Below, one piece after another: positions 1-64,000 of a stretch of 64,000 nt of DNA. Below the pieces are notes generated by a model. It did no database searches and was not told where the DNA came from. It saw only the letters and a list, made by a program, of their open reading frames with translations. A program made the translations under genes and the position numbers. Source of the DNA: Siphonodentalium dalli (Eukaryota; Mollusca; Scaphopoda; Gadilida; Siphonodentaliidae); assembly GCA_032622095.1 (NCBI GenBank), contig CP136065.1:207926151-207990150 (forward strand). The letters are read 5' to 3'. The first letter of the stretch is position 1. Each line of letters opens with the position of its first letter.

Positions 1-1083
1 ATCTTACCCTCCAGAATATTGTCTCGAAAAGTTTGTGCAGTGTGCATCTTTGACGGCCCAATATACACAACAAAATCATCGCTAAAAGTTTATATTCAAT
101 GTATGTAGTGGGTTACTGTTGTGCCACCTTCTTAACTGTGGCAAACAATGGTGCAAACTTCATTTGTGCACCTTGTTTTGATATACCGGTAGAAAACTTA
201 ATTTTCCCTCAAAACAATGAATACTTCGCTAAAAGGGGAGTTAATTCACATGTAAGTGGACTGGACCAGTCCAGGCAAAGGTACCGGACCAGAATGGCCT
301 GGACCTGACTGGACTAGACCGCTTATTCAGCGGTGGTCCAGTCTGGTCTGCATCACTACCCCCCTCCCCCCAAGCCTCTAGTCATTACAGCTGCCAATGT
401 GAGATTTTCAGTATTTTGTCACCTGCATGTACTGTTATATACCGGTAGTTGACACTTTCATAAAAGATGCTGACAGCTGCCAACAACAGAGTTATTATAT
501 GTACTTGATTTTCACATATACAGGGATATGCCTGAATTCTAGTTCTGTACTGAGTAGCTTGTACATATAATTGGTTAATATATGATGGGTGTCTGTCAAT
601 AGGACCCACAGACAGGCCAGTGCAGAATGTTAATCTAATAATTATCTTGATTTGGTGTAGGGAGGCAGTATTCACTGATTGTTATCATATGAGTATACTA
701 GGATGCCCCATGCCCAGTAAAGTCACAGGCCAATTCATGTTTGTATCATTCTGTTTAGACTGAAATTTTTGCCAGTACACCAGGATCACAGAAAATTTCA
801 AGAGATGCCAAAGCCATCCGAGGTCAAGAGGGTAGTTTTTCCAGAAAATGCCATCATTCAGACTTGGGCGTTGATCATAAATAAAAAAAAGTGGTCAGAA
901 TGTAAATAACATGTAAGTGAAAATGACATCCAAAACAGTAAATTTAATTACAAAAATGTATAATTTTTCTTGCATTCTGGGGATTATGTAGAGGCAGTTT
1001 TTGCCCTTTGTGGAGGGCTCTTGATCCTGTCATGATGGGGGCTGTGCTGGTGTAGCATTAAAGATCCTGTGTAGGTGTTGTCA

Positions 1084-1167
1084 GGCCAATGCATTCTCTT
1101 ATATATGCAAGGCAAGAATGCAATGCCACAGGGTTTTCTCAAAATTTCAGGAAGCTCCAGTAATGAA
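1084..1167. repeat. Fragment of the palindromic CCAATGCATTCTC module
   Basis: Contains CCAATGCATTCTCTTATATA at 1086-1105 and AAAATTTCAGGAAGCTCCAG at 1148-1167. The latter word recurs in inverted orientation next to another module at about 3996-4015. A duplicated 23-bp unit lies further right at 1449-1494. Confidence 0.6.
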
Positions 1168-1837
1168 CAGACCTTTGTCTTTTTCAGTTCCTTTATTTTG
1201 TAAAATCATCCAATTGACGAATGCTACATAGATCTGGATATTGGGGTGGGGTGGAATTATAATGTGTTCCACAAAGATTACTCATTAGGCCAAACTTTTT
1301 TATTTTACTGCTTTACGGATCCGCCGACCCTGTTTTCTGTGGCCAGACAAGGAAATAAAAATCAAATATAATTTTTATTTTTATTTTCACAGCCGACAGC
1401 TGTTTCTGCTTATCAGTAACAAATTATCTAACCACATTTCACTGATTAAAGATGCATAGGACACACCAACTAAGATGCATAGGACACACCAACTATAGAT
1501 ATCTCTGGCTTTAATTACTTTTAACTACATCCAAGATGAGTTTATGTGTGGACCACCAAGATACCTGTATGCTTTCTATAAATCTTGACATCTCTTTAAA
1601 ACTTTAAATGGCCTTTAGAATACATTTTGTATTCCTGGGAATTTATGGTGATCTTTATGACTGAAGACCAATAACAGTCCACAAGGTTTCTTAGATAGGA
1701 ATGACAAACTAATGAGTATGTGGGTTTGCTCAAGTTACACATTCACTTTTTATCACTACCACTAATCTCACCATTCCCATGTGTGTATTAACCCTCTCTA
1801 TACTAAATACTCATTGACCAGACAAGTAGATTCCTTA

Positions 1838-1893
1838 GGAAATGTTCAGATAATAAGTTCAACAAGTTCTAAACTTATTATCTGAACATTTCC
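1838..1893. repeat. Short inverted repeat (22-bp arms)
   Basis: GGAAATGTTCAGATAATAAG and its reverse complement are separated by about a dozen bases, giving a strong hairpin inside FREM intron 2. Confidence 0.7.
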
Positions 1894-3489
1894 CACCAAC
1901 TAATAGGAATCCTTCTGCAAATATATTATCTGTCGGCTACTTATTTTTCCATGACATCCATCCAGATGAATAATGGACTTTTTCAATGTATACATTATAA
2001 CTGAATGGGGGAGTCCATTTATTCAATAATTAAAATGTTGAACAAAAACAAACCCTTTATTTCTGGATTTTTTCAATATTATTCAATAATCTGAGCTATG
2101 TTTCAAATAGTACTGGATTTGAATTTTGTGATATACATCCAAAAAGTGTTCTCAATAAATGACTGACAGAGAATTATAAAGACACAGTTACCACCTTAGC
2201 GAATGTCCAACAAAAAAAAAATGATTCAAGCATTTTTATTTTTTATTTTTTTTCTGACCGACCCTACCAAAACAAGGTTAAAAAAATCCGTAAAGCAGAA
2301 AAATAAAAAAGTTTGGCCTTATCAGAGGAGAAAACTAAGGACATTGAGATCAAATTTCATCCCAGCTGATATGCTGTTTGTGCTCAGAAATGTCCATTCC
2401 ATTAGTGATAGGAAGTGACAGCAATTAATCCAATAAATTATTGGACATGAGCAGTTCTATTCAACAATGTCTCTGATAAAGTGACTTTCTTAATTAGAAG
2501 CATCTCAAGAGGCCAGATAGTTAACTGACCACTCCACTTATTGATGGCAATCAGTTATCAATGGAATAGAAACTGACAGAATTAATTCCCCAATTGGAGG
2601 GAATTTGTAATTTACTCAGTGAATTAGGAGTGCCATATTGCAGTACTTCTCAGATCTTTCTTCCCTTTTAGAATGACAATTGAATACACTACTAATATAC
2701 ATGTAGGCCTGTAGGGTAAAACATTGGTGTCACGTGTTAAATTGTCAAAATATATTATTGTGACCACAATGAATATCATCCAGTTTGTGGTTGGGTTTTA
2801 TAATTTATATAATGTCAGTATCCATAGATTCCATACCACACAACATGAAATTTAAATTTTACCTATGCACTCAGTACAGACATAGCAGTGAAATACCTGG
2901 GTTTAAAGTGATGTGAAACACTCCAGTAGGGTGATCAAATAGAAATGGAGAATAATCTGGCTCAATGTAGTTATTTTTACAAATATTATAATTGACAACA
3001 CACAATGTCAATCTTAAATGCAGTGACTCTCGATGGCAAAATCCTTCATTAGTTTATCGCCTAGAGTTGCGTCCCAAATCGAGAAGTAAATACAATGTTA
3101 GTACAATGCTACATTCCTCCAGTTGGCATAGTGCCTTAATACTATCTGATCAGCTTGACACACCGAATAAGTCCATAATATGTCTTTAAGACTATCAATC
3201 CAATGTCCCTGATGAGAAATTTATTGCAAAAGCAGGATATTTGTAATGTGCCACTAATATGTTGGTATCTGCAGGTATCTGTATATCATTATATTTCCAC
3301 AATACATGTACATGTAAGTAGATCTAGTAAATTTACCGATTATCGTATCGTCACAGATACAATTTCGGAAGAAGTGCATTGTGCTGTGCCAATATAACAG
3401 GAGATCAGTTTTTTGTCAACTATCGAACCCATGTTCAGAATGCTACAAAGTTTGGTCAACTTCTGATGAAAGGGCTTCCTTTTTATTTA

Positions 3490-3620
3490 AAACTATCCCT
3501 GTAGCCAATATGGTTAGGTTGTGGATAACACAAGGTTGTCGCGGGTTCAAACCATAACAAGCACGAAATTCTGGACTAATTTTCAGTTTTGATCTGAGTT
3601 ACCTCAGTTGAGAGACAACC
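3490..3620 (+). repeat. Possible tRNA-derived SINE fragment
   Basis: TAGCCAATATGGTTAG followed about 40 bp later by GGGTTCAAACC resembles RNA polymerase III A and B boxes at tRNA spacing. A complete cloverleaf is not evident and the limits are uncertain. Confidence 0.35.
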
Positions 3621-3995
3621 CAAAGTGCCCTTCCATTTGATATACATGTGTGGCCATTTCGATAAGAAATGAGAAGTTGTTCAGGCTCATGAAGCAATAC
3701 ATTTGAAGCAATGAACACTCATAGTTAGTCCGTGCCTCCATCAATCTGATGTAAAGATAACCACATGGATTTATTTCAGTGAGAATCCAAATCTAGATTC
3801 TCGTAAATATGCTCATAAAGTACCCTGGATTCTCGTGAAAAAGTATGTATGGAATCTCGGAAAATCAGATGAAATATAAGCCCTGAAGTTGCCTGAACCA
3901 TCAGTCATTCAGACATGATTAATTTTTATTTTGTTTCCAGTCCACTTGCTGCTGCATTAAATCAGCAGCCTTTGGCCTTTAACCTTTCCATGACT

Positions 3996-4349
3996 GGAGC
4001 TTCCTGAAATTTTGCGATAACCCTCTGCCAATGCATTCTCTTATATATGAGAGTCTCGCATAAATAAGAGAAAACATTGACCTAAGCTAGTGCATTCTCT
4101 AATATATGCAAATCTCCCTATGGGAGACCCGAATATATAAGAGAATGCATGCGGTATATGTCCTTCATGTAAGAATACACTAACCCTAACTCTAACCATA
4201 ACCCTTGCCCTAACCCTAGTCCTAACCCTAACACATATAGAGAATAGAGGGGGATGTGTGGTTTCATATATTCTTACATGAAGGATATACCGAATTCACT
4301 GGCACAGAATCTTTAATGCTGCACCAGCACAGCACCCATCATGAAAGGG
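3996..4349. mobile_element. Palindromic element with an interstitial CCCTAA-like stretch
   Basis: This stretch contains degenerate CCAATGCATTCTC hairpins (4030-4160). It also contains a separate inverted repeat whose arms (CCTTCATGTAAGAATA and its complement, about 4162-4177 and 4269-4284) enclose variants of CCCTAA at 4181-4233. The right end, GTGCTGGTGC-like then ATGAAAGGG, stops at the TTAA of 4350-4353, where the next element begins. Its left limit is uncertain. Confidence 0.5.
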
Positions 4350-4750
4350 TTAACCCTTTACCCAACAGAAGGGCCCTGTGCCAATGCATTCTCCTATATA
4401 TGCGAGTCGACCATAGGTCGCCTCGCATATATAAGAGAATGCATTGGCTTAACACATTAAAAATTATAAAATTGTTAAAGAATGTAAGAAAAAATGGTAA
4501 AAAGTGTTAAAAAAAAGATTTTTTTTAGGCCAATGCATTCTCTTATATATGCGAGGCGACCTATGGTCGACTCGCATATATAAGAGAATGCATTGGCACA
4601 GGGCATAACTGTAACTATCACAATATGGTCAAGGAGCCGGTTCCAATGGTATCCATATTTGTATGGTTCTATTGAGACAGACCGAAGATATTTTAGGCTG
4701 TTGAAGCTTTATTTGGCCGGTTTTGGCCGGTTTGTTGGGTAAAGGGTTAA
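4350..4750. mobile_element. TTAA-flanked MITE carrying two palindromic modules, copy 1
   Basis: The element is bounded by TTAACCCTTTACCCAACA and its reverse complement. The TTAA ends fit the target preference of piggyBac-type transposases. It carries two near-perfect 69-bp hairpins (4380-4448 and 4529-4597) with AT-rich spacer between. Copy 2 at 30338-30723 is almost identical apart from a short A/T-run indel. No coding capacity. Confidence 0.85.
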
Positions 4751-5479
4751 TAGCATATATACACAAACTGTTAACATGGAAATGTCCAGGTATGAAGCTA
4801 ATTAAGAGAACAAACACACCTGAGTGACCAGGTGACTGTTTATCACCTGTGTGATACCTGTCAGGATCCCTGATACAAGAGTTGATATTACCTTCCCAGG
4901 CAGGTAGACTGGCCAAGTGTTTATTTTATCTGTGAATGCACACAGGTGACTGTTTGGCACAGTAATTAGGTGAGGCGGCCCACCATTAGATACGATTCAG
5001 TATTGTACCCTTCTGATATCTTAATACAACAATATGAAAAGACCAGCGGTAAATTGAATCAAGGGTATTTCCTCCGTGTGTCAATTCTAACCATGTCAAT
5101 GAATGTTATCTAATTCGACTTTAAGCCATTGAATAGGCTGCGGAACAGAGATGGGAAGACTAAATGGCCTTTACGAATAAAATTATAGCAATTCATTTTG
5201 TACGTTTTTGTGGCCATGTTAGAAATGAGTCATGGTTAAACTTCTATTTAGAATCACAGTTGTGTACCCTATTACAGGGAGAAAAATCCAACAGTTTATT
5301 TTAAATCCAGACTTATTATAAGATGACACCAGTTGGGAAAACTACATGTCTATTTTTGACGAACAACTTCAATGATGAACCCGTCTTTTGCTGTCAAATA
5401 TAACTTTTTGTCATAAAAGTCACAGGCAGGGAAATAAAATAAACCTTGAGTGTTTTCCATTTCATCGAACAACTCATGG

Positions 5480-5625
5480 ATGCCGGATAAGGGGGGCATG
5501 TGGGGGCACTTGCCCCCCTTGCCCTGGCTCAGGGAAGTCCAGTGGGTACCCAAAAAGTGCCCACCTGACTGGTTTGCCCCCCTTGCCCTTTGGTGCTTCC
5601 GGCGTCCCTGGAACAACTAGTTCTA
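5480..5625. repeat. GC-rich repeat fragment
   Basis: GGGGGCACTTGCCCCCCTTG occurs in a block also hinted at near 11490-11560 (GGGGGCTGGAGCCCCCACATG). The open frames on both strands here come from this repeat, not from a gene. Confidence 0.45.
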
Positions 5626-5995
5626 TTAATCAAGTATATACAATGTTAATACTATATAAAGCTTTAGATATTTTCTCTGGTCTTAAATGGAAACACATGG
5701 TAGCAAATAGTCTGTAGTACCTGAATTAATAATGGAATACAAGGAAATTGATAGCAACAATTTCCATTTGCTGAGATACATGTAAAGTCTACAGATATCT
5801 TTAGATCAAAATTAGTTTTGCTTTTTTTTATGAAAAACACCGATCAATTGGATGTGGAATAACTCAAGAATTTTAAATGACTGGAGAGACTCATTTGTAT
5901 AAAGGTAAGAAATGATAGCAATGGTTAAATGAAATTTATTCGCCAGGCTGCGCCAGGTAGAAAATTGAATTTTTTTTCTATTATTGCCTGATGTA

Positions 5996-6208
5996 CAGTA
6001 ATGCCCCAAGTAATCGACTCTTTAACTACAGCAGAATTATGGGTAACTTTTCAGGATTTAGTCGTAAATATGGCTTGTTGCCATTCATCGGAAAGCGATC
6101 CCCGAGAGCTTTCCGAAGAATGGCAACAAGCCATATTTCCGACTAAATCCTGAAAAGTTACCCATAATTCTGCAGTAGTTAAAGAGTCAATTACTTAGGG
6201 CACTGCTG
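5996..6208. mobile_element. Tc1/mariner-type palindromic MITE
   Basis: Flanked by TA on both sides (5994-5995, 6209-6210). The ends are CAGTAATGCCCC and its near complement, and arms of about 95 bp make almost the whole element one hairpin. A TA target and CAGT ends are hallmarks of Tc1/mariner. It lies about 115 bp after the FREM exon 2 donor. A relative is at 39687-39839. Confidence 0.8.
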
Positions 6209-6324
6209 TACTGTCATATATCCTGTACTATTATTCAACACTGTATTAGTATTATGTGCTCAAAAGTACATACATTGTACAAGTTACTGGTATATAGAAG
6301 AATATAGAATATTTAGAAACTTAC

Positions 6325-9300
6325 TTTGTGTCCATGTTTTGATGTGTCTAGATCCCCGTTCTGTATTTATGAGATATCCATGATGTGCAGGTGACGTAAT
6401 CCTGTAAAACAATAAATCCTGCGGACTGTCTCTGTCCAGTGATTTTAGAATCTTACTGCTAATGGGGTATCCGATGTCGCCAGCTTCATTAACAAAAGTT
6501 AAGGTTGACACGCCGCGGTTAACAGAGATTTGAGGAATTCCGTTATCAACTGGAAACACTTCGATATTCATAATCTGAGGATGACGTGTCGAAGACGAAG
6601 TATCAGGGAAAACATAGAAATCTGAATGCGTGCCGTCAGTAACAGTGAAAGAAAAACTATCCCACATTGTTTCTGTTCCATCATGCTGGTAGCTGATCAA
6701 ATTTTTCTCTACATCAGCCATCGTGAAGGACGTGATAACTTTTGATACATTATGCAGGATATTACCATGAATAGGAAGTTGGGTTATGGTAAACACGATA
6801 TTTTTAGAGTTGGTATCTCGATCTTCGGCACCCAGTTCAAACGGTGTGATGAGCTTATTGTCACCTTCCTTCAGTTTCAGTGCTTGGTACATCAGAACTG
6901 GTTTCTTGTTATCGACATCACTAAGGGATATCCTAAATGTTCGTGCAACAGGGTTATGGCCATCGGTGACCTCAAACTCAAAACTATCCATCTTCATTTC
7001 ATCAGGACTTGTGTGGACATATCTGATTTTGTTAGCGGCTAATTCGATTTGATAAAAGCCAGCGATAGGCACACCTGGGTTGTCGACTCTTTCGAGATGG
7101 CCCCTAGTTGGAGTTCGAGTGATAGTAAACATAAGATTTTCATCTGGCGTGTTCATGTCCGTCCCTCCGATTATATCTGTTGATAAAATTATACTGCCTC
7201 CTTCTGGTAACTCAACACCTTTGTTCACAACATGTGGATATATCATATCCACGCCTTCAACGGTGACATAAAAATATCGATCGATCAGAGGATTGAGTCC
7301 GTCGGTGATGTCAAACTTTATAAGGTCTCTAACACCTTCCTGGCCTGTGTGTATGTATCGAACCCGCCTATCGTCGATGTCACGCTGTGTGAAGTTTGAT
7401 TTAAGTGTCAAATTTTTCATATCATTGTGGTGTAGCATTAATTGTAAGTGACCATGTCTTGGAACTTTTCGTACAATAAATGTTATATTCGGGTCGAAAG
7501 AGTCCAAATCTTCAGCCTTAAGTTCATGGTTTGTGATGAACTTCGCTTCGCCTGCTTTTTCTATCTCAAGTCCATTATTAATTGTTAATCTTGGCGTCTC
7601 GTCGTCCACAGGTACGATTATGATAGGAACTGTTTTTGTAACATTAAAAATGCCGTCCGTGAGGAAGAATTCAAATGAGTCGCTAGTTGTTTCCGATTCA
7701 TCATGAGCATAGTTGATATGAGATGGGTTGGAGATATCAGCTATTGTAAATGTCGTAACCGGATACATGCCAGAGGTATTCTGCTGTAATATGTCGCCAT
7801 GGGTTGGTCGCTTAGTAATGGTGAACGTAAGCAGATCTGGTGGCTTGTCATCATCAATAGCATTCAAGATCGGCAAATCAATCATCAGTGTCATCCCTTC
7901 TAGTACTAAAAACTTATAAAGTGAAACGACTGGTTCCTCGTCATTTGATGCATATATGGTTATTGGAAAGAAAAAGTTTGGTGAAAAATTTTGTCCATCA
8001 GAACATCGGAAATTAAATCGGTCTTCCCTGGGTTCTACACCTTTGTGAACGCTTTGGACATAGTTAATATTCCCGTCCCTAATGTCTTGTATTGAAAACG
8101 CTGAAATCGGCATTCCGACTCTTGATTTCTCTGATCCTGGGGCTGGTGAAATGTTTTCTATGTAGCCATATGTTGGCTGCACTATTACTGTGCACACTAT
8201 GTCCTGTATTGGGCTGTCAATATCTTCGGCATCCAGCATATCTGGCAGAATTGGAGATTTTTTACCTTCATCTACAGCAAATTCCTGGTCAAAGTTGAGG
8301 CTGACAATAGGTGCTACGGTATCTTTTGGAACGATATCAACATTGACATTAATTCTGTTGATCCTGCTTCCATCAACTACCAGTCTATCAGAGTTGTCCG
8401 TTATCCGCAGATTAAAAGAATCATTCCGACCAGCAAGACCAACCTCTCCACCTGTATGTTTGTACTGCATTAAGTTACCTAGAACATCGTAATGGGAGAA
8501 TCTAATAACAGGACGGCCATGTCTCAAAATAGCGCCCTCATATGGCTGCCTGTCCAGCAAATATGTTACCATCAAATCTTCCGCTCCGGAAAATTTAAGC
8601 TCCTTGGAGGTCAAGGTCACTGCATCGCCTTCAGGAACTTCCAGGGATAAGGATAGAATTCCAGCTCCAGGCAACACTATGTCTGGTTTTTCATCAGATC
8701 TGATGTTAATTCTGAATATTGTCGGCATGTGATGAACACCATCAGTGACGTCAATTTTAAACTGATCTTTTTCAGCTTCAATATCTCGGTTGACATACTT
8801 AATTTTTCCACCACTTATGTCCTCAGGTGTGAATTCATCGAAAACCATCAATGGATACTCTTCCTTCAGTAGAATGCCATAATCTGGAAGCTCTGTGATA
8901 ATGTACCTTATAAGGTGCATGTCCGTATCTTCATCCTTAACTTCCAGCATGTGTGAAGTGATAGTGATTACCTCCCCTTCGAGAACCTGTGATCCTTTAT
9001 TGATCACCACTGGTGGCTTATTGTCGATGGGTTTTAATGTTATTGTTAACTTTTGATCAGGGAGGACATTACCAGATACATCGCTCACTTGGAAGTTGAA
9101 TTGAATTTTTCTTTGAGTTAATCCCAGCTCGGAACTTGGAGGTTGATAGCAGACTTTAAGGTGGTTGACTTGAGCTTGACTGAACTCATAAAGTTCAGTC
9201 GCCGGGTACTCACACAAAACAAGTTTACCGGCATTCAGTGGAGAATTTACATCTGTATCAAATGGACGTTTCGTTACAGAGTATCTCAAATGCCTATCAT

Positions 9301-9875
9301 CGCTATCATCATCAGTGTATCTCAAATACTTTCGTCGAAATTCCGTCAGTTGAAACTCGTTGACGTCCATTTTATGTGTTGATGAAGGATATATGTAAGG
9401 AGGTTGATCGTCCACTGGTTGAATTTTTACAACAAATTCCTCAACTGCTGATTCATTAGGAGGATCCCCACCATCAAGGACTCTAAATTTAATTCTATCG
9501 ATGACGAAATCCGATCTATGAGGACCAATATGACGGTAGAATATTTTACCATCCGTAATATCTTTCTGTGTGAACTGGTCCACAGGTAATTCGTAAACAC
9601 CGTTGATGTACTCCCAATTTTCTGCATCTGGAGGCATAACATACTGACGTTTTAGAATCACTCCCTCGGTTGAGTATGGCGGCTCCAGGATGAATCGAAT
9701 CTCTTCATCTATACTGTCCAGATCTGTAGCACTAAGAAAGAGATCGGTGATTTCTATCAGTTCATTCTTATGCAGCTCAACTCCAGTGTTGACAGTTAAA
9801 ATCGGAGCACTGTCGTCAACTGGGTAGATGGTGACCGGGAACAGGAACTCAACCTCATGCTTGCCATCCGTCATC
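6325..9875 (-). CDS. FREM2-like: FREM-family extracellular matrix protein, exon 2 (CSPG repeats 2-12)
   Basis: This 3551-bp exon is a single open frame of 1183 codons. It completes CSPG repeat 2 and encodes repeats 3 to 11 and most of 12. Each repeat shows the family pattern: a start like VVxNxGVxLxEG, a central HGxL turn, then DIxxGxIxYxH and DSFxFxVTDG before a closing PVDDxxP. The acceptor is at 9877-9876 after a pyrimidine-rich tract ending GATTTCAG. The donor is AAA|GTAAGT at 6324. Joining to exon 1 rebuilds an arginine codon (AG|G) and gives FRMTDG, the CSPG consensus, which strongly supports the splice. The exon ends in phase 1 inside repeat 12. Twelve CSPG repeats is the number in FRAS1, FREM1, FREM2 and FREM3; in FRAS1/FREM2, Calx-beta domains follow, and these would lie beyond the window. 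Vertebrate FREM2 also packs its CSPG repeats into a giant early exon. These proteins act in basement membranes. Which FREM paralogue this is cannot be settled without the C-terminus. Confidence 0.93.
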
Positions 9876-9900
9876 CTGAAATCAAAGAGAAGATTGTACC

Positions 9901-10350
9901 CAAGCCTGGATATACATGTACTGTGTCTGACATTTGCAGAATGAAGTCCCCAGAGGGTGAATTTAGTGATGCTGCCCCGCAAAGTTGGCTAGCAGCACCA
10001 AATTTACCCTCTGGGAACCTCATTCTGCTTAAGCCTCATCTTCTGGGAAGTATCTATAGTTTCAAATTAACGTTGTTTTTAGTTACTTTTTCACTTTTGT
10101 TCAGTTTCTGTATGCCCTAATTTGCAGAAGATAAATGCATAATCGAGGTGACTGATGGGGTGAACATTACCAACTTCAACTGGGGAACTTCAATCTGATT
10201 CTAGGTCTCCTATAGTGCTTGAGGCCTAAGAAGAATGAGGTTCCAAGAGGGTGAATTTGGTGATGCTAACCCTCTGTGCAGGATAGCGTCACTAAATTCA
10301 CCCTCTGGCAACCTCATTCTGCAAATGTCAGACACAGTATATCCAGATTT
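9901..10350. mobile_element. MULE-like MITE at the FREM acceptor
   Basis: The direct repeat GATTGTACC flanks it (9892-9900 and 10351-10359), a 9-bp duplication as made by Mutator-like transposases. The termini form inverted repeats of about 65 bp (CTGGATATAC...TGTGTCTGACATTTGCAGAA). Each half folds again into its own hairpin (about 9935-10028 and 10231-10322). It is non-coding. Confidence 0.75.
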
Positions 10351-11705
10351 GATTGTACCATGGATATTAGAAATAGTGGGTGCAAATTAAATATCTGAGA
10401 AAAAAACATTTTCCCATATATACACTTTTCTCTTAAGCCATGAAAAATAAATACCCTGACAAGTTAATTTTTCTTGAAATTAGGCTGGGATACCATACTC
10501 AAAATATTTCCAAAGTAAGACTTACTGAGATAATTAAAAAGCCAGAGGAGTATTTTATTGCACACCCATTGGTTTTAATATTGTTGCGAAATACAACAAA
10601 ATACCAGTACAGAAGGTTTGCAATTTTAAATAAACTAGGCAGTAGCTACAACAAATTTATTAGTTTGCAAGATACAGTCTTCTGGGTGTGTAATAAACAC
10701 AGAACGACACAATGATATGAAGTGGTTAACCAATTATCAAACTCTTTTGTATTGCCTCGAAGTACGAGAACCAGAATGAGTCACAATAAACTTGTGCAAT
10801 AACGGTGAACAAGTTCACACAGGTGAACAAGTTCACACACAAGGGTGGCAGCACAGGAGTGTGTCGTAAAAAATACAAATAAAAAAAATTCTAAATAAAA
10901 AAAGACAGATAATTAGGAGACAAATTACGCATGATGTTGGTTTAACACAACATGATTGCCAAGCAGGACATTGAGTTCATTTTTCAATACAAAAATAATT
11001 TTAAACTATTTGTTAAATATTGGACACGAGTGGAGACTTGTATTCAAATATACACAATATGCGATTGATTAGGGCAGACTGACATTAGATCTGTCAATAC
11101 ATGTAGAAGTTAAGATAATATGTTTGAAATCGAGGGTCGATCTTGTGGTAAATCGTGGACATCGAGCAGGTACTATCCATGAATTTTTTGTTTGTCTGTT
11201 TTTAAGTTGTCAAACAGTTAATCCTAGAATTGTTTATCAGATTGTAAAATATAGCTTTTACTCGATCAATTGGTATTGGCAATTTAGGAGTCATTTCAGG
11301 TGTTTGTGAGGTATGTGAATAGTGAACTCCCTTGTAAAAGCACTCATTTTTAATGCAGATTTTATTGTATATTTTTTTACTTGTTTTTAATGACATGCCC
11401 CTGCGGGTAGCAGAAGCACATAAAAATGTAAGGACAGGGCCAAACCTTCAAAAGGGCACATTTCTCAATGTAAATTGTACATTTGTCCAGGTGTCAGTTG
11501 AGGGCAAAGGGGGCTGGAGCCCCCACATGCCCCCTGCTCTTCCATCCCTGTTTAAACTCATGTCGTTTATCTATGTATTTCAGTTTTAGTCAGGGTTTAT
11601 GCTAGTCGGAATGTTTTTTTTTACTATTTAGTGGTAATGTTTTGTTCAGAAAAAGCTTATCTCATCCCACATATTATGAATAACCAGAAATATGGACCCA
11701 TATAA

Positions 11706-12640
11706 AAAGCCCCACTTAGATGCCTGCTATTCAATAGATAACCCTTTCTTGGCGGTAGCTGACTCCGAGCTGTGCTGGTGCAACATTAAAGACCCTGTGC
11801 CAATGCATTCTCTTATATATGCGAGTCGACCTTAGGTCGCCTCGCATATATAAAAGAATGCATTGGCCTAACAATTTTTTATCATTTTTTCTGATATTCT
11901 TCAAGAATTTTATCATTTTTTCTGATATTCTTCAAGAATTTTATCATTTTTTCTTTCATTTTTAACAATTTTATCAGTTTTTTTTATCAGTTTTTCTTAC
12001 ATTATCAATTTTAATAAGTTTTTCTTACATTCTTTAACAATTTTTATTATTTTTTATCATTATTTTTAACATTCTTTAACAATTTTTTAACATTCTTTAA
12101 CAATTTTTTAGCATTTTTAAAATTTGTTCTTACATTTTTTAACAATTACAAAAAATAATATAAAATTTGATAGGTCAATGCATTCTCTTATATATGCGAG
12201 ACGACCTATAGAAGCCCCCACTATGATGCCTGCCATTCAACATATAACCCTTTCTTGACGGGAGATGTGCTGATGCAACAATAAGACCCTGTGCCAATGC
12301 ATTCTCTTATATATGTGAGTCAACCTTAGATCACCTCACATACATGTATATATTAAGAGAATGCATTGGCTAAACAATTTTTTATCATTTTTCATAAATT
12401 TTTCTTACATTCTTTAACAATTTTATCATTCTTTCTTACATTCTTTGTCAATTTTAATAACTTTTTCTTACATTCTTCAACAATTTTTATTATTTTTTAT
12501 CATAATTTTTTACATTCTTTAAAAACAAATTTTCATTTTTTTTTTTTTTTTCTTACATTTTTTAACAATTACAAAAATAATATAAAATTTGTAAGGTCAA
12601 TGCATTCTCTTATATATGGGAGGCGACCTATGGTCTTGAA
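11706..12640. repeat. Two tandem copies of a palindromic-module element with AT-rich core
   Basis: Each copy starts with AAGCCCC...GATGCCTGC and a TGTGCTG(G/A)TGCAAC stretch, then the CCAATGCATTCTC hairpin (11799-11867; 12294-12370), then about 230-300 bp of T-rich sequence made of ACATTCTTTAACAATTTT variants. It ends in a half-module (12172-12210; 12595-12635). The period is about 500 bp. The phenylalanine-rich open frame here is low-complexity. Confidence 0.7.
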
Positions 12641-12962
12641 TGGGTTAAGCTGTTTTATGGTATTTAGTACAGTAAATAAGATTCATCACGATGGGATAGA
12701 ATTCTATGTTGACCTGTATTTCACATTATAAGCATCAAAAACCCAAACAAAATTTCCATAGTAGCATACACATGTATCTACATAACATGCAAAAGGACTT
12801 AAAGCCACATGGCGGTTTGCGCTCCAAAATATACCTAATAAAATTTGCTTTTGAACTTTTCCTGGTATCAAAAATGCGCATGCCTCGAGTCTACTATTTT
12901 CGTAAGAAGTCAGCTGATTTTTCCCAGGCCGCCAAATATTCCTTGTGGTGAAAAATAACAGA

Positions 12963-13866
12963 TTAAAACAAGAGCATCGCTAGGGCGTGGCAAAATACGC
13001 CCTTTAGCCATTTCGAATTGTACTATCGCAAAATAAGATAATACTTTGGGCTTACATTTAAAGAAAATCTGATATACCCCTAATTTCAATGCCAAAATGT
13101 GGTCAAATTCTAAGTCGAAAAATGGCCATAACTCATGTTAAAATAATTAGACAGAACCTATATTCAAACTTGGCGTGTAGTTTTAGCTGGGAAATACACA
13201 TACCAGCATTGGTTCAGCTCAAATAATAAAAACTGGAGTTATCGGTCGGAAACCAAAATGTTATGAAATTGGTCAAATTCTAAGTTGAAAAAGGGCCGTA
13301 ACTCATGTAAAAATAATTGGACGGAACCGATATTCGAACTTGACCTGTATCTTTAGCTGGGAAATACACATACCAACTTTGGTTGAGATAAAATAATCCA
13401 AACTGGAGTTATCGGTCGGAAACCAAAAATATTAACAGACGGTCAAATTCTAAGTCGAAAAAGGGCCGTAACTCATGTAAAAATAATTGGACGGAATCCA
13501 TATTCGAACTTGGCCTGTATCTTTTGCTGAGAAATACACATACCAACTTTGGTTCAGATCAAATAATCCAAACTGGAGTTATCGGTCGGAAACCAAAAAT
13601 GTTAACAGACAGTAAAATTCTAAGTCGAAAAAGGGCCGTAACTCATGTAAAAATAATTGGACATAACCCATATTCGAACTTGGCCTGTATCTTTAGCTGG
13701 GAAATACACATACCAACTTTGGTTCAGATCAAATAATCCAAACTGGAGTTATCGATCGGAAACCAAAAATGTTAACGGACGGACGGACGGACGGACAGAC
13801 GGACAGACAGACGGACGGACAGACTGATAACATAATACGACCTTTTTTTCAAAAAGGGCGTATAAA
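12963..13866 (+). mobile_element. Pearl-like (Helentron-associated) element with 170-bp tandem units
   Basis: Starts ACAAGAGCATCGCTAGGGCG. It contains four units of about 169-170 bp (starting near 13103, 13272, 13441 and 13611) with ATTCTAAGTCGAAAAAGGGC and CTGGAGTTATCGGTCGGAAA in each. A (GGAC)n microsatellite (13777-13824) follows and the element ends near GGGCGTATAAAA. This layout matches the pearl family of bivalves, later linked to Helentrons. It interrupts another repeat: the flanks ACAGATT and CTCTGAGCTTTGATGGGTG are contiguous at 30109-30157. Confidence 0.75.
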
Positions 13867-13990
13867 AATTTATATCTAATAACTCTGAGCTTTGATGGGT
13901 GCATGGTTTCCTCGACTCACAAAAATATTTTACCACTAAAGCTGAAGAAATAGTAATTTAGGGCCGTTTATTCGGATTATGCATCTTTAA
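13867..13990. repeat. Right part of a TTAA-type element interrupted by the pearl-like insertion
   Basis: CTCTGAGCTTTGATGGGTG, CTCGACTCA and the end TTCGGATTATGCATCT-TTAA (13987-13990) parallel 30128-30253. The left part is before 12963 (GTGGTGAAAAATAACAGATT). Confidence 0.65.
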
Positions 13991-15169
13991 GAAGAGAATC
14001 ATAAAAAGTTATTCATTGATCTGTCAGGTCTGAGATCTGAGTCTCAGTACAATTGAAACTTAATTGTATTGATGTGCAATTGATTTTACAAATGTGAATT
14101 TTGCATTTGACAGGGGTCTAGGACCATAAATATAATCCTAGTGGTGTAAATTGTGCTGGATTATTATTGATATCACCACAATTTAAATGTATTACAGGCA
14201 ATCAAGTGTGCTGAAAATTAAATGGCATATTGCAATGTATACACAGCATGGCTGAATTGGACTGAGTGCTGATTGTATTGTCAACTATATGTAAATTGAC
14301 GGCCAAATTCACATTTATTAATAATTGGACTCAAGCGCAATTTAATTGCACAATCAATTTTGTTAAAGAACAATCAATTACACTGAAACACAATTAAATT
14401 GTACTGCAGTGGATACTCCAAATACATTTTAGTGAAATATAACTACAAAATGTGTATTGCCCTCAAAGTGGGTTGAAGTAAGCCAACTGATCAAATGAAA
14501 AGCAGTGTTGTTTGACTGGGATTTACAGAGTTACTGGTCATCTGACAGGGGTGCTTCAGTTTAATTAATTTCCCTCACAATGAATTGCGCTTAAGTGCAC
14601 TTCAGAAGTTTATGAATTGCACTGAAGTACAATGGCCTCTCATAAAACTTAAAAGTGTGTGAATGGTACTAGATATAAAAAAAGAGCAATTGGAAATGTA
14701 TGTGATCAGATTTCTCTCCACCCACCCCCCATCCTCCAACCACCACCATGACAATTAATGAATTATATGCCACCTTCCTCACTATATCAGAGAATTACAA
14801 AGTTCAATACTAGAATATGTACAGTACACTTCTATCTTACTGTATATACACTATCATCACAGGGGTGGGCAGATATGATGAGTGGGGGTGGGGTCGAGGG
14901 AAGAGGAGCTTTCTGGTGAATTTCCAAGCCCCTGTGCTTCTATCATGTTGTATATTTAATTATTTTAATTGTGTTTATCAGATAATTGCCTACGACTGTT
15001 GGTACAAGAGGTGGGTCAGTCTCAGCCTGTGTGATTCTGTGAGGGGTGGGACATTATAGGACCCCACCCACCCCACACACAAATACCCACTAGGCACATC
15101 CCTTTCTTTACAACAGAGTCATAAAATAGTGGTGTGTGTCATTATTACATTTTCATAAATATTGCACAC

Positions 15170-16608
15170 CTGAATATTATATTATCACTGCTGCTGTCGC
15201 TGTGGTCGTGGTGATAACTAACCCTCCCCGCTTCGAGGTCCGCTGGGGTGAAATAATCCTGTCCATCCGGAAGTCGCAGGTGCCCGTGACGTAATCCACC
15301 AGCGACCTCTACTGTGACATCGTCCAGGTTATCCTCGTCGGAAATCCGCAAATTCGCGCCACTGCTCAGCTCACGTGACTGGCCTTCGAAGAGTTGTACC
15401 CCTTTGTTCGTTGTGGCAACTGGCGCCATGGTGTTTTTTGGATTCACTTCGATCAGCAGTTGAAAAGGATCTGACGATAATCCGTCTGAATCAATTATTT
15501 GAAAATCTACATTAAATAGCCGCGTTCGATCCGAATCGATGGCAGGTGGCTTGTATGCGATTTTCAGTTCGTCCAAATCGCGCTGGTAGAATGATTTGAG
15601 CGGTTGGTTGCGATCATCGGTGCTAACTAATGACCCCTCATTTTCGCCGAGTGGCCGAGTGATGTTGAATATCAGGTCACTGGGTGACGTTTCTGCGTCC
15701 TCTGCAGCTAGAATTTCAGGTGTTATAGCTGTCATCACGAACTGATCGACGACATCCCCTTCCATTACTAACATAGCTTGGGTGCTAGCTCGTGGACGGG
15801 TGTTACCGGCAGACTCGATCAATTTCACGGTAACTTGAAAATATTCTTGTTTCAATAAATTTCCTTCCGAATCTAGTAATTCCACGACCATTGGGATAAA
15901 ATCCTTATCGGGTGAGGTCTGAATAATATGTTGGTATGCTACTCCCATTCTTAGAAACCGATCGCAGTCGACCAATGAAAGGGACGCAGGGTCGCTCCTC
16001 AAACGTCCGTATTTTGGCCGGCCGCTCGACCGCCGAAGTACAGACAGCTTGCAGATCTCGTCGTCTCTGTCGAATGTGAACTCCATTGTTTCATCCGTTA
16101 TTGGGGTGCTAACCCCCAGGACTTCATTGACTATGATAGGTTTGTTTTTAGTGACGACTTCTAACTGAACAAACTCCACCGTGACGTCGAGTGTGAATGG
16201 AATAATCAGCGTTTCTGTCTGTGAATCATACCTAATTTGCAGACTAACTCTATCAGAACGGGGAGTCCGAATCCCTAAATGAGTGTATTGCACATCGCCG
16301 AGTTTGAAATCACATGGGAAAGATGAAGGGGTTAATCTCCCAGGCCTTTGAGCCAGTGCATCGTCGTGTATCACAGCAACTTCACATTTATCCTCCCTTC
16401 GTTTATAAATCCTTAAATCCCGATCAGGGTTAACGAAAAACGTTCTCCCAAACGGCGCAGATATTCCATTATTTTGCACAAGAATTTGTGTCTTGTGGAG
16501 TCCGGCACTAATAGAGTCAATGAACACAATGAACAATATAGTCCACACACAGTGAAGGCCTGACAGCATTCGTAAGGCCCCTGGGGGGTCTGGTAATCCT
16601 GGGGCCAT
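15170..16608 (-). CDS. FREM2-like: FREM-family extracellular matrix protein, exon 1 (signal peptide, N-terminal region, CSPG 1 and part of 2)
   Basis: The start is the ATG at 16608. The frame extends one codon further to GTG, and an in-frame TGA lies twelve codons above the ATG, so the protein begins here or at Met14 (16569). Either start precedes a hydrophobic signal sequence (VWTILFIVFIDSISAG). Next comes the FREM N-terminal segment, including QNNGISAPFGRTFFVNPDRDL, comparable to the NxGxxxPxGRxxxxxPxRDL stretch of the family. The first CSPG repeat spans roughly residues 272-395 and the second begins near 396. FRAS1-type VWC and furin-like repeats are absent, so this is FREM-type. Sea urchin ECM3 is a known invertebrate relative. 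The exon ends at TTCAG|GTGTGC (intron from 15169), splitting an Arg codon that is completed by exon 2. Base composition is clearly more GC-rich than the surrounding intron. Confidence 0.92.
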
Positions 16609-17060
16609 CACCCCTGTAGCCCTGCGATTGAGACTATCTATTCACGTGGAGTTGATTCCATCCGCGCGCTACAATACTCCGATAAAACAAACACTTGTGC
16701 CGCGTATCTGCCCATTCTAATAACTCATCGTACAGAGAGTAAGAACGACGTGTGCCCGGCGCATGAATATTCTGCTGTCTCCGTCGCTCCGCCCATCGCA
16801 CACTGACACGTGGTTATCACACGTGTTCAATAAAACGGGATATTTCTAAGCAACAACATTTATGCAACAAGGACCCGTTTGTCTCTTAATACTTCAAGTA
16901 AATTAAACTTCTTTATGTGAAAGTATTCATAAGCGACACACAAAAATACATAATGCAAAACATCACAATAAATCACATTCATCGAAGCGCACTCTTTTGT
17001 TTGCAGACATAGCATGTTTGTTTACATACGTAAGTTGGTAATTTAGCGCCTCCCAGGAGG
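16609..17060 (-). promoter_or_regulatory. Putative promoter/5' UTR region of the FREM gene
   Basis: This is the sequence immediately upstream of the FREM start codon. It is richer in CpG than its surroundings (runs such as TCCGCGCGC and CCCGGCGC at about 16662-16762). On the minus strand it has a GC-box-like GGGCGG at 16794-16789, and there are CACGTG-like words near 16643 and 16808-16822. No TATA box in a convincing position is visible, and the transcription start cannot be placed by eye. Confidence 0.35.
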
Positions 17061-18270
17061 TGGGCCTATCACAAAAGTCGCTCAAATATCTTAGAAATAA
17101 ATATTCTTCTGTAATTTTCTGCTCTGATTCGTTGTAACATTTTTCGTTGAGCAGTCAAAAGACGGGTATTTATTTTCTGTTTGTCGCTTCGATGCTTCAT
17201 ATTTTTGATGACCGTTATCCATTTAAAGCAGACGACGCGCGTTGTTGTAATCGCTCGGCATCAAGGTTTTACCGGTGTAGCTTTTATTAATATAATATCC
17301 TGTCTATATCCAGCTGTATCGGGAAGTTTTGTTATGTTGTATTTATACCATTCAGGCGACTTGCGCCCGTAAAGTTATAACCTGTGTTGCGGATAGTATC
17401 ATAGTAAATGCATGGGTGGCTTTAAGAGTTCTATTGGACATCTTCGCGTTTGCCTATATAGCATGTTGAGCTTTACTTCACTAACTATGATCAACTATGG
17501 TGTAGCTGTGTATAACATATAAATCTTTAAGCAGCTCCGTGTACCATGTAATCCTGAACATTACTGTTACAGAGGAAATTGCATTGCTCAAACTATAACG
17601 TGAATCATAGGCGGTTTGTATAGAACTTTAATATATATAACTAAGTAACTAAAATACGATGCATATTTTATTCGTATGATGGCAGGGGGTCTGCAACAAA
17701 AACAACCCAGACACAGGGAGGGGTGGTTCGAGGTTGCTAAAAAAAAGTGTGATGCACAGTTTGTCTAATGAACATATTTATCAAAGATTATTTAGGAAAT
17801 AATAAGATATTGCAGTTGTATCACTTAGTCTTGTAAATGCTTACATATTGCATCATTCTGAGTATGATGTGCTCCTTGTTGGTGATGGGCATCTTTCAGA
17901 GATGTGGCGATAGGGTGTTTGCATGAAACTTCGAACAACAATGAACAAATGTCATGCTTGACACAAATGTTGGGGAATCCAGGTAGATTAAAAGTAGATT
18001 GAAATTGTTCTGACAGTTGGGTTTGCAACCAGTATAGTTGATATGGAATTTATTGTTTAAGACCAAATATAGAATATTTACCTAGTTTCATTGAAAGCTT
18101 TCGACCTTATTAATCGTCAGTTCTTGACATGATTAAGATAAATATTTCGTTCATTGTGTATAGCAATATTTTGTGGGGAGTTTGGAAACTTTCCATCAAA
18201 TTTACCATGGGGGATGTTTGGTTAATAATAATAGTTACCAGTTGAGGCAATACCAGTGCGAACATTTTAA
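17061..18270. other. Intergenic stretch upstream of FREM, nothing recognised
   Basis: There are a few short open frames (for example 17181-17372, plus strand) but none shows a domain, a signal peptide with conserved continuation, or splice-site context that I trust. The base composition falls back to AT-rich after the CpG-richer region next to the FREM start. Confidence 0.5.
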
Positions 18271-18720
18271 TTAAAGGTACTCAATCCGATCAGACGCTTC
18301 TAAATTACTATTTCTTTGGCTTCGGGGGTAAACAATATTTGATTCAAATCGAGGAACCCACCCATCAAAGCTCAGAGTGATCAGATATTGATTTTTGAAG
18401 TTTGTTATTTCTCGAGATGTGCACTAATAATTGGCACAGAAGTTTATGTTCACGATGTCAAACTGACAAATTGCGGATGAAGTAATAATAACCACTCGAT
18501 TTTAGAGTTATCCATCTTCATCCGTAATTTTGACCGAGACCACCCTTTTGACGGCGTGTTATTGGGCCACAAACAATAGAAATAATAAACTTCAAAAATC
18601 ATATCTGATCACTCGGAGCATTGATGGGTAGGTTCCTCGACTCGAATCAAATATTGTTTTAACCCCCGAAGCCAACGAAATAGTAATTTAGGAGCGTCTG
18701 ATCGGATTGAGTACCTTTAA
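18271..18720. mobile_element. TTAA-flanked palindromic MITE (AGGTACTCAATCCGATCAGA ends)
   Basis: TTAA at both edges (18271-18274, 18717-18720) and inverted ends AGGTACTCAATCCGATCAGA. The inverted similarity continues for about 150 bp on each side (TTTCTTTGGCTTCGGGGGT, CGAGGAACCCACCCATCA and complements), so the element folds almost entirely on itself. Confidence 0.85.
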
Positions 18721-19065
18721 AAGTACTCAATCAGATCAGAGGGTCCCCATATCATCAAGATACAACAACAACAACAGCAACAACAACAATATTTCTTCAA
18801 AATACTCTTTAGTTATCATAATCGATTAATTGCAACAAAATAATGCCAACCACTGTCAACTATGGTATAAAATTTCCCAAAACGGGTTATTTATCAACAT
18901 TTTGTACAACGAAATGTTGCCGTATTACCACTTGTTTTAAGAGTTATCCACCTTCATCCGCAATGTTGACCGATACCGTCAGTTTGGCGGCGTCAGTTTG
19001 GCGGCGTGTTGAGAAATAACAAACTTCAAAAATCGATATCTGATCACTCTGAGCTTTGATGGGTG
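18717..19065. mobile_element. Partial second copy sharing the TTAA of the previous MITE
   Basis: Starts at the same TTAA (18717-18720) with AAAGTACTCAATCAGATCAG, then a CAA-rich microsatellite. Internal words then match the first copy (GAGTTATCCACCTTCATCCG, CTGATCACTCTGAGC, TTTGATGGGTG), and it is broken off near 19065. Confidence 0.7.
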
Positions 19066-19078
19066 GGTAATAATCCGA

Positions 19079-20670
19079 TACGACATATAGGAGGGTATCA
19101 CCCCCCCCCCCCTTTCGGTACGCGGGATTCAGGGTGTTTTGAAGCCGTACGCGGGATTCATACCCCCGAATTAACTGGTATTCGGGTTCAAGCAAAACAT
19201 CTTGGACGCAGGTTTTGATGAAGCAAAATAATATTTTGTGCTAGTTATGTGTATGAATGAGTGGGTAGAATAGCTTCTTGGGCATATCGACCACCATGCC
19301 ATCATAAACAGAGACGTGGCGACAGGGGGGGGGGGGGTCTCACCCCCAACTTTGGTCAAAATTTTCAACAGTTGGAAATTTCATACCTGCCAAAACATTA
19401 GTTGGAAATTTCACACCTATAATAAGTTGAAATGTTCTTGTAGTTTGATTTTCAAACAATTTATTGGGGGGGGGGGTATTAATTGTTTTTGGACCAATAT
19501 TTGCATATTTTCCTATTTTTTGTCAAAATTTTGGACTGAAATGGTCATCAGTTGGAAATTTCCAACCTCAGGAGGGTGACAGATTGGAAATTTCCAACAC
19601 TTGGAAATCTTGTGTCCTGATCCCTCCCCCGTGGCCAGTCAAAAAATGCTAGTTAATTTAAGAAAACAATATTCTCATACATTTGGTCAACATTGGCATT
19701 GGAATTGTCATCAGTTGTAATTTTTCCAACCTAAGTGGTGTGTCAGGTTTGAAATTCCAACTGTAAGAATGCTTGACGCTAGTCTAGATGCTAGGATTTT
19801 GCGATTTTCTTGTTCATATTAAAAAAAATTCCCACACCGGACCGAACCATGGTCGGCCTGGTGTGTCATTGTCTCTCCCCAGTGGTCAATACAAAAACGC
19901 TAATAATTTTAACAATATTTTACTACATTTGATCAAACTTGTGGTCATCAGTTGGAGAATTTTCCAACCTGAGGCGGAGTATGGGGTTTGAAATTTCCAA
20001 CACTATAGGAAAGCTTTAGTTGAGGCCAGTCTGGGTGCTAGGATTTGTGAATTTCTTGTTCAAATTTCAAATTTTCTCACACCGGCCGAACAACGATGGT
20101 CAGCTCGGTGTGTCGTGGTCTCTTGACCGTAGCCGTGTGCATTTGTATGGAGTTAGACCACTAGATGTTAGGATTTATGCAATGTTTCAGGTTAAAATAT
20201 CTGAATGTTCTCATACCGGGAATATAGAACCACTGGTTTATGAAGATATAGGATATTAGGCCTAAACACTGAGGTGGAAAGGGGGGGGTGTGCAAATGGA
20301 ATTATGCAAAACTTGTGTTCGGTCTGATTCTGACTCAAGAGGGGGGGGGTGCAGTTGGAATTTCAAAGGTGGACACCCCCAAACGGAAACCCTCTAGCCA
20401 CATCCCTGATCATAAAGTATCATTAATGGTATCATAACGGCCTCATAACGCGACCGGCATCATAATGTGTCTATGTAACTTCTGCTTGTATCTGTCTGAT
20501 ATTAAAACAGTCAATTTGTATGTCATTTATCGCATATTATTTCTTAACATGTATTCAGGATTCACCCCCCAAAATTAACTCGTATTCAGGATTCACCCCC
20601 CCAAAATTAACTCGTATTCGGGATTCAGGGGGGAGGGGGGGGGTGATACCCTCATATAGGTACGACAAAA
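19079..20670. repeat. Region bounded by inverted repeats with poly-C/poly-G runs
   Basis: TACGACATATAGGAGGGTAT followed by a C run near 19079-19115 is mirrored by a G run then TGATACCCTCATATAGGTAC near 20640-20665. GGGATTCAGG words stand at both sides. The interior holds the decayed GGAAATTTCC array. Confidence 0.55.
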
Positions 20671-22720
20671 ATGCTCAACCTTATTTGACAAGTTTAGTTA
20701 AAGATAATACGGGCGGGCGGTGGGTATGCTGTATAACATATTCACCTCCGTCAAAAACCGCCATAAACAGGAGGAATAGTAAAATAGACAGACTTTGTTC
20801 TTATGCCAATCAGAAATATGGCATAAACAGTATGTTTATTGTAAATTTTTTCACCTTTGTTATGTAAAACAAAAGCAAAACACGTTACGTTTCCTGGCTT
20901 TTGTTTAGATCCGGATATGGTAAACAAAAAGAGCGTTATTTATTACTGTTTTCCTTATATGGAAATAATAAAGAGCGTTTATATAATTTTTGTGTGATTG
21001 ACCAATATAATTGCGCTGTGTTATGTAAACAGAAACACAACTTCTGTAACACGAGCAGGCTCTTGTTGACGTACACCATCGTACATCTTGACGACAATAT
21101 ACTATTTACCGCGCTTATGTTTGGCATATATGAGCGGAACTGTATATATGTTGGTGTTCCTTCTGTTGATGGCGATTTGAACAAATATAAATATTTCTGT
21201 AACGAACACCACCCGTGCCTTTAATGAGTGTTTTGTGATTTTCTGAGATTTCTGGTGATTTTCTTTAGCTTACCTGATTGGCATTAATACGGATGGTTAT
21301 TTAAAACATTTCACACCCTCTGTCTGCCTTATCCTGCTATTTCACGTTTTTCATCAAACTTTGGGAGTGGGTCCCCAATTGACCTTGGAAAAACATCTTG
21401 TGATGGAAGGTGGGTGTCCGAGGTCCCAAAAATAAAACAAAACAAAATTTCAACCTTGTATATATCCCGGAGTCCCCCCCCCCCCCTGCATCCATTGGAA
21501 AAATTTCCAACCTTATGGGGGTGTCAGATTTGAAATTTCCAACATTTGGAACGCTTGAGGCCAGTCTAGATACTATAGGGTTTTGCAATGTACCGGCTCA
21601 GATTAAAATTAATTCTCACACGGGCCCAAACGCGCGTGGTCGGCTCGATGTGTCCTGGTCTCACCCCATGCATTTGCCAATAAAAAATCTGCTAATCAAT
21701 TTAAGAAAAAACAATTCGGGGTATAAATTTCCCTGCAGTTAGACCACTAGATCCTATATATGATTTTGACTCGTCCCTGCATGATTTTCATAGCATACTT
21801 TTGAAATTTTACACCACTATCACATGTAGGTTGAAATTTTTCTCATTGTTTGATTTACCGACCAGAATTAGTATGGATCGAATTTGCTGTTTTTACACAA
21901 ACAGTATAGCATTTGTTTTCTGATGTTGATTTTAATGGCCATCTAATCAGCTGATCAGTTGGAAATTTTCCAACTTTCGTGGTGTCAGGTTGGAACTTGG
22001 GTAGGGGTGCAATTAGAAAATTTAAAAGCTGGGGGGTGCCAATCTTGAAAGTTCCAAACTCTGGAAAACCTCATTCAGTTAGAAGTTTGCAATTTATACA
22101 ACAAATTGTTTCAACTATTTTGCAATTTATACAAAAAATTGTTTCAACTATTTCCATTTTCAATACCTACTCTCACCCCTGTGGTTAAAACAAGTTCCAA
22201 CTGATAGCGTTTCAGCTTATGCAATTTTACCAAAGTAAAATCAATATTCCCATCTTGGTCTTTAAAAATTACAATGCATACTTTACATTGAATAATTGTT
22301 GGATAATATTTTTAATCGGTCTATTTCTATCGGGTCTGAAATTTCTAAGTGCTGGGTTATTTTATGTTTTGGGGCATGAACTGTCCAACTTTTAAAAAAT
22401 GTTGACCATTTGTACCTGGAGTTATGTTGTCAGAAAACTATAGTACGGAAAATAAGCATCTGAATATATTTAGATGATTTCTTGAATTTTATTTGAGATG
22501 TCGTCAGGGACGTGGTGACAGGGGGTGTCTACCGCCCCAACGTTGGTAAAATTTGTCAACAGTTGGAAATTTCATGCCTCACACAACTATGTCTTTGTGA
22601 AATTTTTACACCTCATATAGGTTGTAATTGTTCTCATTGTTTGATTTTCCAACCAAATGTCAATGTGGACCCCCCCCCCCCCCCCCCACGGAGACCTTCT
22701 AGTCACGTCCCTGCATGGAT
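19316..22720. repeat. Decayed repeat array with GGAAATTTCC palindromes
   Basis: Diverged units recur at about 19320-19660, 19700-20100, 21410-21770, 21950-22200 and 22510-22700. Each has CAGTTGGAAATTT(T)CCAAC, a GGTGTCAG segment and often CACACCGG(A)CCGAAC...GGTCGGC. Homopolymer runs of G or C interrupt them. Open frames here are products of the repeat. Confidence 0.6.
20901..21224 (+). CDS. Unrecognised open frame, 107 codons
   Basis: An open frame within otherwise repeat-rich DNA whose product has several cysteines (DQYNCAVLCKQKHNFC, NEHHPC near the end). I do not recognise a domain, and no clear splice sites or promoter were seen. It may be a decayed transposon piece or chance; codon use does not separate it from background. 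Confidence 0.15.
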   Translation: MFRSGYGKQKERYLLLFSLYGNNKERLYNFCVIDQYNCAVLCKQKHNFCNTSRLLLTYTIVHLDDNILFTALMFGIYERNCIYVGVPSVDGDLNKYKYFCNEHHPCL

Positions 22721-23137
22721 GGCATTATGGCAAAGTTACCAATAAATCATATTTTGATGTTTTCCGAATGTATATGCTAACAGAAAGTCCATATTGAATA
22801 TCAATTATCATTTCCGGCGGGTGAAATCAACTGTCAGTCTGGGAATCCACCATTAACTAGCTCCCTCGCGAAAAGCCCCATGCATCTCCTTGCCGGTTTT
22901 GGAGGTCCAAACTGGAACATAGAAAATAAACAATCAAAATCCAAAACTGGCAACAATAATAAAATATGTGACATGAATAACTACTGCCACACTCCATCTA
23001 ATAAATTTAATTGGTAAGTCAGTTGGGCATGTAATGTCTAACGCATGTGAAGACCCAACATGTTGTTTTCAGTGATATTGCTAGGAGTTTCGTTGAAACA
23101 ACTGAGCAATCCGGGTGGGAGGCAGTTCTGATTAAAA

Positions 23138-23181
23138 CCATACTCAGACTCTAAAAGTACTTTTAGAGTCTGAGTATGGTC
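23138..23181. repeat. Perfect 44-bp palindrome
   Basis: ACCATACTCAGACTCTAAAA is followed immediately by its complete reverse complement with no loop, centred on AAAGTACTTT. Confidence 0.85.
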
Positions 23182-23213
23182 AGTATATATAGTCAGTGAT
23201 ATTGGTACAGTGC

Positions 23214-23475
23214 ATACTCCTCAGTACAAGAATGGTAACTCTATGATAACATAGAGAAGTGTCTCCCGCACATAATCATATTTTAAGGCCAAGACTTCGA
23301 CGACGGTGATTTTTAGAACTTATTCCGGTACCTTATTCCTTATTCGAAAATAACACCACTCACCAGCTTGTACCCCAACATTTTGTTATCGTTGTCATCT
23401 CCAGAGTCTCCAATATCTGCTTATATCCAACACTGACACATATAGAAACACACGGTGAATGCTCCGGGTCGGAGA
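23214..23475. repeat. Repeat shared with 37668-37790
   Basis: CTCCTCAGTACAAGAATG and TTTTAAGGCCAA(G/A)AC..CGACGACGGTGATTTTT occur at both places. At 37.8 kb the homology is interrupted right after GATTTTT by a pearl-like element, whereas here it continues with AGAACTTATTCC. Confidence 0.65.
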
Positions 23476-24002
23476 TTAAAGGTGGATTATCTCTTTGTAA
23501 ACATGTTTTATATAGTTACCGGGGTATAAAATATTAGATTTGAATCGAAGACTCCTGTCCGGAAATGCTTCTATCGATTAATATTAATTTTATTTCGAAT
23601 ATTTTCAGGTAAAAAAGGTGTGTTTGTTCAGCTAACGAACAATAGTGGTTACTGTTAACAAATACCAGAAATGTTATTGTACAATTTTGTCACAGACAAA
23701 CGTTAATTATACTCATTGTAGCTTATACCTGTGGAACAAAACAATACAATCAATAAATCTGGGACATTTGACTTTCGGTACGTAGCCATAGGAACAGCCC
23801 AGTGCTCTATATCGCAATATGGTATCATCTGAATGGTCTGTTCTAAAAATAGCAACATGAACGGTCCCGATTTTATATTCGAAATAATATCAATATTAAT
23901 TGATAGAAGCTTTTCTGCACATGGGTCTTCAGTTGATATTTATTATTTTATACCCACGCAACTATTTAAAATTTATTATTTAAAGAGATAATTCATCTTT
24001 AA
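23476..24002. mobile_element. TTAA-flanked MITE (AGGTGGATTATCTCTTT ends)
   Basis: TTAA at 23476-23479 and 23999-24002. The inverted ends are AGGTGGATTATCTCTTT and AAAGAGATAATTCATCT, with further internal inverted similarity (GAAGCTTTTCTGCACATGGG against CGGAAATGCTTCTATCGATT). The right TTAA is also the left TTAA of the next element. Confidence 0.75.
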
Positions 24003-24588
24003 AGGGGTACTGTACGCCAAATGTTGTTGTTGGTTCTATAGTCTCCGAGTCTGAGAATAAGGTAACACTTTTTTCATTATTTGAAAGTCTGTTGAGTACG
24101 AAGTAGTGTTACGGATGACAAATTTACCGGAATGCAAAAATACAAATTGTCGTTGTCGAGTAATTTTTGTACAGTTTTCAACCAAATGAATCAAATAAAA
24201 GTTATATTATAGGCATACTAGTCCCATATAATCATTTAAGTTATTGTATCGTCGCTAGTCAGTGAGTGGCTTGAGTGTTCTCCCCGTATCATCATAATAT
24301 TTTAAGCGATCGTGTGTGCGATCGGTTTAACAAGCCAGTATCCCTCATTTACTTTATTTGATTACGCAAATTCGTAATTTAATTGACGCCATTTTATGGC
24401 TCCAGTCATAAATTCAATTTATATCAAATTATTAACTTTTAAATTATAAAATTTTAAGATAGCCTATTAACCTGAGCGTTTACAGAATACATCTTCGACT
24501 CAAATTACTTATGTTTCTATATATTTTCGATATTAGATCGTTGTTGTCACCGGAAATTTAATGAAAATGGCGTACAGTACCCCTTTAA
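23999..24588. mobile_element. TTAA-flanked MITE (AGGGGTACTGTACGCCA ends)
   Basis: TTAA at 23999-24002 and 24585-24588. Ends are AGGGGTACTGTACGCCA and TGGCGTACAGTACCCCT, exact complements. The interior is non-coding and closely related to 56258-56801, which lacks the left end. Confidence 0.88.
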
Positions 24589-24633
24589 GCCCGCAGAAAT
24601 GCACTTTCAATGCAACACATATATACATCCACG

Positions 24634-25169
24634 TCTAAGGTTCCGGTGATCATTATGACACCATGCCCAGTGTATGTACCCCAATATTTAAAATTTTAAT
24701 AGCATTGTTAGAATCTCCAAATACTTTTTTCTCGTGGCGACGACTTTATTCTCGTGGCGACGACTTCATATTCTCGTGGCGACGACTTTATAAAAAAAAA
24801 TCGGATATCACCTCCGGGGCTCCATAGAATGACACACGGACAGAAAGAAAAGTAGATACAATACAAACATCCAAGTTATACTCTTGTGAAGCTTGAAATG
24901 GCACGAAACTGTCTATAATGCATTGTACATTGTACATTGTAATTCTTATATTTAGTCATGTAAGGTCGTATTGACCCTTTCCGGCGGACCCATTCGCCGG
25001 ACCCATATACTCCAATATTAGCGATGTATAGAGTATTCTGTCAGCTTAGGCGCACAAACTACTGTATAAATTGATGGGAATATTGCATATATAAATTCAT
25101 ATAGTACCTATCGCAATTTACTATCTCTATATACCCGCGTCTGCGAGAAACGACTCACTCCCGCTTAAA
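24634..25169. repeat. Direct repeat copy 1 flanking the LINE (536 bp)
   Basis: Begins TCTAAGGTTCCGGTGATC and ends CCGCTTAAA. It is nearly identical to 29027-29563, with about nine differences in 536 positions by eye. Internally it carries three copies of TCTCGTGGCGACGACTT. The LINE reverse transcriptase fragment starts right after it. Confidence 0.9.
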
Positions 25170-25925
25170 TTGTTCAAATTCATACGCCTCGGGTTTTCCA
25201 GTAAATTTATCAGATTGCTCGGAAACGTCCACACGGACGTGAGTAGCATGGTGTTTGCTAACAACATATTCTCGGAGAAGTTTAGCATTGGTCAAGGGAC
25301 AAGGCAAGGGGAGGTTCTCTCGCCATTGTGCTATCTCATTTACATCAATGATCTTCTACTAGACTTAAGGAAGTCTCCATTTGGACTAAATGTCGGTTCT
25401 ATATCATGTGTCGCACCTACTACTGCAGATGACATCACCATTTTATCTCTAACTAAACACGGCCTGGGCAATCTTATGGACACATGCTTTACGTATAGTA
25501 TTCAATGGAGATTTAGTTTCTCGTGCATTAAAAGTAAAACTGTGATCTTTAACGAGTCAAAAGCTGCACACAACCGCAGTAGGCGTACATGGATGCTTGG
25601 TTCAAGGAAAATTCACATCGAATGTATCGCATAGTTCAGTTGTTTCGTCCGCAATGAGAAAGATATTCTTCGCCATCGCGGGTAACAGACTACTGAACAG
25701 TGCTTCGCCGATTACAATGTGCAATATCATCAAGACTGTGGTTCAACCGAAAACACTATACGGTTGTGAGGTTATCCCTCTACAACAAACGACTGCTATT
25801 GCCATCATAGAACGTTCATTGCGTACCTGTGTAAAATCTGCCCAGTCTCTACCAAAACGAACAAATACAAAACTTGCTCTCGGACTATTGGGTATTAGTC
25901 TGGTCGTTGAGACTCGATTTTGAGG
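25170..25925 (+). pseudogene. Non-LTR retrotransposon (LINE) reverse transcriptase, 5'-truncated and frameshifted
   Basis: The frame starts inside the reverse transcriptase domain. RQGEVLSPLCYLIYINDLL matches the conserved RQGxxLSPxLFxLYINDLL block, followed by TADDITILS, where the usual Y/F of the catalytic Y/FADD box is threonine. KSKTVIF is the next conserved patch. Near 25600 the frame shifts by one; the thumb region continues in the other frame (SSAMRKIFFAIAGN, then YGCEV) to about 25925. There is no start codon or endonuclease upstream: the sequence begins directly at the edge of a 536-bp repeat. Clade cannot be assigned by eye. The copy is dead. Confidence 0.85.
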
Positions 25926-26060
25926 TGAACCTAGAACAAATTGTTTACAATCTGTTTTCGGTGTCATTCGACGCGGAAAAGCATCAGGAACAACATATCC
26001 AAAATCCGCGTTGGGGAAACTTTGTTATCCACGATGGCGTCCAACATGGTTGTCTATACT
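25926..26060 (-). pseudogene. Inverted fragment of the LINE C-terminal region
   Basis: Read on the minus strand this piece contains the words GCGGATTTTGGATATG and CAATTTGTTCTAGG. It parallels 27795-27931 on the plus strand, where the translation includes DFGYVVP and CNQFVLG (here CKQFVLG). It abuts the plus-strand reverse transcriptase piece at 25925, so the copy is internally inverted. The outer limit near 26060 is approximate. Confidence 0.7.
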
Positions 26061-27706
26061 ACATCAGTTCTCGATATAAGTCATTATACGATCTATAGTG
26101 GCATCAGAATTATGCCGTTATATCAGTTTGTGTTAAATTAGAATGCGGGAGCGAGTAGAGTGACACGGACAGAAAATTATACAATTGTGGCCATGAAATG
26201 GCTGTCAAAATGGCCGCAACTCCAAACCATACCACGTAGAAAGCAACATATTTGGTAACAACATAAGAGTGAAATACGTATTGGCAATATACAAGTCGGT
26301 TGTTAAATATATTTAAAGGTACACACATCATTAAAACAGATCAATCTGAAGGATCATCGGTCACTGCACAGCAAGTCAACCCTCCAATGATTTACGTCTT
26401 TAACGTTTGGGTGTTCTGCTTATCCAACATCCAACTGTTGGGCAAAACAAAAATAGCTCGTGCATGCAACACACGAACTAATGTTTCGCCTCACAGTGAA
26501 TGGTAGTTTTATTTGGCATGGTGATTAAATATTGAATGCAACGCCGAAATTTAAGTGCATACTCTAGAGGTATAAATACCAGTTATATTTCCGGATTGTC
26601 AACACTCCCGGTGATAATAAACGATACACGTATGTCCCAATGGTTATTATACTGTAAAGAAACACTCATATATGCAATGGATTAGCACCGAATCTCACCA
26701 CGTCAAAGAGACTGTACATAGTACATTGTATGTAAGAATAATTTTCATTCTGCTACCAACCCGGTTTCTTAGTAGACAATTTTGTTAAAATTACTTCAGT
26801 GGCCACTTTACAACTACAATAAGCTACAGCGCAATGCACACTATTAGTTTTCAGTATATTTTTGTTTGAAAATATATTACCATTACCACCCACGTAATCG
26901 TGCTAAATATCAGGTGATCATCGTTTAAGATGTTATTCCAACGTTGAACATTCACCCAATATTGTTAGTTGTGGTTCTGTGTGCAACAGACATGTGTAAC
27001 ATTATGGAAAATAGGTAAACGCGGTGATGCGGTTGAAGACAACGTAGTAAGTTTCGCGTAGATGTGGCCTTGGTGAATTCAACCAAATATAATTTCCAGG
27101 TATAAACACAATCTGTCACAGATTATGTAGGCAATTTTGGTCAAGTTTTAAATTTATTGAAGACAGTCTATGGTACTCATTTGTGATTTAATAAATTTAG
27201 TTCATGGTACACCATAACGCATTCTTGTTTATAGCAATTAATTTTTTAAGGTTTTATACCGTAGATATCAAAATAAATGGTGATCGGTCTCATTCGTGAG
27301 ACTGCTCTGAATACATATATTTCTGCGTCTAGAGAAAGGCCGCATAGTCAATACATCCCTACTAAATCCCGTTTAGCTGTTTAATTACACATATATATCA
27401 CGCGATTCAAGATTAGCGGTATAGATAAAACTGCGTCATTTGTCCGTTTCTGGGCGCCCAAATGTCCAGATTTAACCGTTCCACAAGACCCTGATTTCGC
27501 TTGCTCTCTCGTGAGATACATCAGAAAGAATTCGTACATCTCTAATCAAAAGTTTCTCTTATACTTGTAGTCATTCTTCCTCGCAATATTCGAGCGTTTG
27601 TTCACTCGTATAGGACTAGCTATTCAATTTTGCACTAAATGTAAATTTCATTCGATTTTGTCCATTTTGGGAAAAATATTCTACATATATGGTTTACGAC
27701 TAAGCA
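26061..27706. other. Unassigned sequence inside the rearranged LINE locus
   Basis: About 1.6 kb between the inverted fragment and the LINE C-terminal frame. No domain or repeat structure was recognised. A short match to the flanking repeat (AGTGACACGGACAGAAA-like, near 26160) hints at further rearrangement. Confidence 0.35.
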
Positions 27707-28726
27707 ATGTTTGTGTATATTTCAATTTATTACGAATTTGGCATTAATTGGAGCACCTGCCGCAGAATTCAGTATTTTCCGATAACAACAGACATTATGG
27801 ACACCATCTTCAATAGAGAATTTTCCCCAAAGCGGATTTTAGCGGATTTTGGATATGTTGTTCCCTACATTCTGCCCGACAATATGACAACAAAAACAGC
27901 TTGTAACCAATTTGTTCTAGGTCCAATGCTTCAACGACCAGACTATATCTTACCAATGGAGAAGGAAATACACATACGTAAACTGTGCTTTCTTGGTACC
28001 CTTATAAACCTTCCATTTCACAAACAGGATCCATTGAAAATTTTCCTCATCAAAGCTCATTTGCAGCGGCTGTACAAAAGACCTGTATCTGGATTCGTCA
28101 CGGAGATAATAACTATATTGAGGGCGTACCGACTTGACTCATTTCTGGATAAATTGTTAGACCTAGGCGATTTTCCAAACCAATCTGTGTGGAAACGTAT
28201 AGTGAGAGAGACAGTAAAACTGGGCTATATATCTTCATGGCGTGCTTCAGTCGAAAATGATTCTGACCTGTGTGTGTTCAGGAAGGTTGTACATGATCCT
28301 CTAGCTGGGTGGTATGTTTGGAAGCGCATGCGTTCACAACCGACATTTTCCTCCAAATACAAGAACCTTGCGATTCTGTTGAACAAGACAACATACCCAA
28401 ACAATAGTATATGTCGCCAGTGCCTAAATACATACGACCAAGAGCTGGATCACGCCTTGTTCACGTGCTCGTCACTTCCGATCCTGTTGCTGAGAAATAG
28501 TTTTTGGGAACGGGTCATCGATTGTTGTGGCATCGAAATATATCTCTTTATTTCCGGTCTAGTGAAGGACGACTTCTTTTCCCTAATCTTGGGAAGTGAA
28601 CACCCATCACTATTGGACGCTGTGGGTCACTGTCGGGACTCATTTATCGATATAGCCGCTTTTTTCCTTTTTGTTATGTGTTCCCTAATTAGGGCAAAAT
28701 TTACAGCCCACTCGCATGTGACTTAG
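27707..28726 (+). pseudogene. LINE C-terminal region with zinc-knuckle
   Basis: A 339-codon open frame ending in TAG at 28726. It contains KLCFLGTLINLP and KRIVRETVKLGY-like segments typical of the region after the reverse transcriptase in many animal LINEs. A Cys-Cys-His-Cys cluster (ICRQC, then DHALFTC) is the usual C-terminal zinc-knuckle. The 3' region has AATAAA at 29007-29012 followed by a (TC)n tail at 29014-29029, which looks like the true 3' end of the element. It runs directly into the second copy of the 536-bp repeat. Unlike the reverse transcriptase piece this section has a long intact frame. Confidence 0.75.
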
Positions 28727-29026
28727 CATAATTCATCACTGCTCGGTATTCTGTACTAACCAATAACATATATCTAGTGCCGAGTGTCCATACATGCAGG
28801 GATATATACGAGTGATATTCTCACTGGACACAAACTGTTGTAAGCTGATCTAAATGCTAAGATGTAAATACTATAACATTTTCGCTCACATACATACGGA
28901 CACTCGTTAACCGACCTTATGCAAGTGAAATTGATATAAAATGTATGTCACTATTGTATTTATAAACATGTATATACTTGTACACATATCTCTCCTTCAA
29001 GGAGGCAATAAAGATCTCTCTCTCTC

Positions 29027-29563
29027 TCTAAGGTTCCGGTGATCATTATGACACCATGCCCAGTGTATGTACCCCAATATTTAAAATTTTAATTAGCATT
29101 GTTAGAATCTCCAAATACTTTTTTCTCGTGGCGACGACTTTATTCTCGTGGCGACGACTTCATATTCTCGTGGCCACGACTTTATAAAAAAAAATCGGAT
29201 ATCACCTCCGGGGTTCCATAGAATGACATACGGGCAGAAAGAAAAGTAGATACAATACAAACATCCAAGTTATACTCTTGTTGAGCTTGAAATGGCACGA
29301 AACTGTCTATAATGCATTGTACATTGTACATTGTAATTCTTATATTTAGTCATGTAAGGTCGTATTGACCCTTTCCGGCGGACCCATTCGCCGGACCCAT
29401 ATACTCCAATATTAGCGATGTATAGAGTATTCTGTCAGCTTAGGCGCACAAACTACTGTATAAATTGATGGGAATATTGCATATATAAATTCATATAGTA
29501 CCTATCGCAATTTACTATCTCTATATACCCGCGTCTGCGAGAAACGACTCACCCCCGCTTAAA
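29027..29563. repeat. Direct repeat copy 2 flanking the LINE (537 bp)
   Basis: Second copy of the repeat at 24634-25169, with a one-base insertion and a few substitutions. It starts within the LINE (TC)n tail and ends at CCGCTTAAA, after which the two loci diverge completely. Confidence 0.9.
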
Positions 29564-29686
29564 CCTTGAAGCCACAAACACCTCTGTGAACTTTACTTAT
29601 ATTGTTCATACCGTCAGAATTACATTTTGAATATAAAAGTTATCAAACACTGAACTCATCTTTGGTCCCGCACGGCCAATTCACAC

Positions 29687-29712
29687 TTAAAGGTACACAA
29701 TCCGATTCAATG

Positions 29713-29744
<32 letters not shown>

Positions 29745-30253
29745 TTTTAGTGGAATTCCCCATACACGTCATCACAAATGTAAACAAACATGCCCAATTG
29801 TAACCGGCATGTTGTTATATGACATGTCTATTTGCATGACTAAAACATGCTTACCGATTCGTAAATAATAATATGTTATGTATCCGCACGTCAACTATGA
29901 CAAGTTACCTTATTTGTTGCTGCTGACGTTACTCTTCACCGAAGTTAATTTGCGACAGCATTGATCGCCATGCAAAGTCACAGCGAACTATGACACTGCG
30001 TGACCATTCGAACAATCGCGACGGCGTCTGCGCATGTCCATATATTTCTGGAAGAAGATAATTCGTATATTTGCCGGGCCACCAAATATTAGATGTGGTG
30101 AAAAATAACAGATTTAAAAAATCGAAATATGATAACTTTGAGCTTTGATGGGTGGGCTCCTCGACTCAATTCAAATATTTTTTAGACCCGAAGCCAAATA
30201 AATGGTGATTTGGGGGGGGGGGGGGTTCGTTTAATCGGACTATGCATCTTTAA
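29687..30253. mobile_element. TTAA-flanked MITE (AGGTACACAATCCGATT ends)
   Basis: TTAA at 29687-29690 and 30250-30253, with ends AGGTACACAATCCGATT and the complement of AGATGCATAGTCCGATT. A CAA microsatellite lies near the left end, and internal sequence is related to 12.9-13.99 kb and 18.3-19.1 kb. A run of G is at 30212-30226. Confidence 0.75.
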
Positions 30254-30337
30254 CCACTGGACAACGGGACATTTCTTAAGTTAGTTAAAAATGTGTGCCT
30301 CGGTCCATTTATTATATTATTTGCTACTAAAATATGT

Positions 30338-30723
30338 TTAACCCTTTACCCAACAGAAGGGCCCTGTGCCAATGCATTCTCTTATATATGCGAGTCGACC
30401 ATAGGTCGCCTCGCATATATAAGAGAATGCATTGGCTTAACACATTAAAAATTATAAAATTGTTAAAGAATGTAAGAAAAAATGGTAAAAAGTGTTTTTA
30501 GGCCAATGCATTCTCTTATATATGCGAGGCGACCTATGGTCGACTCGCATATATAAGAGAATGCATTGGCACAGGGCATAACTGTAACTATCACAATGTG
30601 GTCAAGGAGCCGGTTCCAATGATATCCATATTTGTATGGTTTTATTGAGACAGACCGAAGATATTTTAGGCTGTTGAAGCTTTATTTGGCCGGTTTTGGC
30701 CGGTTTGTTGGGTAAAGGGTTAA
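30338..30723. mobile_element. TTAA-flanked MITE carrying two palindromic modules, copy 2
   Basis: TTAACCCTTTACCCAACA ends with TTAA boundaries (30338-30341, 30720-30723). Hairpins are at 30368-30436 and 30502-30570. It is nearly identical to 4350-4750, implying recent movement. It lies about 190 bp upstream of the FReD exon acceptor, so inside that gene's last intron. Confidence 0.88.
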
Positions 30724-30912
30724 ACCCAATCCCATCCTCATGATTTCCACAGGTATTATACGATAACAATAACATGCATGTTGTACCATCCATACACCCA
30801 CAATTGATTCCGATGAAGAGTCTTATATTTCACCAGTCCTATATCCTATCTCGACACTCACACATTCGTCTTGTTCATCACACATTAATAATATCCATGC
30901 AAATCTTTGCAG

Positions 30913-31490
30913 CGTGTAACGATTTCACTGGGAATTGGGGAACATTCAAGAAAGTCTACCCAACAGAGGACTCGGCTGGTATTGACGTATTCTGCTACAT
31001 ACAGAATGTCCTTTTAATCTTTGCCAGACAGACTGGTGTCTCTCCTAATCTCTTTAAATCTGACTGGGAAAGCTCCAAACAAGGACTCGGAACGGTGACA
31101 GACACTCAAGGTAGTGGGACATACTGGCTCGGCAATGATCACATACATGAAATCACACAGACAGCAAAACCACTGAAGCTCAGCATAACAGCGGATGACA
31201 GTGCAACGGTTTGGTATCACAACATCCGGATTGGGGACGAAACAGAACTGTATACAGCGACATTCACATCTTACAGTTTCCAAGGCCTCCCAATGGAGCC
31301 ATCTTTGCGTAACCAAAGTCAGTTTAGCGTCTGGAATACGGATCCGACCAGCTGCTCGAACATGTATCAGGCGGGATTCTGGTATTCTCAAGCTGACTGC
31401 ATCTCGCCGTATTTGAGGGGAAACTACAAGAAGAACACTGTTAACACTGTACCATATAGTAACATATGGGGCGAACTATGGGAAGAATGA
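30913..31490 (+). CDS. Fibrinogen-related domain (FReD) protein, 3' terminal exon
   Basis: An acceptor (AATCTTTGCAG, AG at 30911-30912) opens a 192-codon frame in phase 1 that ends in TGA at 31490. The order of motifs is that of a fibrinogen C-terminal globe: CNDF near the start, a GTYWLGNDHIHEIT block about residues 68-82 (family YWLGNDxIHxLT), then IRIGDETELYTATFTSYS, then a cysteine pair in SCSNMYQAGFWYSQADC corresponding to the CAxxYxxxWWYxxC region, and a GNY tail. The calcium loop is degenerate (NTDPTS instead of DxDxD) and the C-terminus stops about 15-20 residues early, so ligand binding may differ. The usual WTVIQRR segment is replaced by VLLIFARQ. The upstream ATG codons of the long open frame lie in the intron. 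I could not find the preceding exons. Likely secreted, lectin-like; ligand unknown. Confidence 0.8.
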
Positions 31491-32055
31491 AGGTTGAGAA
31501 ATCAGTGAAAAATGTGCATGATGTGCGGAGATGGAGTTTTATCTATTAATACTGTGTCTTTTTATTTGGGTTGAAGGGGGAATTCGGGAATGTCAATTTC
31601 AAATTATCAATAGTTATGTATCTGACTATTACAGGAGGTTGTATAGTTGATTAGTTCAACTCAATGAACAGCTCTCTCTCTATATCTCTCTCCCCCTCTC
31701 TCACTCTCTCTCTCTGATTCACATTATGTGCTGTACACATCCACAACAATGTGATTGACTGAAAAACATTCAATTTTCATTGATGGGTCTGGATGGATGT
31801 GTAATAAAATGTATTTCAAACCATTTCTGTGAGTAACATTCCGGACATTTCACATTTACAACATTTGTTCAAATTTTATTAGTGTACAACAAAACTCAGC
31901 AAGGGATTCACCAAAATGTATATGTAATAAATGTTTAATTTTCATATGGACGATGCTACATGTATGTGATAGCAAGAAAAGATATTTTCATCAATATTAG
32001 ACAAATAATAACTCAAGTCAAGCCTGTAATAAAGAGAATTCATACATTAATTGGC
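31491..32055 (+). other. 3' UTR and polyadenylation signals of the FReD gene
   Basis: After the stop codon there is no further reading frame. AATAAA hexamers occur at 31803-31808, about 31927-31932 and 32028-32033, any of which could direct 3' end formation. A CT-rich microsatellite is at about 31672-31718. Confidence 0.45.
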
Positions 32056-33580
32056 GTTGTGTCTTTTGACTGGGGATAATCACTTTAGACTCCAGTAAAA
32101 TGGGTTTCACCACATATTGTCGAAGCCACAAGCGGGCCCGTGTCACGACACATCAATGAGAAAACTACGGGCGTCACATTGCACGAGTTAAAGCGATTCC
32201 AGGACTTCAACAATACGAATGTGACATAGTGAGTAGTTGGATATTAACAGCCAGACTGGTGCTATATGATGTCATTCGCATTGATTTTTTTCAGGAATTC
32301 CGAAATCGACTCAATTTATGGAAATTTGCCAAAGTATGAATATTCATACCGAATTGTATCGAATTCAACTCGGCAAATGTCGAAGTATTCAGCTAATATA
32401 ACTGCTACTATACCAACCGTTCCCGGTGAACAATGCTTTCTGTTAACAACGGTTTATTAAAAAACAATAATTGTGCATCTGATAGAACGAGAGAGATAAC
32501 TCATATTGTGTCTTAAGACAGTATAGCGCCACCACCTCCACTTATGTTGCTAACTTGTTCAGTAACGTAAATAATGTTAACTTTTATAGAACATTTATCA
32601 TCAGAGTTCATCTACTGTTAAGTTTCTTTTATATAACAAATCATGTATCTTCTAGATTTATATTTTATTGACATCGTATTTATCTCATAACATATCTGTT
32701 GTCAGTTGTCTTCCCCACCATCCACCAATGTGGGCCTCATTGGGGCGAACAGAAACATCAATCTATACCAAGTCTTCGTTCACTCAATATCTTTGACTCG
32801 TCTGTCTTGTGGTGTTGCCTGAAACCAACAATTCCCCTCCCCGGTTCATTTTGGTTCCCTAATATGTCGTCCGATGTGCATTTCATGATAACTGCGTTAC
32901 TTCACAACAGTTCTGAATGGTTTATGTTACGCTTTCAGCAGAATGCTGGCTGTAGCTTGACAGCCTGAGAAAATTGGTGAGTATCTGGTCCAATGTTTTC
33001 ATCACGTACATTCTCCGTCGAGGGCCAATTTGTTTGACTGGGCCCCACACATGTCCTCGCTTTATCTTTCTGACAAAAACATCATAATTACATACATGGT
33101 AAGATAACGTGCGCCATGGAATATGTTAGCGTTGACACCCTATATAGGGTGCCGTTAAGACTAACCAGCTTTTAGAATGAACCAATTCTTCCCTTTCTGT
33201 TTATCGATTTGCAATCAGCACACGATAATTTTACGTTCAATAAAAATCACTCTTGGATTGCAATATAGATATTTACAATTCCTATTCTACGATATTACCA
33301 ACTGGCGGTGTATTGCAAAAAAACATGTCAATTCACAACATCGTCACAGCTATATCTAACTGTATGCTATTTTGTGGTGGATATAATCAAACACGTAAAC
33401 GACCTCAACCATTATGTGCCGAGATTCACCCAACAATCATGTCAGCAAACCAATTTAATGAGACAATCCCAGACCTGGCGAGCGAGTGGGCAGCAGTATT
33501 TGTATTCTGAACAATGTAGCTTAATTGTTTGATGGTCACACGCCGCTGAGCATGTTGCAAGATGAATATATATGTGTAGG
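32056..33580. other. Intergenic stretch, nothing recognised
   Basis: Short open frames (for example at 32266, 32699 and 33177) show no domain or splice context. No repeat structure stands out by eye. Confidence 0.45.
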
Positions 33581-33581
33581 G

Positions 33582-34260
33582 CTAGGATTCTTCTTATACC
33601 TTAGTTGGGTAATATTCACCCAAGTCCAAGATGGCGGCCAAAAATAGCCACAGTAAATTGAAAAATCGCTGCAAATCGCTGATTTTAATATCAGTGATCG
33701 TTATTTTCTCGACAATCCCACGCCTGCTTACTATTGTGAGTTGGGAACACTAAGTTGAAGAACTGTCCTTATATCACATCCAAATAAAAGTGCTCCGAAT
33801 CCAAAATGGCGCCCACAATGGCGGACAGATTTTGAAAAAAATCACGGAAAATCCCTCACATTCACATCATTGGGCATTATTGTCGAGGCAACCCCACCCA
33901 TGCTCACAATCGAGTTGGAAATACTGAGTTGAAGAAATTACATTACATCTCGAGTTATCTCGACAATAATGCCAAATGATGTGACAATGAGTGAATTTCG
34001 GTGATCTTTCAAAATCTGTCCGCCATTGTGGACGCCATTTTTAATTTGGGGGACTTTTATTTGGATGCGATATCAGGACAGTTCTTCGCCTCAGTGTTCC
34101 CAACTCACAATAGTAAGCATGTGTGGAGTTGTCGTGACAATAACGCTCACTGATGTTAAATCCTCGATTTTCGGCGATTTTTCTATTTATGGTGGCCATT
34201 TTGGCAGCGATCTTGGATTTAGGTGAATATTCCTCTACTCACGTATAAGAGGAATCCTAG
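33582..34260. repeat. Long inverted repeat 1, with continuing homology to about 34620
   Basis: CTAGGATTCTTCTTATACC at the left is mirrored by TATAAGAGGAATCCTAG at the right, with arms of about 320 bp. CCAAGATGGCGGCCAAA sits near the left end, and further AATGGCGCCC/GTGGACGCCATT pairs lie within. Sequence from 34260 to about 34620 matches the right arm of the large inverted repeat (50560-51005). Confidence 0.75.
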
Positions 34261-34620
34261 GTCGAGTATCTCCTGCATATATATATTATTTTTTTTAGCG
34301 TCGATTCAGCTTTCACCGGATTTTATCGGCATTGGGAAATCGGACAAAATATCCAGCAAGGAATGTATGTTATGGTCCCATTGTGTTCATAAATGACTCT
34401 TTTATACGATAAATGTATAAAATCACGCCAAGATGTCCACGTTTTCCCACAGAGACACACGAAATGTGGTGAAATGTAAAAACATATATAGCAATTTTGA
34501 CCATCTTGGCCGCGCCATATTGGAGTTTGGTGTCGGATTTCTGGCTAATTTGTAAGGGTTGTATATTAGCATAACGAATCGAACAGAAAACAAGACCGCG
34601 TGTGATACCATCTTTTCTAT

Positions 34621-35329
34621 AACGGCGTAAAAAACGGATATACCCTTGTAAATTCCAAGTAAATGAATGATGTACCCCACTCACATTATACTCTGGTAAA
34701 TCCTGCTGTTTACCATTACACACAGAACATTAACCAACATGGGAGCCTATGTACCAGCAATTTTGAGATTGGTTAGACTCCACTTTGCAGAGTTGTTTCC
34801 GTTTTTGGACTTAAATATACAAAAACCCAATCCACCTAAATTCTTGTCCGTGGTTGAAATAAGTTTTGTAGGATCGGTAGTGTAAGTCTGAACTGCTACA
34901 AGGACAACATACCAGACTTTAGTCTGGAAATAGGATTAAGATGCATACGTTATCATTCCCCTTGTATCTCTTGCATTATTATTATGACATTACCTCACCT
35001 CATTCGAAATCAAAGGATATGCGTCATTAGCTACCACACAACATAAATACTAGAGAATGTTGTATTCGGTTATTCACAAAATCCATCTCCGACTGGAACC
35101 AACCCATAAAAAGCACCATTGTTGTATATCCACGCTTTGAAGTATAACTGACGACGTTTGAAGTAAAGCCTTTTTAAAGAGCTATTTTTTCCTCGAATAA
35201 ATATATATTGACTAAATAATTGATGTATTCAGGAATTAAAAAAAATAATACTAACATTTAAAGAGCGTTTTTCCAGAAGAAGTGATTTTCTACAGTATGT
35301 TCTGATTTATAAGGGTTTTACCCATGTAT
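34621..35329. other. Intergenic stretch, nothing recognised
   Basis: AT-rich sequence without domain, repeat unit or RNA signature visible by eye. Confidence 0.4.
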
Positions 35330-35690
35330 GTCCTGTTTCCCAGCATTTTACGAGAGCAAAGTACACCATGCCTTTACTTGTATGTAATTTACATGGGTGT
35401 GTCCTTTTTTTTTTACATGGGTGTACATGGCTTTTACCAGAGTATATCATTGTTAACCTGACTTTACCATGATTTACTTTGAATTAACAAGGGTATGTCC
35501 ATTTTACATGGCCTTTACCTGAGTATATCATTGTTAACCTGACTTTACCACAATTGATTTGGAATTTACTTGTCTTTTACATGACTTTTTATCAGAGTAT
35601 AGAATTGTACACCTGACTTTACTACATCTTTACTTGGAATTTATAGGGGTATGCCATTTTTACATGGGTATTTACATTACTTTTATCCAC
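35330..35690 (+). repeat. Degenerate ~80-bp tandem repeat
   Basis: TTTTACCAGAGTATATCATT plus GTTAACCTGACTTTACCA recurs near 35431, 35514 and 35590. Related scraps reappear at 36325-36450, so intervening sequence (35690-36325) probably inserted into the array. Confidence 0.6.
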
Positions 35691-36165
35691 CGCTCACTAC
35701 CTCTATTGCCTACATAAAGCCTGCCTAATAACCGTTACGTTTATCACGTCAAAGTAGCTTTATTAGGTCAACGTATCTTTATTAGGTTAGTACTACTTTC
35801 ATGACGTAATTGCATATGCAAATTGCGCAGGTAACAACGGACGTCAACCGACCTGAATGACGTCGTTGTGATTTTGGGACCTTTTTATCGTCCATATTTC
35901 ACCGCAATTGATACAAAATTCGTAATCGGATATGTGTTTTCGCTCTAAAACATCTATAAACCATTAGCTGAAGGTCAGCTTAGAATAACTATTAAAAATC
36001 CCAACGAACTATTTCGCTCTAAGCTGCACTCCGGTTTTTCCACGTCATGAATACTAATTAGTTTGCTTGACCTAATAAATGTAAGGGCGTCAATGAAGTA
36101 ACGAATGTAAAACTGAGGAAAATGACATATTTACCGCACAAAATGCATGTTTTGTGCGATGGATA

Positions 36166-36320
36166 AATAAAATATGTAGCTAATGTTGTCGCTAAAACTG
36201 CTTATGTCCGCTCGGGGGATTTGGCATCTATTGGACTCGGCAGAGCCTCGCCCAATAGATGCTCAAATCCCCCTCACGGACATAAACATTTTAAGCGACG
36301 ACACTGGCTACATATTCTAT
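36166..36320. mobile_element. Palindromic foldback element
   Basis: AATATGTAGC, GTCGCT, TTATGTCCG and GGGGGATTTG on the left are mirrored on the right (CAAATCCCCC, CGGACATAA, AGCGACGAC, GGCTACATATT), with a short central CTATTGG/CCAATAG pair. A smaller palindrome, CGCACAAAATGCATGTTTTG, lies just left at about 36136. Confidence 0.65.
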
Positions 36321-36849
36321 ATTTATCAGAGTATATCATTGTAAACCTGACTTCTACCAGAGTATCTTTATTGTAAACCTGACTTTACCAAATTTTACCA
36401 GTGTATAGAGCCTGGTAAAAATAGTTTACCGGGCTTTTACCAGAGTGTTTTTATAAGGGTATACTTGTCACATTGTTGATAGATAGGCGTTTACACCGAT
36501 AATGTGTGCGATTTTGACGATCGGCCACCGAAAACAATCCATTTATTGAAGCTAAATAACAATGTCGTAAGCAATATTATCAGTTCCTTTGTACCGGTTA
36601 GTTGCCTAGAAACCAATTACCAATTATGCGCATAGTTCTCAAAAGTAGTGTTTAAATGTTGCAATATTCATGAAGGGGAGAGGCTATGATTTCGAGTGGT
36701 GTATAATATGTATTGTTTCATTGCGTAAAACGCGAGTAAATTGAGCTTATATATCTATTCCTCATTCCTGTTACTGAAAATAGTCATTCTGTTACTCGGA
36801 AGTTGTTCCTGTTCCTCGTTCCGTTCCTGTTACTCCAAATAGTCAATCC

Positions 36850-37577
36850 CTATATATGTGTGCGTGCATGTGTATGTGGCCTCGGTGTGTGCGCGCCTGG
36901 GTGTGTAATCATGGTTGTGCACCCGCGTAAATAAGCTTTATATTTGTGTGTAATGTGCGTATCTAATATGTGTGTGTGTAAGGGTGTTTATGTGCAAGCT
37001 GATGAGAGGGTGCGCGTGTATGCGTTATGTGTGTCTATCTTTGATATGAAGGTGGTGGGCATCATCGTTGCATGTTTTTTGTTTTGTTTTGTGTTTCAGC
37101 CAGCATATAACGAAGTGCATACGTGGTTATATGAATGTATCAATATGAGAAAACTTATGTGTGTTTAATGTTGTAATTGTGTGCCTGTGCGAGATTGTTT
37201 GGATGAGTGCTTGTGTTTCATTGGTGGCGGGAATTATTAGTTACTTTCCTTTCTATATTATTATCTTGCACGCGCCCTAATAATGCTGCGGTATGGGATT
37301 TATTGTCAAGTTTTTGTGCGTGCTTGTTTTTATGTTTTTTTTCTTGGTTTTTATTTATTTAGTTTATTATTTCTTTATTTCTTTATTATGTTTTATTTAG
37401 TTTTTGTTCAACCAGCATATAACGAAGAGCGTATGTGGCTATGTGAATGTATCACATGAGAGGACTTGTGCGTGTGTTTAATGTTGTAATTGTGTGCCTG
37501 TGCGAGATTGTTTGGATGAGTGCTTGTGTTTCATTGGTGGCGGGAATTATTAGTTACTTTCCTTTCTATATTATTAT
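36850..37577. repeat. TG-rich sequence and a 166-bp direct repeat
   Basis: GTGT/GCGC-rich simple sequence occupies 36855-37030. CAGCATATAACGAAG...GGTGGCGGGAATTATTAG occurs at 37100-37264 and again at 37414-37577 with few differences, a spacing of about 313 bp. The open frame at 36944 is simple-sequence derived. Confidence 0.65.
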
Positions 37578-37790
37578 GTTGTAATTTGATTATAACTCCT
37601 GGGAGTTTATTTAAAACATCTGAGAACTATCCACGCACGTACAATTCATTTTTATGGTTTTTACTCCTCAGTACAAGAATGATAACTCTATAATAATCTA
37701 GAATTATTCCTCTTCAAACAGAACGTAACAAACTCTCTCTGACCCTCACACAATTATATTTTAAGGCCAAAACTCCGACGACGGTGATTT

Positions 37791-38255
37791 TTGTCCCCCG
37801 ACATTTCCGTCGGAGGACTATAGTAATGACCCTCGTCCGTCCGCCGCCCGTCCGTCCGTCTTGACGTCCGTCTGGAACTTTTGGCCGAGCCTGTATTCTA
37901 TCATTTTCTGGTCAAATTAAAAAAAAACTTGTCACATATATCAACCGGCATGGGTACCTGCGCACCTGCGATTTTGAGTTCGGTCGAACTCATTTTGGCG
38001 GAGTTATTGCCCTTTTTCGACATAGAATCGTACACCCTGGGTGTATCTTTTGTCCGAGTCTGTATTCTGTCATTTTCTGGTAATTTGTTTTAAAAACTTA
38101 GCACATATATCAACCAGCATGGGAATGCGCACCTACGATTTTGAGTTCAGTCGGGGTCATTTTGACGGTTATTGCCCTTTTTCGATATAGAATCGTACAT
38201 CCTGGGACGGATCTTTTGTCTCAACCTGTATTCTTTCATATTCTGGTAAAAAGAA
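37791..38255 (+). mobile_element. Pearl-like element with (GTCC)n and ~170-bp units
   Basis: Begins GTCCCCCGACATTTCCGTCG (a small hairpin), then CGTCCGTCC microsatellite. Units with CCTGTATTCTATCATTTTCT starting near 37888, 38060 and 38226 follow. It sits within the repeat seen intact at 23214-23312, directly after GATTTTT. Confidence 0.65.
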
Positions 38256-38329
38256 AATGAGCAGAACTGGGCGATGTAAGTAAAGCATACCATAATATTT
38301 CACCTGAATAGAGCCATTGTTATCACTTT

Positions 38330-38800
38330 GGCGCAAAATGGCCACCAAAGTGGCGGCCAAAATATGGAAATTTGTAGATATTGCCTCAATGTGGACTGAA
38401 ACCGTTTTCACGGCGTGGTTGATGTGTATTATTGGCTAATGTGCGAACTATTCATTTAGTCTTGAACATTTGTGGTGCACCTTAGTTAATTGTGACTATT
38501 GTAATCACTTACATTACCTGAAATATTTTGATTTTTTTCTATTTGCAAACTTGCCATCAAAGTTGACAAAACTTCACTGTTCAGGTTACGACCATGTTTT
38601 CAAGAAAAAATTAAACTATCTTTGCTATCAAATAGTTCGTAAGCCAATCCTGAAAAATTCAACTTTCGTTGCACACGCCCCTCGCTTTTTTCATTTCTAT
38701 ATATCAAAATGACGGGCGTCATCTGTCGGACGCGATGATACTTATCCGCCATTGTAAAAGGTGTCAATAGGTAATAACAACCAAGGTAGACTACGCTGAG
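38330..38800. repeat. Fragment related to the 58.6-kb inverted repeat
   Basis: CAAAATGGCCACCAAAGTGG and CGGCCAAAATATGGAAATTT parallel 58630-58680 (AAAATGGCCGACAAAATATGG). The remainder to about 39680 has nothing recognisable. Confidence 0.45.
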
Positions 38801-39686
38801 CCCCATATTTCAAAATTTCCTCCATCCTTTATATGCATATACTGGAGCACTGCAAATGTATTTGAAGTGATTGGTATCTGCTAAACTCATATAATGACAA
38901 GGGAGTGTGTACAAGTACGATAAAATAATAACTACTGTTGTATCTTTGTCCATTTTCTCATATATTTGAGAAGAATCTAATGAATTGTCCCAATTTTTTT
39001 ACAACTTTTCAAACTTGTTAGCATTTCAAGGTATTGTTTGTGTTCAACAATTTTATTGCTTTAAAAACTTTGCCTGTGAACAGTAGATAGGTAGAGATAA
39101 AAACCACTGCCAACGGAGCAACAATGAAGAAACATGGCATTCAACATTAACCATACCCCCTAAAATGCTAACTTTTTTATTTTTCGAAAATGATAAAATT
39201 AAGTAAATGTGATTGTTTGCTATCACAAATTAACATATTTGATGAACCCATGACGAATACCCATCAGTGAGTATCAATTAGCTTGAAATGAAATAAAAAA
39301 ATCATCTAAATTAACTTTTTGCGGGTCGATTTTGAGAATAAAAGTGGATTATCTCACAAACACATATATATGTAGATCTTTTCTGTGAAACCCTGTTCTT
39401 ATAATAGCATGACTGTCAGAATAAACTGCAAAGACGGTGAGGAATCAATTTTAGACCAGAAACAGACTTCAAAATCAATGTAGGAACAGTAAATTGAGCC
39501 GGAAATTCCTTCCTTTCCTTGCGATTGCGGGAAGTGGCTCTGATTTTATAGCAGCTACTATAGGCGGTATATTGTACTGCCAGAGTAAAATATCAAGGAT
39601 TACAACAAACGTTTCTATTTGTTTATTTGCTCAGGAAAATATGCCAAACAAGAATATATAAAAGTCCCAGATGGTGAAGGTATATA

Positions 39687-39839
39687 CAGTAATGCCCAAA
39701 GTAATTGACCACTTAACCACAGCAGAATTATGGGTAATTTTTCAGGATTTAGTCGGAAATATGGCTTATTGCCCATAATTACCCGTAATTACCCATAATT
39801 CTGCTGTGGTTAAGTGGTCAATTACTTTGGGCATTACTG
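39687..39839. mobile_element. Tc1/mariner-type palindromic MITE, second member
   Basis: TA dinucleotides flank it (39685-39686, 39840-39841). Ends CAGTAATGCCCAAAGTAATT and complement; the whole element is one hairpin, a shorter relative of 5996-6208. Confidence 0.85.
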
Positions 39840-39841
39840 TA

Positions 39842-40776
39842 TTCCTCAACATTCCACGAATGTCTTCCTATCACCCGAAATTATACCAATAAACTTACTG
39901 ACCAAACGATTGCACTATAGAGACAATTACTGTAAACAAAACATGATTGATTCTCTTCTTGATTTCAGCCAACGACCGAGTTGAATTCTCACGTATAGCG
40001 TTTTGACGAAACAAATGGGCAATATATTCTGGGTGAGACTCTAGCTGGTTTCACTAAATAAGGGGGAAATAATATTTATAGAACAAATATAACTTTCTTG
40101 GATAGCTGGTCATCAAAGGATGGAGTCATCCTATGTATAGTAACAACAATGTTTTGTACCAGTAGAACAATGTATTTCAAGTATACCAAACAATCAAAAT
40201 ACATTCTTTATAGATTAATCAAATCGTACATAGCTAAAACAGAGCGTTTTGAACAACCATCATAAAATCATTTGATTTGAAAAACAAGAGCAAAAAAACA
40301 AACAAAAATGTCTCATTACTGACAACCATCTCCATATTGCTCGGCGACTTCTAAAATATCGATTTTGGGTTACGGATGGAACACCAGCCACAGCAACTCA
40401 TGCACACACTCTGTATACCACACATAATATCTTGTAATTTTAATGTATTTGTTTTAAATGTATCAGGAGCGATGCTCCATGTAAGTTGTAAAAACATGTG
40501 CTTCAATTCCATATGTATTTGTGAATAATGTTTAGATACATTAAAATATGCTTCAAGTAAAGATGCTAAAGGCTGTCTCGTGTGTAATAATGTGCGCATT
40601 TTTTAAATGTAACAATGGGCCATTTTAGGTGGGGGATCTAATCGATCGCTTCACACAACTCTTCAACGTAATGAAGTTGGTGAAGTATCCCATACATAAA
40701 ACCGTCCTTTATGGTTGTGAATTGAACATTCTCCCTCAGCTAATGTAGCAACTTACTTTGAAATAAGTTGTATATT
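39842..40776. other. Stretch with nothing recognised
   Basis: AT-rich sequence. The minus-strand open frame at 40351-40599 has no recognisable domain. Confidence 0.4.
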
Positions 40777-41240
40777 ATGTGACCCGCCATATCAAATCCA
40801 GTCGTAAGTCGGGATTTTTTTTACCCTGTGCCAATGCATTCTCTTATATATGCGAGTCGACCATAGGTCGCCTCGCATATATAAGAGAATGCATTGGCCT
40901 AACAATTTTTTATCATTTTTTTTAAATAAATGTTTCTTACAATTTTTAGGACATAAAATAAAAAAACATCCATTACCCTGCAGGGAGCCCCACACATTTA
41001 TAGAAGCATATAGAAGAGTGTCGTCTGCTCATGTTTGTCTGGGGCTCTGTATGGGTGAAATTATAATATTGTTAAAGAATACAAGAATTTTTTTATTAAA
41101 ATTGTAAAAAATTGTTAGGCCAATGCATTCTCTTATATATGCGAGGCGATCTATGGTCGACTCGCATATATAAGAGAATGCATTGGCACAGGGTAAAAAA
41201 AATACCGACTTACGACTGGATTTGATATGGCGGGTCACAT
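40777..41240. mobile_element. Inverted-terminal-repeat element carrying the same palindromic modules
   Basis: Ends ATGTGACCCGCCATATCAAA and complement, with inverted ends of about 54 bp that run into hairpin modules at 40830-40898 and 41119-41187. Its termini are unlike the TTAA elements at 4350 and 30338, yet the modules are the same. A partial right half of another copy is at 41350-41439. Confidence 0.8.
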
Positions 41241-41349
41241 ATCAGGAACGCAAACAAGTGTGGGAGCATCGCCACACACCCGTATACAGCAACATGATTC
41301 ATGATATATACATGGCTTCATACAATCCTCACATAAATATATATACTAC

Positions 41350-41439
41350 CACCATAGGTCGCCTCGCATATATAAGAGAATGCATTGGCACAGGGTAACA
41401 AAATCCCGACACGACTGGATTTGATATGGCGGGTCACAT
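41350..41439. mobile_element. Partial right half of the ATGTGACCCGCC element
   Basis: Half of the hairpin module, then CACAGGGTAACAAAATCCCG and the GGCGGGTCACAT end. The left half is missing. Confidence 0.7.
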
Positions 41440-41632
41440 ATGCGTATCATCGATACCCGGCTGGTATCTCTTCATCGTGCACACGCATGCGTGCAGCATG
41501 ACTCCAATGTCGTCAGACATCTCTCTTATAATATAATATAGACACCATGGCATTCAGAACCATCGATCATTAAAACATATCGGTTGCTGTTTTCTTATCA
41601 GTCCTCGTTGCTACTATAGTCACTTGAATGAC

Positions 41633-41935
41633 ATGGACGGGACATGGTGGAGCGGAATTCTCACCTCTCTTGTTTATGAAATATGTGTTATTACCATTGC
41701 CAGCGAGCTATGTGAAATCACGGACATTGGCGATTCTGTGTCGCCGTTGGCCAGAGTCTTCTATGAAATTAAAACTGCCAACATCCTGCGATGCCAGAAG
41801 GCTTGTTCATACAACGAAAGGTGCCAGGAAGTTGCATATCATGCTATAAACAAGACCTGTTTTTTCTTGGAATCGGGCGCTGGTGGATCGCTACCCGCCG
41901 GCAGCAGTTACAAATTCGCGCCAAAACTGTCATTG
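41633..41935 (+). CDS. Secreted PAN/Apple-domain protein, exon 1
   Basis: The first in-frame ATG of this open frame is at 41633 (the frame is open from a TTG at 41624). The 101 codons encode a hydrophobic N-terminus (about residues 7-24, signal-peptide-like) and a PAN/Apple module with cysteines at 27, 54, 58, 64 and 76. The CQKACSYNERCQEVAYH segment fits the CxxxCxxxxxCxxxxY core, and NKTCFF carries an N-glycosylation site beside the next cysteine. The coding sequence ends at a strong donor TTG|GTAAGT in phase 0; the open frame running on to 42358 is intron. PAN modules bind proteins or glycans. A phase-0 exon with an EGF-like module follows at 59991. In many molluscan secreted proteins a PAN domain is followed by EGF and fibrinogen-like domains, which suggests a relative of the FReD locus at 30913; that link is inference. 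Confidence 0.72.
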
Positions 41936-42229
41936 GTAAGTGGACACATATACATTTACTACATCCCACTATACGTCCGTCCGACTTGTATTATTACATT
42001 TTCCGTTATTCATTTATTAAACAGATATCTACCACCATGCACGTTCTTCAGCCGTTTTCAACTTTTCGCCAGAAGTCAGGTAAACGCTCTTTATTGCTAC
42101 CATATCAGGAATAGACTACCACGGAACGCTCTTTTCTATTCCATGTCACGCAAATGGCTGTTTTTTTGTTTGGAACCCAAACACCGTATGATAACTTTAG
42201 TTTCGGTTATTAGATCAAAAGCAAATTTC

Positions 42230-42650
42230 ATAGGTGAGTTTATCAGACCAAAATACAGGTCAAGTTCGAATATGGGTTTGCTCCGCCCATTTTTGCGAGA
42301 GCTGTGGCCCTTTTTTTTTTACTTAGAATCTTGTAATTTTCTGGTTTCCGGACGATAACTTCAGTTTGTGTGATCATATCTGAACCAAATTTGGTATGCG
42401 AGTTTATCAGCCCTATATACAGGTCAAGTTCGAATATGGGTTTGCTCCGCCCATTATTTCGAGAGTTGTGGCCCTTTTTCGACTTTTCAATTTTCTTCTT
42501 TTTTCTTTGGTTTCCGGATGATAACTCAAGTTTGGACTGTTCAATTGAAAATTCCGTTTTTTGTGAGTTATTTATATCAAAATACAGGTCAAGTTCGAAT
42601 TTGAGTTTGATCCAATGATTTTTCCCAGAGTTACGGGCCTTTCGACTTTG
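42230..42650 (+). repeat. Pearl-type ~165-bp tandem units without microsatellite
   Basis: CAGGTCAAGTTCGAATATGG, then GTTTGCTCCGCCCAT and GAG(C/T)TGTGGCCCTTTTT, recurs near 42257, 42420 and 42585. The core resembles the units at 13.1-13.8 kb in style but not closely in sequence. Confidence 0.6.
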
Positions 42651-43539
42651 AATGTTTTTTCAAATAATTTTCTGTATGAGGGTACCTTCATGGTGTAATC
42701 AACTCCTCCTCCAGTTTTGATCGTAGATATATGAAACTTCAGAGTATTGTTACCCACATATTGGAGATGTGCAACATGTATATAGATGACGGAAAAATTA
42801 TTTCTTTACGGAATTATTAACCCTTTCGACATTTTTTTTTAATTGCTTTAACAAAGCTGCGTCAACTTGCCACGTTTTCGGGGGACACTGTGGTCGGCTG
42901 ACCTTTTATTCATTACTTCAATGCGTCTTTTTGTGTTAAATAATGCTCGTAGAAAGGTAGTTCAGATATTTATCGATCTATATTCGATAATGAGAAAAAT
43001 TAAAAAGCGAATAATATTATGTGTATTTTGGAGCGCAAACCGTCATGTGGCTTTAATTGATATAAAACATGCAGCATATCGCAATCATTAAAGAGTTGTT
43101 TCTGTTTTATCGAAAACAAATGATATGTTAATAGGGCTGCCCTTTTTATTACATATCTATCAACGTAATTCGCATGATCGCACGACGTTCCAGGCGTGTG
43201 GTAATTCTCAGAATCGCACTAGTGCAATCTGTCGACGGAACTATTTCATTCAGTGTTGTTAGACTGGCTCTCGCCGTTACTAGTTTTACTTTTTCAACTT
43301 TTCAACGCAAGGGCGACAACCCACTTGCCGAAATCGCAGCTCGCTGATTGGGTTATATTTTTGGAAAATCTGGGAATACCCAATTAACACCTTTGCGCGG
43401 GTCAAGATGGGTCAAGTTCACTCACTGATTGTTGCGTTAACCATAACATGCCGTTAAAACTCAATTAAATTCACATTTTCTGTACCGGAGATGTACGATT
43501 GTGAGTCAACTAACTATGATACGGAGATATGTAATAAAA

Positions 43540-43702
43540 TTAGAACCTCATGAGTGTCTGGATTTTGACGAATTATCGCACTCGATTTGTTGGCGGAACG
43601 CGATACCTTTCGCGCGGGACGCACCCGCACTCGAGGTATCGCTCGGCCAACAAATCTCGTGCGATAATTTCGTCAAAATCCAGACACTCATGCGGTTCTA
43701 TC
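43540..43702. mobile_element. Palindromic element
   Basis: TAGAACCTCATGAGTGTCTG with TTTTGACGAA and TTATCGCAC on the left is mirrored on the right (AATTTCGTCAAAATCCAGAC, ACTCATGCGGTTCTA). Arms are about 65 bp with a GC-rich centre. Confidence 0.8.
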
Positions 43703-43859
43703 TATATGTAGCCCAATTGCCATTTGGGGTAGATATCCTTAATCCTACTGGGAGTCTCCAGCCTGAAAAACTATAGTTTTTTCAGACTGGAGAGGTCTAT
43801 CTTGGGCAGGACATTTATATATGCTCAACACATGGGCAATTTTTTCTGACCTCTTAAGG

Positions 43860-45059
43860 TTAGACGTAAGTTTTGCCAAAATTTCCTGGTATTTCAAAAT
43901 GGATTTTCTCAAAATCTGTCATAGTCCGTGGGCCAAACAAGATATTTTTCGAGTTGACTGCACCCCCTCCAACAAAGGTTTCTATATATCAAATTAAATG
44001 TCATCACGTTATGCATCCGAATTTGCTTGTTGCCAGTTTCACGAATATTACAGGCGAATTAGGGTTTAACCCAAAACTACTTGCAACACAAATGGCAAAG
44101 GTGCCGTCATATAGAGTAAGTCAGTAACTCAAATCTTGGAGAACAATATTTGGGACAAATAGCGAAATTCCTGTATCCATGGCAACGAGGGGTGATTTTA
44201 ACTGAGTTTGGAAACTAGGTGTTAAATTGCATGTATGGCGAGAATTATTTCCATTATCTCAAATATTATGTTGGTTTGTATGAACACCCATTGTTGTCTA
44301 ACTTTTGAAATGGTGTTCTCCTCTTGGGAAGGTCAAGGTCATATGTAAAGGTCAAGGTCATTGCAAAAAAATGTGTGCTTTTTCCGATACTATCTTATAA
44401 CTTTGACCCACTTGATTGAAATTTAAGATATTGAGAGACGAAAATATATTTAAAATAATTTTGAGGACCACCGCTTCGTGCAGAATAATAGTTTTAGCAA
44501 TAATGTCAACTCAATCCCGAGATATAGACCTTCAAAGTGGGTGGTACCCTTTCGTAATAAGCATAATTCTGTACTATTTTGACCAGAGACCTGGTTATAT
44601 AAGAGAGCGGCCAGTGGAGGAAAAGGGCCATATTTAAAGAGTTTAATGCAAATTCGTATACAACTGATTATTATATACCATTGGAAAGCTTGTGGATTGT
44701 CCATTATTATTAGCCCTGTTGTAGTGGAAAGAAAATGTAAATATTATTGTTGCCATGGCAACAGATACTATTTTTGTCAAACAATGGAAAAAGGTCATAT
44801 CTAAAAGTATAGTTGGTGTGGGTAAGATTAGTTCATATACATTACATATGGGTGAAGGTCCTACACAATGTGCTGTCATCTGCTATGTGTATATGTCAAG
44901 GTCAAACTTTAAAGGTCAAGGTCATTCGGGAAAAGTTGATAACATTGGTTTTGCTCACATCAAAGCAAATACAATAACATATACACTTATGCATAATGTT
45001 CTGTAATATTGCACGAGATATGAACACAATAAATAATCACATACAAATTCTGAACAAAA
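43860..45059. repeat. Repeat-like stretch rich in AAGGTCAAGGTCA and GTTGCCATGGCAAC words
   Basis: TCAAGGTCA occurs exactly at 44333, 44352, 44896 and 44916. The palindrome GTTGCCATGGCAAC is at 44749-44762. The style matches the repeated units at 55.9-57.5 kb. No coding signal. Confidence 0.5.
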
Positions 45060-46210
45060 CGATATATTACATTCCCTTGTGGTGTATTTCAATCTCAGAA
45101 GGAGGTTCATAATATGTGGGGTACATGGTTTTCTTATTGGGGGAGTGTGGTTCCTGAAAGCGACGTGTTTGTTTTGGTCTGATATGTTTTACAACAGTTT
45201 TCTGTATCAGCATGCTAAGTTATGTATCAATGAGTAGTTAGGGATGGTTGACATTTCTCTGCTCAAAATGACCCCTAGGAAAGTATTTATGCACCACACA
45301 TGTAGCTCGTTACCATGGTAACTGGCATGTATACACTTAACGTTGACTCAGTACTTTAATGAAATGATTAATCTTATTATATGTCCGTGCTCTGTGACAT
45401 CTAACGGCATGTCAAGTGATATAGACAGGGACCTCGCAAACTATATAACTGCAATGGCTCATGTCACAATGATGTTAATAGCTCTACGACATCAAACCCG
45501 ACATGTGACCAAACACAATATAGAGCAGGCCTGAGTACTGCTTCCAAAGAGCTACATTTAAAATATTTCAATGTACGGGTTGTCTGAATCATAAATTTGA
45601 ACAATATTAATCAGAACTAGATTTCAAATTCCCGGCGGGAAATTTGGATATCTCCATGTCTCAGACATCAGACTACCGTCGATAAACATATGCTGTTTCA
45701 TAATATAACAATGACAAAGACAGTGGCATATATAATACCCCTTCCCTGACCACTTTCCAGATGCGACGTCGACCAAAGTTACCAATTGTGTTCAACTTAG
45801 TATTCTAAATAAAATGGCAAATCAAATAGTGGCATAACTGCTTTCATTTTGACGGAGTATTGGCGACAAGCCATTCTAGCCCAATAGTATTAATGTTTAT
45901 GGGCTCATAACTTTGCCATGTATCATCCGATTAAAGAATATTTTTGCGACTTTGTAATCGCCATATCTTAAGAGACTTTACATCCTGAGGTGATAATCAG
46001 ATCGAAATCAAAATTTGGCCATTTTTGACACACCGACCCCGCGTCTATTGCGACCTCCGCCAAAATGCCCCATATGTTCATCTTAGTATTCTCAAGACAA
46101 TGGCATATGAAAGAGCAACACAGATGCTTTCATTTCATTTTCATTATTTCATATTAAAACAGACTTCGAACGTGAACAATTTCTCTCTATATGTGATAAT
46201 ACAACTGTGT

Positions 46211-49200
46211 AGTCCGAGAGCCCATAAGGTTTTATTGTCGTCACTCTGACCAAAAGACCCACTCTGCTCAATTTGTGGCAAATTATATGTAGTTTACGGA
46301 AACCAATTTCTTGCGAGTGGGAAACGCGGCGTTTGGGAGATATTTAACATAGAATGATGCCTGGTGATAGCGAAAAATGTTACTTAAGTGTTGGGGGAGG
46401 GTTAGTAATTTCGAATGTATGCAACATATCTAATGTCAGCTAACACGTTATATATACCGTTTTGTCGGCAATAAGTCATTCTATCTAGTGAATAAACACA
46501 GAATTAGAATTTCAGCCACTGACCTCGAGTACGAGAGGTCAAATGTCAAATATATTTTGAAACGCCATATTTTTTAAAATGTCAAATTGGAAAGTTAGCT
46601 TAAGAAATTTTGTAATCATCTGTTGGAATCCGTTCGAGTATAATTTTGAACTTTACTGTATACCAGATTCGGATATGTGGAAAGAAAATTAACACAGCCG
46701 TAATTGCAACCATTCAAGATGTCAGCCAAAATGTGTGCCGAAATAGCCAAAAACAGGAAAAAATTCATAAGGTCTCTCTGATCGCCGTTATAGTAAAGAT
46801 GATGTCACATGCGGTCATGTTGTCCGTTCGATACGTTATGGTAATATACAACCCTTACAAATTAGCCAACAATCCGACACAAAAATCCAATATGGCGGCC
46901 AAGATGGCCGCCGAAATGTGAAAATTGCTATTTTTCGGACATTTCACCACCTTTCGTTTGTCTCTGTTGGAAAATATTGGCTCCTTGACGCGATTTTATA
47001 CATTTATCGTATAGAAGAATTATTGGCGAACACATGGGGATAATAATATACATTCATCGCTGGAAAGTTTTGTCCGATATCACGTTCCCCAAATGCCGGT
47101 ATAATTCGGTCAAAGCCAAAACGACGCTAATAACGCAATGCCTGTTTCGAATCATCAATGAATGTTATTGCTATCACAACAAAACCCACGCGTAATATAT
47201 GTGCAGGAGATACTCTTATACCTGAGTTGAGAAATATTCACCCAAATCCAAGATGGCAGCCAAAATGGCCACCAGAAATAGAAAAATTGCCGAAAATCGC
47301 TGATTTGAACATCAGTGACAGTTATTATCACGACAACTCCACACATATAAAATCTCTCATATTCACATCATTGGGCATTATTGTCAAGACAACTCTACCC
47401 ATGCTTACAGCTGAGTTGGAAATACTGTGATGAAGTAATTACCTTACATCCCATGCAAGAAATAGTTTTCCAAATCTAAGATGGTGGCCAAAATGGCGAC
47501 CGATATTTGAAAACTCGCCAACATTCCTTTACTTTCTTACGATGGGCGTTATTGTTTCGCGAATTCTACCCACCATTACATGCTGATATGGAAAATTGAT
47601 ATGAAGTATTGATTCGAGTTTGGCTATTGGTGTTGGTACTCAAGGTTAAGATGGCAACTAAACTGGAGCCATAGATTGAAAGGAAATCATAATATCATTA
47701 TGTATGGACGAAACTATATACAAACCACTTATTAGTTCAACTTAAAACGTATCAAAATGCATAAAAATGCTCGCATCCTTCTGGAAGTACGAAAACCAGC
47801 AATTAAAATCATTTCAACACTTCCTGGGAGTAGGGTCCCTCTTATCATAACGTTTCAAGCAATTAATTTTCCGGTGTAAAGCTTAAGATTTTAAATACCT
47901 GCGAAATATGGGATTTGGTCGTCATCTTGAACTAGAAAGGCATATGGTATATAAGTATACAAGCTTACAGGTAATCTCCATGTATGTCTTTCTCATATCC
48001 CATGTGGATAACCACATGTAAACCTGGCGAACTTCCCAGCTAACTAGTCATTTCTCAATAGATGGTTCAACTCACAAACTTAGCGAGCGTATTGGCATAC
48101 GTGAACAACTTCGGCAGTGTTTCAAATGTTGTTATCTGTCTCATTCCCTTGGACACATGCATATCTGCTACAGAGAAGACCATAATTGACCGACTACCCA
48201 CACTTCTTGATCATGATCTTAAGCAACTTGGTAACGTCCCGCATTCGTCTCGTTAGCAGAGAAGAACAATACTCGCGGTGCTAGTTTGTAGACAAGCACC
48301 ATGACAGTGGGAACGAAATGGGCCACGGCATACACTCCCACATCAGGTGCATGTTTCAGATATAGAATGTCATGTGTTGGTGCTTTTGGTGTGGTAATAT
48401 TTGTGTTTCCACGTCCGTTTCAAGGCCGTTCTTAATCAACTTGACCAGACATGTAATTTTGTCTGGATAATACTATCCTATCCTCCCCAGAAGAGTCGGA
48501 TGAGTTAAATGTCTTTATGGAATGAAGGTATGCGTTGTTGTTATCCTCTCAAGACTAGTGTCAGTATATGGGCGGTATTTTCCAAGGAACTGTGATGCAT
48601 TGGTGAGAACAATTTATAGATCGATGGGAATGGATGATGACATTGGTGAACTTGACCGTTATGGTCATATAGCTTTATAGTATATAACTTTAGAATATAG
48701 TAGTTAATATGTCTCATGCAGGACAATGGCTTTGAATGGCGATTTTACCAAGAAATAAATTGGTGTATCCAACGTAGGTTAAACTTAATGCAAGGTCTCA
48801 ACAATCCCCTAGATGTTTTTCGAGTTAAAAATTTCACCCTTGTGGTGATGGCATTGTACTTTCTTGAACCACACCGACCATCACCCATCGTGACTATAAC
48901 ATCAACTATCAAATGCATCGTCCTCAAGACTACATCCCATTCTGTGTGGGGTTTATATAGTAGTAGCCAATGGTACAAGCCTGGTCTAATTGATTAAGAA
49001 CGGCTTCCAGACGGATTGGAAGATACAATCTTAGCATATAAGGAAAGCAAAGCTACATGAGATCATGTCTAAATCTAAAACATACCCAAAAGAAGGGCAG
49101 TGCAGTCATGGTTCAATTTCATTTCCACTATCATGACACTTGCCCACAAACTAGCACCGCGTGTATTGTTATTATCTGCTTGGATATGTACGGTGAGACG

Positions 49201-51572
49201 ATTGCTGGAAGCCACCATGACTGTGTATTGTATTATCTGCTTGGATCTGTACGGTGAGACGATCGCTGGAAGCCACAAGGACTGTTCTTATGATCACGGT
49301 CAAGAAGTGAAAGTATATTATGCATTATGGTCTTCTTCGCCTTAGCAGAAAGGCACCCATCAAATGTTAGGCTTTCAGAAATTCGAAGCCATATACAGAA
49401 GATATCCGGCTACGTCAGTATGTGAATATGTGAATTGATGAACCATATACTGAGAAGTGGCTGGATGGGTAGATCACCATTTTGTTATCCACATTAAGTT
49501 ACCAAATCTGAAAAATACGCAGATAGAAACGTCCTTCTGAAAGCTATTGTACGCATCGACCGCATAACTTTCTAGTTTGTCACACAATATGACGATCAGA
49601 CCCCATATGTAGTGTCTGGATTATACCATAAGCTACCACGAATGAAGCTCGTCAAGAATAAGGATAAGAATTCCTATCTTTCGAGACAAACGCGTGAGCT
49701 TGACACCGGCATATGTGTTGTTTGAAACATTTCGATTAGTGGGACCATTCTGCCAAGAATTGCAGAAAACTGTGTTGGTGTCAACGAGATAGATTAATGT
49801 GACGAAGAAACGAATGCTGGCCCATTTAATGCTGAACATGGCAAATCAGAATAAGCTCAGGTACTGTTTTGATTCTTGGAAGTCATAATATGACTATTCG
49901 GTGCACCCATATACGATTACGGCCAGTATGGGCGCTTAGTGGAGAATGGATTTCGAAATGCCTATGTTGGAACTAATAGTTGGCTTACGTACCGTTTCGT
50001 TCAATCCATACATATTGATATTATGACGAAAAGTTGAAATTAGTGTGTGATAATTGCGACTTCTTTTCAGTTTCTGGCCACCAGTTTGGCAGCAATCTTG
50101 ATTGTGAGAGTTGACCAAACTCAAATAGATACTTCATATCAGTTTTCCATATGAATATTTAAGTGTGTGTAGAATTCTCACAACAATGACGCACATAGTA
50201 TGAAAGTAAAGGAATGTAAGCTTGTTTTAACATCTCGGACGCCATTTTGTCCGCCATCTTCGATTTGGAAAAATTTCCTTCATCAAATCCAAGATAATTA
50301 CTTTATCACAGTATTTCCAACTCCGCTGTAAGCATGGGTAGAGTTATCTCGTCAATAATGCCCAATGATGTGAATATGAGAGATTTTCTTCTACTTAGTG
50401 TACCCAACTCACAATAGTAAGCAGGTGTGGAGTTGTCGTGACAATAACTGTCACTGATGTTAAAATCAGCGATATTCGGCAATTTTTCTATTTCTGGTGG
50501 CCAATTTAGCCGCCATCTTGGATTTGGGTGAATATTTCTCAACTCAGGTATAAGAGGAATCCTAGCTACAATATCTCCTGCACATAGATACGCGTGGGTT
50601 TTGTTGTGATAGCAATAACATTCATTGATTCGATACAGTCATTGCGTTATTAGCGTCGTTTTGGCTTTGACTGGATTATACCCGCATTTGAGAAAACGTG
50701 ATATCGGACAAATATTTTCCAGCAAAGAATGTATATTATTATCCCCATGTGTTCGCCAATGATTCTTCTATACGATAAATGTATAAAATCGCGTCAAGGA
50801 GCCAATAGTTTCCAACAGAGACAAACGAAAGGTGGTAAAATGTCCAAAAAATAGCAAAATTTCACATTTCGGCGGCCATCTTGGCCGCCATATTGGATTT
50901 GTTTGTGTCGGATTTTTGGCTAATTTGTAAGGGTTGTATATTACCATAACGTATCGAACGGACAACATGACCGCATGTGATATCATCTTTACTATAACGG
51001 CGATCAAAGAGACCTTATTAATTTTTACTGTTTTTGGCTATTTCGGCACACATTTTGGCTGACATCTTGAATGGTTGCAATTACGGCTGTGTTAATTTTC
51101 TTTCCACATTCCGAATCTGATATACAGTAAAGTTCAAAATTATACTCGAACGGATTCCAACAGATGATTACAAAATTTCTTAAGCTAACTATCCAATTTG
51201 ACATTTAAAAGAAAATGGCGTTTCAAAATATATTTGACCTTTGACCTCTCGTACTCGAGGTCAGTGGCTGAAATTCTAATTCTGTGTTTATTCACTAGAT
51301 AGAATGACTTATTGCCGACAAAACGGTATATATAACGTGTTAGCTGACATTACATATGTTGCATACATTCGAAATTACTAACCCTCCCCCAACACTTAAG
51401 TAACATTTTTCGCTATCACCAGGCATCATTCTATGTTAAATATCTCCCAAACGCCGCGTTTCCCACTCGCAAGAAATTGGTTTCCGTAAACTACATATAA
51501 TTTGCCACAAATTGAGCAGAGTGGGTCTTTTGGTCAGAGTGAGGACAATAAAACCTTATGGGCTCTCGGACT
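46211..51572. repeat. Very long inverted repeat (arms ~1.5 kb, spacer ~2.3 kb)
   Basis: The left arm starts AGTCCGAGAGCCCATAAGG and the right arm ends with its complement at 51572. Matching landmarks inside include TTTGCCACAAATTG (51501) with its complement near 46270, CAATATGGCGGCCAAGATGG (46887) and its counterpart near 50880, and AGTATTTCCAACTC near 50311 with GAGTTGGAAATACT at 47414. Similarity fades inward near 47700 and 50045. The spacer (47700-50045) has short open frames without recognised domains and a 62-bp tandem duplication at about 49160-49280. The outermost ~60 bp of each arm is LINE coding sequence continuing into 51573-52078. Confidence 0.8.
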
Positions 51573-51882
51573 AGTGAATAATATCATTCGATTTCGGACA
51601 AGAAATCACAAACTACCAATTGAACAAGGTGCTTGGCTAAATACTGACTATTCAACCAGAGTATGTACACTTTGTACCAAAGAACTAGGTGATGAGTATC
51701 ACGTTATCCTGAAGTGTACAAAATTAAATGAACTCAGATCGACCTATTTGAAACCATATTTCTATAGAAGACCGAATGCACACAAACTCTCGGAACTCTT
51801 TAATACTAGAAATAGAAAGACTATCAGGAATCTGTCAACTTTCATAAGGAAAGTCCAGGATATTTTCGGCAAGTCCACTTGA
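51502..51882 (+). pseudogene. LINE 3' end fragment with zinc-knuckle
   Basis: The frame includes FRTRNHKLPIEQGAW, a segment common near the end of animal LINE ORF2 proteins. VCTLCTKELGDEYHVILKC follows, a C-x2-C-x8-H-x4-C zinc-knuckle. A stop follows at 51882. The 3' region to about 52078 ends with AATAAAATGAATCTGAATC, a polyadenylation hexamer followed by a short ATCTGA-type tail. No reverse transcriptase lies upstream: the fragment begins at the outer edge of the right arm of the large inverted repeat (46211-51572). Confidence 0.7.
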
Positions 51883-52124
51883 GGCTAAAACACTGATATT
51901 CCATGAACTTACCAAATATATAATAATGCACTCATGTATTCCTCATGTGAAAGTTATTGTTATTATATGCTATATTTGAATATATTGATGTCATACTATC
52001 TGTAATACCCTTTTCTGTAACGTGTCTGTATATATCCACATATCGATGAACAGAATAAAATGAATCTGAATCTGAATCATTCTGAAGGCGTTTCATCTTA
52101 ACTATGGTAATTAGTGATATAAGC

Positions 52125-52297
52125 TGTCTGGTGGGCCCAAATTTTTTTTCGACTTAAGCGGAGTTCGACTTACCCCCTTCGACAACCATGTTTATTTAAA
52201 TGACTTTTCACACAAGCTCAGCCGGGACCAGTCCATGACTTCAACTTATGTGGGGGTTTTCGAGTTACCGACGTTCGACTTAACGAAGTTTTACTGT
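52125..52297. mobile_element. Probable pogo/Tc1-mariner-type element remnant
   Basis: The right end CGACTTAACGAAGTTTTACTG followed by TA reads in complement as CAGTAAAACTTCGTTAAGTC, the style of pogo/Tigger ends. A weak inverted match TTCGACTTAAGCGG stands on the left. Confidence 0.5.
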
Positions 52298-52319
52298 ATT
52301 ATCATGTATATATACATAA

Positions 52320-52590
52320 CAGAGTAGGATCTGTCTGTCTGTCTGTTCGGATTTTTCTCCCAGACCACTAGACCGATTTCAACCAACTTTGGTTGGTTTG
52401 GTGTTAGTTTTTCAAAATTTTGATTTAAACAAATTTGGTCCACTTAAAATGCATCACACTGATTTGTTTTCAGAATATAAATACTCAAGCTTGTGTGCAA
52501 AATGTCCACAAAATTTGGTAGAAAAGTTGATATTTTCAGATATATCCCGGACATTATTGTCTGCTATTCCATAAAAGTAGCACAGTGTGA
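52320..52590 (+). repeat. Pearl-like fragment with CTGT microsatellite
   Basis: TCTGTCTGTCTGTCTGTTCG is followed by ACCACTAGACCGATTTCAAC and about 200 bp of non-coding sequence, again a tetranucleotide run next to a short core. Confidence 0.45.
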
Positions 52591-53339
52591 TTCACTTGGA
52601 TATTAAACATGTTACTTAATCAACTGACAACTAAATGTTCTATTCTAAACAAGCATGACGCACGGTATGATTTACATACTGTACTGGAAGCATTATTACT
52701 CAGAAGACACTAGGATGGGACGTAAAGTAACGCTCTATTGTCAAAGTGAATGTTGTGTCGATCCATGTGTGCGTCCCGACTGCAATTCAACTGGTAGTAC
52801 CTAAATGTTCGCATGCGTATTCAATTCAAACGAAAAGAGACGTAGACACTATAAGGGGGATTTGGTATAACGCTCTTATGTGTAATTAAATATTAAACAG
52901 TGTTACTTTACACCTGATAAACACGACGTTGCAAGCTGATCCATCTAATAGAAGAAGAAAAAAACAGACGCTGTCAGTATCGATACAACATCTGGCTAAG
53001 TGTTCCTGATATATTTGGTCATTGAAGCCGTCTTTGGTTTTCCTATCTATCCGAAGAAAATAAGTGTCTACATGAAATATTCAGGAATGATTGTGTTATC
53101 TTTGTCACAAAGAACGCCCAAATGGTAATTTTTTTAAAAATCTATATGTTATTGAGTTGTTGGTACATGACTCTCCTTCGATTTGAAGCAAAGCATTGTC
53201 CCCATATCTCTTATCTACCAGAATCGTTTCACGTGAATCTCGTCCCATCAAGAACCTGTGTGAAGTTAGCGACACTTGGGAAGCTTGACTGTCTGTTAAA
53301 GCTAACCCTACTCCTCGTGACCAAAGCGTCAATCCAGGT

Positions 53340-54010
53340 ACATATATACCTCTCCAATTGATATACCAATACCCCCAGGACCATTCGTACACTCCATGTT
53401 TGCATATAAACCTCGCCCATGACAATTCAGCCATTCGATGTATACTCACACACCCCATCCATGATCATACAGCTACTCTCAGTATATATATACATCCACC
53501 AATGTACACAGCCAAGGCGGAGATGCATATATATCACATATACAACCATTACCACAAGGACACTTATATACCCACACTGGCACGCCGCCAATGACCATCT
53601 AGTTATACTCCAGGTATGCATATACACAATCATGACCGTACAGTACTACAGTCATTCCGTGTACAGCTATATGCATTACACATAAGCAATTACGACCACT
53701 CCCTATTTATTCATGCACACACACATGATTATACAGCCAACATATGTATACATATACACCCATCCATGACAATAGTCACCCAATGTACGCCCGTATATCC
53801 AATCATGATCATACAGCCGCTCTATATATACATAAACATCACACACATATGACCATGTAGCTACTATCATTATACGCATACACCAATTCAATAACCATAC
53901 AAACATTCCTTGTGTAGCTATTCACATCACACATGACCATACAGTCACCCTTTGTATACCTATGCCTCTCACCATGGACACATCACCGTTCATGATGATA
54001 CAATAACACC
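53340..54010 (+). repeat. Degenerate minisatellite of ~60-70 bp
   Basis: Words such as CATGA(C/T)CATACAG, TATATATACAT and CACACATGA recur at irregular spacing. The overlapping open frames on both strands (53105-53906) are products of this pyrimidine- and AC-rich repeat. Confidence 0.5.
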
Positions 54011-54294
54011 CTGTAGAACTATTAACCCCCATCTATGGACAAACATTCACACACTGGTTGCCACTTTGACATAAACCATACATTAAGTTGATTTTGATGC
54101 TAATGGTCGAGAGTAGCCACATAGTATGGTTTCACTCAGTTCCGTTTAGGCATTCTGCCCATTTCCGTTCAAAAATATGGCTAGAATCCCAAAAGACATT
54201 TTCGGCAAAATTCCATACTACAGTACATCATTTAATTGAATCTGTCGTGTCTCAGAAGGTACTGGGACAACGAGAAAGAAACATGTAGTTGCCA

Positions 54295-55105
54295 GTGGAT
54301 TAAGTAACATGGTTAATAACCAAGTGAGTCACCATTTTCTACCTCTTGGGAACAGAGAATAATGTTCGGGCTATATGTTAAAAAAAATAAACGTTGGTTA
54401 CCATTTTGGAAGCCATCTTCAGTGTGAACGCATTTAAGACATCTCAAAACAATAAACATCTTTGATACCAAAGATGGTTTTATTTACTTGAATAAATTGT
54501 CCAAACCTGAAAAGTACATTTTTGCCGATTTTGATGTCAAGTTTGTGATAGAAAAATCCAATATTTCTGGTAATTTCACTGGTTACATTAGTAATACTTA
54601 ACAAATGTGCATCAGATATGTTAGAATTTTATGTATTTAAGGCAAAATAGCCAATTTTATTCATCTACCACAACTTGTAAGCGATTACATGGCATGCTGG
54701 GCCAATATTTACAATTTCCCAGGTTTTGTCACATTTTGGCAGCCATTTTCAGACCAAGTGACAATTTTGGTTCCAGTGAGTTGAAATATTCATAAGTAAT
54801 GGTATGCCTAAATTAGTGTGCACAGTTCTGTCCATTTCTTGTTAAAATATGACTTGAATCATAATGTTGATTTTTTTGTGAAATTTCATACCGAGTTCTG
54901 TAAAATTCTAACTTTTGAGGGCGCGAAAGGGGCTGGGACCTCATGAATGGCATATTTTATTCACCCAATCAGTTAATATGCATAATTCAAAAATAATGTC
55001 ATAATTCTGAACCCGTTTCATACAGCAGAATTTGCAGAAACTGATCTAGAAGATATTAGTGAAAAACGTCAAATTTTACACTTTTAGCTGCCATTTTTAT
55101 TGCCA
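54295..55105 (+). repeat. Diverged copy of the centre and right arm of inverted repeat 3
   Basis: ACCAAGTGAGTCA, GGCAGCCATTTT and GATCTAGAAGATATTAGTGA parallel 58775-59570 in the same order. Confidence 0.6.
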
Positions 55106-55433
55106 CCATGGGCGGGAGTTCAAATTGTACCCTAAAATGTGGCATTATATCTCACAGAGTCATACTTACTATATATTCCAAATATTTAAATCGCATATTT
55201 TATGGTAAGATTAATTGCGACATTTAATAAATTATCCAATCATGAAATACTCTTTAAATTTGGAATTTCAGCATGGCTCCACATCTAATATCAATTAGTA
55301 TGTGAATATGTACATCTGTGCAAAGTTTCATGCTTTAGTCACATATTGAACAATTGCCTTGAAATTGGACTTAATCTACTACACTATATTGTTTATCCCA
55401 TCATATAATAATTTTTAACCACCTCAGTCGCAA
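55106..55433. other. Stretch with nothing recognised
   Basis: AT-rich sequence without identifiable units. Confidence 0.35.
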
Positions 55434-55862
55434 ATGTCTTTGTTAAACTGTAAGAATTTGTTTTTATACACCCGCTTTGTAAAAACGGAACGTATTATGT
55501 TTTTGTCGGTCCATTCTTTCGCTTTTTTCGAAAATGATAACTTTAGTAAGTCTGAACGTCATGGAATGAAATTTGGATTGTCAGTTTACTTGCCCAAAAT
55601 ACAGGACAAGTTCAAATTTTTTTTCCGCCAGCCAATTTTTTCCGGAGTTATGGTCTTTGTCGAATTTGCCGATTATTTTTGTTTCTGCGTGATAATTTTT
55701 AGTTTTAATTATCTGATTGTTTTCAAATGTGTTATATGGATTACCCATATGGAAATACAGGTCAAGTTTGAATTTGGGTTCCGTCCGTCAAATTTGGCAT
55801 ATGAACTACACGTTATGAAATTACCACATGCGTATTTTGCCTCGCCCTAGCGATGCTCTTTT
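55434..55862 (-). mobile_element. Pearl-like element, reverse orientation
   Basis: Ends GCCTCGCCCTAGCGATGCTC, the complement of the start of the pearl-like element at 12963. The interior has two decayed units (ACAGGACAAGTTC near 55599, ACAGGTCAAGTTTG near 55755). The 138-codon open frame on the plus strand is a by-product. Confidence 0.6.
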
Positions 55863-55984
55863 TAAAAATTACTTTGACCTTTGAATGTCGCCTTGACCTT
55901 CCAAGCCTTCCAACCACATATGTGGAAATGTGGACCCTACTGGTTCTTTCATAAACCAGTGCAAACGTTGAGGTAGTAGTTGAA

Positions 55985-57560
55985 TTGCCCATTATAAGAA
56001 TAATTTAATGTAAAATCTCCAAATAACCCATGATTGGCCATCGTTGCCATGGAAACTCAAAATTACCAAATTGTCCCAATGGGAATTTCCTAAATATTCT
56101 AACAAAGTAGGCATTCAGCAACCCAGTGTACTAAAAGACGTATGTGTTGTAATCAGTTCGCACTAACTGATTTGTTGCATGACAAGTTATGCTGTGAGTT
56201 TTGTCTCAACAATCGACTATATAAATATCACATGTCATGTCTTGTTGTACATAGAAACGGAGACGGAGAATAAGGTAACAACTTTTCCATTCTTTGAAAG
56301 TCTGTTGAGTACGAAGTAGTGTTACGGATGGCAAATTTACCGGAATGCAAAAATCCAAATTGTCGTTGTCGAGTAATTTTTGTACAGTTTTCAACCAAAT
56401 GAATCAAATAAAAATTATATTATATGCATAGTAGTCCCATATACTCATGTAAGTTATTGTATCGTCACTAGTCAATGAGTGGCTTGAGTTTTCTCCCCGT
56501 ATAAGCATAATGTTTCAAACGATCGTGTGTGCAATGGGTTTACTAATCCAGTATCCCTCAATTATAATTTGATTACGTTTTGTACACGGAAATTCGTATT
56601 TTAATTTACGCCATTTAATGGCTCCAGCCATAAATTCAATTTATATTAAATTATAATTTTTCAATTTTAAGATAGCCTATTAACCTGAGCGTTTACAGAA
56701 TACATCATCGACTCAAATTACTTAATTTTCTATATAGTATCGACAATAGATCATTGTTATCACCGGAAATTTATTGAAAATGGCGTACAGTACTCCTTTA
56801 ATGTAAAATTTACCAAATACCCGATTATTAGCCATCGTTGCCATGGAAACTCAAATTTACCAAATTTATCCCAGTTGGATTTTCCAAAATAAAAGATATT
56901 ATAACAAGGTAGACATTCAACTATCCAGTGTACCAAAAGACGTCTGTGTTGCAACCAGTTCACAATAACTGACATGTTGCATATGACAAGTGATGCTGTG
57001 ATGTTTTGTCTCAACAATCGACAACATAAATATCACAAGTGTATGTGTCTTGTTGTACATAAAAATGTTGTCGCCACATATTTCAAACTGCTATAGTTTC
57101 TAAAGCAGATATCGATATCCATTCAAATGAACCTTCCCATGGAGCCTGCAGTCCGGATTTAAAAAATAGTGTTGGGTATCGCTATTCGTAATAAATCCTA
57201 ACCAGGACGGTCGAAAATGTGACAGCTATATGATAAAAATCCAGATTTTTAACAATGACCTTGACCTTTATACATGACCTTGACATCTCAAGGTCACCAT
57301 TGATATATGGAAATGTTGGCCATAACATTTTTTTCCATAAACCAATGTAAACTTTTAGGTAGTTGTTAAATTATTCACTATAAGGACTATTTAATGTAAA
57401 ATTTTCAAATACCCGATTATTAGCCATCGTTGCCATGGAAACACAAATTTATCAAATTTGTCCCAATTAGATTTTTCTAAAAAAATTATATTCTAATGAA
57501 GTACATATTCAGCTATCCAGTAAACTAAAAGTCATTTGTGTTGCAATTAGTTTGGGGTTG
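55985..57560 (+). repeat. Tandem units with an inserted MITE fragment
   Basis: TAATGTAAAAT...CATCGTTGCCATGGAAAC recurs near 56009, 56801 and 57390, and GTGATGCTGTGA..GTTTTGTCTCAACAATCGAC near 56190 and 56995. The first unit is longer because a related copy of the 23999-24588 MITE sits in it (56258-56801, right end TGGCGTACAGTACTCCT-TTAA, left end missing). Confidence 0.7.
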
Positions 57561-58129
57561 ACCCCATTTTTCGGCTAGATCGCCTGTACTAGAAGTGTCC
57601 AAACAGATTTTTCAGGGAAGACAACTCTTACCCCTAAAATTAAATGAAAATTTCCTCGAGTATACAAGTGTCAGAGCATAAACAAAATATTGCAGTTATA
57701 AACTGAACAATATATCGTTTATATTAATTAGAAATGATCATAAAATGACATGATATATAACCATGGACCAATATATGAGCTAGTTAGAAACCTGGGTTAT
57801 GGTAAAACCACACGAGAACAGTAACGAATTAGTGAATTCATAAAACCTCATATGATCTCCTTTTTGTCAACTTTTTCATATTGTGTCCCAAATTTTATTT
57901 GGTTTATACAATGATACATGGTAAGGCTGTGGTGAAACAAGATCAGTTGTTAGATTGACATGAATCTTTGCAGCCAAAGCTTAGTAGAGCTTGAGCCTCA
58001 TTTTGACCCCGCCCCCCCCCTGATGATTTTTGGTGGTTATGATATCTTTGTATAACAATAACACTCCTTCAATTGGCCGGTTGTTTGCCATCTGTTTGCC
58101 ATCTGTTTGCCATTTGCCATCTATTGGGG

Positions 58130-59727
58130 TTTTCTATAGTTATCGGTCATTGAATCCAAGATGGCCGCCAAAATTGAATATTTGACCTGGTAAATTTCAA
58201 TTCGCAATCACTCAGGAAGTTTAAGAGGTATTACGTCGTTCTGTCATTCTGTTGATAATTGACATAGTATTCTGTTGATATGTCACTCTGTGCGATATGT
58301 AATTCTGTTCATAACTGTATGAATAAATTTAATATGTTCAAAATGGCCGACAAAATGGCAACTGGAAGTTGAAAATATGACGCTTTTTCACTAATATCTT
58401 CTATATCAGTTTCTGCTGTTTGGAACTGGTTGATAATTGTAACTTTATTTTGTATATGAACTGATCATTGGGGCAATGAAATAAGAAATTCTTGGGGTTC
58501 AAGTCCCGTCTAATCCCTCAAATATTTGATTTACATAAAGCGGTATAACTGTGTTATATAAGTGTTATATAAGTGAGGCCTACCACCCCCTGTGAATATT
58601 CCAAGTCATTGGAACCAAAATTATTACTTTGGCTCAAAATGGCCGACAAAATATGGAAAATTGTAAATATTGCCCCAGCATGCCCTGCAATGGCTTACAA
58701 GTTGTGGTTGATGAATACATGTACCAGAATATAATATCTAGTTGTCGGTCGATTAACTAACATGTCTATTAACCAAGTGAGTCAAACCTTGCTACCCTTT
58801 CGGAACAGCAGAGACCTATGTTCCGGATATATGTGAAAATCAACTTTTTGCCCAATTTTGAAAGCCATCTTTAGTAATTTTGTCATTAAACACCCACGTG
58901 TGACAAATTTAAGATAGATCAAAACAATAAACAGCTTCCGTACCCAAGATAGTTTCATTTTACTTTTAAAAAAGTGGCTGAAGCCTGAAAAAAGATTTTT
59001 CCCGATATTTATGTCAAGTTTGTGAGAGTAAATTCTGATATTTCTGGTAATGTCTTGGTTACAATAGTAACAATTAACCAAAGTGGATTAGTCATGTTAG
59101 TATGCAATGTGTAGAAGGCAGAATAGCCAATTTTATTCATCAACCACAACATGTAAACGATTGCATGGCACAATGGGGAAATATCTACCATTTCCCATAC
59201 TTTGGCGGCCATATTGGTGGACGTTTTGAGCCAAAGTAAAAAAAATTGTTCCTATCAGTTGGAATGTTCATGGGTAATAATGGAATGCCTCACTTACATT
59301 CCACAGTTCTGCTGATTCCTTGTTGAAATATGACTAGAAACTCAAATGCGATTGTTTTTGTATGAAATTTTATACCGTGTTCTGTAAAATAAAAACTTTG
59401 AGGGATCTGAAGGGGCTAGGACGCCAACAATTGCTTTTTTCATTACACCAATGATCAGTTAATATAAACAAAAATTACAAAAATAAGGTCACAATCCTCA
59501 ACCAGTTCCAAACAGTAGAAACTGATCTGGAAGATATTAGTATTTTCAACGTCCGGCGGCCATTTTGGCAGCCATTTTATGCATGCCTATATATAAGGAG
59601 TAGTCAATTATCAATATAATGACATATCGCACGAGTTAATACCCCATAAACTGCCTGAGTGATTACGAATTAAAATTTACCAGGTCAGATATTAAATTTT
59701 GGCTGCCATCTTGGATTCAATGACATT
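58130..59727. repeat. Long inverted repeat 3 (arms ~600 bp)
   Basis: CATTGAATCCAAGATGGCCG and GACCTGGTAAATTTCAATTC on the left are mirrored near 59660-59727 (AATTAAAATTTACCAGGTC, CATCTTGGATTCAATG). Inner pairs include ATATCTTCTATATCAGTTTC (58410) with its relative near 59530, and GTTGTGGTTGATGAAT (58701) with ATTCATCAACCACAAC near 59136. Confidence 0.8.
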
Positions 59728-59990
59728 GACTACCTGTATACATACATGTGCTCGTGGAATGTTATAGAAAACTGTCCTGGCCTATGTTCTCGTGGTGTGC
59801 GTCGCTTGTGGAATTTCTCCTGGGTAATATTAATTCAATGTTTATTGCGATATCGGCTCACACAAGTCACAGAAAATCATGCAATCTCTAACCTGGACCA
59901 TGTGTGCACCCCCTAATGTGAAGAAGATTATGAGCTGTTCACATTAGATCCACATATACGTGCATTTACTAATTTTATCTTTGATTTCAG

Positions 59991-60096
59991 AAATCATCAA
60001 ACCCGTGTTTCAGCAACTCGTGTGGACCGAATGAAATCTGTGCTTTGTTCAGCCAAACTGTTCAAGGGTACCAATGTCATCCAATGGAAACAAATG
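59991..60096 (+). CDS. EGF-like exon, probably exon 2 of the PAN gene
   Basis: A good acceptor (TTTTATCTTTGATTTCAG, AG at 59989-59990) begins a phase-0 frame of 35 codons plus one base. It reads KSSNPCFSNSCGPNEIC, then 11 residues, then YQCHP. Cysteines at exon residues 6, 11, 17 and 29 match the first four of an EGF module; the usual following CxC has become CHP, so the module is short or finishes in the next exon. The donor G|GTTTGT at 60097 is plausible but weak, and leaves phase 1. Phase 0 entry matches the PAN exon end at 41935, and phase 1 exit is what the FReD exon at 30913 accepts in the neighbouring gene. The next exon would lie to the right of the window or was missed. The intron would be 18.1 kb. 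Confidence 0.55.
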
Positions 60097-61611
60097 GTTT
60101 GTAATGCACGCATAATTATGCAAGGCCAAATATGTTGTTCTTACCATTTCGATAGTATTATACGGTAACGAAGTTATGGGGTGGGTATACTGGAATCAGC
60201 TTGTCCGTCGTCCGTGAACGCAACTTTGTCCCAGCTGGTATTGTTTCATGTTTCAATCAATTTGTTTTAGCTTGGCATATATATTTACTATCATGGAAAC
60301 ATTTGCACCTGCGATTATATATATATTAGGATATTACACTAATTATGAGGCATCTGTCAATATGAAAACTTTTTTGCGAGGTATTGTTGTTTTAGGAGGT
60401 ATTTATAATGTCTCATAGTGAGATACCCTGCAAACGATTCCAATTGCATTATTTTCCAGAACTGAAAGACCCAACGTAGTTGGCTCATATTTGTTGCGAA
60501 TGATATTTTGGGGCCCGTCATTCAGATGTGTTCAAATGGGGCCGGTTGGTCAATTAGGGACGGAGCAAAGGGACATAACACTTCCCACAAGAAATGCATT
60601 TAAACTCATCTATATAAACTTGTAAACTATTTGAGCTGTTGAATTCAAATTTAGTATGTTGATTCCTATGATCACACCCAATCGATCTATGTTAATAACA
60701 CTCAATTTTGTTTGTTTGTCCGTCGATGTCGACGAAATGTTTGAACCCTATAAGCTGAATATTCGTATACAGGAGTCATGGGATAGGTACCGTTGACATC
60801 AGATATCGGAAATGGGCACAAATAATTAATCAAATTCATTAATAAAAAAAACGCTCTTTATCCATACTCTGACGGGAACAGGAATACCTAACACGCAGGT
60901 GTGACACACTAAAATATGAGGGATCCGCGACCCACTTTATGAAATAGTCGATGTTTCTCAGACAGAAATGCCGAATACGCACACGGTAGTGATAATTATA
61001 ACTCACAGGCCTGAAAATCCGCCTACAGCCGCCTGGAATTTTCCTAGTCGGGCTTTTTATAGCCCGGGTCGTCCCGAGAGATAAAATCTGCTTTGATTGC
61101 AAATATGACATTGTGTCAAGTTGAAACGCTCCACCGAGAGTGATTACGTCGACGTCTGCCGCGTTTTTTTATATTTAAAATGAATAAGCGTATGGTACGT
61201 TTATTTGGGTCACAAAAGTATAGTGCAGATAGTACATGATATAACCGAATCACTGACATTAACCAATCCTCATAATTGGTTACGGCAATCAGCAAATCAG
61301 CAATGCCGAAGTCATGTGCAGCAGCAAACTGGGCCACGGCAATGGGTTGCCGTAGAGGATTGCCGAAGCCAACAATCTGAATTAAGAGCACTGTATTAAC
61401 CTTCATTTTATGGCAAGGTATGCACATTGATTTCATTAAATTCCAATTTTTTTTATTTCACAAAATAGTTGACAGTCATATTTATCAATATCATTGTCCG
61501 GTCGTGTGTTCACTCTTCCATATAATGCTAGAATATGCACTGCAGCTCAGCTGCCTCAATAAACCATGGTACCAAATGTTCAGCAACCATCATAATGCCC
61601 AATTACATGAA
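60097..61611. other. Region between the EGF exon and the satellite, no gene recognised
   Basis: A stretch starting near 60180 (GGGTATACTGG followed by GTCCGTCGTCCGTG) looks like a decayed piece of a pearl-like repeat. Minus-strand open frames at 60839-61111 and 61116-61436 have no recognisable domain. I looked for a fibrinogen-like exon to follow the EGF exon and did not find one here. Confidence 0.4.
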
Positions 61612-64000
61612 TGTTACTCTGTATGTTACTCTGTATGTTACTCTGTATGTTACTCTGTATGTTACTCTGTATGTTACTCTGTATGTTACTCTGTATGTTA
61701 CTCTGTATGTTACTCTGTATGTTACTCTGTATGTTACTCTGTATGTTACTCTGTATGTTACTCTGTATGTTACTCTGTATGTTACTCTGTATGTTACTCT
61801 GTATGTTACTCTGTATGTTACTCTGTATGTATGTTACTCTGTATGTTACTCTGTATGTTACTCTGTATGTTACTCTGTATGTTACTCTGTATGTTACTCT
61901 GTATGTTACTCTGTATGTTACTCTGTATGTTACTCTGTATGTATGTTACTCTGTATGTTACTCTGTATGTTACTCTGTATGTTACTCTGTATGTTACTCT
62001 GTATGTTACTCTGTATGTTACTCTGTATGTATGTTACTCTGTATGTTACTCTGTATGTTACTCTGTATGTATGTTACTCTGTATGTTACTCTGTATGTTA
62101 CTCTGTATGTATGTTACTCTGTATGTTACTCTGTATGTTACTCTGTATGTTACTCTGTATGTTACTCTGTATGTTACTCTGTATGTTACTCTGTATGTTA
62201 CTCTGTATGTTACTCTGTATGTTACTCTGTATGTTACTCTGTATGTATGTTACTCTGTATGTTACTCTGTATGTTACTCTGTATGTATGTTACTCTGTAT
62301 GTTACTCTGTATGTTACTCTGTATGTTACTCTGTATGTTACTCTGTATGTATGTTACTCTGTATGTTACTCTGTATGTTACTCTGTATGTATGTTACTCT
62401 GTATGTTACTCTGTATGTTACTCTGTATGTTACTCTGTATGTATGTTACTCTGTATGTTACTCTGTATGTTACTCTGTATGTATGTTACTCTGTATGTTA
62501 CTCTGTATGTTACTCTGTATGTTACTCTGTATGTTACTCTGTATGTATGTTACTCTGTATGTTACTCTGTATGTTACTCTGTATGTATGTTACTCTGTAT
62601 GTTACTCTGTATGTTACTCTGTATGTTACTCTGTATGTATGTTACTCTGTATGTTACTCTGTATGTTACTCTGTATGTATGTTACTCTGTATGTTACTCT
62701 GTATGTTACTATGTATGTTACTCTGTATGTTACTCTGTATGTATGTTACTCTGTATGTTACTCTGTATGTTACTCTGTATGTATGTTACTCTGTATGTTA
62801 CTCTGTATGTTACTCTGTATGTTACTCTGTATGTATGTTACTCTGTATGTTACTCTGTATGTTACTCTGTATGTATGTTACTCTGTATGTTACTCTGTAT
62901 GTTACTCTGTATGTTACTCTGTATGTTACTCTGTATGTATGTTACTCTGTATGTTACTCTGTATGTTACTCTGTATGTATGTTACTCTGTATGTTACTCT
63001 GTATGTTACTCTGTATGTTACTCTGTATGTTACTCTGTATGTTACTCTGTATGTTACTCTGTATGTTACTCTGTATGTTACTCTGTATGTTACTCTGTAT
63101 GTTACTCTGTATGTATGTTACTCTGTATGTTACTCTGTATGTTACTCTGTATGTATGTTACTCTGTATGTTACTCTGTATGTTACTCTGTATGTTACTCT
63201 GTATGTTACTCTGTATGTTACTCTGTATGTTACTCTGTATGTTACTCTGTATGTTACTCTGTATGTTACTCTGTATGTTACTCTGTATGTATGTTACTCT
63301 GTATGTATGTTACTCTGTATGTATGTTACTCTGTATGTATGTTACTCTGTATGTATGTTACTCTGTATGTATGTTACTCTGTATGTTACTCTGTATGTTA
63401 CTCTGTATGTATGTTACTCTGTATGTATGTTACTCTGTATGTTACTCTGTATGTTACTCTGTATGTATGTTACTCTGTATGTATGTTACTCTGTATGTTA
63501 CTCTGTATGTATGTTACTCTGTATGTATGTTACTCTGTATGTTACTCTGTATGTATGTTACTCTGTATGTTACTCTGTATGTTACTCTGTATGTATGTTA
63601 CTCTGTATGTTACTCTGTATGTTACTCTGTATGTTACTCTGTATGTTACTCTGTATGTATGTTACTCTGTATGTATGTTACTCTGTATGTATGTTACTCT
63701 GTATGTATGTTACTCTGTATGTATGTTACTCTGTATGTTACTCTGTATGTTACTCTGTATGTATGTTACTCTGTATGTATGTTACTCTGTATGTTACTCT
63801 GTATGTTACTCTGTATGTATGTTACTCTGTATGTTACTCTGTATGTTACTCTGTATGTTACTCTGTATGTTACTCTGTATGTTACTCTGTATGTATGTTA
63901 CTCTGTATGTATGTTACTCTGTATGTATGTTACTCTGTATGTATGTTACTCTGTATGTTACTCTGTATGTTACTCTGTATGTTACTCTGTATGTTACTCT
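61612..64000. repeat. 12-bp satellite GTTACTCTGTAT with 16-bp variants, runs off the window
   Basis: More than 2.38 kb of GTTACTCTGTAT units. Some units carry an extra GTAT, making 16 bp (GTATGTTACTCTGTAT). Only one substitution is seen (TACTATGTA near 62707). The units are arranged in a regular order in part of the array: 16-bp units start at 62281, 62345, 62385, 62437, 62477, 62541, 62581, 62633, 62673, 62737, 62777, 62829, 62869, 62933 and 62973. All three plus frames are open, which is a property of the unit, not evidence for a protein. Confidence 0.97.

Follow-up and report, generated by a model that had tools for sequence, protein, structure and literature searches.

How does one palindromic module come to lie inside small transposons whose ends differ? 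The question arises from a 64-kb stretch of DNA of the scaphopod Siphonodentalium dalli (hereafter the window), in which a 69-bp hairpin (27-bp arms, loop TCGACCATAGGTCGC) recurs in several elements. Pairing within each 69-bp hairpin is near-complete (-48 to -54, folded with RNA parameters), and two such hairpins, mirrored around an AT-rich spacer, form a module bounded by CCCTGTGCC and GGCACAGGG, whose mirrored 79-bp ends agree at 77 to 78 of 79 positions in both window copies of a TTAA element that we call A and in the TGTGACCC-ended element, B, at 40778-41239. A sequence-only reading had reported the hairpin, with its CCCTGTG edge, in these elements and at 11.7-12.6 kb; coordinates and sequence agree with it, and the genome-wide control gave 0 matches. 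Beyond the places that it listed, the window holds two older relatives of the module (~1021-1165 and 3979-4353), in elements that we assign to D/E. By position in the window, the features are:

1021-1165, forward strand: degraded old D/E element
3979-4353, forward strand: TTAA element of the old D/E type, its hairpins diverged; its right TTAA is common with the first A copy
4350-4750, forward strand: first copy of the A-family TTAA element, terminal inverted repeat TTAACCCTTTACCCAACA
4374-4603, forward strand: module in the first A copy, CCCTGTGCC...GGCACAGGG, with hairpins at 4380-4448 and 4529-4597
11739-12209, forward strand: D/E-type element with a derived hairpin, intact at 11799-11867; broken right end
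12245-12635, forward strand: second D/E-type copy, like that at 11739-12209; broken right end
30338-30723, forward strand: second copy of the A-family TTAA element
30362-30576, forward strand: module in the second A copy, with hairpins at 30368-30436 and 30502-30570
40778-41239, forward strand: B-family element, TGTGACCC...GGGTCACA, with TA on either flank
40824-41193, forward strand: module in B, with hairpins at 40830-40898 and 41119-41187 and a second hairpin unit in the spacer
41348-41439, forward strand: right half of a truncated B element, from the hairpin centre onwards

In the copies at 11.7-12.6 kb, the left hairpin is intact or slightly degraded and the right hairpin is broken. Telomere-like CCCTAA repeats lie within the centre of the old D/E element (4165-4235). 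The second hairpin unit in the B spacer (~40970-41070) measures ~85-100 bp, runs from ACCCTGCAGGGAGCCCCACACA to TGTGTGGGGCTCCCTGCAGGGT, and also occurs at loci L068 and L035, with TA on either side of it in L068. A long 12-bp tandem array of ATGTTACTCTGT occupies 61611-64000 and reaches the window end, and Rfam gave no match within the 64-kb window.

We searched the genome (2.23 Gb, nine contigs) for the module and found 163,581 exact occurrences of its outer 17-mer, CCCTGTGCCAATGCATT, and 174,900 matches to a 39-bp arm with at most 3 mismatches; since the reversed-pattern control gave 0, chance is excluded. As many as 64,360 of the 163,581 exact 17-mers sit 10-40 bp inward of a TTAACCCTT end, B ends number 28,608, and full-length A copies are ~99% identical throughout the genome. 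The module lies inside at least four element families, namely A, C and D/E, which have TTAACCCTTT ends and a TTAA target, and B, which has TGTGACCCGCC ends and an apparent 2-bp target, TA or TT. It starts at the same base, CCCTGTG, in every family (TCCTGTG in many E copies), and all the TTAA matches listed were A, C, D or E shoulders, the stretches between end and module, running straight into CCCTGTG. Among 68 independent arms, 50 carry full A, B or C shoulders and about a dozen are of the D/E type; a host shoulder is absent in two only (L035 and L045). Rare contexts amount to about 1,450 exact 34-mers genome-wide (1,448), most of those read being known families mutated at the junction, and solo modules are rare.

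The sequence-only reading had called the ends of these elements unrelated, which is true of B against the rest but does not hold among A, C and D/E: all three begin TTAACCCTTT or a close variant of it, the copies at 11.7-12.6 kb included, and their terminal repeats begin CCC beside the TTAA. Such likeness would be expected if all families traced back to a single ancestral TTAA element, the termini of which later diverged or were swapped, with no capture involved. The shoulders, however, have no common sequence among the families, although the hairpins are the same. The A shoulder is TTAACCCTTTACCCAACAGAASGG on the left and, on the right, ~120-150 bp that begin CATAACTGTAAC; B has TGTGACCCGCCATATCAAATCCAGTCGTAAGTCGGGATTTTTTTTA at both sides; C has TTAACCCTTTGAGTGCCAGGTCCGATTTTTGTATCAACCCATATA on the left only, and one hairpin; and D/E have TTAACCCTTYCATGACNGGAGCT ends, followed inward by either of two linkers. 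B, moreover, has other ends and another target. What looked like one long C element (L033/L034; 1,829 bp) turned out to be two separate C copies face to face. At L060 and L063 (contig C1, ~4.496 and 4.550 Mb), the hairpin of a B-ended element is split by ~1.2 kb of cargo, consisting of GCC-rich inverted arms and an open reading frame that matches the Bcl-2 family (PF00452, E 1.8e-13) and that we read as a putative captured apoptosis-regulator-like gene.

Elements without the module bear on the same point. We counted 20 left ends of C that do not run into the module and read 13 of them. At L096-L099, the 45-bp C repeat stands at both ends of an element whose centre is another palindrome, ATAATGTGATACATTGATGGAAAGAGCTCT, in whole or in part; L100 is related to these but shorter; and at L091 and L092, the 45-bp C repeat is joined straight to a C repeat. 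C therefore existed without the module, and the same ends occur with and without acquired DNA, as expected of a Pack-TIR or captured body. For A, no clean join was found among nine candidate left ends and six short joins: the nine left ends that do not continue into CCCTGTG all retain the module in mutated, rearranged or partly deleted form, and in most of the short joins the palindrome has collapsed, as in CCCTGTGCCAATGCATTGGCACAGGG. D/E yielded one short element without the module (L090), which may be a deletion product, given that a deletion intermediate, which shares GCGA, is seen at a similar locus. In the loci fetched, the B ends have the module next in line, except in L068, one end of which carries an insertion. 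The module-free versions of the TTAA elements for which the sequence-only reading had proposed to look are thus present for C, with the same 45-bp inverted repeat, and not for A. We also found one A/B chimera, L066, in which an A-right shoulder, the module, a B-right shoulder and an A end follow each other, and recombination can therefore exchange ends. The chimera and the failure to find a module-free A among the candidate ends are what one ancestor with exchanged ends would lead us to expect, and the sequence-only reading had named precisely this outcome, together with a lack of module-free forms, as fatal to its proposal; module-free C elements nevertheless exist, and those at L096-L100 keep the full C repeat. 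We consider descent from one ancestor without capture to be quite improbable.

What moves in these families could be seen most clearly for C. A C element of 256 bp is present in L023, where the same site in L016-L019, which belong to related units of 11-14 kb on contig C1, holds a single TTAA, and the whole TTAA element is therefore the mobile unit. The region itself (0.73-0.92 Mb, L016-L032) is made of large related units, ~11,175 and 14,558 bp apart, that differ in their transposon insertions. For the A element in L016, the counterpart site in L023-L032 reads TCAG, not TTAA, and offers no clean empty site. Most pairs of B flanks show TA or TT at both sides, i.e., 2 bp rather than a TTAA target.

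The module could instead be, or have been, a transposon with CCCTGTGCC ends and perhaps a TA target, which entered several MITEs and later became immobile, much as the sequence-only reading had proposed in the form of a foldback unit able to insert itself into other MITEs. The module does possess true terminal inverted repeats and an outer edge that does not change from one host family to the next; B reads TA/CCCTGTG...CACAGGG/TA, and the solo edges in L035 and L045 are flush and end in TA. Yet no target duplication around CCCTGTG...CACAGGG was found in A, D/E or C, where that reading had expected one: the edges are GGG/.../CAT in A and AAAA/.../TCTTT in D/E, and the TA pair of B is expected anyway because the B inverted repeat is symmetric. 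Direct insertion of the module into TTAA, recognizable by TTAACCCTGTGCC, is rare as well, with ~100 exact places in contigs C1-C3 and the start of C4, and module copies outside other elements, without target duplications, are confined to 2 of the 68 arms and to the 1,448 rare contexts. Single founder events may have been precise transpositions whose duplications were lost at founding. On balance, we regard a self-mobile module as unlikely, and a freely jumping foldback unit finds no support in these results.

The other proposal of the sequence-only reading, in which several transposon families acquired a cassette, fared better, as A, B and C share the same derived hairpin and a common spacer, and C is found without the module. 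We favor, as reasonably probable, an inverted-repeat passenger cassette that was captured by several non-autonomous transposon families and amplified by each family's transposase. The module is most likely a non-coding body of several non-autonomous DNA transposon families and no transposon in its own right.

The divergence of the hairpins suggests a direction for the spread of such a passenger cassette. One consensus, present without a mismatch in each of A, B and C, matches most intact hairpins of these three families at 96-100% identity. In ungapped comparison, the D and E hairpins reach identities of 43 to 99%, and many of them have another loop, CTCCCATAGGGAG. The old D/E copies L014 and L015 contain tandem hairpin units. 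The AT-rich spacer is common to A, B, C and derived E beyond shuffled controls, with no such sharing for old D/E. D/E are probably the source of the cassette, from which a derived form spread to the others, because the D/E hairpins are old and more diverged, an ordering that is based on divergence and not on a rooted tree. The cassette would have arisen in the old D/E TTAA family, after which its derived version would have been captured by A, by C (a pre-existing TTAA family) and by B (with unrelated ends and a different target). A transposase recognizing each family's ends would then amplify that family and carry the module along.

Capture may have occurred via template switching or gap repair at the stem foot, a route that we consider the likeliest with moderate confidence; the common capture edge in all families would then be explained because the stem begins CCCTGTG and breaks or polymerase switches would occur at its foot. 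Gap filling and fork switching have been described as capture routes for animal Pack-TIRs (PMC8277862). Broken shoulders were seen in 5 of the 68 independent arms, 2 of which break exactly at CCCTGTG (L035 and L045). Shoulderless bodies that stop exactly at CCCTGTG were found at these two loci and, in rare contexts, at L111, L113, L120 and L121; since the rare-context pattern picks breaks near CCCTGTG, only the two former exact-edge breaks are unselected. L121 carries a body without full B ends between copies of a ~95-bp flank, plus filler DNA, in an arrangement that resembles break repair. Among 27 A copies, gaps of at least 4 bp occur in the hairpin stretch in 12 and in the 100-bp shoulder in one, a count in which some gaps are variable spacer and for which 9 of the 27 copies were selected; the hairpins appear to be unstable. 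No capture intermediate for A, B or C was seen among the loci read.

As to the enzymes, the genome contains 128 Pfam matches to DDE_Tnp_1_7, and piggyBac transposase genes are abundant. No autonomous partner with A, C or D/E ends was found at the 12 piggyBac genes that we read, which have other or unidentified ends. The likeness of L069 and L073 to C is confined to TTAAC..GTTGAGTGCC, and L094 and L095, which have C ends and other contents, were rejected as autonomous partners, as there is no transposase inside. Because piggyBac-type transposases bind palindromes set asymmetrically within the ends (PMC11707139), the hairpins might be transposase-binding palindromes that were selected in each family, a role that is compatible with capture. 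The hairpin of A is indeed placed asymmetrically, lying 24 bp inside one end but at a much greater distance from the opposite end, and GCGACATAAGTCGC palindromes lie near the left end in 3 of the 12 piggyBac genes read. The palindrome sequences differ, however, B is not a TTAA element, and the module-free C elements transposed anyway, all of which makes such a binding role doubtful. An exchangeable "plug-in" that passes between transposon superfamilies via breaks at its own stem foot and boosts the amplification of the family acquiring it, for instance by aiding excision or transposase assembly, would go beyond a captured passenger, and we think it improbable.

The classification of MITEs by their ends assumes that ends and body have a common history, whereas here one body spans end families: small transposons can swap insides. 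Unrelated families will be lumped together in repeat libraries that rely on internal similarity. At a scale of ~160,000 arms, and with at least one family that has a different target, the modular assembly of small transposons becomes directly measurable, as junctions, chimeras and module-free relatives can all be counted here.

We found no earlier description of the cassette in the literature, in a search that left most subscription papers and the repeat databases outside its scope. Foldback (FB) elements have long inverted repeats that fold into large stems, unstable centres and a record of foreign DNA capture. The module resembles them in its long inverted repeats, large stems and unstable centre, but its foldback part is internal, bounded by the ends of other families, and gives no sign of moving alone. 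A, C and D/E resemble piggyBac-type TTAA MITEs in their TTAACCC...GGGTTAA ends, their lack of coding capacity and their very high copy number and, as seen for C, in the TTAA duplication and clean empty site; unlike such MITEs, the three families have a single hairpin cassette in common in their interior, which is also found in a fourth family, one with other ends. As in Pack-TIRs and chimeric TIR elements (Tan et al. 2021, PMC8277862), elements with terminal repeats have gained inner DNA, but the acquired DNA here is the repeat body of another element, present in several families and in tens of thousands of copies. The satellite and transposon networks of molluscs (PMC5139131) likewise place shared repeat units in elements of differing context, and some of the junctions fall within a palindrome; those networks join tandem satellite monomers with Helitrons, whereas here an inverted-repeat cassette resides in cut-and-paste elements.
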